Positions 1-64,000 of a stretch of 64,000 bases of DNA are shown one piece after another. The notes beneath the pieces are model-generated. The model did no database searches. It was given only the letters and a program-made list of their open reading frames with translations, and was not told where the DNA came from. Position numbers and translations under genes: made by a program. Source of the stretch: Lysobacter sp. MMG2 (GTDB lineage Bacteria; Pseudomonadota; Gammaproteobacteria; Xanthomonadales; Xanthomonadaceae); assembly GCF_016735495.2 (NCBI RefSeq), contig NZ_JAERQY020000001.1:248001-312000 (forward strand). The letters run 5' to 3'. Each line of letters starts with the position of its first letter. Position 1 is the first letter of the stretch.

Positions 1-286
1 TGAGGCGCTGCATCGCCGGTTCCAGTGCGGCTGCGGCGTCCGCGCCGTTGGCGGCTTCGACCGTCCGCGATGCCAGCACCACGCCCCAGGCCGCGGCGAT
101 GCCGATGGCCGGCGCGCCGCGCACGGTCAGCGCATGGATCGCCTCGGCGACGGCGTCGCTGTCGGCGCAGGTGACGTACTCGACCACGAACGGCAGCTTG
201 CGCTGGTCCAGCAGTTCCAGGGCCTGCCCGGTCCAGCGGATCGGACGGATGCGGTCGTAGCGGTCGAAATCGATGGCGGTGCTCAT
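1..286 (-). CDS. mtnA: Methylthioribose-1-phosphate isomerase, N-terminal part (cut by window edge)
   Basis: Isomerises 5-methylthioribose-1-phosphate to 5-methylthioribulose-1-phosphate in the cytosolic methionine salvage pathway. The first 95 residues are visible, starting [18 protein letters not shown] and carrying the family hallmark [17 protein letters not shown] around residues 52-68, where RGAPAIG is the conserved MtnA/eIF2B-like motif. The ATG at 286 is the only sensible start, and the frame stays open to base 1. It lies 57 bp downstream of a DUF3011 gene on the same strand. The assignment is firm even though the catalytic Cys/Asp region lies outside the window. Confidence 0.93.
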
Positions 287-343
287 TCGGGCGAGTTTAC
301 CGGGCGACGTGGACCACGTCGCCCGCCCGTTCCGCCCGGTGGC

Positions 344-1111
344 TCAATACACCTGGAAATCGCCCCGGCAGCCGTTGCTCACCCAGACGCCGTTGTTGTC
401 CCAGCCCCAGCTGCGGCCTTCCACGCACGCGGCCTTCGAGGCCTGCCGCACCAGTCGCGCGTCGCGGCGAACGGTGACGTTGCAGCGGCGCGGGCGATTG
501 TCGTCGGAGCCGCAGTAGAGCGTCTGGCCGGGGTTGTTCCAACCTCCGCCATGGCCGCCACCGTCGCCGCCGCCCCAACCGCCTCCGTTGCCACCGCCCC
601 AGCCACTGCCGCTGGCGAACTCGGCACGGCAACCGTCGTTCACCCACACGAAGCCGCGCCCAACGCCCCAGCTGCGACCTTCGACGCACGGCGACTTGGA
701 GTACTGGCGCACCAGGCGCGCGCCGCGTCCGTCGATGGCGCATTGACGGTAGCGGTTGTCGTTGGAGTCGCAGCGCACGGTGCGGCCATCGCCGCCATTG
801 CCGCCGCCACCGTTCCAGCCGCCGCCGCTGGCGAACTCCGCACGGCAGCCGCCGTTGACCCAGACGAATCCGCGTCCCACGCCCCACGTGCGTCCTTCGA
901 CGCAAGCGGACTTGGAGTACTGGCGTACCAGCCGCGCGCCGCGTCCGTCGATGGGGCACTGGCGGTAGCGGTTGTCGTTGGAATCGCAGCGCACGGTCTG
1001 CGGCGCGCCGTAGCCTTGCGACTCGTATTGCGCGAAGGCCGACGGCGCCCAAAGCGCAGCCAGCGCCAGCGTCGCAAGAATTCCGAAGCCCCTAAGCGGT
1101 TGAGCGGTCAT
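344..1111 (-). CDS. Secreted protein with three DUF3011 repeats
   Basis: A 255-residue exported protein of unknown function. Residues 1-27 form a Sec signal peptide (hydrophobic ILATLALAALWAP, cleavage near AFA-Q). Three copies of a ~55-residue module follow. Each begins with a CDSNDNRYRQC-type motif, has a central ARLVRQYSK-type stretch, and ends with a VEGRSWG...VWV.GGCRAEF block. The Cys pairs and W/G positions are conserved between copies, as in DUF3011 proteins, which are abundant in Xanthomonadaceae. Gly/Trp/Asn-rich linkers separate the modules. The next gene upstream is a paralogue with the same architecture, so this is a tandem duplication. A periplasmic or extracellular location is inferred from the signal peptide; no enzymatic motif is visible. 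Confidence 0.88.
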   Translation of the reverse strand: MTAQPLRGFGILATLALAALWAPSAFAQYESQGYGAPQTVRCDSNDNRYRQCPIDGRGARLVRQYSKSACVEGRTWGVGRGFVWVNGGCRAEFASGGGWNGGGGNGGDGRTVRCDSNDNRYRQCAIDGRGARLVRQYSKSPCVEGRSWGVGRGFVWVNDGCRAEFASGSGWGGGNGGGWGGGDGGGHGGGWNNPGQTLYCGSDDNRPRRCNVTVRRDARLVRQASKAACVEGRSWGWDNNGVWVSNGCRGDFQVY

Positions 1112-1199
1112 CGCATTCCCCTGTCCGATGAGAGTTTGTCTCAGACTAGCGATGAATCCTTAACGGGCGCCGCACCAGAACGCGTCCGTCCGCGTCGGT

Positions 1200-1925
1200 T
1201 CAGCCGCCGGATTGCTGCCGCTGATGGATCTCGAATTCGGCGCGGCATCCGTCCTGCACCCAGATGCCTTCGTCGTCCACGCCCCAGCTGCGGCCTTCGA
1301 TGCAGGCCGCACGCGAAAGCTGGCGGAACAGACGCACCCCACCCTTCGTGTCGAGCGGGCAATGGCGATGGCGCTTCTCCACGGAATCGCAGCGGACGAT
1401 CTCGCCACGCGGCGGTTCGTTGGCGACGTCGACCATCATGCGGAACTCGGCGCGGCACCCGCCGGACACCCAGACGCCGCGCGCGTCGGCGCCCCAGTTC
1501 TGGCCGCGCATGCAGGGGTTCTTCGACAGTTGGCGGACCAGTTCGACGCCGGCGCGTGTTTCCGCCGGGCAATGCTGCCAGCGGTTGCTGCGCGACTCGC
1601 AGCGGATCACGCGCGACCCCGTGCCGCTGCCCACCGTGCCGCCGTAGCCGAGCACGAAGTCCGCGCGGCATCCGTCCTTCACCCACACGCCCGACGGCGT
1701 GACACCCCAGGTCTTGTTCTCGTCGCACTGCGAACGCGAAAGCGTCCGCAACAGGCGCACGCCGCCGCGCACGTCGGCCGGGCAGATGTTGTCGTTCCCG
1801 TCCTTGGATTCGCAACGCAGGATGCGATCACCGTAGAAATGCCCGCCCGACTCCTGCGCCATTGCGTCAGGTGCCATCACCGCCCATCCCACCAGCAACG
1901 TCGAGACCAACCAGCCGCGCATCAT
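1200..1925 (-). CDS. Secreted protein with three DUF3011 repeats (paralogue)
   Basis: A 241-residue exported protein, paralogous to its downstream neighbour. The signal peptide is MMRGWLVSTLLVGWAVMAP ending AMA-Q. Three DUF3011 modules follow, recognisable by RCES/RCDS...CP at the start, VRLLRTLSR/VELVRQLSK/VRLFRQLSR in the middle and WG...GVWV.GGCRAEF at the end. The start is placed at ATG 1925 (or 1922). An AGGGG lies just upstream of these codons, whereas an earlier in-frame ATG at 1949 would add a charged stretch before the signal peptide. An 88-bp gap separates it from the second DUF3011 gene, so co-transcription is possible. Sequence divergence is higher between the two proteins than among repeats in the first one. 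Function unknown. Confidence 0.87.
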   Translation of the reverse strand: MMRGWLVSTLLVGWAVMAPDAMAQESGGHFYGDRILRCESKDGNDNICPADVRGGVRLLRTLSRSQCDENKTWGVTPSGVWVKDGCRADFVLGYGGTVGSGTGSRVIRCESRSNRWQHCPAETRAGVELVRQLSKNPCMRGQNWGADARGVWVSGGCRAEFRMMVDVANEPPRGEIVRCDSVEKRHRHCPLDTKGGVRLFRQLSRAACIEGRSWGVDDEGIWVQDGCRAEFEIHQRQQSGG

Positions 1926-2009
1926 GCACCCCTGTCTTCCAGCCTTCACTGTAAAGGGTCGGGATGTAAACCGGCATCAACGGCCGGCGAAAAGGCGAAA
2001 ACCGGGACG

Positions 2010-2981
2010 TCAGGCACGCGCGAAGTCGAACGCCAGCACGTCGGCGATGCGCCCCGTCCCCAGCATGGCCATCATCAGCCGGTCCATGCCCAGCGCGACG
2101 CCGGCGCACGACGGGAAGCCCGCCGCCAGCGCCTGCAGCAGGCGTTCGTCGCGCGGCGGTTGCAGGTCCGCGCGCTCGCTGCGGACCTGCAGGTCGCGGT
2201 CGAAGCGCGCGCCCTGCTCGGCCGCGTCGGCCAGCTCGTGGTAGCCATTGGCCAGTTCCAGCGGCCCCAGGTAGAGCTCGAAACGTTCCGCCACCGGCAC
2301 CTCGCCCGTGCGGATGCGCGCCAGCGCGCATTGCGAGGCCGGGTAGTCGTACACGGCCAGCAGCTCATCCGGGCGGAACGAGGGTTGCAGGCGATGCGTC
2401 ATCAACAGGTCGAGCCAGTCGTCGCGGGTCAGGCCGGTGGGGTCGATCACCACCTCGCCCAGCGCCGCGCGCAACGCGTCGTCGCTCGCGAAGGCGGGAT
2501 CCAGGCCCAGGCGCTCGCGGTACAGGTCGCGATACGCGATGTACGACAGCGTCGCGCTGCGCCCGACCAGTGCAAGCGCCGCCTGCACCAGCGCCGCCGT
2601 TTCCTCCACCAGACGCATGTGATCCCAGCCGAGGCGGTACCACTCCAGCATCGTGAACTCGGGGTTATGGCGGCCGCCGGCCTCGCCATCCCGGAATACC
2701 CGACCGAGTTCGTAGCAATCGCCGAACCCCGCCGCCAGCAGGCGCTTGAGCGGGTACTCCGGCGAGGTGCGCAGCCAGCGGGTGCGCGAGGCGCCGTCGG
2801 TGCGGCCGCTGAATTCCAGATGGAACGAGGCGATGTTGGGATCGGTGTTGCCGGCCACCGACATCACCGGCGTTTCCACCTCGACGACGTCGCGCTGCGC
2901 GAAGAAGGCGCGCACGGTTGCGTTGAGGCGCGCGCGCAGGCGCAGCGCATCGAAGGACGCGGACGGCTGCCAGTCGTTCAT
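2010..2981 (-). CDS. epmA: Elongation factor P--(R)-beta-lysine ligase
   Basis: Activates (R)-beta-lysine and attaches it to the conserved lysine of elongation factor P, helping ribosomes through polyproline stretches. It is a class II LysRS-like catalytic core without the tRNA anticodon-binding domain (323 residues; family ~325). Visible motifs are VEVETPVMS (motif 1), GRVFRDGEAGGRHNPEFTMLEWY (motif 2, here with the typical EpmA HNPEFTMLEWY) and a C-terminal GVALGMDRLMM (motif 3). The start at 2981 (MNDWQPSAS) matches the beginning of E. coli EpmA; an in-frame ATG at 2996 overlaps ligA. It begins 4 bp after the ligA stop, so translational coupling at the end of an smc-zipA-ligA-epmA run is likely. 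EF-P and EpmB are not in the window. Confidence 0.94.
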   Translation of the reverse strand: MNDWQPSASFDALRLRARLNATVRAFFAQRDVVEVETPVMSVAGNTDPNIASFHLEFSGRTDGASRTRWLRTSPEYPLKRLLAAGFGDCYELGRVFRDGEAGGRHNPEFTMLEWYRLGWDHMRLVEETAALVQAALALVGRSATLSYIAYRDLYRERLGLDPAFASDDALRAALGEVVIDPTGLTRDDWLDLLMTHRLQPSFRPDELLAVYDYPASQCALARIRTGEVPVAERFELYLGPLELANGYHELADAAEQGARFDRDLQVRSERADLQPPRDERLLQALAAGFPSCAGVALGMDRLMMAMLGTGRIADVLAFDFARA

Positions 2982-2985
2982 GCCG

Positions 2986-5653
<2,668 letters not shown>

Positions 5654-6394
5654 TCACCACCGTGCCGGCTTGGTCAGCGGCGGCGCTTCGCGCTGGCGGT
5701 CGTAGGCGCGCAGTTCGTCGCGGATGTGCGCGATGCGCTGGCGGCCGAGCGCGTTGCGCTGTTCGTCCAGCACCACGCCGTCGAGCAGTTCGGCCATGCG
5801 CTGCGCGGTGGGCAGCATCATCTCCCACGCGTCCAGCGCGTTGACCGGCGCCGGCAGCGTCAGGAAGAACGCGATCGCCGGCGTCTCCAGGGCCTGGATG
5901 TTGGGCATGTCGAAACTGCCCGGCTTCATGATGTTGGCCACGCTGAAGACCGGTCCCCGCTCGGGGTGGTTCTCGACGAGGCGGTGGAACACGCCCATGT
6001 GGCCGTAGACCAGGCCGGCCTTCTCGGCGGCGACGACGATGTCCGGACCGTGCAGCTTCTGCCCGGCACGCGCGGCCAGGTAAAGGGTGACGATCTTGTC
6101 GAACTCCTCCGTGACGCGGCGGCCGAGCTCGCTGTTGGCGCCGCCTTCCAGCGTGCGGTCGAACAGCTCCAGCTCCGCCTGCGCGGTGGCGTCGCCCGCG
6201 GCGCGCCCCTGCGCGGCGTCGCGCTCGATCTGCTCGCCCAGCGTGGGCTCGTGACGGACCGTGTCGCCGGACGGCTCTCGGGTCACCCGCCTGCCCTGCC
6301 CCGGCTTGCGCGGGCGGCCGAAGAACACGATCGCGGCGACCAGCACCAGGCCGGCGATCAGGATGCCGATCCGCAGCAGGGTCATGTCGGACAT
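5654..6394 (-). CDS. zipA: Cell division protein ZipA
   Basis: An inner-membrane divisome protein that binds and bundles FtsZ. The 246-residue product has an N-terminal membrane anchor (LLRIGILIAGLVLVAAIVFF, residues ~5-24), a short basic then variable linker (shorter than in E. coli), and a C-terminal ZipA FtsZ-binding domain from ~residue 110 (MGVFHRLVENHPERGPVFSVANIMKPGSFD, then LTLPAPVNALDAWEMMLPTAQRMAELLDG). The start is ATG 6394, with AGGAG 7 nt upstream. The open frame continues to 6445, but that extension (MRIPNPESPIPS) only translates an intergenic GGGATTCG repeat. It lies between smc and ligA on the same strand, a common arrangement in gammaproteobacteria. Confidence 0.95.
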   Translation of the reverse strand: MSDMTLLRIGILIAGLVLVAAIVFFGRPRKPGQGRRVTREPSGDTVRHEPTLGEQIERDAAQGRAAGDATAQAELELFDRTLEGGANSELGRRVTEEFDKIVTLYLAARAGQKLHGPDIVVAAEKAGLVYGHMGVFHRLVENHPERGPVFSVANIMKPGSFDMPNIQALETPAIAFFLTLPAPVNALDAWEMMLPTAQRMAELLDGVVLDEQRNALGRQRIAHIRDELRAYDRQREAPPLTKPARW

Positions 6395-6417
6395 TCGATA
6401 TCTCCTGAATGATGGGA

Positions 6418-6500
6418 TTGGAGATTCGGGATTCGGGATTCGCAAAGGCGATGACGGCGCGCCGCTTTCATCGAATCCCGAATCTCCATTCCCGAATCCC
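6418..6500. repeat. GGGATTCG tandem/inverted repeat between smc and zipA
   Basis: Repeats of the 8-mer GGATTCGG run on the plus strand at ~6423-6442 and in inverted orientation (CGAATCCC) at ~6473-6500, leaving a GC-rich centre. Related copies occur at 48578-48604 and 48688-48716. The element lies in the smc-zipA gap and reads in-frame upstream of the true zipA start. Confidence 0.75.
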
Positions 6501-6505
6501 GGCTC

Positions 6506-9500
6506 TTACGCCACACCCGCCAGACGCGAGGCTTCGGCCAGGTCGACCGAGACCAGGCGGCTCACGCCCGGCTCGCGCATGGTCACGCCCGACAGCTGCA
6601 GCGCGGCTTCCATCGTCGCCTTGTTGTGGGTGACGAACAGGAACTGTACCTGTTCACTCATCTCGCTGACCATCTGAGCAAGTCGCCCGACGTTGGCTTC
6701 GTCCAGCGGCGCGTCCACCTCGTCGAGCAGGCAGAACGGCGCGGGATTGAGGCGGAAGATCGCGAACACCAGCGCCACGGCGGTCATCGCCTTCTCGCCG
6801 CCGGAGAGCAGCGAGATGTTCGATACGCGCTTGCCCGGCGGACGCGCCATGATCGACACGCCGGTGTCCAGCAGGTCCTCGCCGGTGAGTTCCAGGTAGG
6901 CGTGGCCGCCGCCGAACAGGCGCGGGTACAGCTCCTGCACGCCGGAATTGACGCGGTCGAAGGTGTCCTTGAAGCGGCCGCGGGTCTCGCGGTCGATCTT
7001 GCGGATGGCTTCTTCCAGCGTTTCCAGGGCGGTGGTGAGGTCGGTGTTCTGGGCGTCGAGGTATTCCTTGCGCTGCTCGGCCTCGGCGTGTTCGGCGATC
7101 GCGGCGAGGTTGACCGGCTCCAGGCGGCGCAGCTTCCCGTCCAGTTCGTTGACGGTGCGCTCCCAGACCTGCGCGTCCATGTCGTCGGTGAGCGTGTTGA
7201 CCACATCCTCCAGCACGAAGCCCGCCTCGACCACGGCCGCGGCCAGCTGCTCGGCCTTGAGCACGAGCGCCTGCTGTTCCAGGCGGCGCTGGCCGATGGC
7301 CTCGCGCTGCTGGATGGCCTGGTCGTCGCGCTGGTGGCGGACCTGTTCGAAGCGGCGCAGGTCGTTGTCGATGCCGTCCAGCGTGGTGCGCGCGATGGTG
7401 AGGTTCTGCTCGGTGAGCACGCGCTGTTCGAGCGCGACCTGGCGCTGCTCTTCCAGCACGACGACCGGATCGTCGCCGTCGGTCAGCTGCGCGGACAGTT
7501 CGCCCAGGCGCGAGTCGAGCTGGCCGCGCTGGCCGCCCATGCGTGCCAGGGCCTGTTCGAGCGCGGTGATCTGGGTGCGCTGCGATTCCAGGGTGAGCGC
7601 CAGTGCGTGCGCGGTGTCGCGCGACTCGCGGGCGACGTTGCGCGCCTGCTCGCGGGCCTCGCCGAAACGGCGGCGTTCGCTCTCCAGCGCCTGGCGCGCG
7701 TCTTCCAGCTCGGTCATGCGCATGACCGCTTCTTCCTGCAGGTTGCGCGCTTCGCGTGCCTGCTCTTGCGCGGCCTCGAGGTTCTGCGCGATCTGCGCCA
7801 GTTCGGTGTCGATCTTCTCGATGCGCGAGCGTGCGCTGTCCAGGCGGCCCTGCTGGCTCTGCAGCTGGCCGGCCAGTTCCGACACGCTGCGATGCGCCAT
7901 GTACAACGTGCGCTGCGCGTCCTCGCGCAGCTGCTCGGCGGCGAGCGTGCGATCGCGCAGTTGCACCTGCAGCGATTCCAGTTCCTTCTCGCGCGACAGC
8001 AGCGTTTCGATCTCGCCGCGCAGCGTCTGGATGTCGCGCTCGCGCAGCAGCGCGCCCTGCTGAGCCGCGCCGGAGCGCAGCACGCGCACCCAGCCGGCGC
8101 CCATGCGTTCGCCGTTGCGGGTGATGACGGATTCGCCCTCGCCCAGACGCGCCAGCAGCGCACGCGCCTGGTTCAGATCTTCGGCGGCATGCAGGCGGGC
8201 GAGGATGCGGCGGACCGCGATCGGGCCACGCACCTTGGAGGCCAGCGAGGTCGGCGCGAACTCCAACGAATCGTTCTGCGGATCGACCAGCGCCAGCCGC
8301 CCTTCGCCGAGTTCGCCGATGGCCTCCACCAGCGTTTCCGGCGACTCCACCAGCACGCCTTCGATCATCTGGCCGAGCGCGCTTTCCACCGCGTTTTCCC
8401 AGCCGGCCTCGACCTGCAGCGCCTCGCCCACCCGCGTGGCCGAATCCAGCCCGCGTGCCTTGAGCCAGCTCAACGCCGCGCCCTGCTCCTGGCCGAGCGC
8501 GGCGTGCTGCAGGGTTTCCAGCGAGGACAAGCGTCCGCGCGCGGCTTGCGCCTGCTTGCGCACTTCGGCCAGCTCGGTCTGCGTGGCGCGCTGCTGATCC
8601 TGCAGATCGCCCAGCGCGCCCTTGCGGGTCTCCAGCTCCTCGCTGAGGCTGTCGATCGAAAACTTCTGCGTTTCGTGCTGTTCCTGCAACGTGGCGAAGG
8701 ACTCGCTCAGCGCCGTCAGGTCCAGGCCGGAACGCTCGTTGTTGAGCGTCTCGCGGCGGCGGTCGGCGTCCAACACCTGGCGGTCCAGGTGTTCGATGCG
8801 CGTGCGTTCCACGTCGGCGGCACGTGCGGCCTCGGCTTGTGCGCGGCTGTGCGCGTCCCAGCGCTGCTGCCAGTCCACGAGTGCGGCTTCCGCATCGCGC
8901 AACGCGTCCTGGCGCATTTCATCTTCGTCGCGCAGCTGTTCCAGGCGCGGCTCGGCGTCGGCCACCGCGGCGCGCAGCACGTCGAGCTTGGACTGGTCGC
9001 TGCCCATGTGCTCGCCCAGCTCGGCCAGCGCAGCCATCGCCTCGTCACGCGCCTTGTGCAGGCGGTGGGCCATCTCGCGCTGGTGCTGGATCTGCTGCTC
9101 GACGCGGGCCAAGGTGCCGCTGACTTCGTAGCTGGCGGCCTGCGCCTTGTTCAGCGCCTCGGCGGCGTCCTCGCGCTTGACGCGGCCGACTTCGATCTCG
9201 CGCTCGGCTTCGCGCTGTTCGGCGATGAGCTGCTGCAGGCGGGTTTCCTGCTGGGCCAGCTTCTCGCGCTGGCCCTGCAGCTTCTGGTCCAGTGCGCGAT
9301 GTTCCAGCGCCTTCCATTCCGCATCCTTGATCTTCCGCTCGGCCTGGATCGCCTGGTACTGCTCGGCCTGACGCGCCTGGCGCTTGAGGTGCTCGAGCTG
9401 CTTGCCGACTTCCTCACGCAGGTCGCCCAGACGGTCCAGGTTCTCTCGCGTGTGGCGGATGCGGGTTTCGGTTTCCTTGCGGCGTTCCTTGTACTTGGAG

Positions 9501-10009
9501 ATGCCGGCGGCTTCTTCCAGGTAGACGCGCAGTTCTTCCGGCTTGGCCTCGATGACCTGTGAAATCATGCCCTGCTCGATGATCGAGTAGCTGCGCGGCC
9601 CCAGGCCGGTGCCCAGGAACAGGTCGGTGATGTCGCGGCGGCGGCACTTGGCGCCGTTGAGGTAGTACTGGCTGGAGCCGTCGCGGCTGACGGTGCGCTT
9701 GACCGAGATCTCGTTGAACGCCGCGTACTCACCGGTGATGGTGTGGTCGGAGTTGTCGAAGATCAGCTCCACCATCGCCTGCGAGACGGGCTTGCGGGCG
9801 GAGGAGCCGGCGAAGATCACGTCGGTCAGCGAATCGCCGCGCAGGCGGCTGGCCGAGCTTTCGCCCATCACCCAGCGCACGGCGTCGATGATGTTGGACT
9901 TGCCGCAACCATTGGGACCGACGACGCCGGTCATGTTGGTCGGCAAATGCAGCGTGGTCGGATCGACGAAGGATTTGAAACCGGAGAGCTTGATCGTGGA
10001 CAGACGCAT
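6506..10009 (-). CDS. smc: Chromosome segregation protein SMC
   Basis: The ATPase core of the SMC-ScpAB condensin, which loads on and organises the chromosome. It is 1167 residues, typical for the family. The N-terminal head carries Walker A GPNGCGKS (residues 31-38) and begins MRLSTIKLSGFKSF. A long coiled coil (~170-500) follows, then a hinge around residues 520-640 (VESALGQMIEGVLVE...), a second coiled coil (~670-1000), and a C-terminal head with the ABC signature LLSGGEKAM and Walker B FCLLDEVDAPLDEANV. The start at ATG 10009 gives the conserved N-terminus; the frame is open further upstream to 10321 but that stretch is antisense to the ABC ATPase gene. Its partners scpA and scpB are at 34.7-36.8 kb in this window, separated by the sugar-utilisation genes. 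It heads the smc-zipA-ligA-epmA run. A TATACT at 10133-10138 (minus strand) could be its -10 element. Confidence 0.97.
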   Translation of the reverse strand: MRLSTIKLSGFKSFVDPTTLHLPTNMTGVVGPNGCGKSNIIDAVRWVMGESSASRLRGDSLTDVIFAGSSARKPVSQAMVELIFDNSDHTITGEYAAFNEISVKRTVSRDGSSQYYLNGAKCRRRDITDLFLGTGLGPRSYSIIEQGMISQVIEAKPEELRVYLEEAAGISKYKERRKETETRIRHTRENLDRLGDLREEVGKQLEHLKRQARQAEQYQAIQAERKIKDAEWKALEHRALDQKLQGQREKLAQQETRLQQLIAEQREAEREIEVGRVKREDAAEALNKAQAASYEVSGTLARVEQQIQHQREMAHRLHKARDEAMAALAELGEHMGSDQSKLDVLRAAVADAEPRLEQLRDEDEMRQDALRDAEAALVDWQQRWDAHSRAQAEAARAADVERTRIEHLDRQVLDADRRRETLNNERSGLDLTALSESFATLQEQHETQKFSIDSLSEELETRKGALGDLQDQQRATQTELAEVRKQAQAARGRLSSLETLQHAALGQEQGAALSWLKARGLDSATRVGEALQVEAGWENAVESALGQMIEGVLVESPETLVEAIGELGEGRLALVDPQNDSLEFAPTSLASKVRGPIAVRRILARLHAAEDLNQARALLARLGEGESVITRNGERMGAGWVRVLRSGAAQQGALLRERDIQTLRGEIETLLSREKELESLQVQLRDRTLAAEQLREDAQRTLYMAHRSVSELAGQLQSQQGRLDSARSRIEKIDTELAQIAQNLEAAQEQAREARNLQEEAVMRMTELEDARQALESERRRFGEAREQARNVARESRDTAHALALTLESQRTQITALEQALARMGGQRGQLDSRLGELSAQLTDGDDPVVVLEEQRQVALEQRVLTEQNLTIARTTLDGIDNDLRRFEQVRHQRDDQAIQQREAIGQRRLEQQALVLKAEQLAAAVVEAGFVLEDVVNTLTDDMDAQVWERTVNELDGKLRRLEPVNLAAIAEHAEAEQRKEYLDAQNTDLTTALETLEEAIRKIDRETRGRFKDTFDRVNSGVQELYPRLFGGGHAYLELTGEDLLDTGVSIMARPPGKRVSNISLLSGGEKAMTAVALVFAIFRLNPAPFCLLDEVDAPLDEANVGRLAQMVSEMSEQVQFLFVTHNKATMEAALQLSGVTMREPGVSRLVSVDLAEASRLAGVA

Positions 10010-10187
10010 GCGGCGGGCTTGCCTCTGGCGGCGCCTGGGCGCGGCCTTCGAAGTACCAACTGGGATGAGGTTTGTCGTCCAAGTCCTTGAAAGACACGGG
10101 CGAGCTACGGCTTTCCAGCCGTTTACAGAGGGAGTATAGCGGGCCGCAACGCGGCGGCGGCCGGGTCTTCGACGGGCGGCTGCGGGT

Positions 10188-11288
10188 TCAGGCGCGCAGG
10201 CTGCGGCCGGTATCCGGGTCGAAGAAGTGCAGGTGGTCGGGGTTGTGGTCCAGGTGGACGGTGTCGCCGACCTTGGGCAGCTTGCGGGGCGGGAGGCGCA
10301 CGACCATCTCCTCGCCGCCACAGTCCAGATTGAGGAAGGCCTCGTTGCCGACCGGCTCGACCGTTTCCACCCGGGCCGTCAGGCGCCCGGGGCCGGCGTC
10401 GGCCAGGGAGAGGTCCTCCGGCCGCAGGCCCACGATCAGCCGCCGGCCGACCTGCCGGCGCAAGGTGCCGAGCAATTCCTCCTCGGCCACCAGAGCGAAG
10501 TCCACTCCGTCCTTCAGGCGCAACGCCAGCCCGCCGCCGCGCTCCACCACCTCGCCCTGCAGCAGGTTCATCTTCGGGCTGCCCAGGAACGTGGCCACGA
10601 ACAGGTTCGCCGGCCGGTTGTACAGCGCCATCGGCGTGTCGATCTGCTGGATGCGGCCTTTGTCGAGCACCACGATCCGCTGGCCCAGCGTCATCGCTTC
10701 GACCTGGTCGTGGGTGACATAGATCATCGTCGTGCCGAGCTTGCGGTGCAGGCGCGCGATTTCCACGCGCGTGGATGCGCGCAGCTTGGCGTCGAGGTTG
10801 GACAGCGGTTCGTCGAGCAGGAACACCTGCGGCTGCCGCACCAATGCGCGACCGAGCGCGACGCGCTGGCGCTGGCCGCCCGACAGCGCGGCGGGCTTGC
10901 GATCCAGCAGCGGTTCCAGTTCCAGCATCTGCGCCGATTCGCGCACGCGACGGGCGACCTCGTCCTTGGACGCGCCGCGCAGCTTCAGTCCGAAGCCGAG
11001 GTTCTCGGCCACCGTCATGTGCGGGTACAGCGCGTAGCTCTGGAACACCATCGCGATGTCGCGATCCTTCGGCGCGATGTCGTTCACCACGCGATCGCCG
11101 ATGCGCAACTCGCCGGAGGTGATCGTCTCAAGCCCGGCGATCATGCGCAGCAGCGTGGACTTGCCGCAGCCGGAAGGACCGACCAGCACCATCAGCTCGC
11201 CGTCGCCGATCTCGAAGGTCGCGTCGTCCACGCCCACGTAGCCGTTGGGATACACCTTGCGCAGACGATCCAGCGTGACCTTCGCCAT
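10188..11288 (-). CDS. Sugar ABC transporter ATP-binding protein (UgpC/MsmK/MalK type)
   Basis: A cytoplasmic ATPase energising a CUT1-type sugar importer. The 366 residues include Walker A GPSGCGKST (37-45), Q-loop FQSYALYPHMTV, signature LSGGQRQRVALGRA, Walker B VFLLDEPLSNLD, H-loop YVTHDQVEAMTL and a C-terminal TOBE/OB regulatory domain (residues ~240-366). The start at ATG 11288 (MAKVTLDRLRKVYPNG) is the family start. It has no permease or binding protein beside it; those lie at 24.8-27.8 kb, in the same orientation. It is transcribed divergently from the GH1 gene across a 141-bp region that holds a LacI-type operator. Like MsmK it may serve several importers. The exact substrate cannot be read from the ATPase, so no symbol is assigned. 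Confidence 0.93.
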   Translation of the reverse strand: MAKVTLDRLRKVYPNGYVGVDDATFEIGDGELMVLVGPSGCGKSTLLRMIAGLETITSGELRIGDRVVNDIAPKDRDIAMVFQSYALYPHMTVAENLGFGLKLRGASKDEVARRVRESAQMLELEPLLDRKPAALSGGQRQRVALGRALVRQPQVFLLDEPLSNLDAKLRASTRVEIARLHRKLGTTMIYVTHDQVEAMTLGQRIVVLDKGRIQQIDTPMALYNRPANLFVATFLGSPKMNLLQGEVVERGGGLALRLKDGVDFALVAEEELLGTLRRQVGRRLIVGLRPEDLSLADAGPGRLTARVETVEPVGNEAFLNLDCGGEEMVVRLPPRKLPKVGDTVHLDHNPDHLHFFDPDTGRSLRA

Positions 11289-11374
11289 GAATTCCTCGGG
11301 AGCCCCTGGGCGGCCTCGACGGACCGTACCGGCATTTTCGACGCGCCGGCGATGCAAATGTCACCGGCGTCCGC

Positions 11375-11400
11375 TATCCTGCCATGTAACCGTTTTCATG
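11375..11400 (+). promoter_or_regulatory. LacI-type operator plus -10 element upstream of GH1 gene
   Basis: TGTAACCGTTTTCA at 11385-11398 is a CG-centred near-palindrome typical of LacI-family sites, lying 31 nt upstream of the GH1 ATG. A TATCCT at 11375-11380 sits 4 nt before it and could be the -10, so the operator would cover the transcription start. Near-identical sites precede the TonB receptor gene (32533-32546) and lacI (33635-33648). It lies between divergent genes and could also affect the ATPase gene. Confidence 0.72.
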
Positions 11401-11429
11401 CCTATCCACCCCGTCAGGCCACCGTACCG

Positions 11430-12815
11430 ATGAGTCAAGCGTCCGATCAGTTCGCATTCCCCAAGGGCTTCCTGTGGGGCGCCGCCACCGCCGCCCATCA
11501 GATCGAAGGCTCGCCGCTGGCCGATGGCGCCGGCCCGAGCATCTGGACGCGCTTCGCGCACACGCCCGGGATGATGCTCAACGGCGACACCGGCGATGTC
11601 GCGTGCGATCACTACAACCGCTGGCGCGACGACGTGAAGCTGATGCGCGAGCTGGGCCTGCAGGCCTACCGCTTCAGCGTGTCGTGGTCGCGCATCCTGC
11701 CCGACGGCACCGGCCGCGTGAACCAGAAGGGCCTGGACTTCTATTCGCGCCTGGTCGACGAACTGCTCAACAACGGCATCGAACCGCTGCTCACGCTCTA
11801 CCACTGGGACCTGCCGGCGGCGCTGGACGATCGCGGCGGCTGGCTCAACCGCGACATCGCCGACTGGTTCGCCGAGTACGCCAGCGTGATGTACCGCGAG
11901 CTCGACGGCCGCGTGAAGAAGTGGGTCACACTCAACGAGCCGTGGGTGGTCACCGACGGCGGCTACCTGCACGGCGCGCTGGCGCCGGGCCATCGCAGCA
12001 AGTACGAAGCGCCGATCGCCTCGCACAACCTGATGCGCGCACACGGCGCGGCGGTGAAGGCGTATCGCGAGATCGGCAAGCACGAGATCGGCCTGGTGGT
12101 GAACATCGAGCCGAAGTACCCGGCGACCGATTCGAAGGAAGACGCCGCCGCCGTTCGCCGCGCGCATGCCTACATGAACGAGCAGTACCTGCACCCCGCC
12201 CTGCTCGGCCATTACCCGCCGGAACTGAAGGAGATCTTCGGTGACGCCTGGCCGCAGTGGCCGGCGGAAGACTACGAGCTGATCAAGCAGAAGCTCGACT
12301 TCGTCGGCATCAACTACTACACGCGCAGCGTGACCAAGGCCGCCGAGAGCTACCCGCTCAACACCGGCGTCGTGCGCCAGCCGCTGGGCACCTACACCGA
12401 GACCGGCTGGGAAGTGTTCCCGCAAGGCCTGACCGACCTGCTGCTGTGGTTCAAGCAGACCTACGGCGACCTGCCGGTCTACATCACCGAGAACGGCGCG
12501 GCGTTCTTCGATCCGCCGACCGCGATGGCGGACGACGACGGCAAGCGACGCATCAAGGACCCGCTGCGCACCGATTACCTGCGCAAGCACCTGCGGGCGA
12601 TCCACGACGCCATCGACGCCGGCGTGGACATCCGCGGCTACATGCTGTGGTCGCTGCTGGACAACCTGGAATGGTCGCTGGGCTATTCCAAGCGCTTCGG
12701 CATGATCCACGTGAACTACGCCACGCAGGAGCGCACGCCCAAGGACAGCGCGCTGTGGTACTCGAAGGTGATCGCAAGCCACGGGCGTTCGCTGTCCGAT
12801 CCGCTGCCCTACTGA
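11430..12815 (+). CDS. GH1 family beta-glucosidase
   Basis: A retaining beta-glycosidase releasing glucose from short beta-glucosides. The 461-residue single GH1 (beta/alpha)8 domain opens with the family signature FPKGFLWGAATAAHQIEG. The acid/base is Glu170 in TLNEPW, the nucleophile Glu354 in YITENG, and the C-terminal WSLLDNLEWSLGYSKRFG is also conserved. There is no signal peptide, so it is cytosolic and would act on imported oligosaccharides. It starts at ATG 11430, 31 nt after a LacI-type operator. Glucokinase follows 284 bp downstream, consistent with phosphorylation of the released glucose. Preference among beta-1,2/1,3/1,4/1,6 linkages cannot be read from sequence. Confidence 0.95.
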   Translation: MSQASDQFAFPKGFLWGAATAAHQIEGSPLADGAGPSIWTRFAHTPGMMLNGDTGDVACDHYNRWRDDVKLMRELGLQAYRFSVSWSRILPDGTGRVNQKGLDFYSRLVDELLNNGIEPLLTLYHWDLPAALDDRGGWLNRDIADWFAEYASVMYRELDGRVKKWVTLNEPWVVTDGGYLHGALAPGHRSKYEAPIASHNLMRAHGAAVKAYREIGKHEIGLVVNIEPKYPATDSKEDAAAVRRAHAYMNEQYLHPALLGHYPPELKEIFGDAWPQWPAEDYELIKQKLDFVGINYYTRSVTKAAESYPLNTGVVRQPLGTYTETGWEVFPQGLTDLLLWFKQTYGDLPVYITENGAAFFDPPTAMADDDGKRRIKDPLRTDYLRKHLRAIHDAIDAGVDIRGYMLWSLLDNLEWSLGYSKRFGMIHVNYATQERTPKDSALWYSKVIASHGRSLSDPLPY

Positions 12816-12881
12816 GGGCGCGTTTTCGCGACGGGATCCGCTGCCCCATTCCCTCCCTCGGCAGCGGGTCCCGCCGTCTTT

Positions 12882-12955
12882 GTAGCCCGGGTAAGCGAAG
12901 CGCACCCGGGTTCGTCGGCGCATCTGCCCGGATGCGCTTCGCTTCCCCGGGCTAC
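12882..12955. repeat. Inverted repeat of the GTAGCCCGGGTAAGCGAAGC type downstream of GH1 gene
   Basis: The arms 12882-12910 (GTAGCCCGGGTAAGCGAAGC then GCACCCGGG) and 12927-12955 are near-perfect reverse complements around a 16-bp loop. It is a common type of intergenic hairpin in xanthomonads and other gammaproteobacteria. No T-tract follows, so it is more likely a REP-type element, possibly helping termination or mRNA protection after the GH1 gene. Confidence 0.75.
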
Positions 12956-13099
12956 GGGAACCATGTTGCCGCGCGCTGATTTCGTATTCAGTCGCCCGGA
13001 CATCACCTTGGCGCGCCCGCATCGCAGACAGACGCGTGACGGTCCATTACGCTGCGCGACAACCTGCGCGATGCGCGACGACTCCGCCGTGGTGATGCC

Positions 13100-14089
13100 T
13101 TGAGCGACTCCTCCGCCCCCGAATCCCACGCCCTGCTCGCCGACATCGGCGGCACCAACGCGCGTTTCGCGCTGGCCCGGCACGACGACACCGATCCGCT
13201 GCTGATGGACAGCGTGCGCGAGTTCGCCGTCGCGGACTTTCCCTCGCTCGCCGATGCCGCCGCGCACTACCTGGACGTCACCGGCGCGCGTGCGCGCACG
13301 GGCGTGTTCGCCGTGGCCGGTCGCGTGGACGGCGATGAGGCGCGCATCACCAACCATCCCTGGGTGATTTCCGCCGCACGCACGGGCGAATCGCTGGGTC
13401 TGGAATCGCTGCGCCTGGTCAACGACTTCGCCGCGCAGGCCATGGGCGCCTCGCTGCTGCGTCCGCAGGATGTGGTCGCGCTGGGCGGCATCGGCTGGAA
13501 TGGACACGATCGCCAGGACCGCACCTTCGCCATCATCGGCGCGGGAACCGGCCTGGGCGTGGGCGGGCTGCTGCGTCGCGGCGGCCGCCATTTCCCGCTG
13601 CAGACCGAAGGCGGCCATGTCAGCTTCGCGCCGAACTCGCCGGAGGAGATCGAGATCCTCCAGCAGATGTCGGCCGAGTTCGGTCGCGTGTCGAACGAAC
13701 GCCTGGTCAGCGGCCAGGGCCTGGTGAACCTGCACCGTGCGCTGAGCAACATCGCCGGCGAAGACCCCGGCCCGCTCACGCCCGCCGACGTCACCGCGCG
13801 GGCGAAAGACGGCGACCCGCGCAGCCTGCGCACGATCGACGTCTTTTGCGCGGTATTCGGCGCGGCGGCCGGCGATCTGGTGCTGACGCTGGGCGCATGG
13901 GACGGCGTCTTCCTCACCGGCGGGCTGGTGCCCAAGCTGCTGCCGTCGATCGCCCATTCCGGCTTCCGCCAGCGCTTCGAGTACAAGGGCCGGTTCTCGC
14001 CGGTGATGGCGCGCATTCCGACCCTGGCGGTGGTGCATCCGCAGCCGGGCCTGCTCGGCGCCGCCGCGCTCGCCCAGGACGTCGCGTAA
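13100..14089 (+). CDS. glk: Glucokinase
   Basis: Phosphorylates cytosolic glucose with ATP. The 329 residues belong to the bacterial Glk (ROK-related) family. The N-terminal phosphate-binding motif is LLADIGGTNARFAL (residues 12-25), followed by LVNDFAAQA (catalytic Asp), IGAGTGLGVGGL, the TEGGHVSFAP glucose-binding segment and FLTGGLVPKLL adenosine-site residues near the C-terminus. No in-frame ATG exists before DIGGT; TTG 13100 is the best start, with a weak GGTGAT upstream. It lies between the GH1 beta-glucosidase and pgl in the same direction, fitting glucose entry into the Entner-Doudoroff or pentose phosphate route. Confidence 0.95.
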   Translation: MSDSSAPESHALLADIGGTNARFALARHDDTDPLLMDSVREFAVADFPSLADAAAHYLDVTGARARTGVFAVAGRVDGDEARITNHPWVISAARTGESLGLESLRLVNDFAAQAMGASLLRPQDVVALGGIGWNGHDRQDRTFAIIGAGTGLGVGGLLRRGGRHFPLQTEGGHVSFAPNSPEEIEILQQMSAEFGRVSNERLVSGQGLVNLHRALSNIAGEDPGPLTPADVTARAKDGDPRSLRTIDVFCAVFGAAAGDLVLTLGAWDGVFLTGGLVPKLLPSIAHSGFRQRFEYKGRFSPVMARIPTLAVVHPQPGLLGAAALAQDVA

Positions 14090-14129
14090 GCAGACGTCGT
14101 CTTGAGGTGGGCTGTGCGAGGATTCGCGC

Positions 14130-14870
14130 ATGGCCGACCGCTCGCCCCTTCCGCGCGACGACGCCGCTGCGGCGTACGTGCTGCACGTGCATCCGAACCA
14201 CGAGGTCTGGACCTGGGCCGCGGCCGTGGCGATCGCCGCCGAACTGCGCCGCGAACTGAGCCTGCGGCCGCGCGCGCGGCTGCTGCTGTCCGGCGGTGGC
14301 ACGCCGGGGCCGGTCTATCGCGCTCTGTCGCAGGCACCGCTCGAGTGGGAGCGCGTGGATGTCGGTCTGGTCGACGAGCGCTGGCTGCTGCCCGACGACC
14401 CCGACAGCAACGCCTGGCTCGTGCACCGCGACCTGCTGCGCGATCACGCCGCCGTCGCGCATTTCGAACCGATGACGCAGCCCGGCCGCCACATCGAAGG
14501 CGCGGTGGCCACCGCCAACGCGCACGCGCGCAACCAGGCGGCCATCGCGGTGCTCGGCATGGGCGAAGACGGCCACGTCGCGTCGCTGTTCCCCGGCATG
14601 GAAGGTTTCGACCGCATCCTCGCCAGCCCGCGCGACTACGCGGTCGTGGACGCGCACGATTGCCCGGGCGCGCGCCAGTGGCCGCGCCGCATCAGCCTCA
14701 CGCCGTACGGTCTGGCGCGCATCCCGCATCGCCTTCTGCTGTTGCAGGGCGAGCGCAAGCGCATGATCTTCGAGCAGGCCGTCGCATCAAACGACCCGCA
14801 ACGCTGGCCCGTGCTGCTCGCACTGGACAGCAAGCACGGCCGACCCTTGGAAGTGCACTGGTGCGAATGA
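14130..14870 (+). CDS. pgl: 6-phosphogluconolactonase
   Basis: Hydrolyses 6-phosphogluconolactone to 6-phosphogluconate, the second step of the oxidative pentose phosphate and Entner-Doudoroff pathways. The 246 residues have the glucosamine-6-phosphate isomerase/6PGL fold: LLLSGGGTPGPVYRAL (phosphate loop, ~residues 51-66), VGLVDERWL, DSNAWLVHRDLL, AVLGMGEDGHVASLFPG (catalytic His in GEDGH) and RISLTPYGL. It starts 40 bp after glk and is probably co-transcribed. Neither zwf nor edd/eda is in the window. Cytosolic. Confidence 0.94.
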   Translation: MADRSPLPRDDAAAAYVLHVHPNHEVWTWAAAVAIAAELRRELSLRPRARLLLSGGGTPGPVYRALSQAPLEWERVDVGLVDERWLLPDDPDSNAWLVHRDLLRDHAAVAHFEPMTQPGRHIEGAVATANAHARNQAAIAVLGMGEDGHVASLFPGMEGFDRILASPRDYAVVDAHDCPGARQWPRRISLTPYGLARIPHRLLLLQGERKRMIFEQAVASNDPQRWPVLLALDSKHGRPLEVHWCE

Positions 14871-14877
14871 CGCCGGA

Positions 14878-15450
14878 TCAGGCCGGCTCGGAGGCGATCT
14901 GCGCCGGTTGCGCCAAGGCAGGCACGGGGCGGCGCGCCATCTCGACCAGCGTCAACGCATAGGCGGCGACCACGACCGCCGCGCAGGCCGTGACCGGCCA
15001 TTCCGGAAACAGCCACCACGCCGCGAGCAGCCCGAGGGTGCGCACGATCGCGTGCCGGTAACCCAGCGGATGCGCGACGATCCACGAGTACACGACCCAG
15101 TGCAGCCCGAGCGCGATTCCCAGGCTCAGCGGCACGAACCGCGGCATCGCGAAGTACAGCGGGATGTGCAGTGCCCACAGCAGGTTGACCATCACCACGC
15201 ACGCGCCCATCAGCCGTGACAGCGGATTGTCGCGGCCGGTGAGTTCCTCGCCGCGAACGGACGCGACGGCCAGGGCGAGCGGGAAGATCAGCGCCATCGC
15301 GAGCACGAGCACGGTGACGCCCGATTTCAGAGGCAGGAACAGTCCGGCGACGCCCGCCACCGACCAGACGATGGTCCCGGCGATCGGCATGGACATGGAA
15401 CGACGGCTACGGCGTTCGAAATCGATCCTCAGGTCCTGCAACGTGCTCAT
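14878..15450 (-). CDS. DUF7010-type integral membrane protein
   Basis: A 190-residue inner-membrane protein of unknown function. After a charged N-terminus (TLQDLRIDFERRSRRSMSMP) there are about six hydrophobic segments (IAGTIVWSVAGVAGLFLPL, VTVLVLAMALIFPLALAVA, LMGACVVMVNLLWALHIPLYF, LSLGIALGLHWVVYSWIVA, LGLLAAWWLFPEWP, TACAAVVVAAYALTLVEMA). The GRDNPLSRLM loop and the TM spacing resemble the DUF7010 family. The start at ATG 15450 follows an AGGGGA about 8 nt upstream; an ORF extension to 15546 is non-homologous. It is convergent with pgl, with 7 bp between stops. Confidence 0.8.
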   Translation of the reverse strand: MSTLQDLRIDFERRSRRSMSMPIAGTIVWSVAGVAGLFLPLKSGVTVLVLAMALIFPLALAVASVRGEELTGRDNPLSRLMGACVVMVNLLWALHIPLYFAMPRFVPLSLGIALGLHWVVYSWIVAHPLGYRHAIVRTLGLLAAWWLFPEWPVTACAAVVVAAYALTLVEMARRPVPALAQPAQIASEPA

Positions 15451-15630
15451 GGCGCGATCCCCTGTTGGCGTCGGATGCATCGGCGCGTGCCGGCGCGCGT
15501 CCAGTCTGACGGCGCCCACGGCCGGCTGTTGTGCCCGAATGAACACAACGCAGCGGGCGCGCCACTCCCCACCGTGGGGATTGGCGCCGACTTCAGGCGG
15601 GCGGGCTGGCGCAGCGGCGGCCCGGGAGAC

Positions 15631-16569
15631 CTACACCTGCGGCACACCCCGCGAACGACCCACCTCCGAGCGTGGCGGCGCACCGAACAGGCGCTTGTAC
15701 TCGCGACTGAACTGCGACGGGCTCTCGTAGCCGACATGGCGCGCGGCGGAGAGCGCCTCCATGCCGCCGGCCATCATCAGGCGCCGCGCTTCGTGCAGGC
15801 GCAGATGCTTCTGGAACTGCAGCGGCGACATCGTCGTCACCGCCTTGAACTGGTGGTGGAACGAGGAAGTGCTCATGTGCACGGTGCGCGCGAGTTCATC
15901 GATGCTCAGCGGCTCCAGGTAGTCCTCGCGCAGCTTCGCCACGGCGCGCGCGATGCGGCTGGAGCGTGTGTCGGTCATCGCCAGTGCACGCAGGCGGTAG
16001 CCGAGTTCGCCGGTGAGCACGCGATAGAGGATCTCGCGCCGCGTCATCGCCGCGAGCATCGCCAGATCGTCCGGCGCGTCGAGCAGGCGCATCAACCGCA
16101 ACACGGCGTCCATCAGCGGCGCGTTGACGCGCGCGGCGTACAGCCCCGGGTCCACGCCTGAAGGCGGCGGTGCCGGCGACTGCCCGGCGTCCACGAGAAG
16201 ACTCGCCACGTCGTCCGGGTCGATGTCCAGGCGCAGGCACAGGTACGGCTCATCCGGCGTGGCCTCGATCACCTGCCCCGACACCGGCAGCGTCACCGAC
16301 ACGACGAGGTAGTTGAGCGGGTTGTAGTAGTAGGTCTGCCCCGCCAGCGTCGCGGTCTTGCAGCCCTGCGCGACGATCACCAGACGCGGCTCGTACACGG
16401 CCGGCATGCACTCGGTCGGCTGGCTGATGCGGACCACGCTCAGCGGCGCGTACGCGGTGCCATGGACGCCGTCGGACGGCGTCAATCGGGCAATCCGGCC
16501 GGCAAGCTCGCGCAGCGCGGGGCAACCGGCATGGTGTTCGGGCGTTGCCGTGGAAACACTGGCATTCAT
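15631..16569 (-). CDS. AraC-family transcriptional regulator with AraC_N domain
   Basis: A DNA-binding regulator of 312 residues. The N-terminal ~190 residues form the AraC_N cupin-type domain (EPRLVIVAQGCKTATLAGQTYYYNPLNYLVVSVTLPV). The C-terminal ~100 hold two helix-turn-helix motifs: LSIDELARTVHMSTSSFHHQFKAVT, then MEALSAARHVGYESPSQFSREYKRLFG, ending PPRSE. It is transcribed divergently from the RND efflux pair across 264 bp and is the obvious candidate regulator of that pump (inference). Regulators of this type often control aldehyde- or oxidoreductase-related genes, so the ligand is unknown. Confidence 0.93.
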   Translation of the reverse strand: MNASVSTATPEHHAGCPALRELAGRIARLTPSDGVHGTAYAPLSVVRISQPTECMPAVYEPRLVIVAQGCKTATLAGQTYYYNPLNYLVVSVTLPVSGQVIEATPDEPYLCLRLDIDPDDVASLLVDAGQSPAPPPSGVDPGLYAARVNAPLMDAVLRLMRLLDAPDDLAMLAAMTRREILYRVLTGELGYRLRALAMTDTRSSRIARAVAKLREDYLEPLSIDELARTVHMSTSSFHHQFKAVTTMSPLQFQKHLRLHEARRLMMAGGMEALSAARHVGYESPSQFSREYKRLFGAPPRSEVGRSRGVPQV

Positions 16570-16833
16570 GGCGTTCCGTCACGTTCCTCAACCATGCCGA
16601 TTATGCCGTCTAGGCCAGAGGTCATGTTGCCGATCCGGTCGATTTGCAGGATCGGGCAATGATTTCGCAGCAATGGACTTTCCAACGCAACCGCCGCGGC
16701 GCGACCATAACCGGGACACGAAAGGCCCACGCGTCGTGCCTCACGTCCTGCCGTCCGTCGCGGCGCAGGTCGCGCGGGACGTTGCGGTTGGCGCCGTCTC
16801 CAGACGCTTCGCCCCGCAGAGGCCGGCCGCACC

Positions 16834-19800
16834 ATGTGGATTGTCCAGTACGCCCTGAGCCGCCGGTACACCATCGGCGTGCTCGCGATCCTGATCCTGC
16901 TGTTCGGCACCCTGGCCGCGCGGCGCATGCCCACCGACATCCTCCCCGAGGTCGGCATCCCCTCGGTCAACCTGGTGTGGACCTACAACGGCCTGCCGGC
17001 TGCGGACATGGCCGCCAAGCTCACCTCGTTCTCCGAGGTGGCGATCATGAACACGGTCGATGACCTGAAAGAAGTGCGCTCGGAGACGATCAACGGCGCC
17101 AGCATCGTGCGCATCGATTTCCAGCCCACGGTGAGCCTGGATCGCGCACTGGGCCAGATCACCTCGGTCTCGCAGACGATCCTGCGCCGCATGCCGCCGG
17201 GCACTTCGCCGCCGCTGGTGATCCGCAACAACGTGTCCTCCACGCCGGTGCTGATGCTGGTGCTGTCCTCGGATTCGCTGACCGAAGCACAGCTGTACGA
17301 CTACGCGCGCCTGCAATTGCGCTCGCAGATCCAGACGATCCCCGGCATCCGCATGTCGCTGCCCTACGGCGGCGCGGCACGGCAGATCATGGTCGACCTC
17401 AACCCGGCGGCGTTGCAGACCTACGGCCTCACGCCGGCCGACGTCACCGGCGCGCTCGAACGCGGCAGCCCCACCCTGCCCTCCGGCGCGATCCGCGAAA
17501 ACGCGCGCGAGATGCAGATCTCGCTCGACACGAGCCCCGCAACGGCGGCGGACTTCCTCGACATCCCCGTTGCCTCGCGCAACGGCACGCTGGTGTACGT
17601 GCGCGACATCGCTTCGGTGCGCGACGGCGGCGCATTGCAGACCAACGTCGCGCGCATGGACGGTTCCAGCGCGGTGGCCGTTGCGCTGATCAAGCTCGGC
17701 AACGCATCGGCCGTGGAGCTGGTGCGCTCGGTGCGCGAGCGTCTTCCCGAAATCGAAGCCTCCGCGCCGCCCGGCACGCGCATCCAGCCGATCTTCGACC
17801 AGTCGGTGTTCGTCGACAACGCTATCGGCTCGATCCGCCACGAAGCGCTGCTGGTCGGCCTGCTGGTCGCACTGGTGGTGCTGGTGTTCATCGGCTCGTG
17901 GCGTTCCAGCCTGATCGTGCTGTCGGCGATTCCGCTGGCGCTGCTCGCCTCCGTCGCGATGCTGAGCCTGCTGGGCTACACCTTCAACGTGATGACGCTG
18001 GGCGGCCTGGCGCTGGCGATCGGCATCCTGGTCGACAACGCCGTGGTGGACGTGGAGAACACCAACCGCAACATCGCCCTGGGCAAGGACGTGCGAACGG
18101 CGATCCTGGACAGCGCGAAGGAAGTGGTGTTCCCGGAGATGGTGTCCACCATCGCCATCTGCATCGTGCTCACGCCGATCCTGCTGATGACGGGCCTGTC
18201 GGCGTGGGTGTTCACGCCACTGGCGCTGGCGGTGATCTTCGCGATGCTCGCCTCGTTCCTGCTCTCGCGCACGCTCATCCCGGTGCTGTGCTACCTGCTG
18301 CTGCCGGCGGACATCAAGAGCCGCGCGAACCCGCGCTGGGCGCCCGAGAAGTTGCTGCTCAAGATCAACCACAAGGTCGAGCACACGCTGGATTCGCTGC
18401 GCGACCGGCACCATGCGTTGCTGGTGAAGCTGGGCCACCACGGCGGCGTGCTCGCCATTGCCGCGCTGCTGGTGATCGCCATCGGCGGCGTGTCGGCGGT
18501 GTCGCTCGGCCGCGAGTACTTCCCGCATGTCGATGCCGGCCAGCTGCGTTTCCAGGTGCGTTTCCCGTCGGGCACGCGTCTTGAGGAAACCGCTGCGCGC
18601 GTCACCGACATCCAGCGCGAGATCCGCAAGATCGTTCCGGCCGACGAATTGCAGACCGTCTACGAGCAGATCGGCGTGCCCGACGCCGTGAACCTGTCGC
18701 TGGTCGACAGCGCGGTGGTCGGCTCGTTCGAGGCCGAGATCATGCTGCAGTTGAAGACACCGCACGGTCCAAGTCACGAATACCTGTCGAAGATCCGCCA
18801 CCTCATCGCCCAGAAGTACCCCGACGTGAAGATGTTCGAGCGCCCGCCGGACGCGACCAGCCGCACGCTGGCCGGTTCGGCCGCGGCGGCGTTCGAGGTG
18901 CGCCTCATCGGTCGCGACAACGCGGGCAATCTTGCGCTCGCGCGTGAGATCGAACAGCGACTGGGCAAAGTCCCGGGCGCGGTGGACGTCGCGCTGCGCC
19001 AGGTGCTCGATCTGCCCGAATACCAGGTGCACATCGACCGCACGCGTGCCGCGCAACTCGGTCTGGATGCGCAGCAGGCCAGTCGCGCCGTGCTCGCCGT
19101 GTTGGGCTCCTCCGGCACGGTGACGCCGGTGTACTGGACCGACACCGTCAACGCGCTGGCCTACACCGTGCAGGTGCAGGCGCCGCCGGTGAACATGACC
19201 AACATCGACGAACTGCTCAACGCGCCGCTGCGCATCGGCAGCGATGGGCAGGCGGTGCTGCTGCGCAACATCGCCACGGTCACGCCGCGCCGCGTGCCGG
19301 CCTCGCTCGCCCGCACGACGCTGGCGCCGACGATCAGCGTGCTGGCCAACGTCGAAGGCACGGACCTGGGCTCGGTCTACGACGCATTGAACGGCATTAC
19401 CAAGGAACTGGAAGGCCGCCTCAAGCCCGGCAACCGCATCGAGATCGTCGGCCAGGCCGGCGAGATGCAGAGCGCCTACAGCGAACTCGCCGCGGGCCTG
19501 CTGATGTCGGCCGCGCTCGTCTTCCTCGTGCTGGTGGTGAACTTCCAGTCGTGGATACAGCCGCTGGTGGCGATGTCCGGCCTGCCCATCGCGATCGCCG
19601 GCGCCGCGTTCGCCCTGTTCGTCACCGGCACGCCGCTGAGCGTGCCGGCGCTGATGGGCGTGATGATGGTGATCGGCGTGTCCACCGCGAACAGCGTGCT
19701 GGTGACGAGCTTCGCGCGCGGCCTGGTCGCGCAGGGCCACGATCCGGAACTCGCCGCCTACGAATCCGCCGCCGTGCGCCTGCGCCCGGTGCTGATGACC

Positions 19801-20043
19801 GCAAGCGCCATGGTGCTGGGCATCGTGCCGATGGCGCTGGGCCTGGGCGAAGGCGGCGAGCAGAACGCGCCGCTGGGCCGTGCCGTCATCGGCGGCCTGC
19901 TGTTCGGCACGCCGGCCACGCTGATCCTCGTTCCCTCGATCCTCGCGGTGCTCGGCCGGCGCATGCCCGCCGCCGCGCGCCATGCCGCCCATCCCGAAGA
20001 CGTGCCCGGTGCCGAAGGTGCCGAAGCAGGAGCCACCCCATGA
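16834..20043 (+). CDS. RND-superfamily efflux permease
   Basis: An inner-membrane RND transporter of 1069 residues with the usual twelve TM segments and two large periplasmic loops. It begins MWIVQYALSRRYTIGVLAIL, with TM2-6 at residues ~335-495 and TM8-12 at ~885-1040. The docking and porter loops look complete (TILRRMPPGTSPPLVI, QVLDLPEYQVHIDRTRAAQLGLD). By-eye alignment to AcrB shows the TM4 proton-relay pair as Asp401-Asn402 (LVDNAVVDVEN) rather than Asp-Asp, and Ala952 (STANSVLV) at the TM10 lysine position. The adaptor gene follows with a 4-bp ATGA overlap, the reverse of the usual adaptor-first order. No outer-membrane factor is adjacent. Substrate unknown. A long antisense ORF over this gene is a GC artefact. 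Confidence 0.94.
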   Translation: MWIVQYALSRRYTIGVLAILILLFGTLAARRMPTDILPEVGIPSVNLVWTYNGLPAADMAAKLTSFSEVAIMNTVDDLKEVRSETINGASIVRIDFQPTVSLDRALGQITSVSQTILRRMPPGTSPPLVIRNNVSSTPVLMLVLSSDSLTEAQLYDYARLQLRSQIQTIPGIRMSLPYGGAARQIMVDLNPAALQTYGLTPADVTGALERGSPTLPSGAIRENAREMQISLDTSPATAADFLDIPVASRNGTLVYVRDIASVRDGGALQTNVARMDGSSAVAVALIKLGNASAVELVRSVRERLPEIEASAPPGTRIQPIFDQSVFVDNAIGSIRHEALLVGLLVALVVLVFIGSWRSSLIVLSAIPLALLASVAMLSLLGYTFNVMTLGGLALAIGILVDNAVVDVENTNRNIALGKDVRTAILDSAKEVVFPEMVSTIAICIVLTPILLMTGLSAWVFTPLALAVIFAMLASFLLSRTLIPVLCYLLLPADIKSRANPRWAPEKLLLKINHKVEHTLDSLRDRHHALLVKLGHHGGVLAIAALLVIAIGGVSAVSLGREYFPHVDAGQLRFQVRFPSGTRLEETAARVTDIQREIRKIVPADELQTVYEQIGVPDAVNLSLVDSAVVGSFEAEIMLQLKTPHGPSHEYLSKIRHLIAQKYPDVKMFERPPDATSRTLAGSAAAAFEVRLIGRDNAGNLALAREIEQRLGKVPGAVDVALRQVLDLPEYQVHIDRTRAAQLGLDAQQASRAVLAVLGSSGTVTPVYWTDTVNALAYTVQVQAPPVNMTNIDELLNAPLRIGSDGQAVLLRNIATVTPRRVPASLARTTLAPTISVLANVEGTDLGSVYDALNGITKELEGRLKPGNRIEIVGQAGEMQSAYSELAAGLLMSAALVFLVLVVNFQSWIQPLVAMSGLPIAIAGAAFALFVTGTPLSVPALMGVMMVIGVSTANSVLVTSFARGLVAQGHDPELAAYESAAVRLRPVLMTASAMVLGIVPMALGLGEGGEQNAPLGRAVIGGLLFGTPATLILVPSILAVLGRRMPAAARHAAHPEDVPGAEGAEAGATP

Positions 20044-21179
20044 CCACCGCCCTCTCCCACGCGCGCTTCACGTCGGCACGGGGTGCCCTGCTCGCCTTCA
20101 GCGCGCTGTCGCTCGCGATCGCGCTGACCGGCTGTAACGGCAGCTCGGCCGAAACCACGCCGCCGCAGGTCGTGGCGGAAGTCCTGACCGTGCAGGCCAA
20201 GGCCGCCGACAACACCTTCGAACTGCGCCTGCCCGCGCGCGCGCTCGCCGGAGAATCGGCGCAGCTCTTCCCGCGCGCGACCGGCTTCGTCAGCGAACGC
20301 CGCGCCGACCTGGGCGACAAGGTCGAAGCCGGCCAGGTGCTGGCGGTGATCTCCGCGCCCGAATCCGACCAGGCCGTGCGCGAAGCCGCCGCCGTGCTCG
20401 CCCAGGCCAAGGCCGACCAGGAACTGGCGAAGGTGAACTACGACCGCGCCGAAGTGCTCATCGGCTCCGGCGCGATCTCCAAGGAGCTCTACAGCGACCG
20501 CAAGGCCAACTACGACGTGGCCATCGCCGCGCGCGGCGCCGCCGAAGCGCGACTGGCGGCTGCGCGCGAGCGACAGGGCTTCCAGACCGTGCGTGCACCG
20601 TTCTCCGGCATCGTCGTCGCGCGCAATGTGGAACGCGGCGATCGCGTGGTCGGCGATGCGGCCAGTGCCGAACCGATGTTCGAGGTGAACGCGCTCGATC
20701 CGCTGCGCGTGGTGGTCGACGTTCCGCAGAACGTGGCGCTGCAGGTGCAGGCCGGCGTGGAAGGCGACGTCACCTTCCCCGAACTCCCGGGCCAGACGTT
20801 CAAGGCGCAGGTCGTGCGCAGCGCGAATGCCATCTCGCGCGATGCGGGCGTGATGCGTACCGAGCTGCGCCTGCCCAATCCCGACAGCCGCATTCCCGCC
20901 GGCATGGTCGGCACGGTCGCCCTGCATCTCGCGCGCGCGGCGCCGGCGATGGTGGTGCCGGTGTCGACGGTGATCCAGCGCGGCAGCGGCGCGCAGGTGG
21001 CGACCGTGAAGGACGGCAGGCTCGACTTCCGCGATGTCACCCTGGGGCGCAACCTGGGCAATGACATCGAGATCCTCTCCGGCGTGGCGGCGAACGACAC
21101 CGTCGTGCTGGCGCCGAACGCGCTGCTGACCGCAGGCAGTCCGGTGAAGGCGCGGGCGTTCGTGGCGGAGAAGAAGTAA
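20040..21179 (+). CDS. RND efflux periplasmic adaptor (membrane fusion) lipoprotein
   Basis: The periplasmic adaptor linking the RND pump to an outer-membrane channel. The 379 residues start with a lipoprotein signal (LLAFSALSLAIALTGC, lipobox LTGC near residue 33). A lipoyl/barrel-sandwich half (FPRATGFVSERRADLGDKVEAGQVLAVI), an alpha-helical hairpin (~residues 110-170), the second half of the lipoyl domain (QTVRAPFSGIVVARNVERGDRV), a beta-barrel and a membrane-proximal domain follow. The start codon overlaps the permease stop (ATGA), so expression is translationally coupled. It is the last gene of this pair; the outer-membrane partner must be encoded elsewhere. Confidence 0.93.
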   Translation: MTTALSHARFTSARGALLAFSALSLAIALTGCNGSSAETTPPQVVAEVLTVQAKAADNTFELRLPARALAGESAQLFPRATGFVSERRADLGDKVEAGQVLAVISAPESDQAVREAAAVLAQAKADQELAKVNYDRAEVLIGSGAISKELYSDRKANYDVAIAARGAAEARLAAARERQGFQTVRAPFSGIVVARNVERGDRVVGDAASAEPMFEVNALDPLRVVVDVPQNVALQVQAGVEGDVTFPELPGQTFKAQVVRSANAISRDAGVMRTELRLPNPDSRIPAGMVGTVALHLARAAPAMVVPVSTVIQRGSGAQVATVKDGRLDFRDVTLGRNLGNDIEILSGVAANDTVVLAPNALLTAGSPVKARAFVAEKK

Positions 21180-21536
21180 CCCTCGGCGCTCGCGCGCACC
21201 TCGGCCGCAGCGCTGCTCGAGGCGATAAAGACACCGTCATCCCGGCGAAGGCCGGGACCCAGGCACGCAGCCTTGCCGCTGCCATTCCGTCATTCCTGCG
21301 GAAGCAGGAATCCATTTTGATCTTCATGGCGCGCGCCAGCGTCACCCGATCGCAAGATCAACATGGATCCCAGCTTTCGCTGGGATGACGCTCGGGTTGT
21401 TTCGGCGCTGGGGTTGTTTCGGCGCTGGGGTTGTTTCGGCGCTGCGGTTGTTCGGCGCTTGATAGTTCGAATGCACTGCGCCTGGGTCCCGGCCTTCTCC
21501 GGGATGACGGTATAGCTGCTAGACCGAACGGCGGAA
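21180..21536. repeat. Repeat-filled gap: nested inverted repeats plus 17-bp tandem repeat
   Basis: No gene is seen. The outer arms 21234-21263 (CCGTCATCCCGGCGAAGGCC...) and 21481-21510 pair with about one mismatch and enclose 217 bp. Inside is a second, more diverged inverted pair (21287-21314 and 21364-21390, GTCATTCCTGCGGAAGCAGG type). About four tandem copies of a 17-bp unit, GGGGTTGTTTCGGCGCT, run at 21393-21459. The layout suggests one dispersed repeat inserted in or duplicated inside another. It separates the convergent RND operon and sugar operon and may act as a bidirectional transcription barrier. Confidence 0.8.
21393..21459. repeat. Four-copy 17-bp tandem repeat
   Basis: The unit GGGGTTGTTTCGGCGCT repeats at 21410-21426 and 21427-21443 exactly. 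The copy at 21393-21409 has C for the first G, and the last copy, 21444-21459, has lost one T and carries a G-to-C change. A candidate variable-number (VNTR) locus. Confidence 0.85.
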
Positions 21537-24500
21537 TCAACGCAGCGCGACTTCGACCTTCGCTCCCGCACGCTCGATCTTCAGCTCGCCCCCCTTCCAC
21601 TGCGCGGGCTTTCCGTCGATCCGCGTCGCCCCCGGCGCCGTCGCATACGGCCAGGTCAGCACCACACCGCCCGGCGGCACTTTCGTATCGGGCGACAGCG
21701 AGAACAGCACACGCCCATCGCGCTCCATCAGCGAATAGCCAAGCGGCCCGTACGTCGTGCGCAGGTTCGAAACGCCGACGCCCTCGCCCGCCAGCCAGCC
21801 CGACGGAATGCCCGCGGCGAGCACCAGCGCATCGTCCGCATCGCGCGTGTACGCGAACAGGTCCAACGCCGAACGCACGTAATCCGAAGCAACCCACGCA
21901 TGCGGCAGATCGCCCACGAAGAACGGCTTGCGCGGCGTGCGCGAGACGACTTCGGCCCATTGGTTCCACGCGCGCGGCTGCTGGTCGGCGAAGAAGAAAT
22001 CCAGCGCCTCGTGCGCGCGATCGCGCCAGCCCAGGCGGACGAAGGTGCCGATGGTGCGCAGCTCGTACGGCGTGTAGTCCTTCCACTCGCGCGTGCCATC
22101 GCGACGGGCCACGAACTCGCGCCAGTAGCGTTCGAACGTGTTCGTCAGCAGGTCCTGCGGCAACCGCCCCTGTTCGCCGCCGGGCGCGAGCGCGATCGTC
22201 GTGGAAGTCGCATCGAAATCGCCCAGCTCCGCCGCACCCGGCAGGAAGTCGATGCCGTGCTGCTGCGTCGCCGCGCGCAGCGAGGCGTAGAGATCATCAC
22301 GGAACTGGTCACGCGCGGCGATGAAGCGCTTCGCATCGTCGTCCTTGCCCAGCCACTGCGCGATCTCCACCGCATCCTTGTAGCCGCGCAGCGCCCAGAA
22401 GTTGTCCCAGTACGAGTGCATCGGCTTGGCCGAATAGCCTTCGTGGCTGATCGAGGCCGGCATCATTCCGTAGAACGCGGGATTGCGCGCGCGGTTCGCC
22501 TGCGTGCGCTCGCTCAGGCGCAGCTTCTCCATGTACTCGAACGCGCCGACCACGTGCGGCCACATCGATTCGAGCAGGGCGTGGTCGCGGTTGAAGCGGT
22601 ACACCTCGGCGATGGTGAAGATCAGCTCGCCATGGCTGTCGTTCTCCGGCACCGGATCGCTGCCGCGATCGTCCACGCAGCACGGCACCTTGCCGTTGTC
22701 GAATTGATATGGCGCATACCAGCGAAGGAACTCCGTCGCCACGTCTTCGCGGCCCATGCGCAACAGGCCTTCGCCGATCATCGCGCCGTCGCGGATCCAC
22801 GCGCGCGAATACGAGCGCGTTCCCGGTTGCAGGCGCGGTCCGATGCGGCTGATCAGCATGTGCGCCAGCGCGGTGCGCAGCGTGTCGACGACGTGCTGCC
22901 CCTGCGCGGGAACACGCAGTTGCACGCGGTCGAGCTTGCTCCGCCACAGCGCGGCGGTGGCCTCCTGTGCATTGGCGGCGTCGATCGGCGGACGCGGCGG
23001 CTGCGGGTCCTTCCCGGTGAGGCGCACGCTCCAGTCGAACTCGCTCGCCTGGCCTGGCGCCAGTTCCACCGAGTACAACAGCGCGCCCGATGCGAGCCCG
23101 GTGTCGTCGGACACGCTCGTGGTCGAAGGGCCGACGGCGGCGAACACGTTGCCCGTCTCGCAGCCGTCCGCGCAGAACGAAGACCAGTCCGCGCGCGCCA
23201 TCCGCGCCACCACGTCGCCCTCGTCGAAACGGCTGGCGAAGGCGGCATGGGACTTGCTCGCGCGCACCGGATTCCGACCCTCGACCAAGACGACGCCTTC
23301 GCTCGCGCTGATCGAATGGATCGCACTCACGCCACCGACGGTGCTGAGGAACTGCGTCGGAGGATTCACCTGCATCGGCCGCGCCGCCAGCGCGAAGACG
23401 TAACGACGCGGGAGGTCGGACGTGTTGCGCAGGCGATAGCGCGCGGTCAGATGGGAATCGTCGCGCTCGCCGTGCGCGAAGGCGGTGATGTCGAGGGCGA
23501 ACTCGGCGTGCTGCCAGTGCACCGAGGGAATCGGCAGGTAGCCGTCCTGCAGCGACTGCGTCGTCTTCACGTCCGCCCACGACACGAGCCGGCCGTCGCT
23601 CACCACGAACGGCTCGATGCTGAAGGCGCCCTTGCCCACTTCGATGGCGCCATCCTCGCCGATCAGGCCCTGTTCGACGCCGCCGTCCAGGCCGAGGATC
23701 GTCCAGTACGGCTGCTCGCCGCTGAAACCGCGCGGGAAATGCCCACGCGGCGCATCCTTCGCGACGGAACGCACGAAGTCGTTCGGCGTCGCCGCGAAGG
23801 CCAGCGGCTCGATCACTACGTCCGCAAGCGCGTAGTACGGCGGCGAGTAAGGCTGCGCATCCTGGCCGGCCTCAAATTGCAGGCGCAGGTAACGCGCCTC
23901 CGATTCGGGCAGCGCGATCGGGTCCTGGCCGCCATTGCCACTGGATACTTCGCGCACGTCCTGCCAGTCGCGACCGTCGCGAGACAGCGCGATGCGGTAC
24001 CGCGTCGCCGCGTGACCCGGCGCCCAGCGCAGGGTCAGTCCACCGAACTCACGCAGACGCCCCAGGTCCATTTCCAGCAGTGGCGCGGGCGACACCTCTA
24101 CCGGCGCGATCCAGGCACTGGCCGCGTCGTCGTCGACGGCGAGCGCCGGAGCGCCGCCGACCATCTCCACGCTGGCGCGTGCCGAAGGACGCGGCGGCGG
24201 TGTGGTGTCCACCGGCCGTCGACGGAAGGTTAGCGTGTCCAGGCACACCGTCCCTTTGCCGCCGACGCTGTTGTAGATCGTGAACTCGACCTTGCGACTG
24301 TGGCGCAGCGTCGAGTCCGGCGTAGGACCCCATGCACGGCTGATGTGACGTTTCTTGTAGACGACCGGTGTCCACTCCTTGGGAAACTCGAAGCGCGGCT
24401 TGTTTACCCACCACACGTTGTCGCCACTGTCGTCGACCAGCTTGAATTGCAGATCGTTGGGCGGCGAGTCGCCACGCACGCGGAAACCGAACTCGTAGTC

Positions 24501-24758
24501 GTCGGGATAGTCCAGCGGCAGTTCGCGTTGCAGGCCGGCGTAACCGGACACACCGTTGAAATCGTAATCCAGGCACACCGCCTTGCCGTCCGCGCCCGGC
24601 ACTGTGCGCAGCTTGCCGCTGACCTGGTCGGAGGTGACGACCTGCCACGGCGTCGTGGTTTCGAAGGCGTCCAGCACTCGGATCTCTCCGACGCCCTGCG
24701 CCCACGCCATCATCGGAACGAGCACACCGGCCCACGCCAAACGCTTCACCGCTCTCAC
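21537..24758 (-). CDS. Secreted discoidin (F5/8 C)-type plus (alpha/alpha)6-like glycoside hydrolase, uncharacterised
   Basis: A 1073-residue exported protein, probably a periplasmic or surface glycosidase acting with its operon. Layout: signal peptide (RLAWAGVLVPMMAWA-QG); a beta-sandwich carbohydrate-binding region (residues ~25-165, EFGFRVRGDSPPNDLQFKL); an F5/8 type C (discoidin) module (~185-300, GGLTLRWAPGHAATRYRIALSRDGRDWQDV); a beta-rich linker; and an all-helical C-terminal catalytic region from ~residue 630 with SRAWIRDGAMIGEGLLRMG, NDSHGELIFTIAEVYRFNRD, MHSYWDNFWALRGYKDA and PHAWVASDYVRSALDLFAY, like six-hairpin (clan GH-G/L/M/Q-type) hydrolases. I cannot place it in a numbered GH family. 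The GTG start at 24758 overlaps the upstream permease stop; GTG 24749 is an alternative. It is the last gene of the operon. Confidence 0.8.
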   Translation of the reverse strand: MRAVKRLAWAGVLVPMMAWAQGVGEIRVLDAFETTTPWQVVTSDQVSGKLRTVPGADGKAVCLDYDFNGVSGYAGLQRELPLDYPDDYEFGFRVRGDSPPNDLQFKLVDDSGDNVWWVNKPRFEFPKEWTPVVYKKRHISRAWGPTPDSTLRHSRKVEFTIYNSVGGKGTVCLDTLTFRRRPVDTTPPPRPSARASVEMVGGAPALAVDDDAASAWIAPVEVSPAPLLEMDLGRLREFGGLTLRWAPGHAATRYRIALSRDGRDWQDVREVSSGNGGQDPIALPESEARYLRLQFEAGQDAQPYSPPYYALADVVIEPLAFAATPNDFVRSVAKDAPRGHFPRGFSGEQPYWTILGLDGGVEQGLIGEDGAIEVGKGAFSIEPFVVSDGRLVSWADVKTTQSLQDGYLPIPSVHWQHAEFALDITAFAHGERDDSHLTARYRLRNTSDLPRRYVFALAARPMQVNPPTQFLSTVGGVSAIHSISASEGVVLVEGRNPVRASKSHAAFASRFDEGDVVARMARADWSSFCADGCETGNVFAAVGPSTTSVSDDTGLASGALLYSVELAPGQASEFDWSVRLTGKDPQPPRPPIDAANAQEATAALWRSKLDRVQLRVPAQGQHVVDTLRTALAHMLISRIGPRLQPGTRSYSRAWIRDGAMIGEGLLRMGREDVATEFLRWYAPYQFDNGKVPCCVDDRGSDPVPENDSHGELIFTIAEVYRFNRDHALLESMWPHVVGAFEYMEKLRLSERTQANRARNPAFYGMMPASISHEGYSAKPMHSYWDNFWALRGYKDAVEIAQWLGKDDDAKRFIAARDQFRDDLYASLRAATQQHGIDFLPGAAELGDFDATSTTIALAPGGEQGRLPQDLLTNTFERYWREFVARRDGTREWKDYTPYELRTIGTFVRLGWRDRAHEALDFFFADQQPRAWNQWAEVVSRTPRKPFFVGDLPHAWVASDYVRSALDLFAYTRDADDALVLAAGIPSGWLAGEGVGVSNLRTTYGPLGYSLMERDGRVLFSLSPDTKVPPGGVVLTWPYATAPGATRIDGKPAQWKGGELKIERAGAKVEVALR

Positions 24759-25576
24759 CCTTTCACGCTCCCGACCAGCAGGCCCTGCAGGTAGTACCGC
24801 TGCAACGCCAGGAACAGGATCAACACCGGTAACACCGTCACTACCGACCCGGCCATCATCATCTCGTTGTCCTGCACGTGTTCGCGCGACAGCGAGGCCA
24901 ACGCGACGGGCAGTGTGAAATGGCCCGAATCGCTGAGCACGATCAGCGGCCACATGAAGTCGTTCCACGCGCCCAGGAACACGAAGATCGCCAGCGTCAC
25001 CAGAATCGGCTTGAGCACCGGCAGCACGATCTGGAAGAAGATGCGTGTCTCGCTGGCGCCGTCGATGCGCGCCGCCTCCAGCAGTTCGTCCGGGATCGAG
25101 CGCGCGTACTGGCGCACCAGGAAAATGCCGAACACGCTCGCCATCAGCGGCACCACCGCGCCGGCGTACGTATTCACCAGCCCCATCTGCTTGAGCATCA
25201 GGAATAGCGGCATCATCGTCACCTGCGCCGGGATCACCAGCGCGGCCAGCAACAGTCGGAACACGCGCTCGCGCCCGGCGAACTTCAGCTTGGCGAAGGC
25301 GTAACCCGCCATGGTGTTGAGCAGCAGCGCGATGGCCGTGGCGACCGTCGCGATCAGCGTGCTGTTGAGCAGGTAGCGGCCCATGCCGGCACGGGCGAAC
25401 AGCTCGTGGTAATTCGCCAGCGTGGCGTTGGAAGGCCACAACGGCGGCGGGAAGTGGCTGGCCTCGCCGGGCTGCATGAAGGACACCGACAGCATCCACA
25501 GCAGCGGCGCGAGGCTGATCACCGCCAGCGCGATCATCAGGCCGTTGACAATGGCACGGGCCAGGCGCGGGGTCAT
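24755..25576 (-). CDS. Sugar ABC transporter permease (MalG/CUT1 type)
   Basis: One of two inner-membrane permeases of the importer. It is 273 residues with six TM helices (ALAVISLAPLLWMLSVSFM, STLIATVATAIALLLNTMAGYAFA, LLLAALVIPAQVTMMPLFLM and others). The EAA loop ELLEAARIDGASETRIFFQIVLPVLKP contacts the ATPase. The C-terminus RYYLQGLLVGSVKG is the MalG hallmark. The start at ATG 25576 lies 1 bp after the other permease's stop (TGACATG), and its own stop overlaps the next gene's GTG, so the operon is tightly coupled. Confidence 0.95.
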   Translation of the reverse strand: MTPRLARAIVNGLMIALAVISLAPLLWMLSVSFMQPGEASHFPPPLWPSNATLANYHELFARAGMGRYLLNSTLIATVATAIALLLNTMAGYAFAKLKFAGRERVFRLLLAALVIPAQVTMMPLFLMLKQMGLVNTYAGAVVPLMASVFGIFLVRQYARSIPDELLEAARIDGASETRIFFQIVLPVLKPILVTLAIFVFLGAWNDFMWPLIVLSDSGHFTLPVALASLSREHVQDNEMMMAGSVVTVLPVLILFLALQRYYLQGLLVGSVKG

Positions 25577-25577
25577 G

Positions 25578-26474
25578 TCATTCCGCTCCTTTGCGTCGTG
25601 CGAACCACAGCAGGCCGCTGGTCGCCACCGTCATCAGCGCGAACAGCAGGAACGCCACCGCCGACGCATTGCCCAGGTTCCACCACTTGAAGCCCTCGTC
25701 GTACATCAGGTACAGCACGCTCACCGTGCTTTGCAGCGGCCCACCCTGGGTGATGACGTAAGGCTCGGCGAACAGCTGGAAATAGCCCGACAGCGTGAGG
25801 ATGCCGACCATCAGCAGCACCGGCCCCAGCTGCGGCAAGGTGACGTTCCAGAACTGCTGCGCGGGCGTGGCGCCGTCGATGCGCGCGGCTTCGTACAGGT
25901 CCTCGGGGATCGACTGCAGGCCGGCGATGAAGATGATCATGTTGTAGCCGAAGTTCTTCCACACGGCGAAGGCGATGATGGTCGGCATCGCCCAGGTGGG
26001 ATCGCCCAGCCAGTCGATCGGATCCAGCCCGATGGAAGTGAGCCCCCAGTTCACCAGTCCGTAGCGCGTGTGGAACAGGTAGCGCCAGATCACCGCCACC
26101 GCGACCACCGTGGTGACCACCGGCGCGAAGAACGCGGTGCGGAAGAACGGCTTGAAAACCGCGACCTTGGAATGCAGCAGCAACGCCGCGCCCAGCGACA
26201 CCGCGATCGACAGCGGCACGCCGACCACGACGAAGTACATCGTGTTGCCCAGCGCCTTCCAGAACAGCGGGTCCTGCAGCAGGTTCCAGTAATTGCCCAG
26301 TCCGACGAAGCGCAGATTCGACAGATCCGCCAGCGAGTAGATGTCGAAATCCGTCAGGCTCAGCGCGAAGGCCGCCAGCACGGGCAATCCGAAGAACAGG
26401 CCGATCACCACCAGCGCGGGCGCGGCGAACATCCAGCCGGCGGTGGAGGCGCTGACCCTGGGCGCGATGGTCAT
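25578..26474 (-). CDS. Sugar ABC transporter permease (MalF/CUT1 type)
   Basis: The partner permease, 298 residues with six TM helices: WMFAAPALVVIGLFFGLPVLAAFALSL, FWKALGNTMYFVVVGVPLSIAVSLGAALLL, FFRTAFFAPVVTTVVAVAVIWRYLF and so on. The EAA loop is EDLYEAARIDGATPAQQFWNVTLPQLGP. The MalF family start MTIAPRVSASTAGW is at ATG 26474, which overlaps the binding-protein stop (ATGA). It forms the transmembrane channel with the MalG-type permease; the ATPase is encoded at 10.2-11.3 kb. Confidence 0.95.
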   Translation of the reverse strand: MTIAPRVSASTAGWMFAAPALVVIGLFFGLPVLAAFALSLTDFDIYSLADLSNLRFVGLGNYWNLLQDPLFWKALGNTMYFVVVGVPLSIAVSLGAALLLHSKVAVFKPFFRTAFFAPVVTTVVAVAVIWRYLFHTRYGLVNWGLTSIGLDPIDWLGDPTWAMPTIIAFAVWKNFGYNMIIFIAGLQSIPEDLYEAARIDGATPAQQFWNVTLPQLGPVLLMVGILTLSGYFQLFAEPYVITQGGPLQSTVSVLYLMYDEGFKWWNLGNASAVAFLLFALMTVATSGLLWFARRKGAE

Positions 26475-27805
26475 CGCGAACCTCCTGCGGCGGCGTCCTG
26501 ATCCATCATCCAGCGGCGCTTTTCGAGGATGGCGTCGGCGCGGCGGTCGAGTTCCGTCGCCGCTTCATCCACGGTGTAGCGGCCGGCGACCAGCTGCTCG
26601 CCGACGATGCGCAGCTCCTGCGCGATGCGTTCCCACTCCGGCACTTTCGGCGCGGGTTTGGCGCGTTCGAGCTGTTCGCGAAACGGCAACGTGTACGGGT
26701 CGGTCGCCAGCGCCTGGCTGCTCTCCCACGCACTGCGGCGTGGCGGCAGGTTGCCCGTGAGCGTGTGGAATCGCACCTGCACCTGCGGATCCGACAGGTA
26801 CGCGACCAGCTTCCACGCCGCGTCCTTGTTCTTCGCCTGCTGGAACACGACGAAGCTCGCGCCGCCGGCGACGGACGCACCCGGGCCGTCCGGACCCGGC
26901 AACGGCATCGTGCCCCACTGGCCTTCCATCGACGGCGGCAGGCGCTTGCGGAACTCGGCGATGTTCCAGGGGCCGTTGACGTAGAAGGTGTAGAGGCCGC
27001 GGCCGAACTCGTTCCAGACGTTGGAGATCTGGTTGTTGCTGAAGGGCGGCGCCCACTTCTGCACGAAGATGTCGTTGTAGAACGCCAGCGTGCGGCGGAA
27101 GCCGTCGCTGCGGAAATTGCCGTAGCGGCCGTCGTCGCGCAGCAGCGGGTCGGGCTGCTGGATGGCGAGGTTCAGCAGCGGCTCGTACTCGTTGAGCGGC
27201 AGCAGGATCGCGTAACGCTCGGGCCCGACGTGGCGCTTCACCGCCGCCATCGCCTCGCGCCATTGCGCCCAGGTGCGCGGCGGTTGCTTCACGCCCGCGG
27301 CCTCAAGGATGTCGCGTCGATAGAACGGCAAGCGCGTTTCCACGTACCACGGCACCGCGTACACATGACTGCCGATCACGCCGGTGTCCCACGAGCCCCG
27401 GAAGTAATCGTCGGGCGACATCGACGGCGTACGCGCGAGGAACGGCTCCAGCGGCGCGACCGCGCGCAGCTCGACAAACTCTGCCAGCCAGGTGTTGCCC
27501 AGCCCGCACACATCGGGCAGGCCGTCACCGGCGAAGGCGGTCAGCAGCTTCTCGTGCGCGGCGGTGACCGGCAGTTGCTGCACTTCCACGCGGATGTCGG
27601 GATGCAGGCGTTCGAAGTCGGGGATGAGCTGGCGCACCATCTCGCCTTCGAAGCCCATCGCCCAGAAGCGCACCACCTGGCGCGCGTCGCGCTCGCCTCC
27701 GCAACCGGCGATGACGAGCGTGGCGAGCATCGCCAGGACGAACATCATCCAGCGCGCGGCTTTCGTGCCGATGCCTGCCGTGCCGGACGCGCGCGCGCGG
27801 ATCAT
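26471..27805 (-). CDS. Sugar-binding lipoprotein of ABC importer (SBP_bac_1 type)
   Basis: A periplasmic solute receptor anchored by a lipid, 444 residues. The signal MMFVLAMLATLVIAGCG has lipobox VIAGC. The mature protein follows the cluster B extracellular sugar-binding fold: RQVVRFWAMGFEGEMVRQLIPDFERLHPDIRVEV, FAGDGLPDVCGLGNTWLAEF, YAVPWYVETRLPFYRRDILEAAG, GGASFVVFQQAKNKDAAWKLVAYL. The start at ATG 27805 is 7 bp after the GH144-like gene's stop. It probably recognises an oligosaccharide released by the upstream glucanase; the specificity is inferred only from context. Confidence 0.94.
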   Translation of the reverse strand: MIRARASGTAGIGTKAARWMMFVLAMLATLVIAGCGGERDARQVVRFWAMGFEGEMVRQLIPDFERLHPDIRVEVQQLPVTAAHEKLLTAFAGDGLPDVCGLGNTWLAEFVELRAVAPLEPFLARTPSMSPDDYFRGSWDTGVIGSHVYAVPWYVETRLPFYRRDILEAAGVKQPPRTWAQWREAMAAVKRHVGPERYAILLPLNEYEPLLNLAIQQPDPLLRDDGRYGNFRSDGFRRTLAFYNDIFVQKWAPPFSNNQISNVWNEFGRGLYTFYVNGPWNIAEFRKRLPPSMEGQWGTMPLPGPDGPGASVAGGASFVVFQQAKNKDAAWKLVAYLSDPQVQVRFHTLTGNLPPRRSAWESSQALATDPYTLPFREQLERAKPAPKVPEWERIAQELRIVGEQLVAGRYTVDEAATELDRRADAILEKRRWMMDQDAAAGGSR

Positions 27806-27812
27806 CGCAGGC

Positions 27813-29465
27813 TCACTTCGGCTGCGGCTTGGATTCGGGTGCGGGCGGCGGCGTCTGCGATCCGCGGTTCACGCGCGACTCCGCCTCGCCCAGCGCGCGC
27901 GCCGTGGCGGCGTCCTTCTCTTCCTTGGTCTGCGGCTTGGGCTGCGTCGATGCGGTCTCGCCCTCCTTCACCGGCTCCAGCCAACCGCCCTTGAAGCCCG
28001 CCTTCTGCAATCCGTCGCGGATGTACTTGTTCCGCTTCATCACGTTCCAGACGAAGTCGTTGCGGTAGTTGGCGATCATCGCCAGGATCGGCCCCTGGTC
28101 GATGCCGATGTAATCGCTGGCGACCCAGCCCTCGCCCGGCACGAGGCGGCCGGTCTTGAGCGGGATGTCGAAGTCGAAGCTGCGATTGAACGAATCCAGG
28201 AAGCCGTAGCTGGAGTACAGGTACTCGCCGTAGCGTTCGTGGATCGCCACGGTGCTGGGAATGACGATCTCCGGCGCGAACGGCAGCGACGCGATGGCCG
28301 CCGTCGGCGCGATGGTGCCGTCGTCGAAGGTGTCGCGCAGGCCGGCGCCGCGTGCGGAATAGTGGCGGAACTGGCGCTGTTCGCCGCGGAACTCCTGCAG
28401 CGTCTGCTGCGGGCCGTCGCTGGCGGTGAGGCCCCACACTTCCGGGCCGTAGTCCTTCCACTTCATCGGATTGGCGATGGCGTAGGCGCGTTGCGCGTAA
28501 GCCGCGCGGCGGCTGTTCTCGAAGTAATCGATGCCGCGCTCGCGCATGTAGTCGTCCTGGATGCCGCGGAAGTCGATCCAGACGTGGCTGTACTGATGGC
28601 CGAACAACGGGCCGAACGCGAGGTATTCCTCGCCCTGGTAGACGCCCCAGGAGTCGTTGTAGGTGCGCGTCCACACCTCCCATGCTTCCGGCTCCACCGG
28701 ATGCGTGGGCGAAGCGAGCGCGAGGATGTAGAGCATCATCGCCTCGTTGTAGCCGGTCCAGTCGTGCTGGATGAAGCCGCTCTCGGGGAACCAGCCCATC
28801 GAGATCAACGGCGCGTTGCGCTGCAGCCACGGCCAGTCGACGCGGCGATAGAGCGTGTCGGCGATGTCGCGGATTTCCTTCTCGCGCGGATCGTCGCGGT
28901 CGTAGTAACTCTGCGCGAACAGCACGCCCATCATCAGCAGCGCCGTGTCCACGCTGGAGAGTTCGACCCAGCTCTGGTAGCGGTGGCCGGTGTCCATCTC
29001 CAGGAAGTGGTAGTAGAAGCCGTGATAGGCGCCCTTGCCTTCCGCCTGCTCGCCGGAGGGAATGTCGCGGAAGAACTTCAGCGTGGTGAGCGTGCGGTCC
29101 ACCGCCTGGCGGCGGCTGACCCAGCCGTTCTCGATGCCGATCGGGTACGCGGTGAGCGCGAAACCGACCGAGGCGATGCTCGCGAACGGACGCGAGGGAT
29201 AGCGATCGGGCGTGAGGCCGTTGACTTCGTTCGTCGTGTCCCAGAAGAACTGGAACGTGCGCTTCTCGATGTCGCGGAACAGCGGCGGCAGTTCGAGCTT
29301 GGTCGGCTTGAGCGGTTCGACTTCCACCGGAGGCGCGGCTGCGATCGGATAGGTCTGCGATGCCGGCTCGTTACGCCCGCAGCCCGAAATGAACACCAGC
29401 ACCGCCACCAGCGATGCAGTTCCCCAACTGCGTCGGATCGATTGAAACATCAGCACGCTGTTCAT
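27813..29465 (-). CDS. PF10091 glucoamylase-like/GH144-type beta-glucanase lipoprotein
   Basis: A probable endo- or exo-glucan hydrolase at the cell surface or in the periplasm, ~550 residues. The lipoprotein signal TASLVAVLVFISGCG is followed by a Pro-rich linker. From ~residue 55 the (alpha/alpha)6 domain matches the PF10091 family: IEKRTFQFFWDTTNEVNGLTPDR, ASIASVGFALTAYPIGIENGW, GAYHGFYYHFLEMDTGHR, SVDTALLMMGVLFAQSYY, DWTGYNEAMMLYILALASPTHP (Glu241 in GYNEA), YSHVWIDFRGIQDDYMRERG and GTIAPTAAIASLPFAPE. Characterised GH144 members of this family are beta-1,2-glucanases or sophorohydrolases. A Lys/Pro-rich tail ends the protein. The start is ATG 29465; ATG 29450 and GTG 29480 are alternatives and none has a clear SD. 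A strong hairpin lies just upstream. Confidence 0.85.
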   Translation of the reverse strand: MNSVLMFQSIRRSWGTASLVAVLVFISGCGRNEPASQTYPIAAAPPVEVEPLKPTKLELPPLFRDIEKRTFQFFWDTTNEVNGLTPDRYPSRPFASIASVGFALTAYPIGIENGWVSRRQAVDRTLTTLKFFRDIPSGEQAEGKGAYHGFYYHFLEMDTGHRYQSWVELSSVDTALLMMGVLFAQSYYDRDDPREKEIRDIADTLYRRVDWPWLQRNAPLISMGWFPESGFIQHDWTGYNEAMMLYILALASPTHPVEPEAWEVWTRTYNDSWGVYQGEEYLAFGPLFGHQYSHVWIDFRGIQDDYMRERGIDYFENSRRAAYAQRAYAIANPMKWKDYGPEVWGLTASDGPQQTLQEFRGEQRQFRHYSARGAGLRDTFDDGTIAPTAAIASLPFAPEIVIPSTVAIHERYGEYLYSSYGFLDSFNRSFDFDIPLKTGRLVPGEGWVASDYIGIDQGPILAMIANYRNDFVWNVMKRNKYIRDGLQKAGFKGGWLEPVKEGETASTQPKPQTKEEKDAATARALGEAESRVNRGSQTPPPAPESKPQPK

Positions 29466-29486
29466 CCAGTAAGAAGACACCCCGAG

Positions 29487-29523
29487 TCCGCCGACCGCCC
29501 CGACGAGGTAGGCGGCCGGCGGA
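29487..29523 (-). promoter_or_regulatory. Intercistronic hairpin between TonB receptor and glucanase genes
   Basis: The arms TCCGCCGACCGCC (29487-29499) and GGCGGCCGGCGGA (29511-29523) pair over 13 positions with one mismatch around an 11-nt loop. It lies just after the receptor stop and just before the glucanase start, with no T-tract. It probably stabilises the receptor mRNA 3' end or partly terminates, so that the receptor outnumbers downstream products (inference). Confidence 0.55.
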
Positions 29524-29528
29524 CCGGG

Positions 29529-32498
29529 TCAGAAGTTGAAGCCGAGCGAGAGCTTGAACGTACGGGTCGGGAATGCGACCTGCGAGTTCGGTTCACCGAA
29601 GTTGGGGTTCGCCGGGGACCCGAAGTTCCCGGGGAAATCGTCGTAGCCGTCGTAGTTCGCCCAGTCGAAGACGTTCAGGATGTCACCGCGCACCCACATC
29701 TTGAAGCCCGAACCGGTGTCGAAGTCCTTCTGCGCCGCCAGATCGACCTGCTTGTAACCGAAGTCGCCATCGGGCTTGTACTGATCGATGAAGCAGTTGT
29801 TCGGTCGATCGATGTCGAAGCAGTTGACGAAGTAGCGCGGGATCTTCGACGACAGCGTGATCTTGCCCGAGAGCGTCACGCCCCACGGGCCGTCGTAGAG
29901 GCCGGTGGCGACGAGGCGGTGATCGGGCACTTCGGCGTCGTTCCAGCCGTACTGGTTGAGCGTGGGGTAATCCAGCGCGAAGACTTCCGGCGACTCGCGC
30001 ATCTCCTCCGCGTGGAGGAAGGTGTACGCGATGGTGACGCCCCAGCCGGATTCGGCCGTGTACGGCTTCTCCGCCTTCAGGTACAGCGAACTGGTGCGCG
30101 TCTTGAGGCCATTGGTGCCCAGGATCAGGTTGCTGAAACCGTCCAGCCCCTGGTTGAACGGTGAGCCCCACTGGAAGCCGGGCGCGAAGAACGTGCCGTC
30201 GTCGCGACGGTTGCCGAGCAACCATGCGAAGCCGTCATGCCCTTCCACGTACGAGATCGTGGCGTCCGTCAGCCATTCGCCCACGGTGTTACGCATGCCC
30301 AGGCTGAACTGGTCGGAGTACGGCACCTTCAGATCGTTGTCGAGCAGGAACACCTCACGTCCACCTCCGTCGGGCGACGCGAGCGCGGCCAGCGTCGCCG
30401 GATCGAAGAACGCCGGATTCCAGTCCACGCACGGTTCGGTCGCGAGCGGGCACGTACCGTCGCCGCGGCGGAAGTACACGTTGGTGGCCGGGAACGTGGC
30501 CTTGGTGACTTCCAGTTGCAGCCAGTCGAAGAGATTGCGGTCGTAGGCGCGTCCCGCACCGCCGTAGATCACGTGGCGCTGGTCGGCGTTGAGGTCGTAG
30601 GAGAAACCCACGCGCGGCTGCCAGGCGTCCTTGAACGAGTCGCGGTTGTTGCCGGTGCTGATGTAGTCGTTGATGTTCACGCCGGAGTTCGGCGCGTTGA
30701 TCGCCGTGGACGCGCGCAGCGCGTCGACCACGTCGGCGGGCGTGACGAAGTTGGTGTAGCTGGGGCTCTTCTCGTAGTCGTAGCGCAGGCCGAGGTTGAG
30801 GATCAGGTGGTCGTTGACCTCCCAGTCGTCCTGGAAATAGATGCCGTACTGCTTGTTGCTCGACTCCGCGCTGCCGTCGCCGACACCCGGCAGGGCCGAA
30901 CCGAACCGCACGTGGATGGGCTGGACGAGGCTGCCGTTGACGTCGTAGGTGAACTGCGGGTTGTACGGCTGGCGCTCGATCGCGCTGACGTCGACATCCT
31001 TGAACTTCACGCCCATCTTCATCGTGTGGCCCGTGAGGCCCGTGTAGGTCAGGTCGTCCTGGAAGCCCCAGCCTTTCTGTCCCTTCTCCTGGAAGTCCGA
31101 GCCCGCCCCGCTGCGCGTGATCAGGCGCGCGTTGACGTCGCTGCCGTTGAAGTTGATCAGGTTGTACGCCACGCCGTTGTTGAGCGGGCTGGGGTTGAAG
31201 CTAGCGTCCTCGTAGGTGATGTGCGCGTCGTTGAGCCAGGCACCATGGGTGAACTGGTAGCGCAGGTCTACGCGCGTTTCCTCGTTGAGCTTGTTGGTGG
31301 CGTAACTGGGCAGGTTGGGACCGTTGCCGAGGTTGGTCAGCTCGCTCTCGTCGCGGTACTTGGTGGTGAATTCGAAATAATGGTCCTCACCCAGCAGCCA
31401 GTCGATCTTGGCGAAGTACAGATCTTCCTTGAAGGGCGCGATGAACAGTCCGGTACCGGCCTCTTCCTGCAGCGCTGCCGGCAACCGGTCGATGGTGTAG
31501 CCCTCGCCCAGCGTCAGCGAGCGCGCCCGGTCGAACTCCTTCGCCTCGTAGGCCAGGAAGAAGTGCGCCGTGTCGCGCAGGATCGGGCCGCCGAACGTGG
31601 CGCCGTATTGTTCGGCACCGGTTTCGGCCTTGGTGTCCAGACGCTCCTCGAAGACCGTGCGCGTGCGCCAGTCCTTGGAGGTGCGGTCCCAGAAGAAGCT
31701 GCCTTCGAAGTTGTTGGTGCCCGAGCGCGTGGTGGCCACGATCGCTGCGCTGTTGAGCTGGTCGTACTCGGCCTTGTAGTTCTGCGTGATGATCTTGTAT
31801 TCGCCGATGGCCGATTGCGGGAACGGGTTGCCGCTGGTGGAGTCCTGGCCGCTGATGCCGCCGCGCAGCACGTAATCCTTCTGGCCGACGCCGTCGATGT
31901 AGACGTTGATGCCATTGGGAGTGCCGGCGCCGGAGCGGATGCGCGTGGAGCCGTCGGCGCCCTGCTGGAATTCCATGCCCGGCGCCAGATCGACGAAGGA
32001 CAGGAAGTTGCGCGAATTCTGCGGAAGCATGTCGATCTGCTTGCCGCTTACGTAGGTGGCGATTTCCGATGTCTTCACTTCCGCCAGCGCCACACCGGTG
32101 ACGGTGACCGTGTCGACCGTCGTGGCGTCTGCGACCGGACCGGTCTCCGCGACGCCGCCGGCCGAAAGATTCAGCGTGGCGGTCTGGCCGACGGCCAGCG
32201 TTACGGTCTTGGTCGTGGTCTGCCCGCCGGCGACCGCGTCGATGCGGTACGTGCCGGGCGGGAGGCCGCCGACGTTGTAGGTACCGTTGACGGCCTGCAC
32301 CTTGCGCGAGAGTCCGGTGGCCGTGTTGGTGGCGGTGATCTGCGCATCGCTCGCGGGGGCCGCGTCGACGGTGATCTGTCCACGGATGGTCGCCGAGGTG
32401 CTCTGCGCCATCACCGCGGGGGCGGCGACGGCCAGGCAACTGGCCAGGGCGCAGGCAAGCAGCCTGCGCGACGGAAGGCGGGGGAACCTTGAATTCAT
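29529..32498 (-). CDS. TonB-dependent outer-membrane receptor with carboxypeptidase-regulatory-like domain
   Basis: An outer-membrane active transporter for a large sugar ligand, 989 residues. The signal peptide (RRLLACALASCLAVAAPAVMAQ) is followed by a carboxypeptidase-regulatory-like beta-sandwich (residues ~35-110, ATIRGQITVDAAPASDAQITATN), a TonB-box/plug region (VDTVTVTGVALAEVKTSEIATYV, then NSRNFLSFVDLAPGMEF, YKIITQNYKAEYDQLNSAAIVATTRSGTNNFEG) and a ~700-residue 22-strand barrel ending in aromatic FKLSLGFNF. It belongs to the Oar-like/CarboxypepD_reg group common in xanthomonads. The start at ATG 32498 has AGAGGA 6 nt upstream; the ORF continues upstream without homology. A LacI-type operator lies 35 nt before the start. 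It is the first gene of the operon. Confidence 0.95.
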   Translation of the reverse strand: MNSRFPRLPSRRLLACALASCLAVAAPAVMAQSTSATIRGQITVDAAPASDAQITATNTATGLSRKVQAVNGTYNVGGLPPGTYRIDAVAGGQTTTKTVTLAVGQTATLNLSAGGVAETGPVADATTVDTVTVTGVALAEVKTSEIATYVSGKQIDMLPQNSRNFLSFVDLAPGMEFQQGADGSTRIRSGAGTPNGINVYIDGVGQKDYVLRGGISGQDSTSGNPFPQSAIGEYKIITQNYKAEYDQLNSAAIVATTRSGTNNFEGSFFWDRTSKDWRTRTVFEERLDTKAETGAEQYGATFGGPILRDTAHFFLAYEAKEFDRARSLTLGEGYTIDRLPAALQEEAGTGLFIAPFKEDLYFAKIDWLLGEDHYFEFTTKYRDESELTNLGNGPNLPSYATNKLNEETRVDLRYQFTHGAWLNDAHITYEDASFNPSPLNNGVAYNLINFNGSDVNARLITRSGAGSDFQEKGQKGWGFQDDLTYTGLTGHTMKMGVKFKDVDVSAIERQPYNPQFTYDVNGSLVQPIHVRFGSALPGVGDGSAESSNKQYGIYFQDDWEVNDHLILNLGLRYDYEKSPSYTNFVTPADVVDALRASTAINAPNSGVNINDYISTGNNRDSFKDAWQPRVGFSYDLNADQRHVIYGGAGRAYDRNLFDWLQLEVTKATFPATNVYFRRGDGTCPLATEPCVDWNPAFFDPATLAALASPDGGGREVFLLDNDLKVPYSDQFSLGMRNTVGEWLTDATISYVEGHDGFAWLLGNRRDDGTFFAPGFQWGSPFNQGLDGFSNLILGTNGLKTRTSSLYLKAEKPYTAESGWGVTIAYTFLHAEEMRESPEVFALDYPTLNQYGWNDAEVPDHRLVATGLYDGPWGVTLSGKITLSSKIPRYFVNCFDIDRPNNCFIDQYKPDGDFGYKQVDLAAQKDFDTGSGFKMWVRGDILNVFDWANYDGYDDFPGNFGSPANPNFGEPNSQVAFPTRTFKLSLGFNF

Positions 32499-32532
32499 AT
32501 GCTTCCTCTCTCCAAAAGCATGTCGAACCGCA

Positions 32533-32546
32533 TGGAATCGTTTACA
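32533..32546 (-). promoter_or_regulatory. LacI-type operator upstream of TonB receptor gene
   Basis: Read on the minus strand, TGTAAACGATTCCA lies 35 nt before the receptor ATG. It matches the operators at 11385 and 33635 in at least 11 of 14 positions, with the central CG kept. It lies in the 89-bp gap after the lacI stop, so the receptor operon has its own regulated promoter. Confidence 0.7.
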
Positions 32547-32587
32547 GCGAACAGCCACAAGAATCCGTGACGCTCAGCGGGCGTTGG

Positions 32588-33604
32588 TCACGGAGAACGC
32601 GGGGAAGGCGTGGGCGAGCCGCTCGACTCGCGCACGATCAGCTCCGTCGAAAGCACCGACGATTCGCTGGCCGCATCTCCGGCGACCTGCGCGATGAGCA
32701 ATCGGGCCGCGCGCGCGCCGAGTTCGGCGATGTTGACGCGGATGGTCGTGAGCGCCGGGTGGACGTAGCGCGCCAGAGGAATGTCGTCGAAGCCGGCCAC
32801 GGCGATGTCGCCCGGCACGTTCACGCCGGCCTGCGCGAAGGCGAACAGGCAGCCCAGCGCCATCATGTCGTTGGCGGCGAACACGGCATCGGGCCGCTGC
32901 GCGGCGGCGAGCAACTCGTGTCCGGCACGGTGCCCGGAGGCTTCGGAGAAGTCGCCCTGCAACACCCATTCGGCGGTGCCGGGCAGTCGCTGCGCGAGCG
33001 CATCGCGATAGCCGCGCAGACGCTCGTGCGCATCGAAATTGCCGGTGGGACCGGCGATGAAGGCGATGCGACGATGGCCGATGGCGACGAGGTGCTCGAC
33101 CATCGTCACCGCGCCGCCGTAGTTGTCGACGCCCAGCACGGCGGTGCCGTCGAGTTCGGCCTGGCTGTTGATGAGCAGGGTCGGCAGCGACGGATCGAGG
33201 TGTTCGCCCAGGCTCGGCGTTTCGACGAAGGGCGACATGACGATCAGTCCGTCGACGCGTCCGCGCATCGCGCGCAGCGCGGCGCCCTGCTCTTCCGGAT
33301 TGCCGTGATAGCTGGACACCAGCAGGTGCAGCCGTTGCGCGCGGGCGATCTGGTCGATGCCGCGGATGAGCTCGGAGAAGAATTCGCCGTGCAGGTCCGG
33401 CAGGACCACGCCGAGCGTCTGGGTGCGCCGGCTGCTCAGGCTGCGCGCGGCGGCGTGCGGCGTGTAGCGCAGCTCCTGCGCGGCGGCGAAGACTCGGTTG
33501 CGGACGTCTTCGGCCACGTTGCCGTGGCCATTGAGCGCGCGCGAAACGGTGGCCACCGATACCTGCGCCACGCGGGCGACGTCTTTAATGGTTACGCTCG
33601 ACAC
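32588..33604 (-). CDS. LacI-family transcriptional repressor of the sugar regulon
   Basis: A 338-residue DNA-binding repressor. The N-terminal helix-turn-helix and hinge are TIKDVARVAQVSVATVSRALNG...RSLSSRRTQTLGVVLPDL. A periplasmic-binding-protein-like ligand domain follows, with VDGLIVMSP, GVDNYGGAVTMVEHLVAIGHRRIAFIAGP, ANDMMALGCLFAFAQAGVNVPGDIAVAGFDD and HPALTTIRVN. The GTG start at 33604 has GGAGG 6 nt upstream and gives the canonical MSSVTIKDVARVA start; the longer ORF is not conserved. It lies directly upstream of the receptor operon, has an operator 30 nt before its own start (autoregulation) and probably also controls the GH1 promoter 22 kb away. The inducer is probably a gluco-oligosaccharide. 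Confidence 0.94.
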   Translation of the reverse strand: MSSVTIKDVARVAQVSVATVSRALNGHGNVAEDVRNRVFAAAQELRYTPHAAARSLSSRRTQTLGVVLPDLHGEFFSELIRGIDQIARAQRLHLLVSSYHGNPEEQGAALRAMRGRVDGLIVMSPFVETPSLGEHLDPSLPTLLINSQAELDGTAVLGVDNYGGAVTMVEHLVAIGHRRIAFIAGPTGNFDAHERLRGYRDALAQRLPGTAEWVLQGDFSEASGHRAGHELLAAAQRPDAVFAANDMMALGCLFAFAQAGVNVPGDIAVAGFDDIPLARYVHPALTTIRVNIAELGARAARLLIAQVAGDAASESSVLSTELIVRESSGSPTPSPRSP

Positions 33605-33634
33605 GCAGGGCCTCCGCGGACAATGCGCGCGGAC

Positions 33635-33660
33635 TGTAATCGTTTTCAAATTCGAGTGTA
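33635..33660 (-). promoter_or_regulatory. LacI-type operator and -10 element upstream of lacI
   Basis: TGTAATCGTTTTCA at 33635-33648 (minus strand TGAAAACGATTACA) lies 30 nt before the repressor GTG. A TACACT -10 candidate (minus strand, 33660-33655) sits 6 nt before the operator, so binding would cover the transcription start, suggesting autorepression. It shares its core with the sites at 11385 and 32533. Confidence 0.68.
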
Positions 33661-33770
33661 AAGCAGACGTTATGTCGTTGCGCGAAACGTCGCCAACGTC
33701 TGCCTTCCTGCCACCAATCCACGCGACCATTGCTGCGCCGCGACAACGACGCGCAGCCGACTCGCCGGGC

Positions 33771-34064
33771 TCATTCCGCCTCGGCCGGAGTCCGCGCGCG
33801 GATCGCCAATGCGTGGATATCGGTGTCCATCAGGTTGCCGAGCGCGGCGTAGATCGCGCGATGGCGGGCAATCGGCGTGAGCCCGGCGAAGGCCGCGCTG
33901 ACCACGTCCACCCGGAAGTGCCCTCGCCCGTCCGCCGCGCCGGCATGCCCGGCGTGGCGGTGGCTTTCGTCCTCGATCTCCAGCGAAATCGGGGCCAGGG
34001 CCGCCTCCAGCGCAGTGCGGATCGCGGCCGCGCGCTCGGCCCTGGGCAGCGGGCTGCCGCTCAC
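33771..34064 (-). CDS. BolA-family protein
   Basis: A small cytosolic protein of 97 residues (family ~90-105), with the BolA/IbaG fold: [73 protein letters not shown]. BolA proteins bind monothiol glutaredoxins and [2Fe-2S] clusters. The GTG start at 34064 overlaps the YciI-like gene's TGA (GTGA), so the two are coupled. The longer ORF to 34235 reads out of frame through the neighbour. Which BolA subgroup it belongs to (BolA or IbaG) is not clear. Confidence 0.9.
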
Positions 34065-34360
34065 GGCAGCACCTTGCGGAAGGGACGAACCTCCACGCGC
34101 TGGTAGACGCCGGCGGCCACGTAGGGATCGGCATCGGCCCAGGCGCGGGCGGCCTGGAGGGACTCGAACTCCGCGATGACCACGCTCCCGCTGAAGCCGG
34201 CCGGGCCCGGATCTTCGGCGTCGATGGCCGGGCACGGCCCGGCGAGCAGCAGCCGGCCCTCGTCGCGCAGCGCGGTCAGGCGCGCCAGGTGCTCGGGCCG
34301 CGCAGCCAGCCGCTGGGCGAGCACGTCCTTGCCGTCATAACCTTCGATCACGTACCACAT
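34061..34360 (-). CDS. YciI-like protein
   Basis: A 99-residue protein of the YCII/EthD-like ferredoxin-fold family, usually cytosolic; E. coli YciI has unclear function. Visible: [42 protein letters not shown], the [29 protein letters not shown] segment typical of the family (Asp/His active-site-like positions), and a C-terminal VRPFRKVLP. The ATG at 34360 has GAGGA ~10 nt upstream. The stop overlaps the bolA GTG; a yciI-bolA arrangement recurs in xanthomonads. A TACAAT at 34402-34397 (minus strand) is a possible -10. Confidence 0.9.
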
Positions 34361-34718
34361 GCGCCGTGCGTCCTCGGATTGGGGGAAACGAGCTGAATTG
34401 TAGTCGGCAAGCGGCTGGACACGGCCCGGGCGAGGCCGTACCCTTGCCTTCACAAGGCCGGCTGCAGCGGCCCGACGCGACCGGCTCCCCACACCGTCGC
34501 CTCGCACGCACCCAGGTGCGCCGCTGCCCCCGACGGCCCCGAGCCCGAAACCCCAAGTCGCCCGCCACGCCCTCGCGTGACGCGCCGGCCATGGCCGTTC
34601 GGACCGGGCCCGACGTTCCGACAAGTTCGTCTTAGCAAGTCCGTTGCATCCCCGGTGGCCCCGACGGCCGCCAGCCTGAGCGATATGCAGTGCCGTGGCC
34701 CGGAGGGGCCGCCTCCGA
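34361..34718. other. Gap between divergent yciI-bolA and scpAB-rluB (no gene)
   Basis: The promoters of both divergent units should lie here. A TACAAT -10-like element for yciI is at 34397-34402, and GGAGGGG at 34702-34708 serves scpA. Short open frames on both strands have Arg/Pro/Ala-rich products and no homology. Nothing else is recognised. Confidence 0.5.
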
Positions 34719-35633
34719 ATGACCGAAGAACGCGCAGCCGACGCGAGCGATCCGCAACCCGTGGCCGCCCCGGCCCACACCACGCCTCAGCAGCAGGAAA
34801 TGCGGCTGGCGGTGGTGCACGGCCAGCCCGTGTTGCAGATCCCGCAGGACCTGTACATCCCGCCGGATGCGCTGGAGGTCATCCTCGAGGCGTTCGAGGG
34901 CCCGCTCGACCTGCTGCTGTACCTGATCCGCCGGCAGAACCTGGACATCCTCGACATCCCGGTGGCGGACATCACCCGCCAGTACGTCGATTACATCCAG
35001 GCCATGCACGAGATGCGCTTCGAGCTGGCCGCCGACTACCTGGTCATGGCCGCCATGCTGGCCGAGATCAAGTCGCGCATGCTGCTGCCGCGCGCACCGA
35101 ACGAGGAAGGCGAGGAAGAAGACCCCCGCGCCGAGCTCGTCCGCCGCCTGCAGGAGTACGAGCGTTTCAAGAAGGCCGCCGAGGACATCGATTCCCTGCC
35201 CCGCCAGGACCGCGACACCGCGCCGGTGCAGGCCTTCGTCCCGGACCGCGCCTCGGTGCGACTGCCGCCTCCGGTGGATCTGAAGGAAATGCTGCTGGCC
35301 CTGCACGACGTGCTCAAGCGCGCCGAGCTGTTCACCCAGCACGCGATCAAGCGCGATGCCCTCAGCGTCCGCCAGCGCATGGGCGAGCTGTTGGAACGCT
35401 TGAAGGACGGCGCCTTCTATCGCTTCGAAACGCTGTTCACCGCCGAGGAAGGCAAGCTCGGCATCGTGGTCACGTTCCTGGGCATGCTCACGCTGGCCAA
35501 GGAGCAACTGGTGGAAATCGTGCAGGAAGCACCGTTCGCACCGATCTACGTGAAGTCGCTCGCGCTGCTCAAGGACGGGGAAGAGATCGAACTGAGCAGC
35601 GAGTTCGACGAGCCGGCAGCCAACGATGGCTGA
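34719..35633 (+). CDS. scpA: Segregation and condensation protein A
   Basis: The kleisin subunit bridging the SMC heads in SMC-ScpAB. It is 304 residues. The N-terminal region has [36 protein letters not shown], the ScpA signature (residues ~60-95). Then come [24 protein letters not shown], a variable acidic linker ([13 protein letters not shown]), and a C-terminal winged helix that binds the SMC cap ([29 protein letters not shown]). ATG 34719 is preferred (GGAGGGG 10 nt upstream); an in-frame GTG at 34695 would add eight residues. scpB follows after a repeat-containing gap. smc is at 6.5-10 kb. Confidence 0.95.
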
Positions 35634-35662
35634 CGGCGCCAAGGCGTCATCCCGCAACACCC

Positions 35663-35754
35663 CGTCGTCCCCGCGAAAGCAGGAATCCGGCGACCTCCGA
35701 TTCGGCGTCAAACGCTTCCAAGGCACCGGATGCCCGCGTTCGCGGGACTGACGG
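35663..35754. repeat. Diverged dispersed inverted repeat between scpA and scpB
   Basis: The left arm 35663-35690 (CGTCGTCCCCGCGAAAGCAGG...) and right arm 35726-35754 (CCGGATGCCCGCGTTCGCGGG...) form an imperfect inverted repeat of the same family as 5500-5601 and 58531-58662. It fills most of the 148-bp scpA-scpB gap, unusual for genes that are usually adjacent. Confidence 0.7.
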
Positions 35755-35781
35755 GCCAAGAGACTGGAAACCGATCGATCC

Positions 35782-36804
35782 ATGGATCAACAACTGATCA
35801 CCCGCATCGTCGAAGCCGCGCTGCTGGCGGCGAACCAGCCGCTGACGCTGGCGCAGCTGCACGCGTTGTTCCCCGAAGACCAGCCGGCGCCGGCCGACAG
35901 CGTCGAGCAGGCGCTGGAAACCCTGCGCGAAGCCTGTGCCGACCGCGGCGTGGAGCTGGTCGAGGTCTCCTCCGGCTTCCGCTTCCAGGTCAAGGCCGAC
36001 GTCCACTCCTGGGTGGCGCGCCTGTGGACCGAGCGCCAGACGCGCTACACGCGCGCCACGCTTGAGACCTTGGCACTCATCGCCTACCGCCAGCCGATCA
36101 CGCGCGGCGAGATCGAGCAGGTGCGCGGCGTGGCGGTCAACAGCAACATCATCAAGGCGCTGGAAGAGCGCGAGTGGATCCGCGTCGTCGGCCACCGCGA
36201 CGTGCCCGGCAAGCCGGCGCTGTTCGGCACCACGAAGGTGTTCCTGGACTACTTCGGCCTCAAGCGCCTGGACGAACTGCCGCCGCTGTCGGAACTGAAG
36301 GACATCGGCGAGCTGGAACCGCAGCTGGCGTTCGAAGGCACGCCGGCTCCGATCGCCGCGGGCATCGCGGACGAAGGCGCCGACGCATCCAACCTCGACG
36401 GCGCGCAGGCGTCGGATGAGGACGCGGCCGACGACACCGCCGCCGCGAACGACGGCGGCGCCGACGAAGAAAACGCCGCCGGCGCGGCCGAAGGCGAGGC
36501 CGACGACACCGGCAGCGACGAAGCCGCCGACGAGAACGCCGGGCACGCGCAGACCGGCGACTCCGTCGACGAAGTCGCCAATGCCGAGGCTGACGAAGAC
36601 AACACCGAAATCACCGAAGACGAGGTCACCGACCTCGACATCGACGAAACCGAATATGCCCTCCAGGGCGACCCCGAAGCCGCGCCGGGCAAGCGCGCGG
36701 CGGACGCGAACGATCACGAGCAAGACAACGCCGTCGAGACGACGACCGTTCCGAATGATGACGAAGCCGAACTGGCCGAGTCGGAGCAACACAAAAATGA
36801 CTGA
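35782..36804 (+). CDS. scpB: Segregation and condensation protein B with long acidic tail
   Basis: A dimeric winged-helix kite subunit of SMC-ScpAB. Of 340 residues, the first ~190 match ScpB: LITRIVEAALLAANQPLTLAQLHALF, LVEVSSGFRFQVK, LETLALIAYRQPITRGEIEQVRGVAVNSNIIKALEEREWIRVVGHRDVPGKPALFGTTKVFLDYFGL. Residues ~195-340 are an Asp/Glu/Ala-rich, probably disordered tail absent from E. coli-type relatives and common in xanthomonads. The start is ATG 35782, and the stop overlaps rluB by 8 bp. Confidence 0.94.
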   Translation: MDQQLITRIVEAALLAANQPLTLAQLHALFPEDQPAPADSVEQALETLREACADRGVELVEVSSGFRFQVKADVHSWVARLWTERQTRYTRATLETLALIAYRQPITRGEIEQVRGVAVNSNIIKALEEREWIRVVGHRDVPGKPALFGTTKVFLDYFGLKRLDELPPLSELKDIGELEPQLAFEGTPAPIAAGIADEGADASNLDGAQASDEDAADDTAAANDGGADEENAAGAAEGEADDTGSDEAADENAGHAQTGDSVDEVANAEADEDNTEITEDEVTDLDIDETEYALQGDPEAAPGKRAADANDHEQDNAVETTTVPNDDEAELAESEQHKND

Positions 36805-38536
36805 AGAAAAGAGCCGCAAGCTCACCCTCAAACGCGCCGCCGATCCGGACGCCACCGAGGCGCCGCGATTGGAAGAGCGCCTGCACAAGGTGCTCGCGCA
36901 GGCCGGACTGGGTTCGCGCCGCGCGCTGGAACAGCGCATCGCCGACGGCCTGGTGAAGGTCAACGGCGAGACCGCGCAGGTGGGCATGAGCGTGAAGAGC
37001 GGCGACCGCATCGAGATCGACGGACGCCAGTTCGTCGCCAGTGCGCTGACCGAAGCCTCGCGGGTGCTGATGTACAACAAGCCCGAAGGCGAAGTGACCA
37101 CGCGCGAAGACCCCGAAGGCCGCCCGACGGTGTTCGAGGCCCTGCCCGCGCTGAAGGGCGCGCGCTGGATCGCCATCGGCCGCCTGGACATCAACACCAC
37201 CGGCCTGCTGCTGCTCAGCACCGACGGTGAGCTGGCCAACGCGCTGATGCACCCGTCCTTCGAAGTGGAGCGCGAATACGTCTGCCGCGTGCGCGCGCCG
37301 GAAGGCCAGGACGTCGTGCCGGACAACATCGTCGACCGCCTCGCCCGCGGCGTGGCGCTGGAAGACGGCCCGGCCAAGTTCGACGAGATCGAACGCATCG
37401 GCGGCACCGATTCGCACGACTGGTTCCGCGTCGTGGTGAAGGAAGGCCGCAACCGCGAAGTGCGCCGCCTGTGGGAGTCGCAGGGCTGCCAGGTGAGCCG
37501 CCTCAAGCGCATCCGTTACGGCGAAGTCGCCCTGCCCCGCGAACTGCTGCGCGGCCAGTCGCGCGAACTCGCCTCCGAGGCGGTGGAATCGCTGCGCAAC
37601 AAGCTCGGTCTGGAAGACGGCACGCCGTCGGCGCTGACGCTGCAGCCGGTGATCGGCCAGCGCAAGGCCGCCAAGTCGACGATCGACCTGACCGGCAAGG
37701 CCCGCTCGCACGGCTACGTCGGCGGCCACAACACGGCCGACGAAGGCCGCGAACTGCGCCGCTTCGACCACGTGCGCGAAGACCGCGGTCGCGGTCGCGG
37801 CGGCCCACGCAAGCACGGCGGCCTGACCGTCAGCGGCGAAGCCGCGGCGAAGGCCGGCAACAAGCCGTTCAAGCAGCGCAAGGAAAAGGGTCCCAAGCCG
37901 TTGCCGGAAGGCAATCCGGCGGCGTTCCGCACCTGGTACGTGCCCGATGGCGTCGATACCGGCCCGAGCGGTCACCGCAATCCCGATGCACGCGGCCCCC
38001 GCAAGCCCTACGGCGACAAGCCGCGCACGGGCGGCGGCGGTCGTGGACCGGGCGGTCCGGGCGGCGGTAGCCGCGGTCCGGGCGGCGGCGGTGCCTACGG
38101 CGAACGCGGTCCGCGTCGCGAAGGCGGCTTCGGTGGCGAGCGCAGCGGCGGTGGCGGTTACGGCGAACGCAGCGGCGGTGGCGGTGGCGGCGGCTATGGT
38201 GAACGCCGTGGCCCGGGCGGCGGTCAGGGCCAGGGTCAGGGCCAGCGCAGCTCGCGTCCGTACGGCCATCCGGGCAATGCGCCGAGCTTCCCGTCCGATC
38301 ACGCCAATCCCGGCAGCTTCAACCCGTACGGCGACAAGCCGCGCGCGCCGCGTCCGGGCGGTCGTCCGGGCGGTCCGGGCGGCCCGAAGCCGGCGGGCGG
38401 CAAGCCCGGCGGCAACCGTCCGGGCGGCAACCGCGGCCCCGGTGGCGGCGGTCCGCGTCCGGCCGGCGCTGGTCCGCGTCCGGGCGGTCCGCGCGGTGGC
38501 GGGCGTCCCGGCGGCGGTCGCGGTCCGCGCGGCTGA
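36797..38536 (+). CDS. rluB: 23S rRNA pseudouridine synthase RluB with Gly/Arg-rich C-terminal tail
   Basis: Isomerises U2605 of 23S rRNA to pseudouridine. The 579-residue product begins with an S4 RNA-binding domain (RLHKVLAQAGLGSRRALEQRIADGLVKVNGE), then an RsuA/RluB catalytic domain with IGRLDINTTGLLLLSTDGELANALMHPS (catalytic Asp in GRLD) and the family C-terminal WFRVVVKEGRNREVRRLWESQG. The catalytic part ends near residue 270. The rest is Lys-rich then a long Gly/Arg/Pro-rich stretch with GGGGYGERSGG-type repeats, likely a disordered RNA-binding tail. It overlaps scpB by 8 bp (ATG 36797), and a Rho-independent terminator follows. Confidence 0.94.
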   Translation: MTEEKSRKLTLKRAADPDATEAPRLEERLHKVLAQAGLGSRRALEQRIADGLVKVNGETAQVGMSVKSGDRIEIDGRQFVASALTEASRVLMYNKPEGEVTTREDPEGRPTVFEALPALKGARWIAIGRLDINTTGLLLLSTDGELANALMHPSFEVEREYVCRVRAPEGQDVVPDNIVDRLARGVALEDGPAKFDEIERIGGTDSHDWFRVVVKEGRNREVRRLWESQGCQVSRLKRIRYGEVALPRELLRGQSRELASEAVESLRNKLGLEDGTPSALTLQPVIGQRKAAKSTIDLTGKARSHGYVGGHNTADEGRELRRFDHVREDRGRGRGGPRKHGGLTVSGEAAAKAGNKPFKQRKEKGPKPLPEGNPAAFRTWYVPDGVDTGPSGHRNPDARGPRKPYGDKPRTGGGGRGPGGPGGGSRGPGGGGAYGERGPRREGGFGGERSGGGGYGERSGGGGGGGYGERRGPGGGQGQGQGQRSSRPYGHPGNAPSFPSDHANPGSFNPYGDKPRAPRPGGRPGGPGGPKPAGGKPGGNRPGGNRGPGGGGPRPAGAGPRPGGPRGGGRPGGGRGPRG

Positions 38537-38554
38537 TCGTTGAAGTAGTGAAAG

Positions 38555-38587
38555 AAACAGGGCGCCCAGGCGCCCTGTTTCTTTTTG
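38555..38587 (+). terminator. Rho-independent terminator after rluB
   Basis: An 11-bp perfect stem (AAACAGGGCGC, 38555-38565, with GCGCCCTGTTT, 38570-38580) around a CCAG loop, followed by CTTTTTG. It ends the scpA-scpB-rluB transcript. Confidence 0.9.
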
Positions 38588-38800
38588 TGGCGACGCGTCC
38601 CGTTGCGATGCATTGGTCGCAAGGCGCTTTGCACTCAGGCGCTCGCCGTTCGTCGCCCGGCACGCACCTTCGCGTGCGAATTCACGCCATTTCACCGTCG
38701 CTGAACACGCGCGGGGAAAGCATGGGGCGAGGCATACGTGACCGATGCCTCCGCCCTCCCTCACCGGCCGCACACCGGACGACAACCAGGAGCCCGCGCC

Positions 38801-39103
38801 ATGGCGATGGAGTGCACGATTCGTGCGGGCGCGGTCGCAAGCGCGCTCATGCTCGCGTGCGCGGCATCGGCGGCGACGCGGACCGGCTCATTTCAGGTTA
38901 CCGCCCGGATCGACGCATCGTGCCTGATGCGCGCTCCATCGTCCTTCGACATGATGCCCGCAGCTGCCCGCTCGAACGAGCGTGTGCAGGTGATCTGCTC
39001 GCCCGCCGTACCGCACGCGGTGTCGATGACGCCGCGCATCTCCTCCGGCCGTGCGGACCACACGCCCGCGGCTCGCCGACTCATCGTCTTCGTCACTTAT
39101 TAG
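38801..39103 (+). CDS. Shortened spore coat U (SCPU)-like pilus subunit
   Basis: A 100-residue exported protein at the head of the archaic chaperone-usher cluster. The signal peptide is AGAVASALMLACAASA-ATR. The mature part begins TRTGSFQVTARIDASCLMRAPSSFDM, like the first strands of the SCPU subunits downstream, and has a second Cys in RVQVICSPAVPHAVSMTP. It then jumps to a very short C-terminus (RRLIVFVTY). The full-length paralogues have ~140 mature residues; this one has ~80 and lacks the middle (RRL...YTIYGRIP) part. The start at ATG 38801 has AGGAG 8 nt upstream. It may be an intact minimal subunit or a degraded one; the frame is clean and has a good SD. Confidence 0.72.
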   Translation: MAMECTIRAGAVASALMLACAASAATRTGSFQVTARIDASCLMRAPSSFDMMPAAARSNERVQVICSPAVPHAVSMTPRISSGRADHTPAARRLIVFVTY

Positions 39104-39154
39104 TCCGGCCGGGCATCGGGTCCGGTCGCAGCACTGCACATCAGGAGATCCGCC

Positions 39155-39661
39155 ATGCATCCCGTGCTCCTCCTCAAACCGCTGTGCATCGTCACGATCG
39201 CCGTCGTTGCGTTCAGCCCGACGACGTCGACTGCCGCTACCAAGACAGCCACGTTCCAGGTATTGGCGACCATGGTCAGCGACTGCACCATCATCAGCGC
39301 GCCGAACATCGACTTCGGCACCGTCGGCGTGACAACGGCCAACATCGACACCACCAGCGTGCTGACCGTCGCGTGCACGCCCAGCACGACTTACACCGTT
39401 GCACTGGACGCAGGAACCGGCGCAGGTTCGACCATCACCGATCGACGCATGGCCAGCGGTGGCGGTGGCTCGCTGCAGTACCAGTTGTTCCGCGATACTG
39501 GCCGCACGCAGAACTGGGGCAACACCACCGGCACCGACACCGTCGGCGGCACCGGCAACGGCAGCAACAACCTGTACACCATCTACGCCCGCATCCCACC
39601 GCAGCCGGCACCTGCCGTGGGCAGTTACGCCAGCACGGTGACCGTCACGATCACCTACTGA
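39155..39661 (+). CDS. SCPU-domain pilus subunit (Csu-type)
   Basis: A secreted pilin of an archaic chaperone-usher pilus, 168 residues. The signal peptide is VLLLKPLCIVTIAVVAFSPTTSTAA. A single SCPU domain follows: TATFQVLATMVSDCTIISAPNIDFGTVGV, VLTVACTPSTTYTVALDAGTGAG, LQYQLFRDTGRTQNWGNTTGTDTVGG, YTIYARIPPQPAPAVGSYASTVTVTITY. The conserved Cys pair and the terminal alternating hydrophobic strand are those used in donor-strand exchange. A clear AGGAG SD precedes ATG 39155. It is 4 bp from the next subunit gene. Confidence 0.92.
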   Translation: MHPVLLLKPLCIVTIAVVAFSPTTSTAATKTATFQVLATMVSDCTIISAPNIDFGTVGVTTANIDTTSVLTVACTPSTTYTVALDAGTGAGSTITDRRMASGGGGSLQYQLFRDTGRTQNWGNTTGTDTVGGTGNGSNNLYTIYARIPPQPAPAVGSYASTVTVTITY

Positions 39662-39665
39662 TCCG

Positions 39666-40211
39666 ATGGCGAACACCGGCCACCGGCACGAGGCGGCTCG
39701 CATTGCGTCCATCGTGCTGCGCGCGTCTCGCCTTTGCGCCATATCGATCATGGTGTCGGCGTTGGGCATCGCACCGCTGGACGCCGCGACGCGCACCGCT
39801 TCGTTCACCGTCAATGCAAGCATCATCAACGACTGCACCATCATCGCCATCCCGAACCTCGATTTCGGCACGATCGGTGTGCAGAACATCGCGTACTACG
39901 GCACGAGTAACCTCGTCGTCGCCTGCACGCCCGGCACGGCCTACTCGGTGAGCCTGGACGCCGGATCGGTCGGCGGCTCCACCGTCGCGGTGCGCTCCCT
40001 GAGCGGTCCCGGCGGCACCATGACGTTCAACCTCTACCGCGATGCCGGATACACGCAGATCTGGGGCATGACGCCCGGCACCGATACCGCCGGCGGCACG
40101 GGCACCGGCAGCAACCAGAGCTACACGATCTACGGCCGCATCTACGCGATGCAGACCACCAAGGCGCCCGGCACCTACACCACCACCATCACCGCCACGA
40201 TCACCTACTAA
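39666..40211 (+). CDS. SCPU-domain pilus subunit (Csu-type)
   Basis: The second full-length subunit, 181 residues. The N-terminal 40 residues include a long signal sequence (ISIMVSALGIAPLDAA). The SCPU domain follows: TASFTVNASIINDCTIIAIPNLDFGTIGV, NLVVACTPGTAYSVSLDAGSVGG, MTFNLYRDAGYTQIWGMTPGTDTAGG, YTIYGRIYAMQTTKAPGTYTTTITATITY. It is clearly paralogous to the preceding subunit. It starts 4 bp after that stop and precedes the chaperone gene; all run in one direction as an operon. Confidence 0.91.
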   Translation: MANTGHRHEAARIASIVLRASRLCAISIMVSALGIAPLDAATRTASFTVNASIINDCTIIAIPNLDFGTIGVQNIAYYGTSNLVVACTPGTAYSVSLDAGSVGGSTVAVRSLSGPGGTMTFNLYRDAGYTQIWGMTPGTDTAGGTGTGSNQSYTIYGRIYAMQTTKAPGTYTTTITATITY

Positions 40212-40262
40212 CCGCGCGGGCACCGTGCCCGTCGGCCTTCACCCGCTGCACGGAGACGCGCC

Positions 40263-40982
40263 ATGAAGTTCACCCAACTGAGCAATGCGCTGCTAGTGAC
40301 TGCTATGTCGTTCGCCGTTGGCGGCGCAATGGCCGCGTCCATCCACGTCATGCCCACGAGCATCACGCTGGCCCCGGGCAAGGCGACGGCGGTGATGACC
40401 ATCACCAACGAAGGCGACACGCCGATCAAGGCGCAGGTGCGCGTGTTCGCCTGGGAGCAGCAGGGCAACCAGGATCGCCTCACGCCGACGCAGAAGCTGG
40501 TGGCCAGTCCGCCCATGGCGACGCTCGCGCCCAAACAGACCCAGTCGATCCGCGTCGTGCGCGTGGACAAGTCGGCCATCACGACCGAGGAAGCCTATCG
40601 CCTGGTCGTGGACGAGATTCCCGATGCGAAGAACGCGCCGAACGTCGGCGTGTCCGTGCAGATGCGCTATTCAGTGCCGGTGTTCGTGCTGCCCAAGGCG
40701 ACGATGCCGCCGGGCCAGGTCACGATCGCCGCGCACGTCACCGGCAATGCGCTGACGCTCAATGCGCAAAACAAGAGCGACTCGCACGTGCAGGCATCCG
40801 AAGTGGTCATCGAACACGCCGGCGGGGCCACCACGCCCGTCGTGGGCGGGCTGCTGGGCTATGTGCTGGCGGGCAGGACGATGCAGTGGACCGTCACGAT
40901 CCCCGCCAACGCCGCCGCCAAGGGGCGCCCCGTGCGCATGACCGCGATGTTCGACGGACAGCCGCTCAAGGTCGACCTGTAA
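40263..40982 (+). CDS. Pilus periplasmic chaperone (archaic chaperone-usher, CsuC-like)
   Basis: A PapD-like two-Ig-domain chaperone that escorts subunits to the usher, 239 residues. Signal peptide NALLVTAMSFAVGGAMA. The first domain holds SITLAPGKATAVMTITNEGDTPIKAQVRVFAWEQQGNQDRL and the characteristic PKQTQSIRVVRVDKSAITTEEAYRLVVDEIP (G1/F1 edge). The second domain spans ~140-239. An SD GGAGA precedes ATG 40263. It lies between subunit and usher genes, the usual order for archaic systems. Confidence 0.93.
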   Translation: MKFTQLSNALLVTAMSFAVGGAMAASIHVMPTSITLAPGKATAVMTITNEGDTPIKAQVRVFAWEQQGNQDRLTPTQKLVASPPMATLAPKQTQSIRVVRVDKSAITTEEAYRLVVDEIPDAKNAPNVGVSVQMRYSVPVFVLPKATMPPGQVTIAAHVTGNALTLNAQNKSDSHVQASEVVIEHAGGATTPVVGGLLGYVLAGRTMQWTVTIPANAAAKGRPVRMTAMFDGQPLKVDL

Positions 40983-41055
40983 CCGGCAGAGCAGGTTGCG
41001 ACGACGGCGATGCCTCACGGCGCCGCCCTGCCGCTGCGGAAGGGAGAGGCATTGG

Positions 41056-43503
41056 ATGCGCGCGTACACGCGCACAACGCTGTTCATCTGCATCCTGGGG
41101 CTGATGGGCATCGTCTCGCCCACGATTTCGCGCGCGCAAAGCGCCGACGTGCCGCCCGCGTCGTACTACCTGGAGGCCTACTTGAACGGTCGGCCGACCG
41201 GGCTGGTTGTGCAGGTGGATCGCACGAACGCCGGCTTGCGCATCTCAGCCGATGAGCTGACCGAGATCGGCGTGCGCGTGGATGACCTCCCGCTCGACGC
41301 GGACCGCCAGATCCTGCTCGCCGACATTCCCGGCCTTGCCTTCAACTATGTGGAGGACACCCAGCGCATCGAGTTCACCCTGCCCGAAGCCGGGCTCGTG
41401 CCCGAACAACTCGGAGTGCTGCCACCGCCGCCCACGCTGACGCGATCGGGCACCGGACTGGTGCTCAACTATGCTGCGCAACTTCAGAACACGCGGGTGG
41501 CGTTCGAAGAGAAACGCCAGGGCCGCCGCTTGCACGTGCCGCTGCTCGGCTCGGCGCGTTACGGCCGGCTTCCTGTCCTGGGCGCAGAGGAGTTCGAAGC
41601 GCAGTACGAGCGTCGCAATCGCACGTTCGCACTCAGTACCGAACTGCGCTTCTTCTCGCCCGCGGGCGTGTTCGTCAACACCGGCTACACCACGGTGCAG
41701 GCCGGCGAATACGACTACATCCGTCAGGACAGCTACTGGACCTACACCCAGCCCGACGCCCTGCGCACATACACAGCGGGCGATCTGGTGTCCTCGTCAC
41801 TGACGTGGTCGCGCGCGATCCATCTGGGCGGCTTGAGCGTGTCACGCAATTTCGAAGTGCGGCCGAACCTGGTGACGTTTCCGGTGCCGGCCATCGGCGG
41901 CACCGCCGTTGTTCCCACGATGGTGGACCTCTACATCAACGGCCTGCGCCAGTTCACCGGCAACGCCAGCGGAGGCCCGTTCCTGATCGCCGCCCCACCG
42001 GCACTGACGGGGGCAGGCATCGCGACGGTGGTGTACCAGGACGCGATGGGGCGCGAGGTCAGCCTCAGTCGCCCGCTGTACATCGATACGCGACTGCTCG
42101 GCCGCGGGCTGTACGACTATTCGGTGGAAGTGGGCTATCCACGCCGCAGCTACGGCAGCCGTTCGTTCGACTACGCGGACGATCCGGCGGCCAATGCGTC
42201 ATGGCGTCATGGCGTGCGCGATGGCTTCACGCTGGAAGCCCACACCGAACTCACGCGCGGCCTCTACAACCTGGGCATCGGTGGCCTGGTGGAACTGGGC
42301 AATTACGGCGTGCTCAATGCATCTGCGACGATCAGCGACGGCGACCAGCACGGCATGCAATGGGGCCTGGGTTACCAGTACCAGTCGCCGCATTTCAACA
42401 TCGACCTGCTGGGCCTGCGCGCGGATGGCGGTTATCGCGACCTGGGCAGTCTGAAGGACGTGACCGTGCCGCAGCGTCAATTGCATGCTTCGCTGGGCGT
42501 TCCGCTGGGCCAACGCCATTCGGTCACCCTTGTCTATACGCGCCAGCAAGCCTCGGACCTGGGCGGCTCGCACATCCTTTCGATCGGATACAACGGTTCC
42601 TTCGGCCAGCGTTTGAGCGTATTCGCCAACGTGTTCCACGACCGGGACGTGTCCGATTCCCTCGGCATCTACCTCGGCGCATCGCTTTCGCTGGAGCGCC
42701 GCGCCAGCGTGGCCAGCAGTGCCAGCCGATACGGCAAGGAGAGTACGGCATCGATCTCGGCGAGCCGTTCGATGGACTACGACCGCGGCGGGTTCGGCTG
42801 GAGTGCGCTGCTCGACGGCGGCGATGACGGCTACCGGCACGGCATGGGACGCGTGGACTACCGGGGCACTTACGGCGATGCCTCGCTGCTGCTCGAACAC
42901 TCCACGCGTGACGATTTCACCTACACCAATGCCACGCTGTTCGCGACCGGCGCACTGGTCTGGATAGACGGCGACCTGCTCGCGTCGCGCACGATCAGTG
43001 ACGCGTTCGCCGTGGTCTCCACCAACGGCATGGCCGACATCCCCATCCTGCGTGAGAATCGCCTCGTCGGCGCGACCAATCGCGAAGGTCACCTGCTCAT
43101 TCCGGACCTGCTCTCGTGGCAGAGCAATCGCCTGATGCTGGGAACCGTCGAGCTGCCACCGGACGTGCGCGTGGACGCCGACCGCATGGAAGTGGCGCCG
43201 CGCGGGCTGTCGGGCGTGCTGGCTGCCTTCCCGGTGGGGCACTACACCGGCGCCGTCGTCATCCTCGTCGACGAGCGCGGGCAGCCGTTGCCGGTTGGCA
43301 CGACGGTGACGGTGACCGACTCCGGCCTGACCGCGACGATGGGCTACGACGGCCAGGTGTTCATCGAGCAACTCGGGCCGCGCCAGACTGTTTCGGCCGA
43401 AGCGAACGATGCGACGTGCACGGCGGAAGTCCTGTTCGACGCCGCCGACGTGCTGACGACGATAGGCCCCTTCGTGTGCAAATCCTCGCAGGTGCTGCCA
43501 TGA
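41056..43503 (+). CDS. Outer-membrane usher protein (archaic chaperone-usher, CsuD-like)
   Basis: The outer-membrane assembly platform, 815 residues. Signal peptide TTLFICILGLMGIVSPTISRAQ. An N-terminal usher domain (YYLEAYLNGRPTGLVVQVDRTNAGLRISADELTEIGV) precedes the FimD/PapC-type 24-strand barrel with plug (TMVDLYINGLRQFTGNASGGPFLIAAPPALTGAGIATVVYQDAMGREVSLSRPLY, then LYDYSVEVGYPRRSYGS) and C-terminal domains (GLSGVLAAFPVGHYTGAVVILVDERGQPLPVGTTVTV, ending in a Cys-containing TCTAEVLFD). The start at ATG 41056 has AGGGAGAGG upstream; the ORF extends earlier but only as a shadow. The stop overlaps the next gene (ATGA). Confidence 0.94.
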   Translation: MRAYTRTTLFICILGLMGIVSPTISRAQSADVPPASYYLEAYLNGRPTGLVVQVDRTNAGLRISADELTEIGVRVDDLPLDADRQILLADIPGLAFNYVEDTQRIEFTLPEAGLVPEQLGVLPPPPTLTRSGTGLVLNYAAQLQNTRVAFEEKRQGRRLHVPLLGSARYGRLPVLGAEEFEAQYERRNRTFALSTELRFFSPAGVFVNTGYTTVQAGEYDYIRQDSYWTYTQPDALRTYTAGDLVSSSLTWSRAIHLGGLSVSRNFEVRPNLVTFPVPAIGGTAVVPTMVDLYINGLRQFTGNASGGPFLIAAPPALTGAGIATVVYQDAMGREVSLSRPLYIDTRLLGRGLYDYSVEVGYPRRSYGSRSFDYADDPAANASWRHGVRDGFTLEAHTELTRGLYNLGIGGLVELGNYGVLNASATISDGDQHGMQWGLGYQYQSPHFNIDLLGLRADGGYRDLGSLKDVTVPQRQLHASLGVPLGQRHSVTLVYTRQQASDLGGSHILSIGYNGSFGQRLSVFANVFHDRDVSDSLGIYLGASLSLERRASVASSASRYGKESTASISASRSMDYDRGGFGWSALLDGGDDGYRHGMGRVDYRGTYGDASLLLEHSTRDDFTYTNATLFATGALVWIDGDLLASRTISDAFAVVSTNGMADIPILRENRLVGATNREGHLLIPDLLSWQSNRLMLGTVELPPDVRVDADRMEVAPRGLSGVLAAFPVGHYTGAVVILVDERGQPLPVGTTVTVTDSGLTATMGYDGQVFIEQLGPRQTVSAEANDATCTAEVLFDAADVLTTIGPFVCKSSQVLP

Positions 43504-44489
43504 ACCCGACCACACGCAAGCGCCTTTCATCGCTCGCGTTGCAGGCGTGCTTCGCCGCAGCGGTGTGGTTGCTGTCTAGCGGCCTGCCATTGCGCGCGCA
43601 GTCGTGCACGGTTCTGATCGACTCCACCTTGAATTTCGGCGATGTGGATCCGGCATCGAACAATCCCACCGATTACGTGGGCACGCTCACCGTCGACTGC
43701 AAGAACCTCCACGACCAGTACGTCCGCGCCTGCGTGAACTTTGGACTGGTGACGGGAAGCTGGACCCTGCGGACCATGAAACAGGGGACCAACTCGCTCA
43801 ACTTCAACTTCTACCAGGACGCGGCCCGCACCTACCTGTGGACCAGCACCTCGGATCCGTCCCGGATGACGTTCATTGCGGATATCTACAACCCGGGCGG
43901 GTCGGCGATCCGAACGTACTCCATCTACGGTCGGATACCCGGCGGACAGAAGCCCAATCTGGGCACGTATTCGTCGACCTTCACCACGAACGAAGGCACG
44001 GTGCAGGTTGCCGAGTTCAACTCCACCTACGGTCCACCCACCTGCACCTCGTCCACGCCGCCCATCAACTCGCGCTTCTCGTTCACGGTGGTTGCGAACG
44101 TCGGCACCAGCTGTTCGGTAAGCGCAACCAACATCGACTTCGGACAGCAAGGCGTCCTCAGCGCGGCCGTCAACGCCACCGGCGTGATCACCACCACGTG
44201 CGGCACGGGGACGACGTACAGCCTTGCGTTGAGCGCGGGGAGCGGTGTCGGCGCGACCGTGGGCGCGCGCCGCATGACGCGCTCAGGAGGTAACGAAACG
44301 CTCGCCTACGGGCTCTACGTCGATGCCGGGCGAACCCAACCCTGGGGCGATGGCAGCAGCGGGTCGTCCACCGTTGCGGGCATCGGCAACGCCTCGGCAC
44401 AAACCAACACGGTGTACGCCAAGCTGCCACCGCAAAGCGCGGCGATCGGCACGTACGCCGACACCATCATCGTGACCGTGACGTTCTGA
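43500..44489 (+). CDS. Two-domain SCPU tip adhesin (CsuE-like)
   Basis: A secreted 329-residue protein with two SCPU-type domains, likely the pilus tip adhesin. Signal peptide LQACFAAAVWLLSSGLPLRAQ. The first domain (~35-195: CTVLIDSTLNFGDVDPASNNPTDYVGTLTVDC, FYQDAARTYLWTS, YSIYGRIPGGQKPNLGTYSSTF) is more diverged. The second (~200-329: FTVVANVGTSCSVSATNIDFGQQGVL, VITTTCGTGTTYSLALSAG, YGLYVDAGRTQPWGDG, YADTIIVTVTF) is subunit-like, with the donor-strand pattern at the end. The start overlaps the usher stop by 4 bp. Tip adhesin status follows from the two-domain layout and operon-terminal position seen in Csu-type clusters. Confidence 0.88.
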   Translation: MNPTTRKRLSSLALQACFAAAVWLLSSGLPLRAQSCTVLIDSTLNFGDVDPASNNPTDYVGTLTVDCKNLHDQYVRACVNFGLVTGSWTLRTMKQGTNSLNFNFYQDAARTYLWTSTSDPSRMTFIADIYNPGGSAIRTYSIYGRIPGGQKPNLGTYSSTFTTNEGTVQVAEFNSTYGPPTCTSSTPPINSRFSFTVVANVGTSCSVSATNIDFGQQGVLSAAVNATGVITTTCGTGTTYSLALSAGSGVGATVGARRMTRSGGNETLAYGLYVDAGRTQPWGDGSSGSSTVAGIGNASAQTNTVYAKLPPQSAAIGTYADTIIVTVTF

Positions 44490-44627
44490 CGGCTCCCTGC
44501 GGGAAGATACACGCGCGCCGCAACGCCCTCCCATCGTCATGATGTCTCCAGTCGACGGGGAACTGGCCTCTCCGCTTGATGGGGAAGGTGGCGCGAAGGG
44601 CGGGATGAGATGCAGCCGCGAAGCGTG

Positions 44628-46886
44628 TCAGCGCAACAACGCCGGCTGCGCGTCATACCACTCGCGCGCGTGCATCACGTGGAAGTCGCGATTCCCGTTG
44701 TTCACCGCCACCGCGGTGCTGAGTACGCCCCAGTGCGCGTACAGGCTGCCGGTGCGGCTCTTCCCGTGCAGGCGCAGGCGCGCCTTGACCTGGTAGCGCT
44801 GGTTGTCGGCCTGCACGTTGTCGAGGGTGAGCGTGTCGCCGCTCCACTGCACCTTCGCACTGACCTGCGCCTGCCCGGAGCCGATCAGCTTGAACACCCA
44901 CTTCGGATAGTCGCGCTGCTTGGAGAACATCGACAGCAGGAAGCCCACGTCCTTCATCGCGACGCGCACGCGTCCATTGATGCTGATCGGCTTGTCCCAG
45001 TCCATGTGCGCGCGGTCCAGGTCGATCCGCGTCCACCAGCCGCTGCGCGATTCGCCACCGGGCTCGGTAAAGCTGACGTTATTCAACGAAACCCGGCTGC
45101 CGTCGATGGTGAAGTTGCGCCGCTTGATGTCCGCGCGACGCAGGCGCAGGTCGGTGTCCATGTCGGTGCGCAATGCCAGCCCGGCCAGGTGCATGCGCGC
45201 GGCCTTCGCATCCACGCCCAGCGTGCCCTGCCCGATCACGCCCGCGCCGTCCAGGGTGAGGTCCCCCGACAGCGTGCCCGAGCCGCCGTCGAAGCGGATG
45301 TGCTCGTTGGGCAGGTAGCGGTTGTAGGCGCGCAGATCGGGCACCTTCGCGTTGGCGAAGGTGAGGTGCGCCTTCAACGCGTTGCCGAGCTCCCGCATCG
45401 CCCCGGGCTGGCGCATCGCCTCGCGCTCCACGCCCGACAGTGTCTTCAGCGACAGCTGCAGATCGTTGCCTTCGATGTACGGCTGCGACGGCGCATCGTC
45501 GGCGGCGACGTTGAAGCGCTGCATGCGCAGGTCGAGGCTGGGCAGCAGTTCGTCGTTCGGACCGGCGTCCAGGCGCGCGTCGGCGCTGGCGCGGCCGCTG
45601 ATGCGGTTGCCCATGACGTGCGCGATGGCATCGACTTCCGGCACGGTGACGCGACTGCCGCCGGCCACCTTGCCGTCCACCACGCGCACGTCGGCGTCCA
45701 CCAGCCCCGAGCCGTCCAGCGCCAGCCAGGGCGCATCGCTGAACATGCGCCCCAGCCAACGCAGCGAAGCGAAATGCCAGCGCCCGACGACGTGGCCGGA
45801 ACTGCGGGGCAGCAACTCGCGCAGGCTTTCGTGCGGCGGCGCCAGCAGAATCTTCGTGCCGCGCACCATCAGGTCCGCGTCGAGCGACACGCGGCCGGTG
45901 TGCTGCGCAGGCGTCCTGGCGACCAGATGCATGTCGCGATCCACGTCCAGCGCGACATCGAGCGCGCTGCGGTGCATGGCGCCGGTCGCATCGCGGCCGC
46001 TGACGGGTACGTTCCAGCGCACGCGGCTGCCCGGCATCACCTCGCCGCGCGCCAGTCCCAGCTTCACCTGCGCCTTGCCTTCGCCAGGTACGTTGGTCAG
46101 CGTCACCTTGCCTTGCGGGTCCACGTCCACCTTGATCGCCGAGGCCTTGCCGTCCAGCTCCAGCGCGGCATCGGTGAGCAGCAGTTTGCGAATGCCGGGC
46201 GCCTGCGCGCGCGTATGGCGTGCGATGGCGAAGCGCGCGTCGATGCGGCCGTCGCGCAGCAGCTCTTCCTTGCCCGACTTCAGGCGCGCGTTGTCGAAGT
46301 GCGCGGTCGAGGGCATGAGTTCCAGTGCACCGCCGCGCAGCTGCTTGTAGAAGCCGACTTCGGCGCGCCCCTGGCCTTCCAGCACGAGGTCGCCGAAATA
46401 ACCGCCGCGGATCGAATCGGTGCGGATGCGGTCGAACTGCAACACCCAGCCGCCCGGGCGCGCCTGCGGCGGCGGTGTGCGCTCGCCCTTCATCTGCGCG
46501 CCGCCGGTGACGCCTTCGGCGACCACTTCGGGCACGCGCACGGTCTTGCGCAACAACGGCCAGATCGCCACGCGCCCGCTCGCCTTCTCCGCATTGACCG
46601 ACCAGTACGTGCGGGCGACGTGCCCTTTCATCTTCACGTCGTGCACCGTCGCGCGGCCGGGCCAGAACGTGTAGCCGCCGCCCCACTCGATCTGGAACTT
46701 CTCCGGCTTGCGGTTCGCCACCCACTCGCCCAGCGGCGTGTTGATGAACACGTTGCCGGCGATCACGTACAGCGCGTACAGCAACGCCAGCGCGAGTGCG
46801 ATGCGCGCCACCCAGGTGCGAACGCGGGGCGGCAGGCGTTGCCATGCCTGGCGGGCGGGGCCTGCGTCCTTCGCGGCGCTGTTCAT
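44628..46886 (-). CDS. AsmA-like/bridge-type membrane-anchored protein, uncharacterised
   Basis: A 752-residue protein, probably anchored in the inner membrane by one TM helix (VARIALALALLYALYVIAGNVFI, residues ~25-47) with a large beta-rich periplasmic part. Repeated SLDADLMVRG-, LTLDNVQADNQRYQVKAR- and GTLSGDLTLDGAGVIGQGTL-type strands resemble AsmA/TamB-like bridge proteins, though no specific family signature was recognised. No enzyme motif. It is on the opposite strand to the pilus cluster and convergent with it. If AsmA-like, it may help lipid or envelope transport; this is inference only. Confidence 0.65.
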   Translation of the reverse strand: MNSAAKDAGPARQAWQRLPPRVRTWVARIALALALLYALYVIAGNVFINTPLGEWVANRKPEKFQIEWGGGYTFWPGRATVHDVKMKGHVARTYWSVNAEKASGRVAIWPLLRKTVRVPEVVAEGVTGGAQMKGERTPPPQARPGGWVLQFDRIRTDSIRGGYFGDLVLEGQGRAEVGFYKQLRGGALELMPSTAHFDNARLKSGKEELLRDGRIDARFAIARHTRAQAPGIRKLLLTDAALELDGKASAIKVDVDPQGKVTLTNVPGEGKAQVKLGLARGEVMPGSRVRWNVPVSGRDATGAMHRSALDVALDVDRDMHLVARTPAQHTGRVSLDADLMVRGTKILLAPPHESLRELLPRSSGHVVGRWHFASLRWLGRMFSDAPWLALDGSGLVDADVRVVDGKVAGGSRVTVPEVDAIAHVMGNRISGRASADARLDAGPNDELLPSLDLRMQRFNVAADDAPSQPYIEGNDLQLSLKTLSGVEREAMRQPGAMRELGNALKAHLTFANAKVPDLRAYNRYLPNEHIRFDGGSGTLSGDLTLDGAGVIGQGTLGVDAKAARMHLAGLALRTDMDTDLRLRRADIKRRNFTIDGSRVSLNNVSFTEPGGESRSGWWTRIDLDRAHMDWDKPISINGRVRVAMKDVGFLLSMFSKQRDYPKWVFKLIGSGQAQVSAKVQWSGDTLTLDNVQADNQRYQVKARLRLHGKSRTGSLYAHWGVLSTAVAVNNGNRDFHVMHAREWYDAQPALLR

Positions 46887-46957
46887 GTGCGCACTAAGCC
46901 ACAGGGTGGTGCCAAATTCAGGTGAAGAGGCGGTGACGTGGGGCGCTCGCAGGCGCC

Positions 46958-47014
46958 CTACCCCTCTCCCTGGCCGCCTTCGGCGACCGGTCCCTCTCCC
47001 GCAAGGGGAGAGGG
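46958..47014. repeat. CCCTCTCCC / GGGAGAGGG palindromic intergenic repeat
   Basis: CCCCTCTCCCTGGCCGCC at ~46960 and CCCTCTCCCGCAAGGGGAGAGGG at ~46992-47014 flank a GCC/GGC core (GGCCGCCTTCGGCGACCGG). The right half alone forms a TCTCCC-GCAA-GGGGAGA hairpin. A similar motif is at 58457-58475. The element lies in the gap after the ybaK-like stop and could act as a terminator for that gene, but no T-tract is present. Confidence 0.6.
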
Positions 47015-47021
47015 CTGGTGC

Positions 47022-47486
47022 TCAATGCCGCGTCAGCTCCACCACGCGCGGATGCACCAGGCGTTCGAAGTCGCTCCATTCCATGCGCATCAGTTCGCGG
47101 TGCGAACCGGCGTTGAATGCGATGCGGCCGTCATCGGCCAGGCTTTCGGCGGCGTACACGTCCATGTTGTAGAGGTTGCCGAACGGCGGCATCGCCCCGA
47201 CCTCGCATTCGGGGAAGCGATCCTTGAAGTCGGTTTCGCTCGCCAGCGCGACCTCGCGCGCGCCGCTGACCTGCCGCAGCTGCGAAACGTCGAGCCACTC
47301 GTCCGAGGGCAGCACGGCCATCGCGAGGCGGCCGTCGAGCTTCACCATCACCGTCTTGGCCATCGCATGGCGGTCGACATGGGCGCGCATCGCCGTTTCC
47401 TGCGCGGTGAAGGCGTGCGGGTGCGTCATCGTGTCGTAGCTGACGCGATTGGAGTTCAGGAATTCCTGTAGACGTGGGGACGACAT
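47022..47486 (-). CDS. YbaK/EbsC-type aminoacyl-tRNA deacylase domain protein
   Basis: A 154-residue single-domain protein of the YbaK/INS superfamily, which hydrolyses mischarged aminoacyl-tRNA in trans. Visible: LQEFLNSNRVSYDTMTHPHAFTAQETA, the HAMAKTVMVKLDGRLAMAVLPSDEWLDVSQLRQVSGAREVALASE segment with the catalytic-lysine region VMVKLDG, and EVGAMPPFGNLYNMDVYAAESL (GXXXP-type loop). The start at ATG 47486 has an AGAGGAG SD. Its substrate (Cys-tRNAPro, Ala-tRNAPro or other) cannot be told from sequence alone. Confidence 0.85.
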   Translation of the reverse strand: MSSPRLQEFLNSNRVSYDTMTHPHAFTAQETAMRAHVDRHAMAKTVMVKLDGRLAMAVLPSDEWLDVSQLRQVSGAREVALASETDFKDRFPECEVGAMPPFGNLYNMDVYAAESLADDGRIAFNAGSHRELMRMEWSDFERLVHPRVVELTRH

Positions 47487-47599
47487 GGCCGGGGGCTCCT
47501 CTGCGGTTGCGGGAGGCCGGGCGCGTCGTTCGTCATCGGCGCGGCGCGCGCCGGCATCGGCGGATTCATGGAAACGCGATCATCGAAACGCATTCATCG

Positions 47600-47629
47600 A
47601 AAAGCCGGGCCGCGCGAACGCGGCCCGGC
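47600..47629 (-). terminator. Rho-independent terminator after the OmpA-family gene
   Basis: On the minus strand, GCCGGGCCGCG-TTCG-CGCGGCCCGGC (an 11-bp perfect stem) is followed by TTTT. It lies 63 nt after the OmpA-family stop codon. Confidence 0.82.
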
Positions 47630-47691
47630 CAGTGTACGCCCGATGCTGCGCTGCGATCCGGACAGCGCGCGTCAGTCCGGATCGCGGTGCG

Positions 47692-48285
47692 TTACAGCGA
47701 GGCGGTCTGCTGCGGCTGCGCATCGCTGCGCGGGCCGGCGTAGTCGACCACCAGCGAGACGCGACGGTTGGCCTGACCGGCTTCGCCCACGGCGCCTGCG
47801 TGCACCTGGCGGTTCTTGTCCTCGCCGTAGCTCACCGCACGCACCTGTGCATCGCCCAGGCCCGCGCCGACGAGGTAGTCGCGCACCGCCTGCGCACGGT
47901 GCAGGCCGAGGCGGCGGTTGTGCGCTGCCGAACCGGACGGATCGGCGAAGCCTTCCACCGTGATCACGGCCTGCGAATGGCTGTCGCGGATCACGCGGGC
48001 GAAGTCGTCCAGCAGCGGCTTGTCCTGCTCGCTGAGCGTGGCGTCGTTGGTGGCGAAGTGCGCGGCGGTGTCCACGCGAGTGCGGCCGGCGAGCTGCGTG
48101 ACCAGCGCGTCGTGCTTGGCCGAGAGCGCGTCGAGCTGCGACTGCAGTTTCTGATCGGTGGCGCGAAGCTCGGCGATCGTCGCGTCGAACTCATCGCGCT
48201 TGATGTACTTGCTGCAGCCGGTGAGCGCGACGGCGCCCAGCGCCACGGCGAAACCGGTGTTGCGGATCAGACGGGTAGAAACCAA
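47692..48285 (-). CDS. OmpA-family peptidoglycan-binding lipoprotein
   Basis: A 197-residue outer-membrane lipoprotein. Signal peptide RNTGFAVALGAVALTGC with lipobox LTGC. A short coiled coil (~residues 35-70, DEFDATIAELRATDQKLQSQLDALSAKHD) follows, then an OmpA C-terminal domain (AHFATNDATLSEQDKPLLDDFARVI...VEGFADPSGSAAHNRRLGLHRAQAVRDYLVGAGL) with the conserved Asp and Arg that bind meso-DAP. The best start is TTG 48285: a GGAG lies 7-8 nt upstream and the signal peptide then begins MVSTRLIRNTG. The ORF to 48633 reads through the leader with no homology. It is not the Tol-Pal operon Pal; no tolB is nearby. Confidence 0.9.
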   Translation of the reverse strand: MVSTRLIRNTGFAVALGAVALTGCSKYIKRDEFDATIAELRATDQKLQSQLDALSAKHDALVTQLAGRTRVDTAAHFATNDATLSEQDKPLLDDFARVIRDSHSQAVITVEGFADPSGSAAHNRRLGLHRAQAVRDYLVGAGLGDAQVRAVSYGEDKNRQVHAGAVGEAGQANRRVSLVVDYAGPRSDAQPQQTASL

Positions 48286-48684
48286 GGGATGTCTCCTTTC
48301 AATGACCGTGCGCAATGCCGCGCACGCAATGCCTGCGGGACCGGGGGAAGTCGAAACGCAGGCGCTATTGGACGTGTGTCGTGTTGTTGTTCTGCGCGGG
48401 GCGCGCGGTCTTGCGTCTTCAGGTTGTTGAGGTGCCGTAATGAATGACACGGCGAACCTTAACGAGCCATTTTCTGAACAGGCGACAGGACGCCACCAAG
48501 CGCGAACCCGCGCACGGTTCAGTGATGTCAAGACGATGCTCGCGGGATGCGTACCGCGGCCGTTCATGGAAAAAGCCGGGATTCGGAGTCGGGATTCCGG
48601 ATTTGAAAAAGCGCGCGACCACCCGGCTGGCACTCCAGGATGAGTTGCGTTGAAGCTGGGCTTCGAAGAAGCGGAAGTCCGCTC
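48286..48684. other. Gap between the nitrilase stop and the OmpA gene start (no gene)
   Basis: This holds the OmpA-gene SD, its probable promoter, and GGGATTCG-type repeat units at ~48578-48604. Open frames here overlap each other with Arg/Pro-rich products and no homology; none is supported. Confidence 0.5.
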
Positions 48685-48716
48685 TTACGAATCCCGAATC
48701 CCGAATCCCGAATCCC
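48578..48716. repeat. GGGATTCG repeat units, one run inside the nitrilase C-terminus
   Basis: Units at 48578-48604 (GGATTCGG, GGATTCCGG) face CGAATCCC units at 48688-48716 in opposite orientation. The second run encodes the last residues of the neighbouring nitrilase-family protein, whose stop lies at the repeat edge. Related to 6418-6500. Confidence 0.75.
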
Positions 48717-49515
48717 CGTTCTTCAGCTCAAACGCATCGGCGTCGAGCATCGCGGGGAAGCGTTCGCGATGCGCCGCGAGATCGGCGGCGGACAGCGTGG
48801 CGGTGACCACCGTTTCCACCTCGCCGCATTCGGTGATGGGCTGGCCGACGAAATCGATCACCGCGCTGTCGCCGGCGTAATGCAGGCCGTTGCCGTCGGT
48901 GCCCACGCGGTTCACCGCAGCGACGAAGCACAGGTTCTCGATGGCCCGCGCACGCAGCAGCGTCTGCCACGGGTAGCGGCGCGCCGACGGCCAGTTGGCG
49001 ACGAAGAGCATCAGGTCGAAATCGAGCTCGCCGGCGCGTTCGACATCGAAACGGTTGCGCGAAAACACCGGGAAGCGCAGGTCGTAGCAGACCAGCGGGC
49101 AGATGCGCCAGCCGCGCCAGTCGAGCGTGAGGCGGTCGCGACCGGCGGCGTAGCGCTCGTGCTCGCGCGCGTAACGGAACAGATGACGCTTGTCGTAGGT
49201 GCTCAGCGCACCGTCGGGCGTGGCGAACAGCAGGCGGTTGTAGACGCCCTCGCCGTCGCGCAGCTGCACGCTGCCGGTCACCGCTGCGTCCAGGCGCGCG
49301 GCCTGTTCGCGGATCCACGCGACGGTCTGGCCTTCCATCGTTTCGGCGTTGCCGATGGCGTCGTTGGAAAAGCCGCTGGTGAAGGTTTCCGGCAGGATCA
49401 CCAGGTCGGTGTTTCCGCGCAGCGGCGCGATCAGGCGGCCGTAGTAGTCGCGGTTGCCGGCCGGATCGTGCCAGCGGGTGTCGCCTTGGACGAGGGTGAC
49501 GCGCAGGTCGTTCAT
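48685..49515 (-). CDS. Carbon-nitrogen hydrolase, omega-amidase type (YafV/NIT2-like)
   Basis: A cytosolic amidase of the nitrilase superfamily that would hydrolyse alpha-ketoglutaramate or 2-oxosuccinamate, the products of amide-donor transaminases. It is 276 residues with the Glu-Lys-Cys triad: Glu in ILPETFTSG, Lys in TYDKRHLF, Cys143 in PLVCYDLRFP. FVANWPSARRYPWQTLLRARAIEN is also typical. Residues ~266-276 (NGDSGFGIRDS) are encoded by the GGGATTCG repeat, an extension over normal YafV lengths. It is co-directional with the downstream-numbered methionine aminotransferase (upstream in transcription), as in the glutamine transaminase/omega-amidase pathway of methionine salvage. No symbol is assigned because the in vivo substrate is unproven. 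Confidence 0.9.
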   Translation of the reverse strand: MNDLRVTLVQGDTRWHDPAGNRDYYGRLIAPLRGNTDLVILPETFTSGFSNDAIGNAETMEGQTVAWIREQAARLDAAVTGSVQLRDGEGVYNRLLFATPDGALSTYDKRHLFRYAREHERYAAGRDRLTLDWRGWRICPLVCYDLRFPVFSRNRFDVERAGELDFDLMLFVANWPSARRYPWQTLLRARAIENLCFVAAVNRVGTDGNGLHYAGDSAVIDFVGQPITECGEVETVVTATLSAADLAAHRERFPAMLDADAFELKNGDSGFGIRDS

Positions 49516-49595
49516 GGGTGCTCGCGAAGTCAGGGGTTGTTACTTGCCGTCATCGTTTTGTGCCGTCATCCCCTTCGCGGGAACGACAGCTTCGT

Positions 49596-50744
49596 TCAAA
49601 GCTTCTGCAACCGCTCGATCGCCTTGTCCAGCGTCGCCTCGTTCTTGGCGAAGCACAACCGCGCCAGGCGCTGGCCGGACGGTGGCGATTCGTAGAACGG
49701 CGAAAGCGGAATCGCGGCGACGCCCTTCTCCGTCGTCAACCAGCGGCAGAACGCGGCATCGTCGAGGTCGCTGACGTCGGAGTAATCCACGAGCTGGAAG
49801 TAACCGCCCGGCACGGGCAGCGGCTTCAAGCGCGTGGTGAGCAGCTGCTCGCGGAAGCGGTCGCGCTTGGCTTCGTAGAACGCGCCGAGCTGTTCGTAGT
49901 GCTCCGGCTCGGCTTCGATCATCTCCGCGAACGCCCACTGCGCCGGGGCGAAGGTGCAGAAGGTGTTGTACTGGTGCACCTTGCGCAGCTCGGCCGACAA
50001 CAGCGGCGGCGCGATGCAGTAGCCCAGCTTCCAGCCCGTGCAGTGGTAGGTCTTGCCGAAGCTGGACACGACGAACGCGCGCTCGCGCAGTTCGGGATAG
50101 CGCAGCACCGATTCGTGGCGACGGCCGTCGAACACGATGTGCTCGTAAACCTCGTCGGAAAGCAGCCAGATCTGCGTCTCGCGCAGCAGCGCGGTGAGCT
50201 GGGCGATGTCGTGCTCGCTGAACATCGCGCCCGACGGGTTGTGCGGCGAGTTGATCATCAACAGTCGCGTCTTCGGCGTGACCGCGGCGCGGATCGCCTG
50301 CCAGTCCGGTGCGAACGTGGCCGGGTCCAGTGGCACATGCACGGCGCGACCGCCGGCCAGGTCGATCGCCGGCTCGTAGGAGTCGTAGCACGGGTCGAGC
50401 ACGATCACTTCCTCGCCCGGCCGCACGACCGCGGCGACGGCGTCGAAGATCGCCTCGCTGGCGCCGGAGACGACGGTGATCTCGGTGTCGGCATCCGGAC
50501 GGTGGCCGTAGCAGCGCTCGGTCTTGGCGGCGATGGCCTGGCGCAGCGCGGGGATGCCGGTCATCGGCGCGTACTGGTTCTTGCCCTCGCGCATGGCGCG
50601 GTCGAGGGCTTCGATCAGGCGCTCGGGGACGTTGAAGTCGGGAAAGCCCTGGCCCAGGTTGACCGCGTCGTGCTCGAGGGCGAGCTGCGACATGACGGTG
50701 AAGATGGTCGTGCCGACCTTGGGCAGCTTGGTTTGCAGGGTCAT
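49596..50744 (-). CDS. Methionine aminotransferase, PLP-dependent (YbdL/MtnE-like)
   Basis: A fold-type I PLP aminotransferase that would convert 2-oxo-4-methylthiobutanoate to methionine using glutamine. It is 382 residues with KLPKVGTTIFTVMSQLALEHDAVNLGQGFPDFNVPERLI at the N-terminus, SGASEAIFDAVAAVV, NSPHNPSGAMF, DEVYEHIVFDG and the PLP lysine Lys231 in SSFGKTYHCTGWK. It resembles E. coli YbdL (methionine/kynurenine aminotransferase). The omega-amidase gene follows 80 bp downstream. Divergent from a DUF3293 gene. Kynurenine or other aromatic amino acid activity cannot be excluded. Confidence 0.92.
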   Translation of the reverse strand: MTLQTKLPKVGTTIFTVMSQLALEHDAVNLGQGFPDFNVPERLIEALDRAMREGKNQYAPMTGIPALRQAIAAKTERCYGHRPDADTEITVVSGASEAIFDAVAAVVRPGEEVIVLDPCYDSYEPAIDLAGGRAVHVPLDPATFAPDWQAIRAAVTPKTRLLMINSPHNPSGAMFSEHDIAQLTALLRETQIWLLSDEVYEHIVFDGRRHESVLRYPELRERAFVVSSFGKTYHCTGWKLGYCIAPPLLSAELRKVHQYNTFCTFAPAQWAFAEMIEAEPEHYEQLGAFYEAKRDRFREQLLTTRLKPLPVPGGYFQLVDYSDVSDLDDAAFCRWLTTEKGVAAIPLSPFYESPPSGQRLARLCFAKNEATLDKAIERLQKL

Positions 50745-50880
50745 CGCGCGTGGGGACTCGACGTGGGGCGGGAAACCGTTAAGTTTAAGGACGCGGGCGC
50801 GGCAACGTCATGACGAACGCTCATCTGCGCATCGCAGGGCCACGATTGCACCCGCCACATCGGATGAGGACACTGCCCCC

Positions 50881-51351
50881 ATGCGCGAGCTGCAGATCGT
50901 CGACGCCGCCGAACTGGCCACCGCCTACGCCGCCGCGGAGTACATGGTGGTGCTGGACGGCGATTCCCTGCCGCTGCGCGTGGGCGAGCCCGCGCTGGAT
51001 CTGGAAGCCTACGCGCCCGCGCCGAGCTACGCCTTCATCACCGCCTGGAATCCGGCCTCGCAGCCGCGCTCGGACACCGCCAACGAAGCCGCTGACGCCC
51101 TGCTGGTGGCGCAGCTCGACGGCCTGCGCGCGATCCGCCACGCGGCCTGGGCGCAGGACCTGACGGGCGAGTGGCGCGAGCCGGGCTGGCTGGTGGTCGG
51201 ACTGGACGACGACACCCTGCTGCGGCTGGCGCTGGAGTTCGGCCAGGCGGCCGTCCTGCACTGGCGGGCGGGCGACCCGGTGCGGCTTCGCATGCTCATG
51301 CCCCGCCCGCTCGGCCGTGATGCCGCGCACACCGACTGGGTCGCCGGCTGA
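50881..51351 (+). CDS. DUF3293 domain protein
   Basis: A 156-residue probably cytosolic protein of unknown function. Residues 20-150 carry the DUF3293 pattern, SYAFITAWNPASQPRSDTANEAADALLVAQL, near the middle, and GEWREPGWLVVGLDDDTLLRLALEFGQAAVLHW. It starts at ATG 50881 after a short leader, divergent from the aminotransferase gene. No enzyme motif or signal sequence. Confidence 0.83.
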   Translation: MRELQIVDAAELATAYAAAEYMVVLDGDSLPLRVGEPALDLEAYAPAPSYAFITAWNPASQPRSDTANEAADALLVAQLDGLRAIRHAAWAQDLTGEWREPGWLVVGLDDDTLLRLALEFGQAAVLHWRAGDPVRLRMLMPRPLGRDAAHTDWVAG

Positions 51352-51421
51352 GCGAGGCGGTCTGAACCCCGTGGTCGGGCGTCCGCCCGACGCCGGCAAG
51401 CGGCGTCCCGCGCCCCTCGCA

Positions 51422-51427
51422 TAAAAT
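51422..51427 (+). promoter_or_regulatory. Possible -10 element upstream of ccm operon
   Basis: TAAAAT in the CATAAAATGCC context lies 39 nt upstream of the ccmA ATG and is the only A/T-rich hexamer in this gap. No convincing -35 was found. Confidence 0.35.
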
Positions 51428-51465
51428 GCCGGGCACTCGGCCGACCGGCCGTCCCTGGCCGCCCG

Positions 51466-52112
<647 letters not shown>

Positions 52113-52116
<4 letters not shown>

Positions 52117-52805
52117 GCGCGTCCAACATGCCCAGCCTGATCGGCGCGGCCCGCGCCCTGCTCGCCCGCGACCTGCGCCTGCTCTGGCGCCGACGCGGCG
52201 ATGCGCTGCAACCGGCGTTGTTCGCGCTGCTGGTGGTGGTGCTGTTCGCCCTGGCGCTGGGCGGCGAGCGGACGGCGCTGGCGAAGGTCGCCGCCGCCGT
52301 GCTGTGGCTGTCGATGCTGCTGGCCGGCCTGCTGTCGCTGGACACGCTGTTCCGCGGTGATGCCGAGGACGGTTCGCTCGAACAATGGATGCTGGCGCCG
52401 GTGCCGCTGGCCTGGCTGGTCGGCGTGCGCACGTTCATGCACTGGGCCACGACCGCGCTGCCGCTGCTCATCGCCGCGCCGTTCCTGGGCGAGCTGCTGT
52501 ACCTGCCGCGCGAGCAGTTGCCGGTGCTGATGGCCTCCCTAGCCCTGGGCACGCCGCTGCTGAGCCTCATCGGCGCCGTGGTCGCCGCCCTGACGGTCGG
52601 GATGCGGCGCTCCGGTATACTCGTGGCCTTGCTCGCGCTGCCGTTGTACGTGCCGGTGTTGGTGTTCGGCGCGGGCAGCGTGGCTGCCTCGGCGCAGGGG
52701 CTGGATCCGATCGGGGCGCTGCTGTTGCTCGGAGCCGGGCTCGCCGTGGCGCTGGTGCTGGCGCCACTGGCGGCCGCCGCCGCGATCCGGATCGCGCTGA
52801 GTTGA
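52113..52805 (+). CDS. ccmB: Heme exporter permease CcmB
   Basis: An integral membrane subunit of CcmABCD, 230 residues with six TM segments ([122 protein letters not shown]). The [16 protein letters not shown] motif after TM2 is a CcmB hallmark. The start ATG at 52113 overlaps the ccmA stop. A 142-bp gap separates it from ccmC. Confidence 0.95.
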
Positions 52806-52947
52806 ACCGGTTCGCCCGATCGATGGTTCGAACGGAGCTTCGAGCCGGGCTTTGAGGAAGATCAAAGGCCACCGACCCGGCCGACGCGACAATCCGCCGC
52901 AACCCGCCACTGCCCGGACCGAACGCCCGGACGTGGGCTGAGAAACG

Positions 52948-53715
52948 ATGAATCCAATCATCCGCTGGTTCCACAAACTCGGTTCGCCGCCGTACTTCGA
53001 CCGCTTCGCCGCGCGCTGGGCGCCCTGGGGTTACGGGCTGGGCCTGCTGGTCATGGCCTGGGGCCTGTACGGCGCGCTGTTCCAGGTGCCGGCCGATTAT
53101 CAGCAGGGCGACAGCTTCCGCATCCTCTACATCCACGTGCCCAGTGCGTGGATGAGCATGGCGGTGTTCGGCCTGATGGCGCTGTACGCGGCCATCGCGC
53201 TGGTATGGAGGATCAAGCTGTGCGAGATCCTCGCCATGGCCTGCGCCCCGATCGGCGCCGCCTTCACCCTGATCACGCTCGCCACCGGGTCCATCTGGGG
53301 CAAGCCGATGTGGGGCACCTGGTGGGACTGGGATCCGCGCCTGACGACGGAACTCATCCTGCTGTTCCTCTACCTGGGCGTGATCGGCCTGTACAACGCC
53401 ATCGACGACCGCCGCGCCGCCGCGCGCGCCGCCGGCCTGCTGGCGATCGTCGGCGTGGCGCTGCTGCCGGTGATCCGATATTCGGTGGTGTGGTGGAACT
53501 CGCTGCACCAGGGCCAGACGATCAGCCTCTTCGGCGAGTCCAAGATGGACCCGAGCATGTACGCACCGCTGGTGTGGATGATCATCGGCACCAAGCTGTG
53601 GTTCGTGGGCGCCCTGCTGTCGCGCGCGCGCGCCGACAACCTGCGCCGCGAGAGCGGCAAGGGCTGGGTCGCCGCGCTTGCAGGCGGGAAGCCTGCGCAG
53701 GAGAGGCGCGCGTGA
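52948..53715 (+). CDS. ccmC: Heme-handling protein CcmC
   Basis: An inner-membrane protein that passes heme to CcmE. It is 255 residues with six TM helices and the periplasmic tryptophan-rich WWD domain GTWWDWDPRLTTELILLFLYLG (residues ~125-147); conserved histidines are in YIHVPSAWM and LHQGQTISLF. The core start is MNPIIRWFHKLGSPPYFDRFAARWAPWG. The ccmD GTG start overlaps its stop. Confidence 0.96.
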   Translation: MNPIIRWFHKLGSPPYFDRFAARWAPWGYGLGLLVMAWGLYGALFQVPADYQQGDSFRILYIHVPSAWMSMAVFGLMALYAAIALVWRIKLCEILAMACAPIGAAFTLITLATGSIWGKPMWGTWWDWDPRLTTELILLFLYLGVIGLYNAIDDRRAAARAAGLLAIVGVALLPVIRYSVVWWNSLHQGQTISLFGESKMDPSMYAPLVWMIIGTKLWFVGALLSRARADNLRRESGKGWVAALAGGKPAQERRA

Positions 53716-53879
53716 GCTACCAGAACTACGTCGTCGCCGCCTATGCCGTGTTCGTGATCGTGCTGACGTGGGATTACGTCGCCACGAAGCTGCAGATCCG
53801 CCGCGAGCTTCGCGGCGCCCGCCTGCGCGCCTCGCGCGAGGCCGCGCGACCGGGCAAGGACGCCGAGCTCAGCCGCTAG
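53712..53879 (+). CDS. ccmD: Heme exporter protein CcmD
   Basis: A small membrane protein of 55 residues that stabilises CcmE with CcmC. One TM helix (VVAAYAVFVIVLTWDYVA, residues ~7-24, with a typical Tyr/Trp-rich N-terminal half) and a basic C-terminal tail (RRELRGARLRASREAAR). The GTG start at 53712 overlaps the ccmC stop (GTGA). It is usually missed because it is so short. Confidence 0.9.
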   Translation: MSYQNYVVAAYAVFVIVLTWDYVATKLQIRRELRGARLRASREAARPGKDAELSR

Positions 53880-53942
53880 ACCCGTCCACGTCTTTCCGCA
53901 CGCCAGCCACCGCCAGCCCGCTTCCGTTCGAGAGTGCCCCCG

Positions 53943-54422
53943 ATGAATCCCGTCCGTCGCCGTCGTCTGCTCTGGGTCATCGCCCTGGTCGTGGCCGCCG
54001 GCATCGCCACCGCGCTGGTCGCGATGGCCCTGCAGCGCAACATCGCCTACCTCTACACGCCCAGCGAAGTGCTGCGCGGCGAAGCCGGCGGGCACGCGCG
54101 CTTCCGACTGGGCGGCATGGTCGCCGCCGATTCGTTCAAGCGCGCGCCCGGCTCGCTGGAGGCCAGCTTCCTCGTCGACGACGGCGACGCGAAGATGCCC
54201 GTGCGCTACACCGGCATCCTGCCCGACCTGTTCCGCGAGAAGCAGGCCGTGGTCGCCACCGGTCGCATGGAAGGCGGCGTGTTCGTGGCCGAGCAGATCC
54301 TCGCCAAGCACGACGAGAACTACATGCCCAAGGAAGTCGCCGACAAGATGGGCATGGCGCACAAGAAGCACGACGTGGCGGCGCCCGGCGGCGTCGCACC
54401 CGCCGCGCAGGAAGCCAAGTAA
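53943..54422 (+). CDS. ccmE: Heme chaperone CcmE
   Basis: A periplasmic heme carrier anchored by an N-terminal helix ([25 protein letters not shown]), 159 residues. An OB-fold domain ([69 protein letters not shown]) follows, with the covalent heme-binding His123 and Tyr127 in HDENY. It starts at ATG 53943; a GTG at 53934 would add three residues. It is followed immediately by ccmF, whose GTG starts directly after this stop. Confidence 0.96.
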
Positions 54423-56390
54423 GTGCTGGGCGAGATCGGGCAGATCGCGCTGATCCTGGCGCTGCTGGTGGCCGTGCTGCAGGCGGCGCTGCCGCTGGCC
54501 GGCGCGCAGCGCGGCGTGGCACCGTGGATGGCGGTGGCGCGACCGGCCGCGTACGCGCAGCTGGCGCTGGTGGCCTTCGCGTTCGTCATTCTCACGCACG
54601 GCTTCGTGACGCAGGACTTCTCGCTGCGCTATGTCGCCGAGAACAGCAATTCCCTGCTGCCGTTGATGTACCGCTACACCGCCGTGTGGGGCGCGCACGA
54701 AGGTTCGCTGCTGCTGTGGGTGCTGATCCTGGCGCTGTGGACCGGCGCCGTCGCACGTTTCTCGCGCAGCCTGCCGGAGACCGTGGTCGCGCGCGTGCTG
54801 GGCGTGATGGGGCTGGTGAGCGTGGGCTTCCTCGCCTTCCTGATCTTCACCAGCAACCCGTTCCTGCGCCTGCTGCCCGCCGCCGCGGAAGGCCGCGACC
54901 TGAACCCGCTGCTGCAGGACCCGGGCATGATCATCCACCCGCCGATGCAGTACGTCGGTTACGTGGGCTTCGCCGTGCCGTTCGCCTTCGCCATCGCCGC
55001 GCTGCTCGACGGGAAGATCGATTCGCGCTGGCTGCGCTGGACGCGCCCCTGGACCAACGTCGCCTGGGCGTTCCTGACGCTGGGCATCGCGCTGGGTTCG
55101 TGGTGGGCGTATTACGAACTGGGCTGGGGCGGCTGGTGGTTCTGGGATCCGGTCGAGAACGCCAGCTTCATGCCGTGGCTCGCTGGCGCGGCGCTGCTGC
55201 ATTCCCAGGCCGTGACGGAAAAGCGCGGCAGCTTCCGCGGCTGGACGCTGCTGCTGGCCATCGCCGCGTTCTCGCTGTCGCTGCTGGGCACCTTCCTGGT
55301 GCGTTCGGGCGTGCTGACCAGCGTGCACTCCTTCGCGTCCGACCCGGCGCGCGGTCTGTTCATCCTGATCTTCCTCGGCATCGTCGTCGGCGGCTCGCTG
55401 CTGCTGTATGCGTTGAAGGCGCCGTCCATCGACGAAGCCGGCAAGCCGTTCGAGGTCAGCTCGCGCGAGACGCTGCTGCTGGCCAACAACCTGCTGCTGA
55501 CCACCGCCTGCGCGATGGTGCTGCTGGGCACGCTCTACCCGTTGCTCGCCGACGCGCTGAACCTGGGCAAGATCTCGGTCGGCCCGCCGTACTTCGCGCT
55601 GATGTTCACCTTGCTGATGGCGCCGCTGGTGCTGTTGCTGCCGTTCGGGCCGATCACGCGCTGGCAGCGCGAGCAGGCGTCCAAGCCGCTGGCGATGCTG
55701 CTGCCGTGGGCGGTGCTCGCGATCGTGTTGGCCGTCGTCGCGTATTTCATGGCACCGCAGGGGCCGGTGAAAGTCGCCGCCGGTGTGTTCGGTGCGGCGT
55801 GGGTGCTGTTCGGCACGGCGCGATTCGTGTGGACGCGCGTACGCAGCCAGACGACGGGCCAGCGCTTCACCGCAGAAATGCTCGGCATGACGCTCGCCCA
55901 CTTCGGTGTCGCCGTGTTCCTCGTCGGCGCGCTGTTGACCGAAGGCCTGACGACGCAGCGCGAGCTGGCGGTCGCGCCGGGCCAGACCGTCGAACTGGGC
56001 CGCTACTCGTTCCGCTTCGACGGCGCCGCGCATTCGCAGGGCCCGAACTACGAAGCCGATCGCGGCACCGTCACCGTGTTCGAAAACGACAAGCCGTTGA
56101 CCGTGATGCATCCGGAAAAGCGCGCCTACGCCAGCGGCGGCCAGGTGATGACCGAGGCGGCCATCGCGCGCGGTTTCACGCGTGATCTGTACGTCGCGCT
56201 GGGCGAACCGCTCGGCGGCGATACCTGGGCCCTGCGCGTGCATATCAAGCCGTTCGTGCGCTGGGTCTGGGCCGGCGCGCTGCTGATGATGCTGGGCGGG
56301 CTGGTGACCGCGACGGACAAGCGCTTCCGCCGCACCGCCACCGCAGCCGACACGGTGCCCGCGAACGAACCGACCCCGGAGCCTGCGTGA
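54423..56390 (+). CDS. ccmF: Cytochrome c-type heme lyase CcmF
   Basis: The large membrane subunit of the heme lyase that attaches heme to apocytochrome c. It is 655 residues with about 15 TM segments. The WWD domain GWGGWWFWDPVENASFMPWL is at ~residues 233-252, flanked by conserved histidines (GAHEGSLLLW, ALLHSQAVTEKRG). The GTG start at 54423 follows the ccmE stop without a gap, and its stop overlaps the ccmG ATG (TGATG). The C-terminal soluble part (AHSQGPNYEADRGTVTVF) is periplasmic. Confidence 0.96.
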   Translation: MLGEIGQIALILALLVAVLQAALPLAGAQRGVAPWMAVARPAAYAQLALVAFAFVILTHGFVTQDFSLRYVAENSNSLLPLMYRYTAVWGAHEGSLLLWVLILALWTGAVARFSRSLPETVVARVLGVMGLVSVGFLAFLIFTSNPFLRLLPAAAEGRDLNPLLQDPGMIIHPPMQYVGYVGFAVPFAFAIAALLDGKIDSRWLRWTRPWTNVAWAFLTLGIALGSWWAYYELGWGGWWFWDPVENASFMPWLAGAALLHSQAVTEKRGSFRGWTLLLAIAAFSLSLLGTFLVRSGVLTSVHSFASDPARGLFILIFLGIVVGGSLLLYALKAPSIDEAGKPFEVSSRETLLLANNLLLTTACAMVLLGTLYPLLADALNLGKISVGPPYFALMFTLLMAPLVLLLPFGPITRWQREQASKPLAMLLPWAVLAIVLAVVAYFMAPQGPVKVAAGVFGAAWVLFGTARFVWTRVRSQTTGQRFTAEMLGMTLAHFGVAVFLVGALLTEGLTTQRELAVAPGQTVELGRYSFRFDGAAHSQGPNYEADRGTVTVFENDKPLTVMHPEKRAYASGGQVMTEAAIARGFTRDLYVALGEPLGGDTWALRVHIKPFVRWVWAGALLMMLGGLVTATDKRFRRTATAADTVPANEPTPEPA

Positions 56391-56983
56391 TGAGCGAATC
56401 CCCGCCCAACAGCGACGCAACGCGCAACCGCTCTTCGACGATGCGCTGGATTCCGCTGGCGATCGTCGCCGCGCTCGGCGTCCTGCTCTTCGCCGGCGTG
56501 ATGCTCAGCCGCAATCCGAACCGCGAGGCCCTGCCCTCGCCACTGATCGGCAAGCCCGCGCCCGCGTTCCGCCTGCCGGTGCTGCACGAACCCGGCCGCC
56601 TGGTCACCGACAAGGACCTGCGCGGCGCGCCGTATCTGCTCAACGTCTGGGGCAGCTGGTGCCCGGCCTGCCGCGACGAGCACCCGGTGCTCACGCGTTT
56701 CGCCGAGACCAAGCGCCTGCGCGTGGTCGGCTTCAACTGGAAGGACGAGCACGCCGACGCGATGCGCTGGCTGGAACAGTTCGGCAATCCGTATTTCATG
56801 GTCCTCACCGACTACGAGGGCAAGGCCGCGATCGACTGGGGCATCTACGGCGCGCCGGAGACCTTCCTGGTCGATGCCGGCGGCACAATCCGCTGGAAGT
56901 ACGTCGGCCCACTTACCGACGCGGTGATCCAAAACGAGCTGCTGCCGCAGATCGCGCGGCTCGACGCGGGCAAGCCGCTGTGA
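56390..56983 (+). CDS. ccmG: Periplasmic thiol:disulfide oxidoreductase CcmG/DsbE
   Basis: A membrane-anchored thioredoxin-like protein that keeps apocytochrome CXXCH thiols reduced. It is 197 residues with one N-terminal TM (MRWIPLAIVAALGVLLFAGVML) and the thioredoxin domain LLNVWGSWCPACRDEHPVL; the active-site Cys91-Pro-Ala-Cys94 pair is typical (WCPxC). FGNPYFMVLTDYEGKAAIDWGIYGAPETFLVDAGG is also characteristic. The ATG at 56390 overlaps the ccmF stop; an in-frame GTG just before it is less likely. Confidence 0.95.
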   Translation: MSESPPNSDATRNRSSTMRWIPLAIVAALGVLLFAGVMLSRNPNREALPSPLIGKPAPAFRLPVLHEPGRLVTDKDLRGAPYLLNVWGSWCPACRDEHPVLTRFAETKRLRVVGFNWKDEHADAMRWLEQFGNPYFMVLTDYEGKAAIDWGIYGAPETFLVDAGGTIRWKYVGPLTDAVIQNELLPQIARLDAGKPL

Positions 56984-57432
56984 TGCGCGCGCTGCTGCTC
57001 GCCTTCGCGCTCATGCTGGGCACCGGCTCCGCGCTCGCGCAGGTCGCCACCGACGCCTCGCCACTCACCTTCACCGGCACGGCCGAGGAGAAGCGCTTCC
57101 ACGCGCTGGTCAGCGAACTGCGCTGCGTGATGTGCCAGAACCAGTCGCTGGCCGATTCCAACGCGCAGATCGCGGTGGACCTGCGTCGCGAAGTGCTGCA
57201 ACTGATGCGCCAGGGCAAGAGCGACGCGGAGATCAAGGACTTCCTGGTGGCGCGTTACGGCGAGTTCGTGCTGTACCGCCCGCAGGTGGAAAGCAAGACG
57301 TGGCTGCTGTGGTTCGGCCCGGCGGTGGTCCTGCTGGCGGGCGGCTTCATCGTGGCCGGCGCGGTTCGCCACCGCTCGCGCCGCTCGGCAACGACGACGC
57401 CCGACGAACGCAACGAAGTGCAGGAGTGGTGA
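56983..57432 (+). CDS. ccmH: Cytochrome c maturation protein CcmH (CcmL-type)
   Basis: A membrane-anchored apocytochrome thiol reductase partner. It is 149 residues with signal peptide LLLAFALMLGTGSALAQ, the LRCVMCQNQSLADSNAQIAVDLRREV motif with redox Cys48 and Cys51, and a C-terminal TM helix (LLWFGPAVVLLAGGFIVAGAV). It starts at ATG 56983, overlapping the ccmG stop (TGATG); its own stop overlaps the ccmI ATG. It corresponds to the short N-terminal CcmH half of E. coli, with the TPR half encoded separately. Confidence 0.95.
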   Translation: MRALLLAFALMLGTGSALAQVATDASPLTFTGTAEEKRFHALVSELRCVMCQNQSLADSNAQIAVDLRREVLQLMRQGKSDAEIKDFLVARYGEFVLYRPQVESKTWLLWFGPAVVLLAGGFIVAGAVRHRSRRSATTTPDERNEVQEW

Positions 57433-58451
57433 TGAGCGGTGCGATGTGGGGTTTCGTGATCGCCGGCCTGGTGCTGGCCGTGCTGACGCTCACCTACGTG
57501 CTGCGACCGCTGTGGCGCACGCGCCGCGTCGCAGGCGTCGCGGTCATCGTGGGGCTGACGCTGGCGACGGCGCTGGCCTACCTCGCCGTCGGTACGCCCA
57601 CTGCGCTGGACTTCGCGCAGCGTCGCGCGCCCGAGACGCTGGCCGACGCCATCGCGCAACTGGAAGCCGAACTCAAGCGCGATCCGAACCAGGTCGAAGG
57701 CTGGCGCCTGCTCGGCCGCGCGTATGTCGCCGAAGGCAATGCCGCCAAGGCCGCCGACGCGCTCGCGCGTGCGGTGAAGCTGGTGCCGGACGATCCGGAC
57801 CTGCTGGCCGAAGCCGCCGAGATGCGCGCCCTCGCCGCGCCGGAGCGCCGTTTCGACGCGCAGGGCGTAGCGATGCTGCGCCAGGCGATCGAACTTCAAC
57901 CCATGCATCAGCGCGCGCGCTGGTTCCTCGGCATCGCGCAGCGTCAGGCCGCGCAACCGGCCGAAGCGGCGAAGACCTGGGAGCCGCTGCTCGCCATCGT
58001 CGATGCGGCGGCCGCGGCACCGCTGCGCGCGCAGATCGACGCCGCGCGCGCCGAGGCCGGACTGTCGCCGCTGCCGCCGTCGGCGACGCCTGCTGCGTCG
58101 GCGCACGCACAGGGCGGCCTCACCGTGAAGGTAACCATCGCGCCCGAACTGGCTGCGAAGGTGCCGGCGAACGCGAGCCTGTTCGTGATCGCGCGCCAGG
58201 CCGGCGGCCCGCCGATGCCGGTTGCCGTCGAGAAGCTGCCGGCGACGGATTTCCCGCGTGAAGTCGTGCTCGACGACGGCGACAGCCCGATGCCGACGAT
58301 GAAGCTCTCGCAGCTGGATCAGGTCGAAGTGCTCGCGCGCATCTCGGCCAGCGGAAATGCGATGCCGCAGCCGGGCGACCTGGAAGCGAAGGCGAAGCCG
58401 TCGGGCAAGTCCGGCGCGATCGAACTGGTGATCGATCAGGTTCGTCCTTGA
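57432..58451 (+). CDS. ccmI: Cytochrome c biogenesis TPR protein CcmI
   Basis: A membrane protein that binds apocytochrome c C-termini. It is 339 residues with two N-terminal TM segments (WGFVIAGLVLAVLTLTYVLRPLW and VAVIVGLTLATALAYLAVG), TPR repeats at ~residues 70-190 (VEGWRLLGRAYVAEGNAAKAADALARAVKL...RARWFLGIAQRQ), and a C-terminal beta-rich domain (LTVKVTIAPELAAKVPANASLFVIAR...DLEAKAKPSGKSGAIELVIDQVRP). The start overlaps the ccmH stop. It is the last gene of the ccm operon, and a repeat-filled gap follows. Confidence 0.94.
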   Translation: MSGAMWGFVIAGLVLAVLTLTYVLRPLWRTRRVAGVAVIVGLTLATALAYLAVGTPTALDFAQRRAPETLADAIAQLEAELKRDPNQVEGWRLLGRAYVAEGNAAKAADALARAVKLVPDDPDLLAEAAEMRALAAPERRFDAQGVAMLRQAIELQPMHQRARWFLGIAQRQAAQPAEAAKTWEPLLAIVDAAAAAPLRAQIDAARAEAGLSPLPPSATPAASAHAQGGLTVKVTIAPELAAKVPANASLFVIARQAGGPPMPVAVEKLPATDFPREVVLDDGDSPMPTMKLSQLDQVEVLARISASGNAMPQPGDLEAKAKPSGKSGAIELVIDQVRP

Positions 58452-58783
58452 TGTTCAGCCCCTCTCCCGATGGGAGAGCGGCTGGGTGAGGTCGGCGGAG
58501 CACTCCGTGCAGTGGACGTCTGTGCAGGAGCCGTCATTCCCGCGAAGGCGGGGGCTTTCGGGCCGCCGAAGGGCGGCACTCTCCAAGGCTCCGCGGGCGC
58601 TCCGCTTTCCGAAGCGCGTGATGCCTTCACAGTTGGATCCCCGCCTTCGCGGGGGATGACGGCATGACGCGGATTGGGTGAGTCCCGACAGGGCTCACAG
58701 AACCTCGAAGGTTCCCGCACGTGGAACGCTCGACCTCCATCTCCACCGATGCCGATCCGCGCCCTGCCCGTTAAGCTTGCCCC
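58452..58783. repeat. Gap with dispersed inverted repeat between ccmI and SST gene
   Basis: No gene. The inverted pair is 58531-58553 (CCGTCATTCCCGCGAAGGCG...) and 58635-58662 (GGATCCCCGCCTTCGCGGGG...ACGG), with an internal GCCGCC-GAAG-GGCGGC hairpin at 58562-58577. A TCTCCC palindrome at 58457-58475 follows the ccmI stop. The right end, up to 58783, holds the likely SST promoter (see 58772). Confidence 0.75.
58772..58777 (+). promoter_or_regulatory. Candidate -10 (TAAGCT) for a leaderless SST transcript
   Basis: TAAGCT matches TANNNT and ends 6 nt before the ATG at 58784. No Shine-Dalgarno sequence is seen upstream of the start. If used, transcription would begin at or next to the ATG. Confidence 0.4.
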
Positions 58784-59917
58784 ATGACCGAATTCATCCC
58801 CCCCGGCACCCGCTGGTTCGACCTGCCCTCCCCGTTCCCGATGAAACGCGGCGGCGAACTGCAGGGCGCGCGCGTGGCTTTCGAAACCTGGGGCACGCTC
58901 AACGCCGCGCGCGACAACGCAGTGCTCATCGTCACCGGTCTCTCGCCCGATGCGCACGCGGCCAGCAACGAAGCCAATCCGGAAGCCGGATGGTGGGAAG
59001 CGATGATCGGCCCCGGCAAGCCGATCGACAGCGACCGCTGGTTCGTGATCTGCGTGAATTCGCTGGGCAGTTGCAAGGGTTCCACGGGTCCGGCGTCGAT
59101 CAACCCGATCACAGGCGACCTGTATCGCCTCGACTTCCCCGACCTGTCGGTGGAAGACGGCGCCGACGCCTCGGCGCACCTCGTGCGCGGCCTGGGCATC
59201 GAGCATCTGGCCTGCCTCATCGGCAATTCAATGGGCGGCATGACGGCGCTGGCGTTCCTGCTGCGGCATCCGGGCCTGGCGCGCAACCACATCAACATTT
59301 CCGGCGCGGCGAAGGCATTGCCGTTCTCCATCGCGATCCGCTCGCTGCAACGCGAGGCGATCCGCCTGGACCCGAACTGGAACCACGGCCAGTACGACGA
59401 CGCGCACTACCCCGAATCGGGCATGCGCATGGCGCGCAAGCTGGGCGTGATCACTTACCGCTCCGCGCTGGAGTGGGACGGCCGCTTCGGCCGCGTGCGG
59501 CTGGATTCCGATCGCGCGGACGAAGATCCGTTCGGACTGGAGTTCGAGGTCGAAAGCTATCTGGAAGGCCACGCGCGCCGTTTCGTGCGCCGGTTCGACC
59601 CCAACTGCTACCTCTATCTCAGCCGCTCGATGGACTGGTTCGACATCGGCGAATACGGCGGCGGGCTGGCCAGCATCCGGCTGGAGAAGGCGCTGGCGAT
59701 CGGCGTGCACACCGACATCCTGTTCCCGTTGCAGCAGCAGGAGGAAATCGCCGACGGCCTTCGTGCCGGTGGCACGGAAGCGACCTTCCTGCCGCTGCCC
59801 TCGCCGCAGGGGCATGACGCGTTTCTGGTGGACATCGCCCGGTTCGGACCCGCCGTCGCGGACTTCCTGAACGCACTGCAGGCGCCCTCGGAGGGCGCGC
59901 GTACCGACGAGGATTGA
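58784..59917 (+). CDS. MetX-fold acyltransferase, serine O-succinyltransferase type
   Basis: An alpha/beta-hydrolase acyltransferase of 377 residues. In xanthomonads this MetX subgroup (starts MTEFIPPGTR..., LPSPFPMKRGG) is assigned as succinyl-CoA:serine O-succinyltransferase in cysteine synthesis rather than homoserine acetyltransferase. The catalytic triad is Ser149 (GNSMGG), Asp311 (GVHTDILFP) and His344 (PQGHDAF). The segments LGSCKGSTGPASINP and RMARKLGVITYRSALEW are conserved across the subgroup. Assignment of serine over homoserine rests on family recall, not on a residue test done here. The cysteine dioxygenase gene follows at 47 bp. The start has no SD but a close -10-like TAAGCT. 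Confidence 0.85.
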   Translation: MTEFIPPGTRWFDLPSPFPMKRGGELQGARVAFETWGTLNAARDNAVLIVTGLSPDAHAASNEANPEAGWWEAMIGPGKPIDSDRWFVICVNSLGSCKGSTGPASINPITGDLYRLDFPDLSVEDGADASAHLVRGLGIEHLACLIGNSMGGMTALAFLLRHPGLARNHINISGAAKALPFSIAIRSLQREAIRLDPNWNHGQYDDAHYPESGMRMARKLGVITYRSALEWDGRFGRVRLDSDRADEDPFGLEFEVESYLEGHARRFVRRFDPNCYLYLSRSMDWFDIGEYGGGLASIRLEKALAIGVHTDILFPLQQQEEIADGLRAGGTEATFLPLPSPQGHDAFLVDIARFGPAVADFLNALQAPSEGARTDED

Positions 59918-59950
59918 TGCGACGCAAGAAAGTGCGCGCCGGGGCCGCGA

Positions 59951-59956
59951 TAGAAT
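59951..59956 (+). promoter_or_regulatory. Candidate -10 (TAGAAT) for a leaderless cysteine dioxygenase transcript
   Basis: TAGAAT lies 7 nt upstream of the ATG at 59964, in the GATAGAATCGCCCCC context, with no SD sequence. The SST gene upstream shows the same layout. Confidence 0.4.
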
Positions 59957-59963
59957 CGCCCCC

Positions 59964-60560
59964 ATGAACGCCACCGACACGCTTCCCGACTTCGACTTCC
60001 CCGGCCACGACAAGCTGGTCGCCGCCATCGACGCCGCCGTGAGCCACGGCGACGAACACGCGGTCACCAGCGCGCTGCGCACCACGCTGTGCAGCATGAT
60101 CCGCGACCGCGACGTGCGCCTGCCGGAGTGCGTGCACGAACCCATCACCGACCACTACGCCCGCCGCGAGCTCTATCGCAGCCGCGAGCACGGCTACAGC
60201 GTGGTCGCGATGACCTGGGGCCCCGGCCAGGGCACGCCGGTGCACGACCACAGCGGCCTGTGGTGCGTGGAAGGCGTGTGGGACGGCGAGCTCGAAATCA
60301 CCCAGTACGAACTGCTCGAACGCGAAGGCGAGCGTTTCCGCTTCCGCGCCACCGGCGGCATGCACGCCGGCCCGGGCAGCGCCGGCAGCCTGATCCCGCC
60401 GCACGAGTACCACACGATCCGCAACGCCAGCGACGACGCCGTCGCCGTGTCGCTGCACATCTACAAGGCGCCGATGGAATCGTGCGCGACCTTCATGCCC
60501 GAGCAGGGCGAATGGTTCTCGCGCGTCGCCAAGGTGCTGTGCACCGACGACGTCGACTGA
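59964..60560 (+). CDS. Cysteine dioxygenase-type thiol dioxygenase
   Basis: A mononuclear non-heme iron cupin of 198 residues. The iron-binding pattern is VHDHSGLWCVEGVWDGELEITQYELLE (His-X-His near residue 95) with a third His in GSLIPPHEYHTIRNAS, and the VSLHIYKAPMESC tail. The family includes cysteine dioxygenase and 3-mercaptopropionate dioxygenase; which thiol is used cannot be told here. It is 47 bp after the cysteine-pathway acyltransferase, which suggests linked sulfur amino acid metabolism. Cytosolic. Confidence 0.88.
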   Translation: MNATDTLPDFDFPGHDKLVAAIDAAVSHGDEHAVTSALRTTLCSMIRDRDVRLPECVHEPITDHYARRELYRSREHGYSVVAMTWGPGQGTPVHDHSGLWCVEGVWDGELEITQYELLEREGERFRFRATGGMHAGPGSAGSLIPPHEYHTIRNASDDAVAVSLHIYKAPMESCATFMPEQGEWFSRVAKVLCTDDVD

Positions 60561-60650
60561 GCCTCGCGCCACAGTCCTGACCTTCGGCACCTTGGCCGCG
60601 ACGCCCCGCGGCAGTAGCGTGGGCGCTCCCGACGACAGGAGCGCCCACGC

Positions 60651-61109
60651 GTGCTGATCGATTTCGTCCTTGCTTCCCTGCACCACCTGCTCGTCTTCGG
60701 CCTCATCGCCATGCTGGTGGCCGAAGCCAGCCTGCTGCGCGGCACGCTCGACCGCCAGGTCCTGCAACGTCTGGCCGGCATCGACATGGGCTACGGCATC
60801 TGCGCGATGCTGCTGATCGTGGTCGGCATCGCGCGCGTGGCGTTCGGCATCAAGGGCCACGATTTCCACCTGCACAACCCCTGGTTCCACGCCAAGGTGG
60901 GCGCCTTCTTGCTGGTCGGCCTGCTCTCGGTCCTGCCGACGGTGCGTTTCCTGCGCTGGCGCAAGGCGCTGGCGGCCAACCCCATCTATGTGCCCGACGC
61001 GGCGGAGATCGCCAAGCTGCGCGGCATCGTCCGCTTCGAACTGCTCCTGCTGGCGGCGATCTTCGTTCTGGCTGCGGCCATGGCCCGCCACGGCGGCCTG
61101 GGCCTTTAA
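60651..61109 (+). CDS. DUF2214 family membrane protein
   Basis: A 152-residue inner-membrane protein, four hydrophobic segments (VLASLHHLLVFGLIAMLVAEASLL, GYGICAMLLIVVGIARVAFG, FHAKVGAFLLVGLLSVLPTVRFL, FELLLLAAIFVLAAAMA). The HHLLVFG and LHNPWFHAKVGAFLL histidine-bearing segments match DUF2214. The GTG start at 60651 has an AGGAG about 10 nt upstream. It ends 43 bp before tRNA-Leu. Function unknown. Confidence 0.85.
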   Translation: MLIDFVLASLHHLLVFGLIAMLVAEASLLRGTLDRQVLQRLAGIDMGYGICAMLLIVVGIARVAFGIKGHDFHLHNPWFHAKVGAFLLVGLLSVLPTVRFLRWRKALAANPIYVPDAAEIAKLRGIVRFELLLLAAIFVLAAAMARHGGLGL

Positions 61110-61136
61110 CCGGCTGCCATCGACTCCGCCCTCGGC

Positions 61137-61142
61137 TATACT
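61137..61142 (+). promoter_or_regulatory. -10 element of tRNA-Leu
   Basis: TATACT lies 10 nt upstream of the mature tRNA 5' end. No clear -35 match was identified. Confidence 0.5.
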
Positions 61143-61152
61143 GCGCGCCCGC

Positions 61153-61236
61153 GCCGGAATGGCGGAATCGGTAGACGCAGCGGACTCAAAATCCGCCGCC
61201 CTTAAAAGCGTGTGGGTTCGAGTCCCACTTCCGGCA
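61153..61236 (+). tRNA. tRNA-Leu (anticodon CAA)
   Basis: An 84-nt gene with acceptor stem GCCGGAA/TTCCGGC plus discriminator A at 61236. The D-loop has GGTAGACGCA, the anticodon stem-loop is GCGGA-CTCAAAA-TCCGC giving CAA, there is a long class II variable arm, and the T-arm is GTGGG-TTCGAGT-CCCAC. CCA is not encoded. An integrase gene starts 100 bp downstream, so its 3' end is the probable attachment site. Confidence 0.97.
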
Positions 61237-61268
61237 TGCCGCGACCTTTCAGAGGTCGCAACCCCTTG

Positions 61269-61290
61269 AAGCCCTTGAAAACAGGGCTTT
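61269..61290 (+). terminator. Weak hairpin downstream of tRNA-Leu
   Basis: AAGCCCT-TGAAAAC-AGGGCTT followed by T then CGG. There is no real T-tract. Just upstream, GCGACCT/AGGTCGC (61241-61259) forms another hairpin. Either could end the tRNA transcript; they may belong to the integrated element's end. Confidence 0.35.
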
Positions 61291-61335
61291 CGGTGGGCAC
61301 GATGACCTAGCAGATGACCCAGCTAGTGACCTAAC

Positions 61336-62745
61336 GTGCCCCCTTCGTATCTCAAGAAACGCGGCTCCACCTGGTACGTTCAAGTGCCAGTGCCGAGGCA
61401 TGCGCAAGCCGTCATCGGCGCCAAGACTCTTCAACGCTCACTGCGAACCGGGTGCGAGAAGACTGCGCACCGCGGTCGCCACAGCGTGATTGCAGAGTTC
61501 CAAGGACAGATCGCGAGCGCTGGTAAGCCCGAGCCTCGATGGGAAGCCGCTGACCTCGAGGCCTACGCTCGCCGGCTTGCAGCAGGCATCAGTGCGGGAA
61601 CGGTTGACCGCGAGCAGGCGGAGATCGACTTCGATGCCACCTTCGAGGGCTTCCTGAGCCGGCGCGCTCAGCGCCTGCCGAAGGATTCCGAGGGTGACCC
61701 TATCCTTCCGCCCGCGGAGCTTTCTCAGGTTCGCCGCGCGCACACCATCCTCGGGGGCAGCGAAGCGACCCTGTTGGACGTTGCGATCTCGCGCTGGCTC
61801 GAACTTGAGGGAACCAAGAAGATCACTCGCGGAGACCTTCAGGACAAGACGCGCTACCTGAGCATGCTGCGCGAGTTCGTCGGCAGTGATGCTCGACTAG
61901 TAGATGTAACGCGCCAGAAGGCGGTCGAGTTCGTCGACAAGGTGCTGACACCTTGGGAGGTCACGCGGAAGACGAAGCTGCGCGCGCTACAGGTAATCGA
62001 GGCCTTCTTCATCGCAGCCGAGCTGCGAGGACAGGCCGACACCAACCCCTTCATCAACGTCGGGCGGCTCGTGCAGGACACGACCGCGGGGCGGAAGTCG
62101 CTGAACCGGCGGAGTTGGAAGCCTGAAGAAATCCATCAGCTACTTCGCGCGATCCCCGCAACTGACAACGCATGGCCCTTCGCCGCCATCATGGCCTTCA
62201 CCGGCATGCGCAACAACGAAGTAGCCGCGCTCCGCTGCGAGCACGTGGACCGTCGCCGTTGGTGCTTCACCGTCGTCAAGTCGAAGACCAAGGCGGGCAC
62301 AGGGCGCGTCGTGCCAGTTCACCCGTCTCTGCAGCCGATTGTGAAGCGCCTGCTTGAGACATCCACAGACGGCTGGCTGGTTCCCGGGCTTGAGGCTTCC
62401 GGCGTCGACGGCAAGCGTTCGGTGACGATCTCGAAGCACGTCAACCGGATCAAGGAGGACGCGCACCTGCCCGAGGATCTGGACCTCTACTGCCTCCGCC
62501 GCACAGTCGTCACCCAGATGAAGCGGGCCGGGGTCGAAACGTTGCTGCGGAATCAGATCATTGGTCACAAGGGAAGGCAGACAGTCGAGGAAGAACACTA
62601 CCTCGACCCCGAGACGCTAGAAGCTCGCCGCACCGCCCTCGCCCACATCAGCTATGGGGCGAAGGTCGATGCCCTTATGGCCGAACGTTCCCCTGCCTTC
62701 GCGTTCGTCCTGCCACCCAAGCGCAAGTTGAAGCGCACGAAATAG
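61336..62745 (+). CDS. Tyrosine site-specific integrase (DUF6538-like N-terminus) at tRNA-Leu
   Basis: A phage-type integrase of 469 residues. The N-terminal PPSYLKKRGSTWYVQVPVPRH segment resembles the DUF6538 arm-type domain. A SAM-like core-binding domain (~residues 130-250) and a catalytic domain follow. Catalytic residues read by eye: Arg292 (GMRNNEVAALR), Arg388 (LYCLRRT), His411 (IIGHKG) and nucleophile Tyr422 (HYLDPE). The usual HxxR histidine is Tyr385. The GTG start at 61336 lies 100 bp after tRNA-Leu(CAA), consistent with integration at the tRNA 3' end; the gene reads away from the tRNA. It looks less G+C-rich and uses more mixed codons than the genes to the left. Confidence 0.93.
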   Translation: MPPSYLKKRGSTWYVQVPVPRHAQAVIGAKTLQRSLRTGCEKTAHRGRHSVIAEFQGQIASAGKPEPRWEAADLEAYARRLAAGISAGTVDREQAEIDFDATFEGFLSRRAQRLPKDSEGDPILPPAELSQVRRAHTILGGSEATLLDVAISRWLELEGTKKITRGDLQDKTRYLSMLREFVGSDARLVDVTRQKAVEFVDKVLTPWEVTRKTKLRALQVIEAFFIAAELRGQADTNPFINVGRLVQDTTAGRKSLNRRSWKPEEIHQLLRAIPATDNAWPFAAIMAFTGMRNNEVAALRCEHVDRRRWCFTVVKSKTKAGTGRVVPVHPSLQPIVKRLLETSTDGWLVPGLEASGVDGKRSVTISKHVNRIKEDAHLPEDLDLYCLRRTVVTQMKRAGVETLLRNQIIGHKGRQTVEEEHYLDPETLEARRTALAHISYGAKVDALMAERSPAFAFVLPPKRKLKRTK

Positions 62746-63156
62746 TGCGGCTCTGCACGGTCTGTATCGCCATGTGCGACAGGCCCGGCCGATCCTGTGG
62801 TTCCTCGCCACTGGAGCACCGCTCGATGAACAGCACCTCTGATTCTGACCCTCATGGGCATCTGAGCGCATCTTCCGACATGTCCCACATCGCCCCTGCA
62901 GGCCTCGCTTGGGGGCACACAGCCAACAGCGGCTCGGGTCAGTCAGAAGAGTGGGCAGCGAGAGAGCGAGCACGTAGAGCCGGCAGGCACCGACGCGAGT
63001 GGTGGCTTACTCCACACCCGATGGACCGACCGAAGGATTGCTCCACGGGATAGACCGAAGTCCACCGGCTATCACGCCTCAGGGCCTTCTGGACTCGGTG
63101 TCGACGAAGAGGCGGAGCCTGCTACCTTCCATGCACCGCCTACGCCAGGACCGCAC
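62746..63156. other. Gap after the integrase, no supported gene
   Basis: A 102-codon open frame (62745-63053, GTG start touching the integrase stop) and a minus-strand one (62617-62973) exist. Both have low-complexity, Cys/Arg-rich products and no recognised motif, so neither is supported. Confidence 0.5.
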
Positions 63157-63732
63157 ATGGCCGCTGAATCCTCGACCGCCGAAGTGTGGAACGTCTTCGT
63201 GACAGCTGCCAGCGCCGTCGCTGTCTTCTACCTGGGCTGGAAGGCGAATCAACTAGGCCAATCAGCAAACGCCATCGAGAAGCAGACACAGGAAAGAGCG
63301 GATAGCGCCGAGCGTCGCGAGGGCCATGTCCTGCTGATCACCCTGCAGCCTGAGATAGATAACACGCTCAAGAAGGCGCAGCTTCTGTACGACCAAGAAG
63401 CGAATGAGCTTGCGCCGACCTTCTACGCTGCCCATCAAAATGTTCGCAGCAGTCTAGCGATGGCGCTGGCTGGAATGCAGCTAAGCGCCGTGGAGAAGAA
63501 CATGGCTCGACTGCATGTTCCCGGCTCGCCGCTTGCCGAGGCGATCGCCAAGGCCGCTGGCCTGCATCGGCTTGCGCTACTCGAAGCGAATCACGCATCG
63601 CACCCAGACAACGCGACACTCATGAGCAACGACCAGCGCGAGGAAGCCCACTTAACTATCACGCGCGCCCTGCTGGGCATGGTCGACAACCTAAGCAAGG
63701 CGTCGCTTGCCGCACGTTCGGCGCTGCAATAG
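63157..63732 (+). CDS. Hypothetical protein with one N-terminal membrane segment (integrated element)
   Basis: 191 residues, not recognised. A hydrophobic segment VWNVFVTAASAVAVFYLGW (residues ~10-28) is probably a membrane anchor. A Gln/Glu/Arg-rich helix (QLGQSANAIEKQTQERADSAERREGHVLL) and a mostly helical soluble part (~60-191) follow. Its base composition is more A/T-rich than that of the chromosomal genes to the left. It starts at ATG 63157. It belongs to the element inserted at tRNA-Leu and may be a cargo gene. Confidence 0.6.
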   Translation: MAAESSTAEVWNVFVTAASAVAVFYLGWKANQLGQSANAIEKQTQERADSAERREGHVLLITLQPEIDNTLKKAQLLYDQEANELAPTFYAAHQNVRSSLAMALAGMQLSAVEKNMARLHVPGSPLAEAIAKAAGLHRLALLEANHASHPDNATLMSNDQREEAHLTITRALLGMVDNLSKASLAARSALQ

Positions 63733-63798
63733 GTACCGAGGCTACTTCCTCCACCGCTCGGCGGATCTAGCGGGCACCTCCGGGCACCCGCGACGAGG

Positions 63799-64000
63799 CT
63801 ACAACCTATCGAAGCTCGGCTTCGGAGCAATGATCTTGGGCTGCTGCGCCTTGATATGCAGCCAGTCCGGCGCGTTCACCCCGACCAGCTTCGTCTGCAC
63901 TCCGACGAGGTCTTGTTGAGCCGCCTCATCCAGCGCGCCTTCGATGTCCATCACCGTTGCCGTTGGATACTTCTCCAACTGATGCTGTACGCGCTGCCCT
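63799..64000 (-). CDS. Hypothetical protein, C-terminal part (cut by window edge)
   Basis: An open frame on the minus strand from the window edge to TAG 63799-63801. At least 66 residues are visible, with VMDIEGALDEAAQQDLVGVQT, NAPDWLHIKAQQPKIIAPKP and a short Arg/Leu end. No family was recognised. Codon use looks coding. It is convergent with the 191-residue gene and part of the integrated element. Confidence 0.5.
   Translation of the reverse strand, partial: GQRVQHQLEKYPTATVMDIEGALDEAAQQDLVGVQTKLVGVNAPDWLHIKAQQPKIIAPKPSFDRL

Follow-up and report, generated by a model that had tools for sequence, protein, structure and literature searches.

A predicted LacI-family regulon for beta-1,2-glucan utilisation, spread over about 22 kb, in Lysobacter and its relatives

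Genes and operator-like sites of the locus

The window, that is the whole stretch of 64,000 nucleotides from Lysobacter sp. MMG2 that was analysed, contains the following genes and sites, listed by position.

10188..11288, minus strand: importer ATPase, MalK/UgpC type (PF00005, PF17912, PF08402; UgpC subfamily model above cut-off)
11385..11398, plus strand: predicted operator 1, between the divergent ATPase and GH1 genes; conserved in relatives
11430..12815, plus strand: GH1 beta-glucosidase (PF00232; TIGR03356 above cut-off)
13100..14089, plus strand: glucokinase (PF02685)
14130..14870, plus strand: 6-phosphogluconolactonase (TIGR01198)
15631-16569, minus strand: AraC regulator, inside the locus, not a regulon member
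16834-20043, plus strand: RND pump, inside the locus, not a regulon member
20040-21179, plus strand: pump fusion protein, inside the locus, not a regulon member
21537..24749, minus strand: GHx, with an F5/8-type-C module and a predicted GH94-like hairpin glycosidase fold; start codon position approximate
24755..25576, minus strand: ABC permease 2 (PF00528)
25578..26474, minus strand: ABC permease 1 (PF00528)
26471..27805, minus strand: sugar-binding protein, SBP (PF01547; matches 3UOR, then Lin1841)
27813..29450, minus strand: GH144 endo-beta-1,2-glucanase homologue (PF10091, "putative glucoamylase"; matches 8XUL, E 1e-269)
29529..32498, minus strand: TonB-dependent receptor (PF25183 and PF00593, the receptor barrel)
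32533..32546, minus strand: predicted operator 2, before the receptor operon
32588..33604, minus strand: LacI-family regulator (PF00356, PF13377)
33635..33648, plus strand: predicted operator 3, before lacI

The gene names given in the original prediction (ATPase, GH1, SBP, two permeases, LacI and TonB receptor) hold when compared with family models, and the coordinates bear out its layout, with the ATPase beside the first site and the permeases and SBP in the receptor operon. The regulator features the helix-turn-helix and the sugar-binding-like effector domain of the LacI family (PF00356, PF13377). A TonB receptor, an inner-membrane transporter, a degradative enzyme and a regulator are found in one locus, as in the definition of a CUT locus given in the excerpted part of PMC1790865: this is a familiar anatomy, that of a CUT locus run by LacI and equipped with a MalEFGK-like importer. 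The GH1 protein has, by eye, no apparent signal peptide.

The letters originally quoted for the three sites are present at 11385-11398 (+), 32546-32533 (-) and 33635-33648 (+). Operator 1 is separated by 31 nt from the GH1 start codon (ATG 11430) and, on its other side, by 96 nt from that of the divergent ATPase (ATG 11288); operator 3 lies 30 nt from the lacI start (GTG 33604). Both predicted distances were correct, while for operator 2 the gap to the receptor start (ATG 32498) is 34 nt, and not 35. When one mismatch is allowed, the pattern produces 6 strand matches in the window (the three sites, counted once per strand), where 0.15 would be expected; none of 100 shuffles of the window reached 6. 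Since the pattern was derived from these three sites, more weight attaches to their conservation in relatives. The whole-genome scan suggested with the prediction was run: the 4,167,003-base genome contains five exact sites, three of them in the window, and 28 one-mismatch strand matches, compared to 12 for the backward pattern.

The core of the palindrome equals the E. coli GalR consensus; the operator letters themselves had no match in the literature searched for them. An even, CG-centred palindrome is found before lacI and before its putative targets, and is kept in relatives, as expected for a LacI local regulon; this type of palindrome is described as a feature of LacI-family regulons in the excerpted part of PMC4052901. 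The sole sigma-70-like match in the scanned stretches, at 33662-33633 (-), overlaps the lacI operator; none was found there at operators 1 and 2, which counts against a single repressor acting at all three sites. An exact site elsewhere in the genome, C3:526690, falls within a gene for a flavodoxin-type reductase and was treated as a chance occurrence. Its letters recur once each in the relatives G045 and G105, for which coding conservation could be responsible.

Importer, GHx and substrate

No ATPase gene is present inside the importer operon. The ATPase next to operator 1 is the only protein of the genome with an OB_MalK domain, and at E<=1e-90 its single match in the genome is itself. SBP, two permeases and an ATPase with an OB/TOBE regulatory domain correspond to the composition of a CUT1-type (MalEFGK-like) importer. 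The PF01547 profile gives 5 rows for four genome proteins, one frame accounting for two of the rows. Besides SBP, these SBP_bac_1 proteins comprise a molybdate binder, a sulfate binder and one located beside pstC, pstA and pstB. Because the operon lacks an ATPase and the other three proteins belong to or adjoin phosphate, molybdate and sulfate systems, the importer is the sole sugar-type one of its class seen in the genome; one ATPase serving several sugar importers was, on the evidence of these three proteins, rejected here. As the only OB_MalK protein of the genome, the ATPase very likely completes the importer of the receptor operon, and all these observations support the original proposal to this effect.

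GHx, 1070 residues long, is kept at 58-80% over 29 relatives. Its matches to family models are weak glycosidase ones, with none to the GH94 family model that a GH94 phosphorylase would be expected to match. For the structural model (mean pLDDT 81.9), the best Foldseek matches are GH94 cellobiose phosphorylases (E 5.2e-17, with a low TM of 0.42 by query length), and a cyclic glucan synthase is also among the matches (TM ~0.4). A GH94-like hairpin glycosidase fold is suggested by the model.

The molecule matched by the PF10091 protein in PDB 8XUL (E 1e-269) is named XCC2207. XCC2207 is XcSGL, a GH144 enzyme active on beta-1,2-glucan, with no detected activity on other glucans in the excerpted rows of PMC12102758, where the clan-defining residues are given as E239, F286 and Y367. 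The matching residues, E236, F283 and Y364 after fitting that numbering by hand to the alignment, are all present; catalytic-domain homology and the E/F/Y clan residues thus both assign the protein to GH144. The crystal chain in 8XUL features a Q at the first clan residue, and is taken for the mutant. SBP matches the structures 3UOR (E 6e-162) and Lin1841 (E 1e-61), the next others starting from 1e-28. Lin1841 binds Sop3-5 according to the excerpted part of PMC12369401: the nearest ligand-characterised match of SBP is, in other words, a Listeria sophorooligosaccharide binder. Its nearest structure, 3UOR, is named a putative maltose/trehalose binder, which goes against a beta-1,2-glucan assignment; in the excerpt of PMC7676653 its specificity is listed as unknown. 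Since the GH144 protein matches XCC2207 and SBP matches Lin1841, beta-1,2-glucan is most likely the substrate of the locus, as judged from homology.

Gene order and sites in relatives

Of 119 family genomes, 60 have an SBP match at E<=1e-60. In all 20 mapped relatives, lacI, the receptor, GH144, SBP, the permeases and GHx follow each other in the same order, and in 16 of the 20 everything is in one locus; the distance between SBP and ATPase is 6 to 16 kb, on one contig, in 16 of the 20, and 15.2 kb in the window. SBP and ATPase both reach contig ends in G066, are about 509 kb apart in G062 and are on different contigs in G015 and G020. In compact loci (e.g. L056, L059, L065) GHx, GH1 and ATPase adjoin. 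Of three same-genus relatives, G045 and G105 carry the RND/MFP/AraC cassette within the locus and G078 does not; the cassette is also there in 4 of 80 named loci (L153, L154, L157, L159), and is missing from this place in most mapped relatives. In some relatives, e.g. G070, the gap is filled by other genes.

Because of this gene order, the spread over about 22 kb is best read as that of one usually compact locus with later insertions, its split being secondary. An ancestral arrangement in two clusters was ruled out by the same comparison. The original prediction had described an importer split over two clusters: the spread stands, while the two original clusters give way to one locus with insertions.

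Sites in relatives were scored over 12 positions of TGTAAnCGnTTACA, with a strict threshold of at least 11. In the 20 relatives, this score is reached before lacI in 20 of 20, before ATPase in 20 of 20 (23 rows, three genomes occurring twice), before GH1 in all the 17 relatives that have it (19 rows, two genomes occurring twice) and before the receptor in 14 of 20. The remaining genes score 9 at most, with the exception of glk in two genomes and pgl in one, where the search stretch runs into the neighbouring operator. A second lacI, in L129, scores 7.

The 80 named loci come from Lysobacter, Luteimonas, Pseudoxanthomonas, Xanthomonas, Stenotrophomonas and Vulcaniibacterium; rows with less than 150 nt upstream, with an alignment starting after query residue 60 or below 80 bits were left out. 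Here, a score of at least 11 is found for lacI in 68 of 69, ATPase in 37 of 44, GH1 in 16 of 17, GH144 in 44 of 77, the receptor in 22 of 69, glk in 3 of 45, pgl in 1 of 37 and SBP in 0 of 77; the counts are not independent, because the 20 relatives overlap the 80 loci (e.g. G045/L153, G035/L162, G015/L156) and many are near-kin Xanthomonas. Ten control genes have a site in none of 337 rows. Over the 1.77 Mb of these loci, 189 sites score at least 11, against 0 for the backward motif, whose maximum is 10, in one ATPase row. The site of the operon precedes the receptor in some lineages and GH144 in others. Against control of the operon, the ATPase and lacI by one repressor, a site of at least 11 between lacI and SBP is lacking in 17 of 69 named loci, and all three sites occur together in 23 of the 38 loci holding lacI, SBP and ATPase.

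ATPase genes lying beyond 10 kb of the operon keep a site of at least 11 in 21 of 22 genomes, most of them Xanthomonas, close kin to one another. No ATPase lies in the examined stretch of 36 loci, and for 22 of these a distant one was looked for; the remaining 14 include short contigs. In the corresponding upstream regions the backward motif scores 9 at most. The sole miss among the 22 is Pseudoxanthomonas jiangsuensis, with no site of at least 11 upstream of its distant ATPase; no site was found upstream of a second, partial ATPase paralogue in X. pisi. In X. arboricola pv. juglandis about 140 kb of the same contig separate the ATPase from the operon, and in Luteimonas huabeiensis the ATPase lies just past the edge of the examined stretch.

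Two motif copies, 46 bp apart, are present before lacI at G119:C1:1057903 and 1057949 (L328), and at the matching place in G123 (G123:C1:4336518 and 4336564). For such paired copies, cooperative binding is possible.

The proposed regulon and known systems

Six LacI proteins of the genome are above the cut-off. The recognition stretch SVATVSR, which is also that of E. coli GalR and GalS, is found solely in the one described here; the other five feature SPMTVSR, SKKTVSR, SLKTVSR, SQATVSR and SRATISL. A second LacI in a relative (L056:18275-19330), 51% identical and also carrying SVATVSR, adjoins the ATPase. The shared palindrome, its retention at distant ATPase genes and the unique SVATVSR argue for one regulator acting on both gene groups, in support of the original prediction. 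The overall reading, to which we assign a probability of roughly 0.8, is that a local LacI-family repressor controls itself and one beta-1,2-glucan utilisation locus, split by a later insertion.

The sites, the gene content, its conservation and the single MalK-type ATPase are direct observations; repressor binding, repression, inducer, substrate and cell compartments are what we infer in the following scheme. When the inducer is absent, LacI would sit on the three GalR-like palindromes and block lacI itself, the operon for the TonB receptor, the GH144 endo-beta-1,2-glucanase, SBP, the two permeases and the further hairpin glycosidase, and the divergent promoter of ATPase and the GH1 beta-glucosidase, with glucokinase downstream. 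The TonB receptor would admit beta-1,2-glucan, which would be cut to oligomers in the periplasm; the ABC transporter would take these up, and their hydrolysis would yield glucose, to be phosphorylated. The insertion would have parted ATPase from the permeases, the shared operator keeping their expression together.

The pattern is not exclusive to the locus, as indicated by the sites outside it: in 10 relatives, 27 motif sites are inside the locus, and 13 exact sites outside (five DUF481, one GH3 and seven others), against 2 matches for the backward control. The regulon is probably larger than these three promoters. G105 lacks a GH1 match and has the motif in front of a GH3 gene; the motif also precedes GH3 glucosidase genes in two Xanthomonas and two Stenotrophomonas genomes, whose loci have no GH1 nearby. 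GH3 genes with the motif are seen in the G105, Xanthomonas and Stenotrophomonas stretches L280, L322, L342, L332, L333 and L326; in the last one a LacI-like gene, recognised by eye, stands beside the GH3 gene. Small DUF2628 genes have the motif upstream too, one in X. hortorum and another, recognised by sequence likeness, in S. maltophilia (L335:1501, L320:1501).

In the Lysobacter genome itself, a one-mismatch site at C3:255046 (L281:3547-3560), with a score of at least 10, precedes a PF04349 gene of the MdoG/OpgD type. The best solved match of its product is 8X18, named Glucans biosynthesis protein D, presumably XccOpgD. The MdoG/OpgD family is placed in GH186, acting on beta-1,2-glucan, and XccOpgD makes an alpha-1,6-cyclised form, as reported in the excerpted part of PMC11228985. 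For the best orthologues in 12 relatives (L296-L308) the site scores 10 or 11 in five, 9 in two and less in five, where only scores of at least 10 mean much, because the backward motif reached 9 once at such genes; 11 other copies or homologues score 8 at most. Because the alignment shows a promoter-like stretch after the site, the site is unusually placed for a repressor, and the position given for the start codon is uncertain. A further site, at C1:1620236 (L146:9237-9250; relatives in L287-L295), precedes a DUF481 gene behind a molybdopterin-oxidoreductase/DmsC operon. Leaving out genomes first found through the motif, which would bias the count, it scores at least 10 in 4 of 5 genomes with the importer and in 0 of 4 without; GGCATAAT is still present at the gene in three of the four importer-less genomes.

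A tentative extension, which we hold to be possible but rather doubtful, is that LacI also acts at the opgD-type GH186 and DUF481 genes, in a circuit sensing sophoro-oligosaccharides and adjusting glucan processing, where GHx would help to open or trim cyclic, alpha-1,6-closed glucan. If so, scavenging of beta-1,2-glucan would be linked to the cell's own periplasmic glucan, in the genus and some neighbours.

Three other explanations may be weighed against the control of one beta-1,2-glucan locus by its own repressor. The same regulon might serve another beta-glucan or a maltose-type sugar, GH1 enzymes being often broad; this is unlikely, in view of the match of the PF10091 protein to XCC2207, of Lin1841 as the next match of SBP, and of the operator-like site also found before the OpgD-type gene. 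Look-alike sites might instead be used by different LacI-family regulators, leaving the GH1/ATPase promoter outside the reach of this LacI. The six LacI proteins of the genome and the exact sites outside the locus in the 10 relatives fit such an arrangement, which is nevertheless improbable to a higher degree: SVATVSR occurs in one of the six, the same motif precedes both lacI and ATPase in most genomes, and a homologue of this LacI is found at the ATPase end in just one of the 20 relatives (L056). Chance occurrence, or promoter sequence devoid of a regulatory role, might be suspected from the number of one-mismatch matches genome-wide; with sites that recur before the same genes in six genera, are missing from control genes and are kept at the distant ATPase, its probability is close to nil.

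No description of this regulon was recognised in the literature searched. New with respect to known loci, as predictions from sequence, would be a family-wide regulon, the assignment to beta-1,2-glucan, with its bearing on 3UOR, and the account of the split; the link to periplasmic glucan genes would also be new, and is tentative. With control by LacI at a common palindrome, a large bacterial family would be expected to have a regulon for beta-1,2-glucan uptake, the X. citri MalE structure would have a candidate ligand, and a MalK-type ATPase apart from its permeases would be accounted for. There is also an initial indication that one regulator may serve both the scavenging of glucan and the processing of periplasmic glucan.

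Several known systems resemble parts of the locus. The E. coli GalR/GalS operators share the palindrome core of the three sites, with other targets and effector. X. citri MalE (3UOR) is the closest solved relative of SBP, and XcSGL (XCC2207, 8XUL) that of the GH144 protein, with the three clan residues conserved; the excerpted account of XcSGL in PMC12102758 concerns the enzyme, not a regulon or importer. As in the Xanthomonas sux sucrose CUT locus (PMC1790865, in excerpt), a TonB receptor, an inner-membrane transporter, a carbohydrate enzyme and a regulator occur together; unlike that locus, the window has an ABC importer with a separate ATPase and a beta-1,2-glucanase. XCC2207 does not appear in the main text of PMC1790865. 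Streptomyces griseus SGR_2422-2427, in the excerpted part of PMC12369401, likewise combines a sophorose-acting GH1, a Lin1841-type SBP and a beta-1,2-glucanase, which is GH193 in place of GH144, and LacI is unmentioned in the main text of that source. For beta-1,2-specific GH1 enzymes, specificity residues have been described in SGR_2426. In the excerpted part of PMC3960220, the Listeria innocua cluster lin1838-lin1843 has no TonB receptor, and GH94 phosphorylase and GH3 replace GH144 and GH1. As in the window, a LacI gene stands there beside a beta-1,2-glucooligosaccharide ABC importer and a beta-glucosidase, and LacI was suggested as a possible regulator of the cluster.
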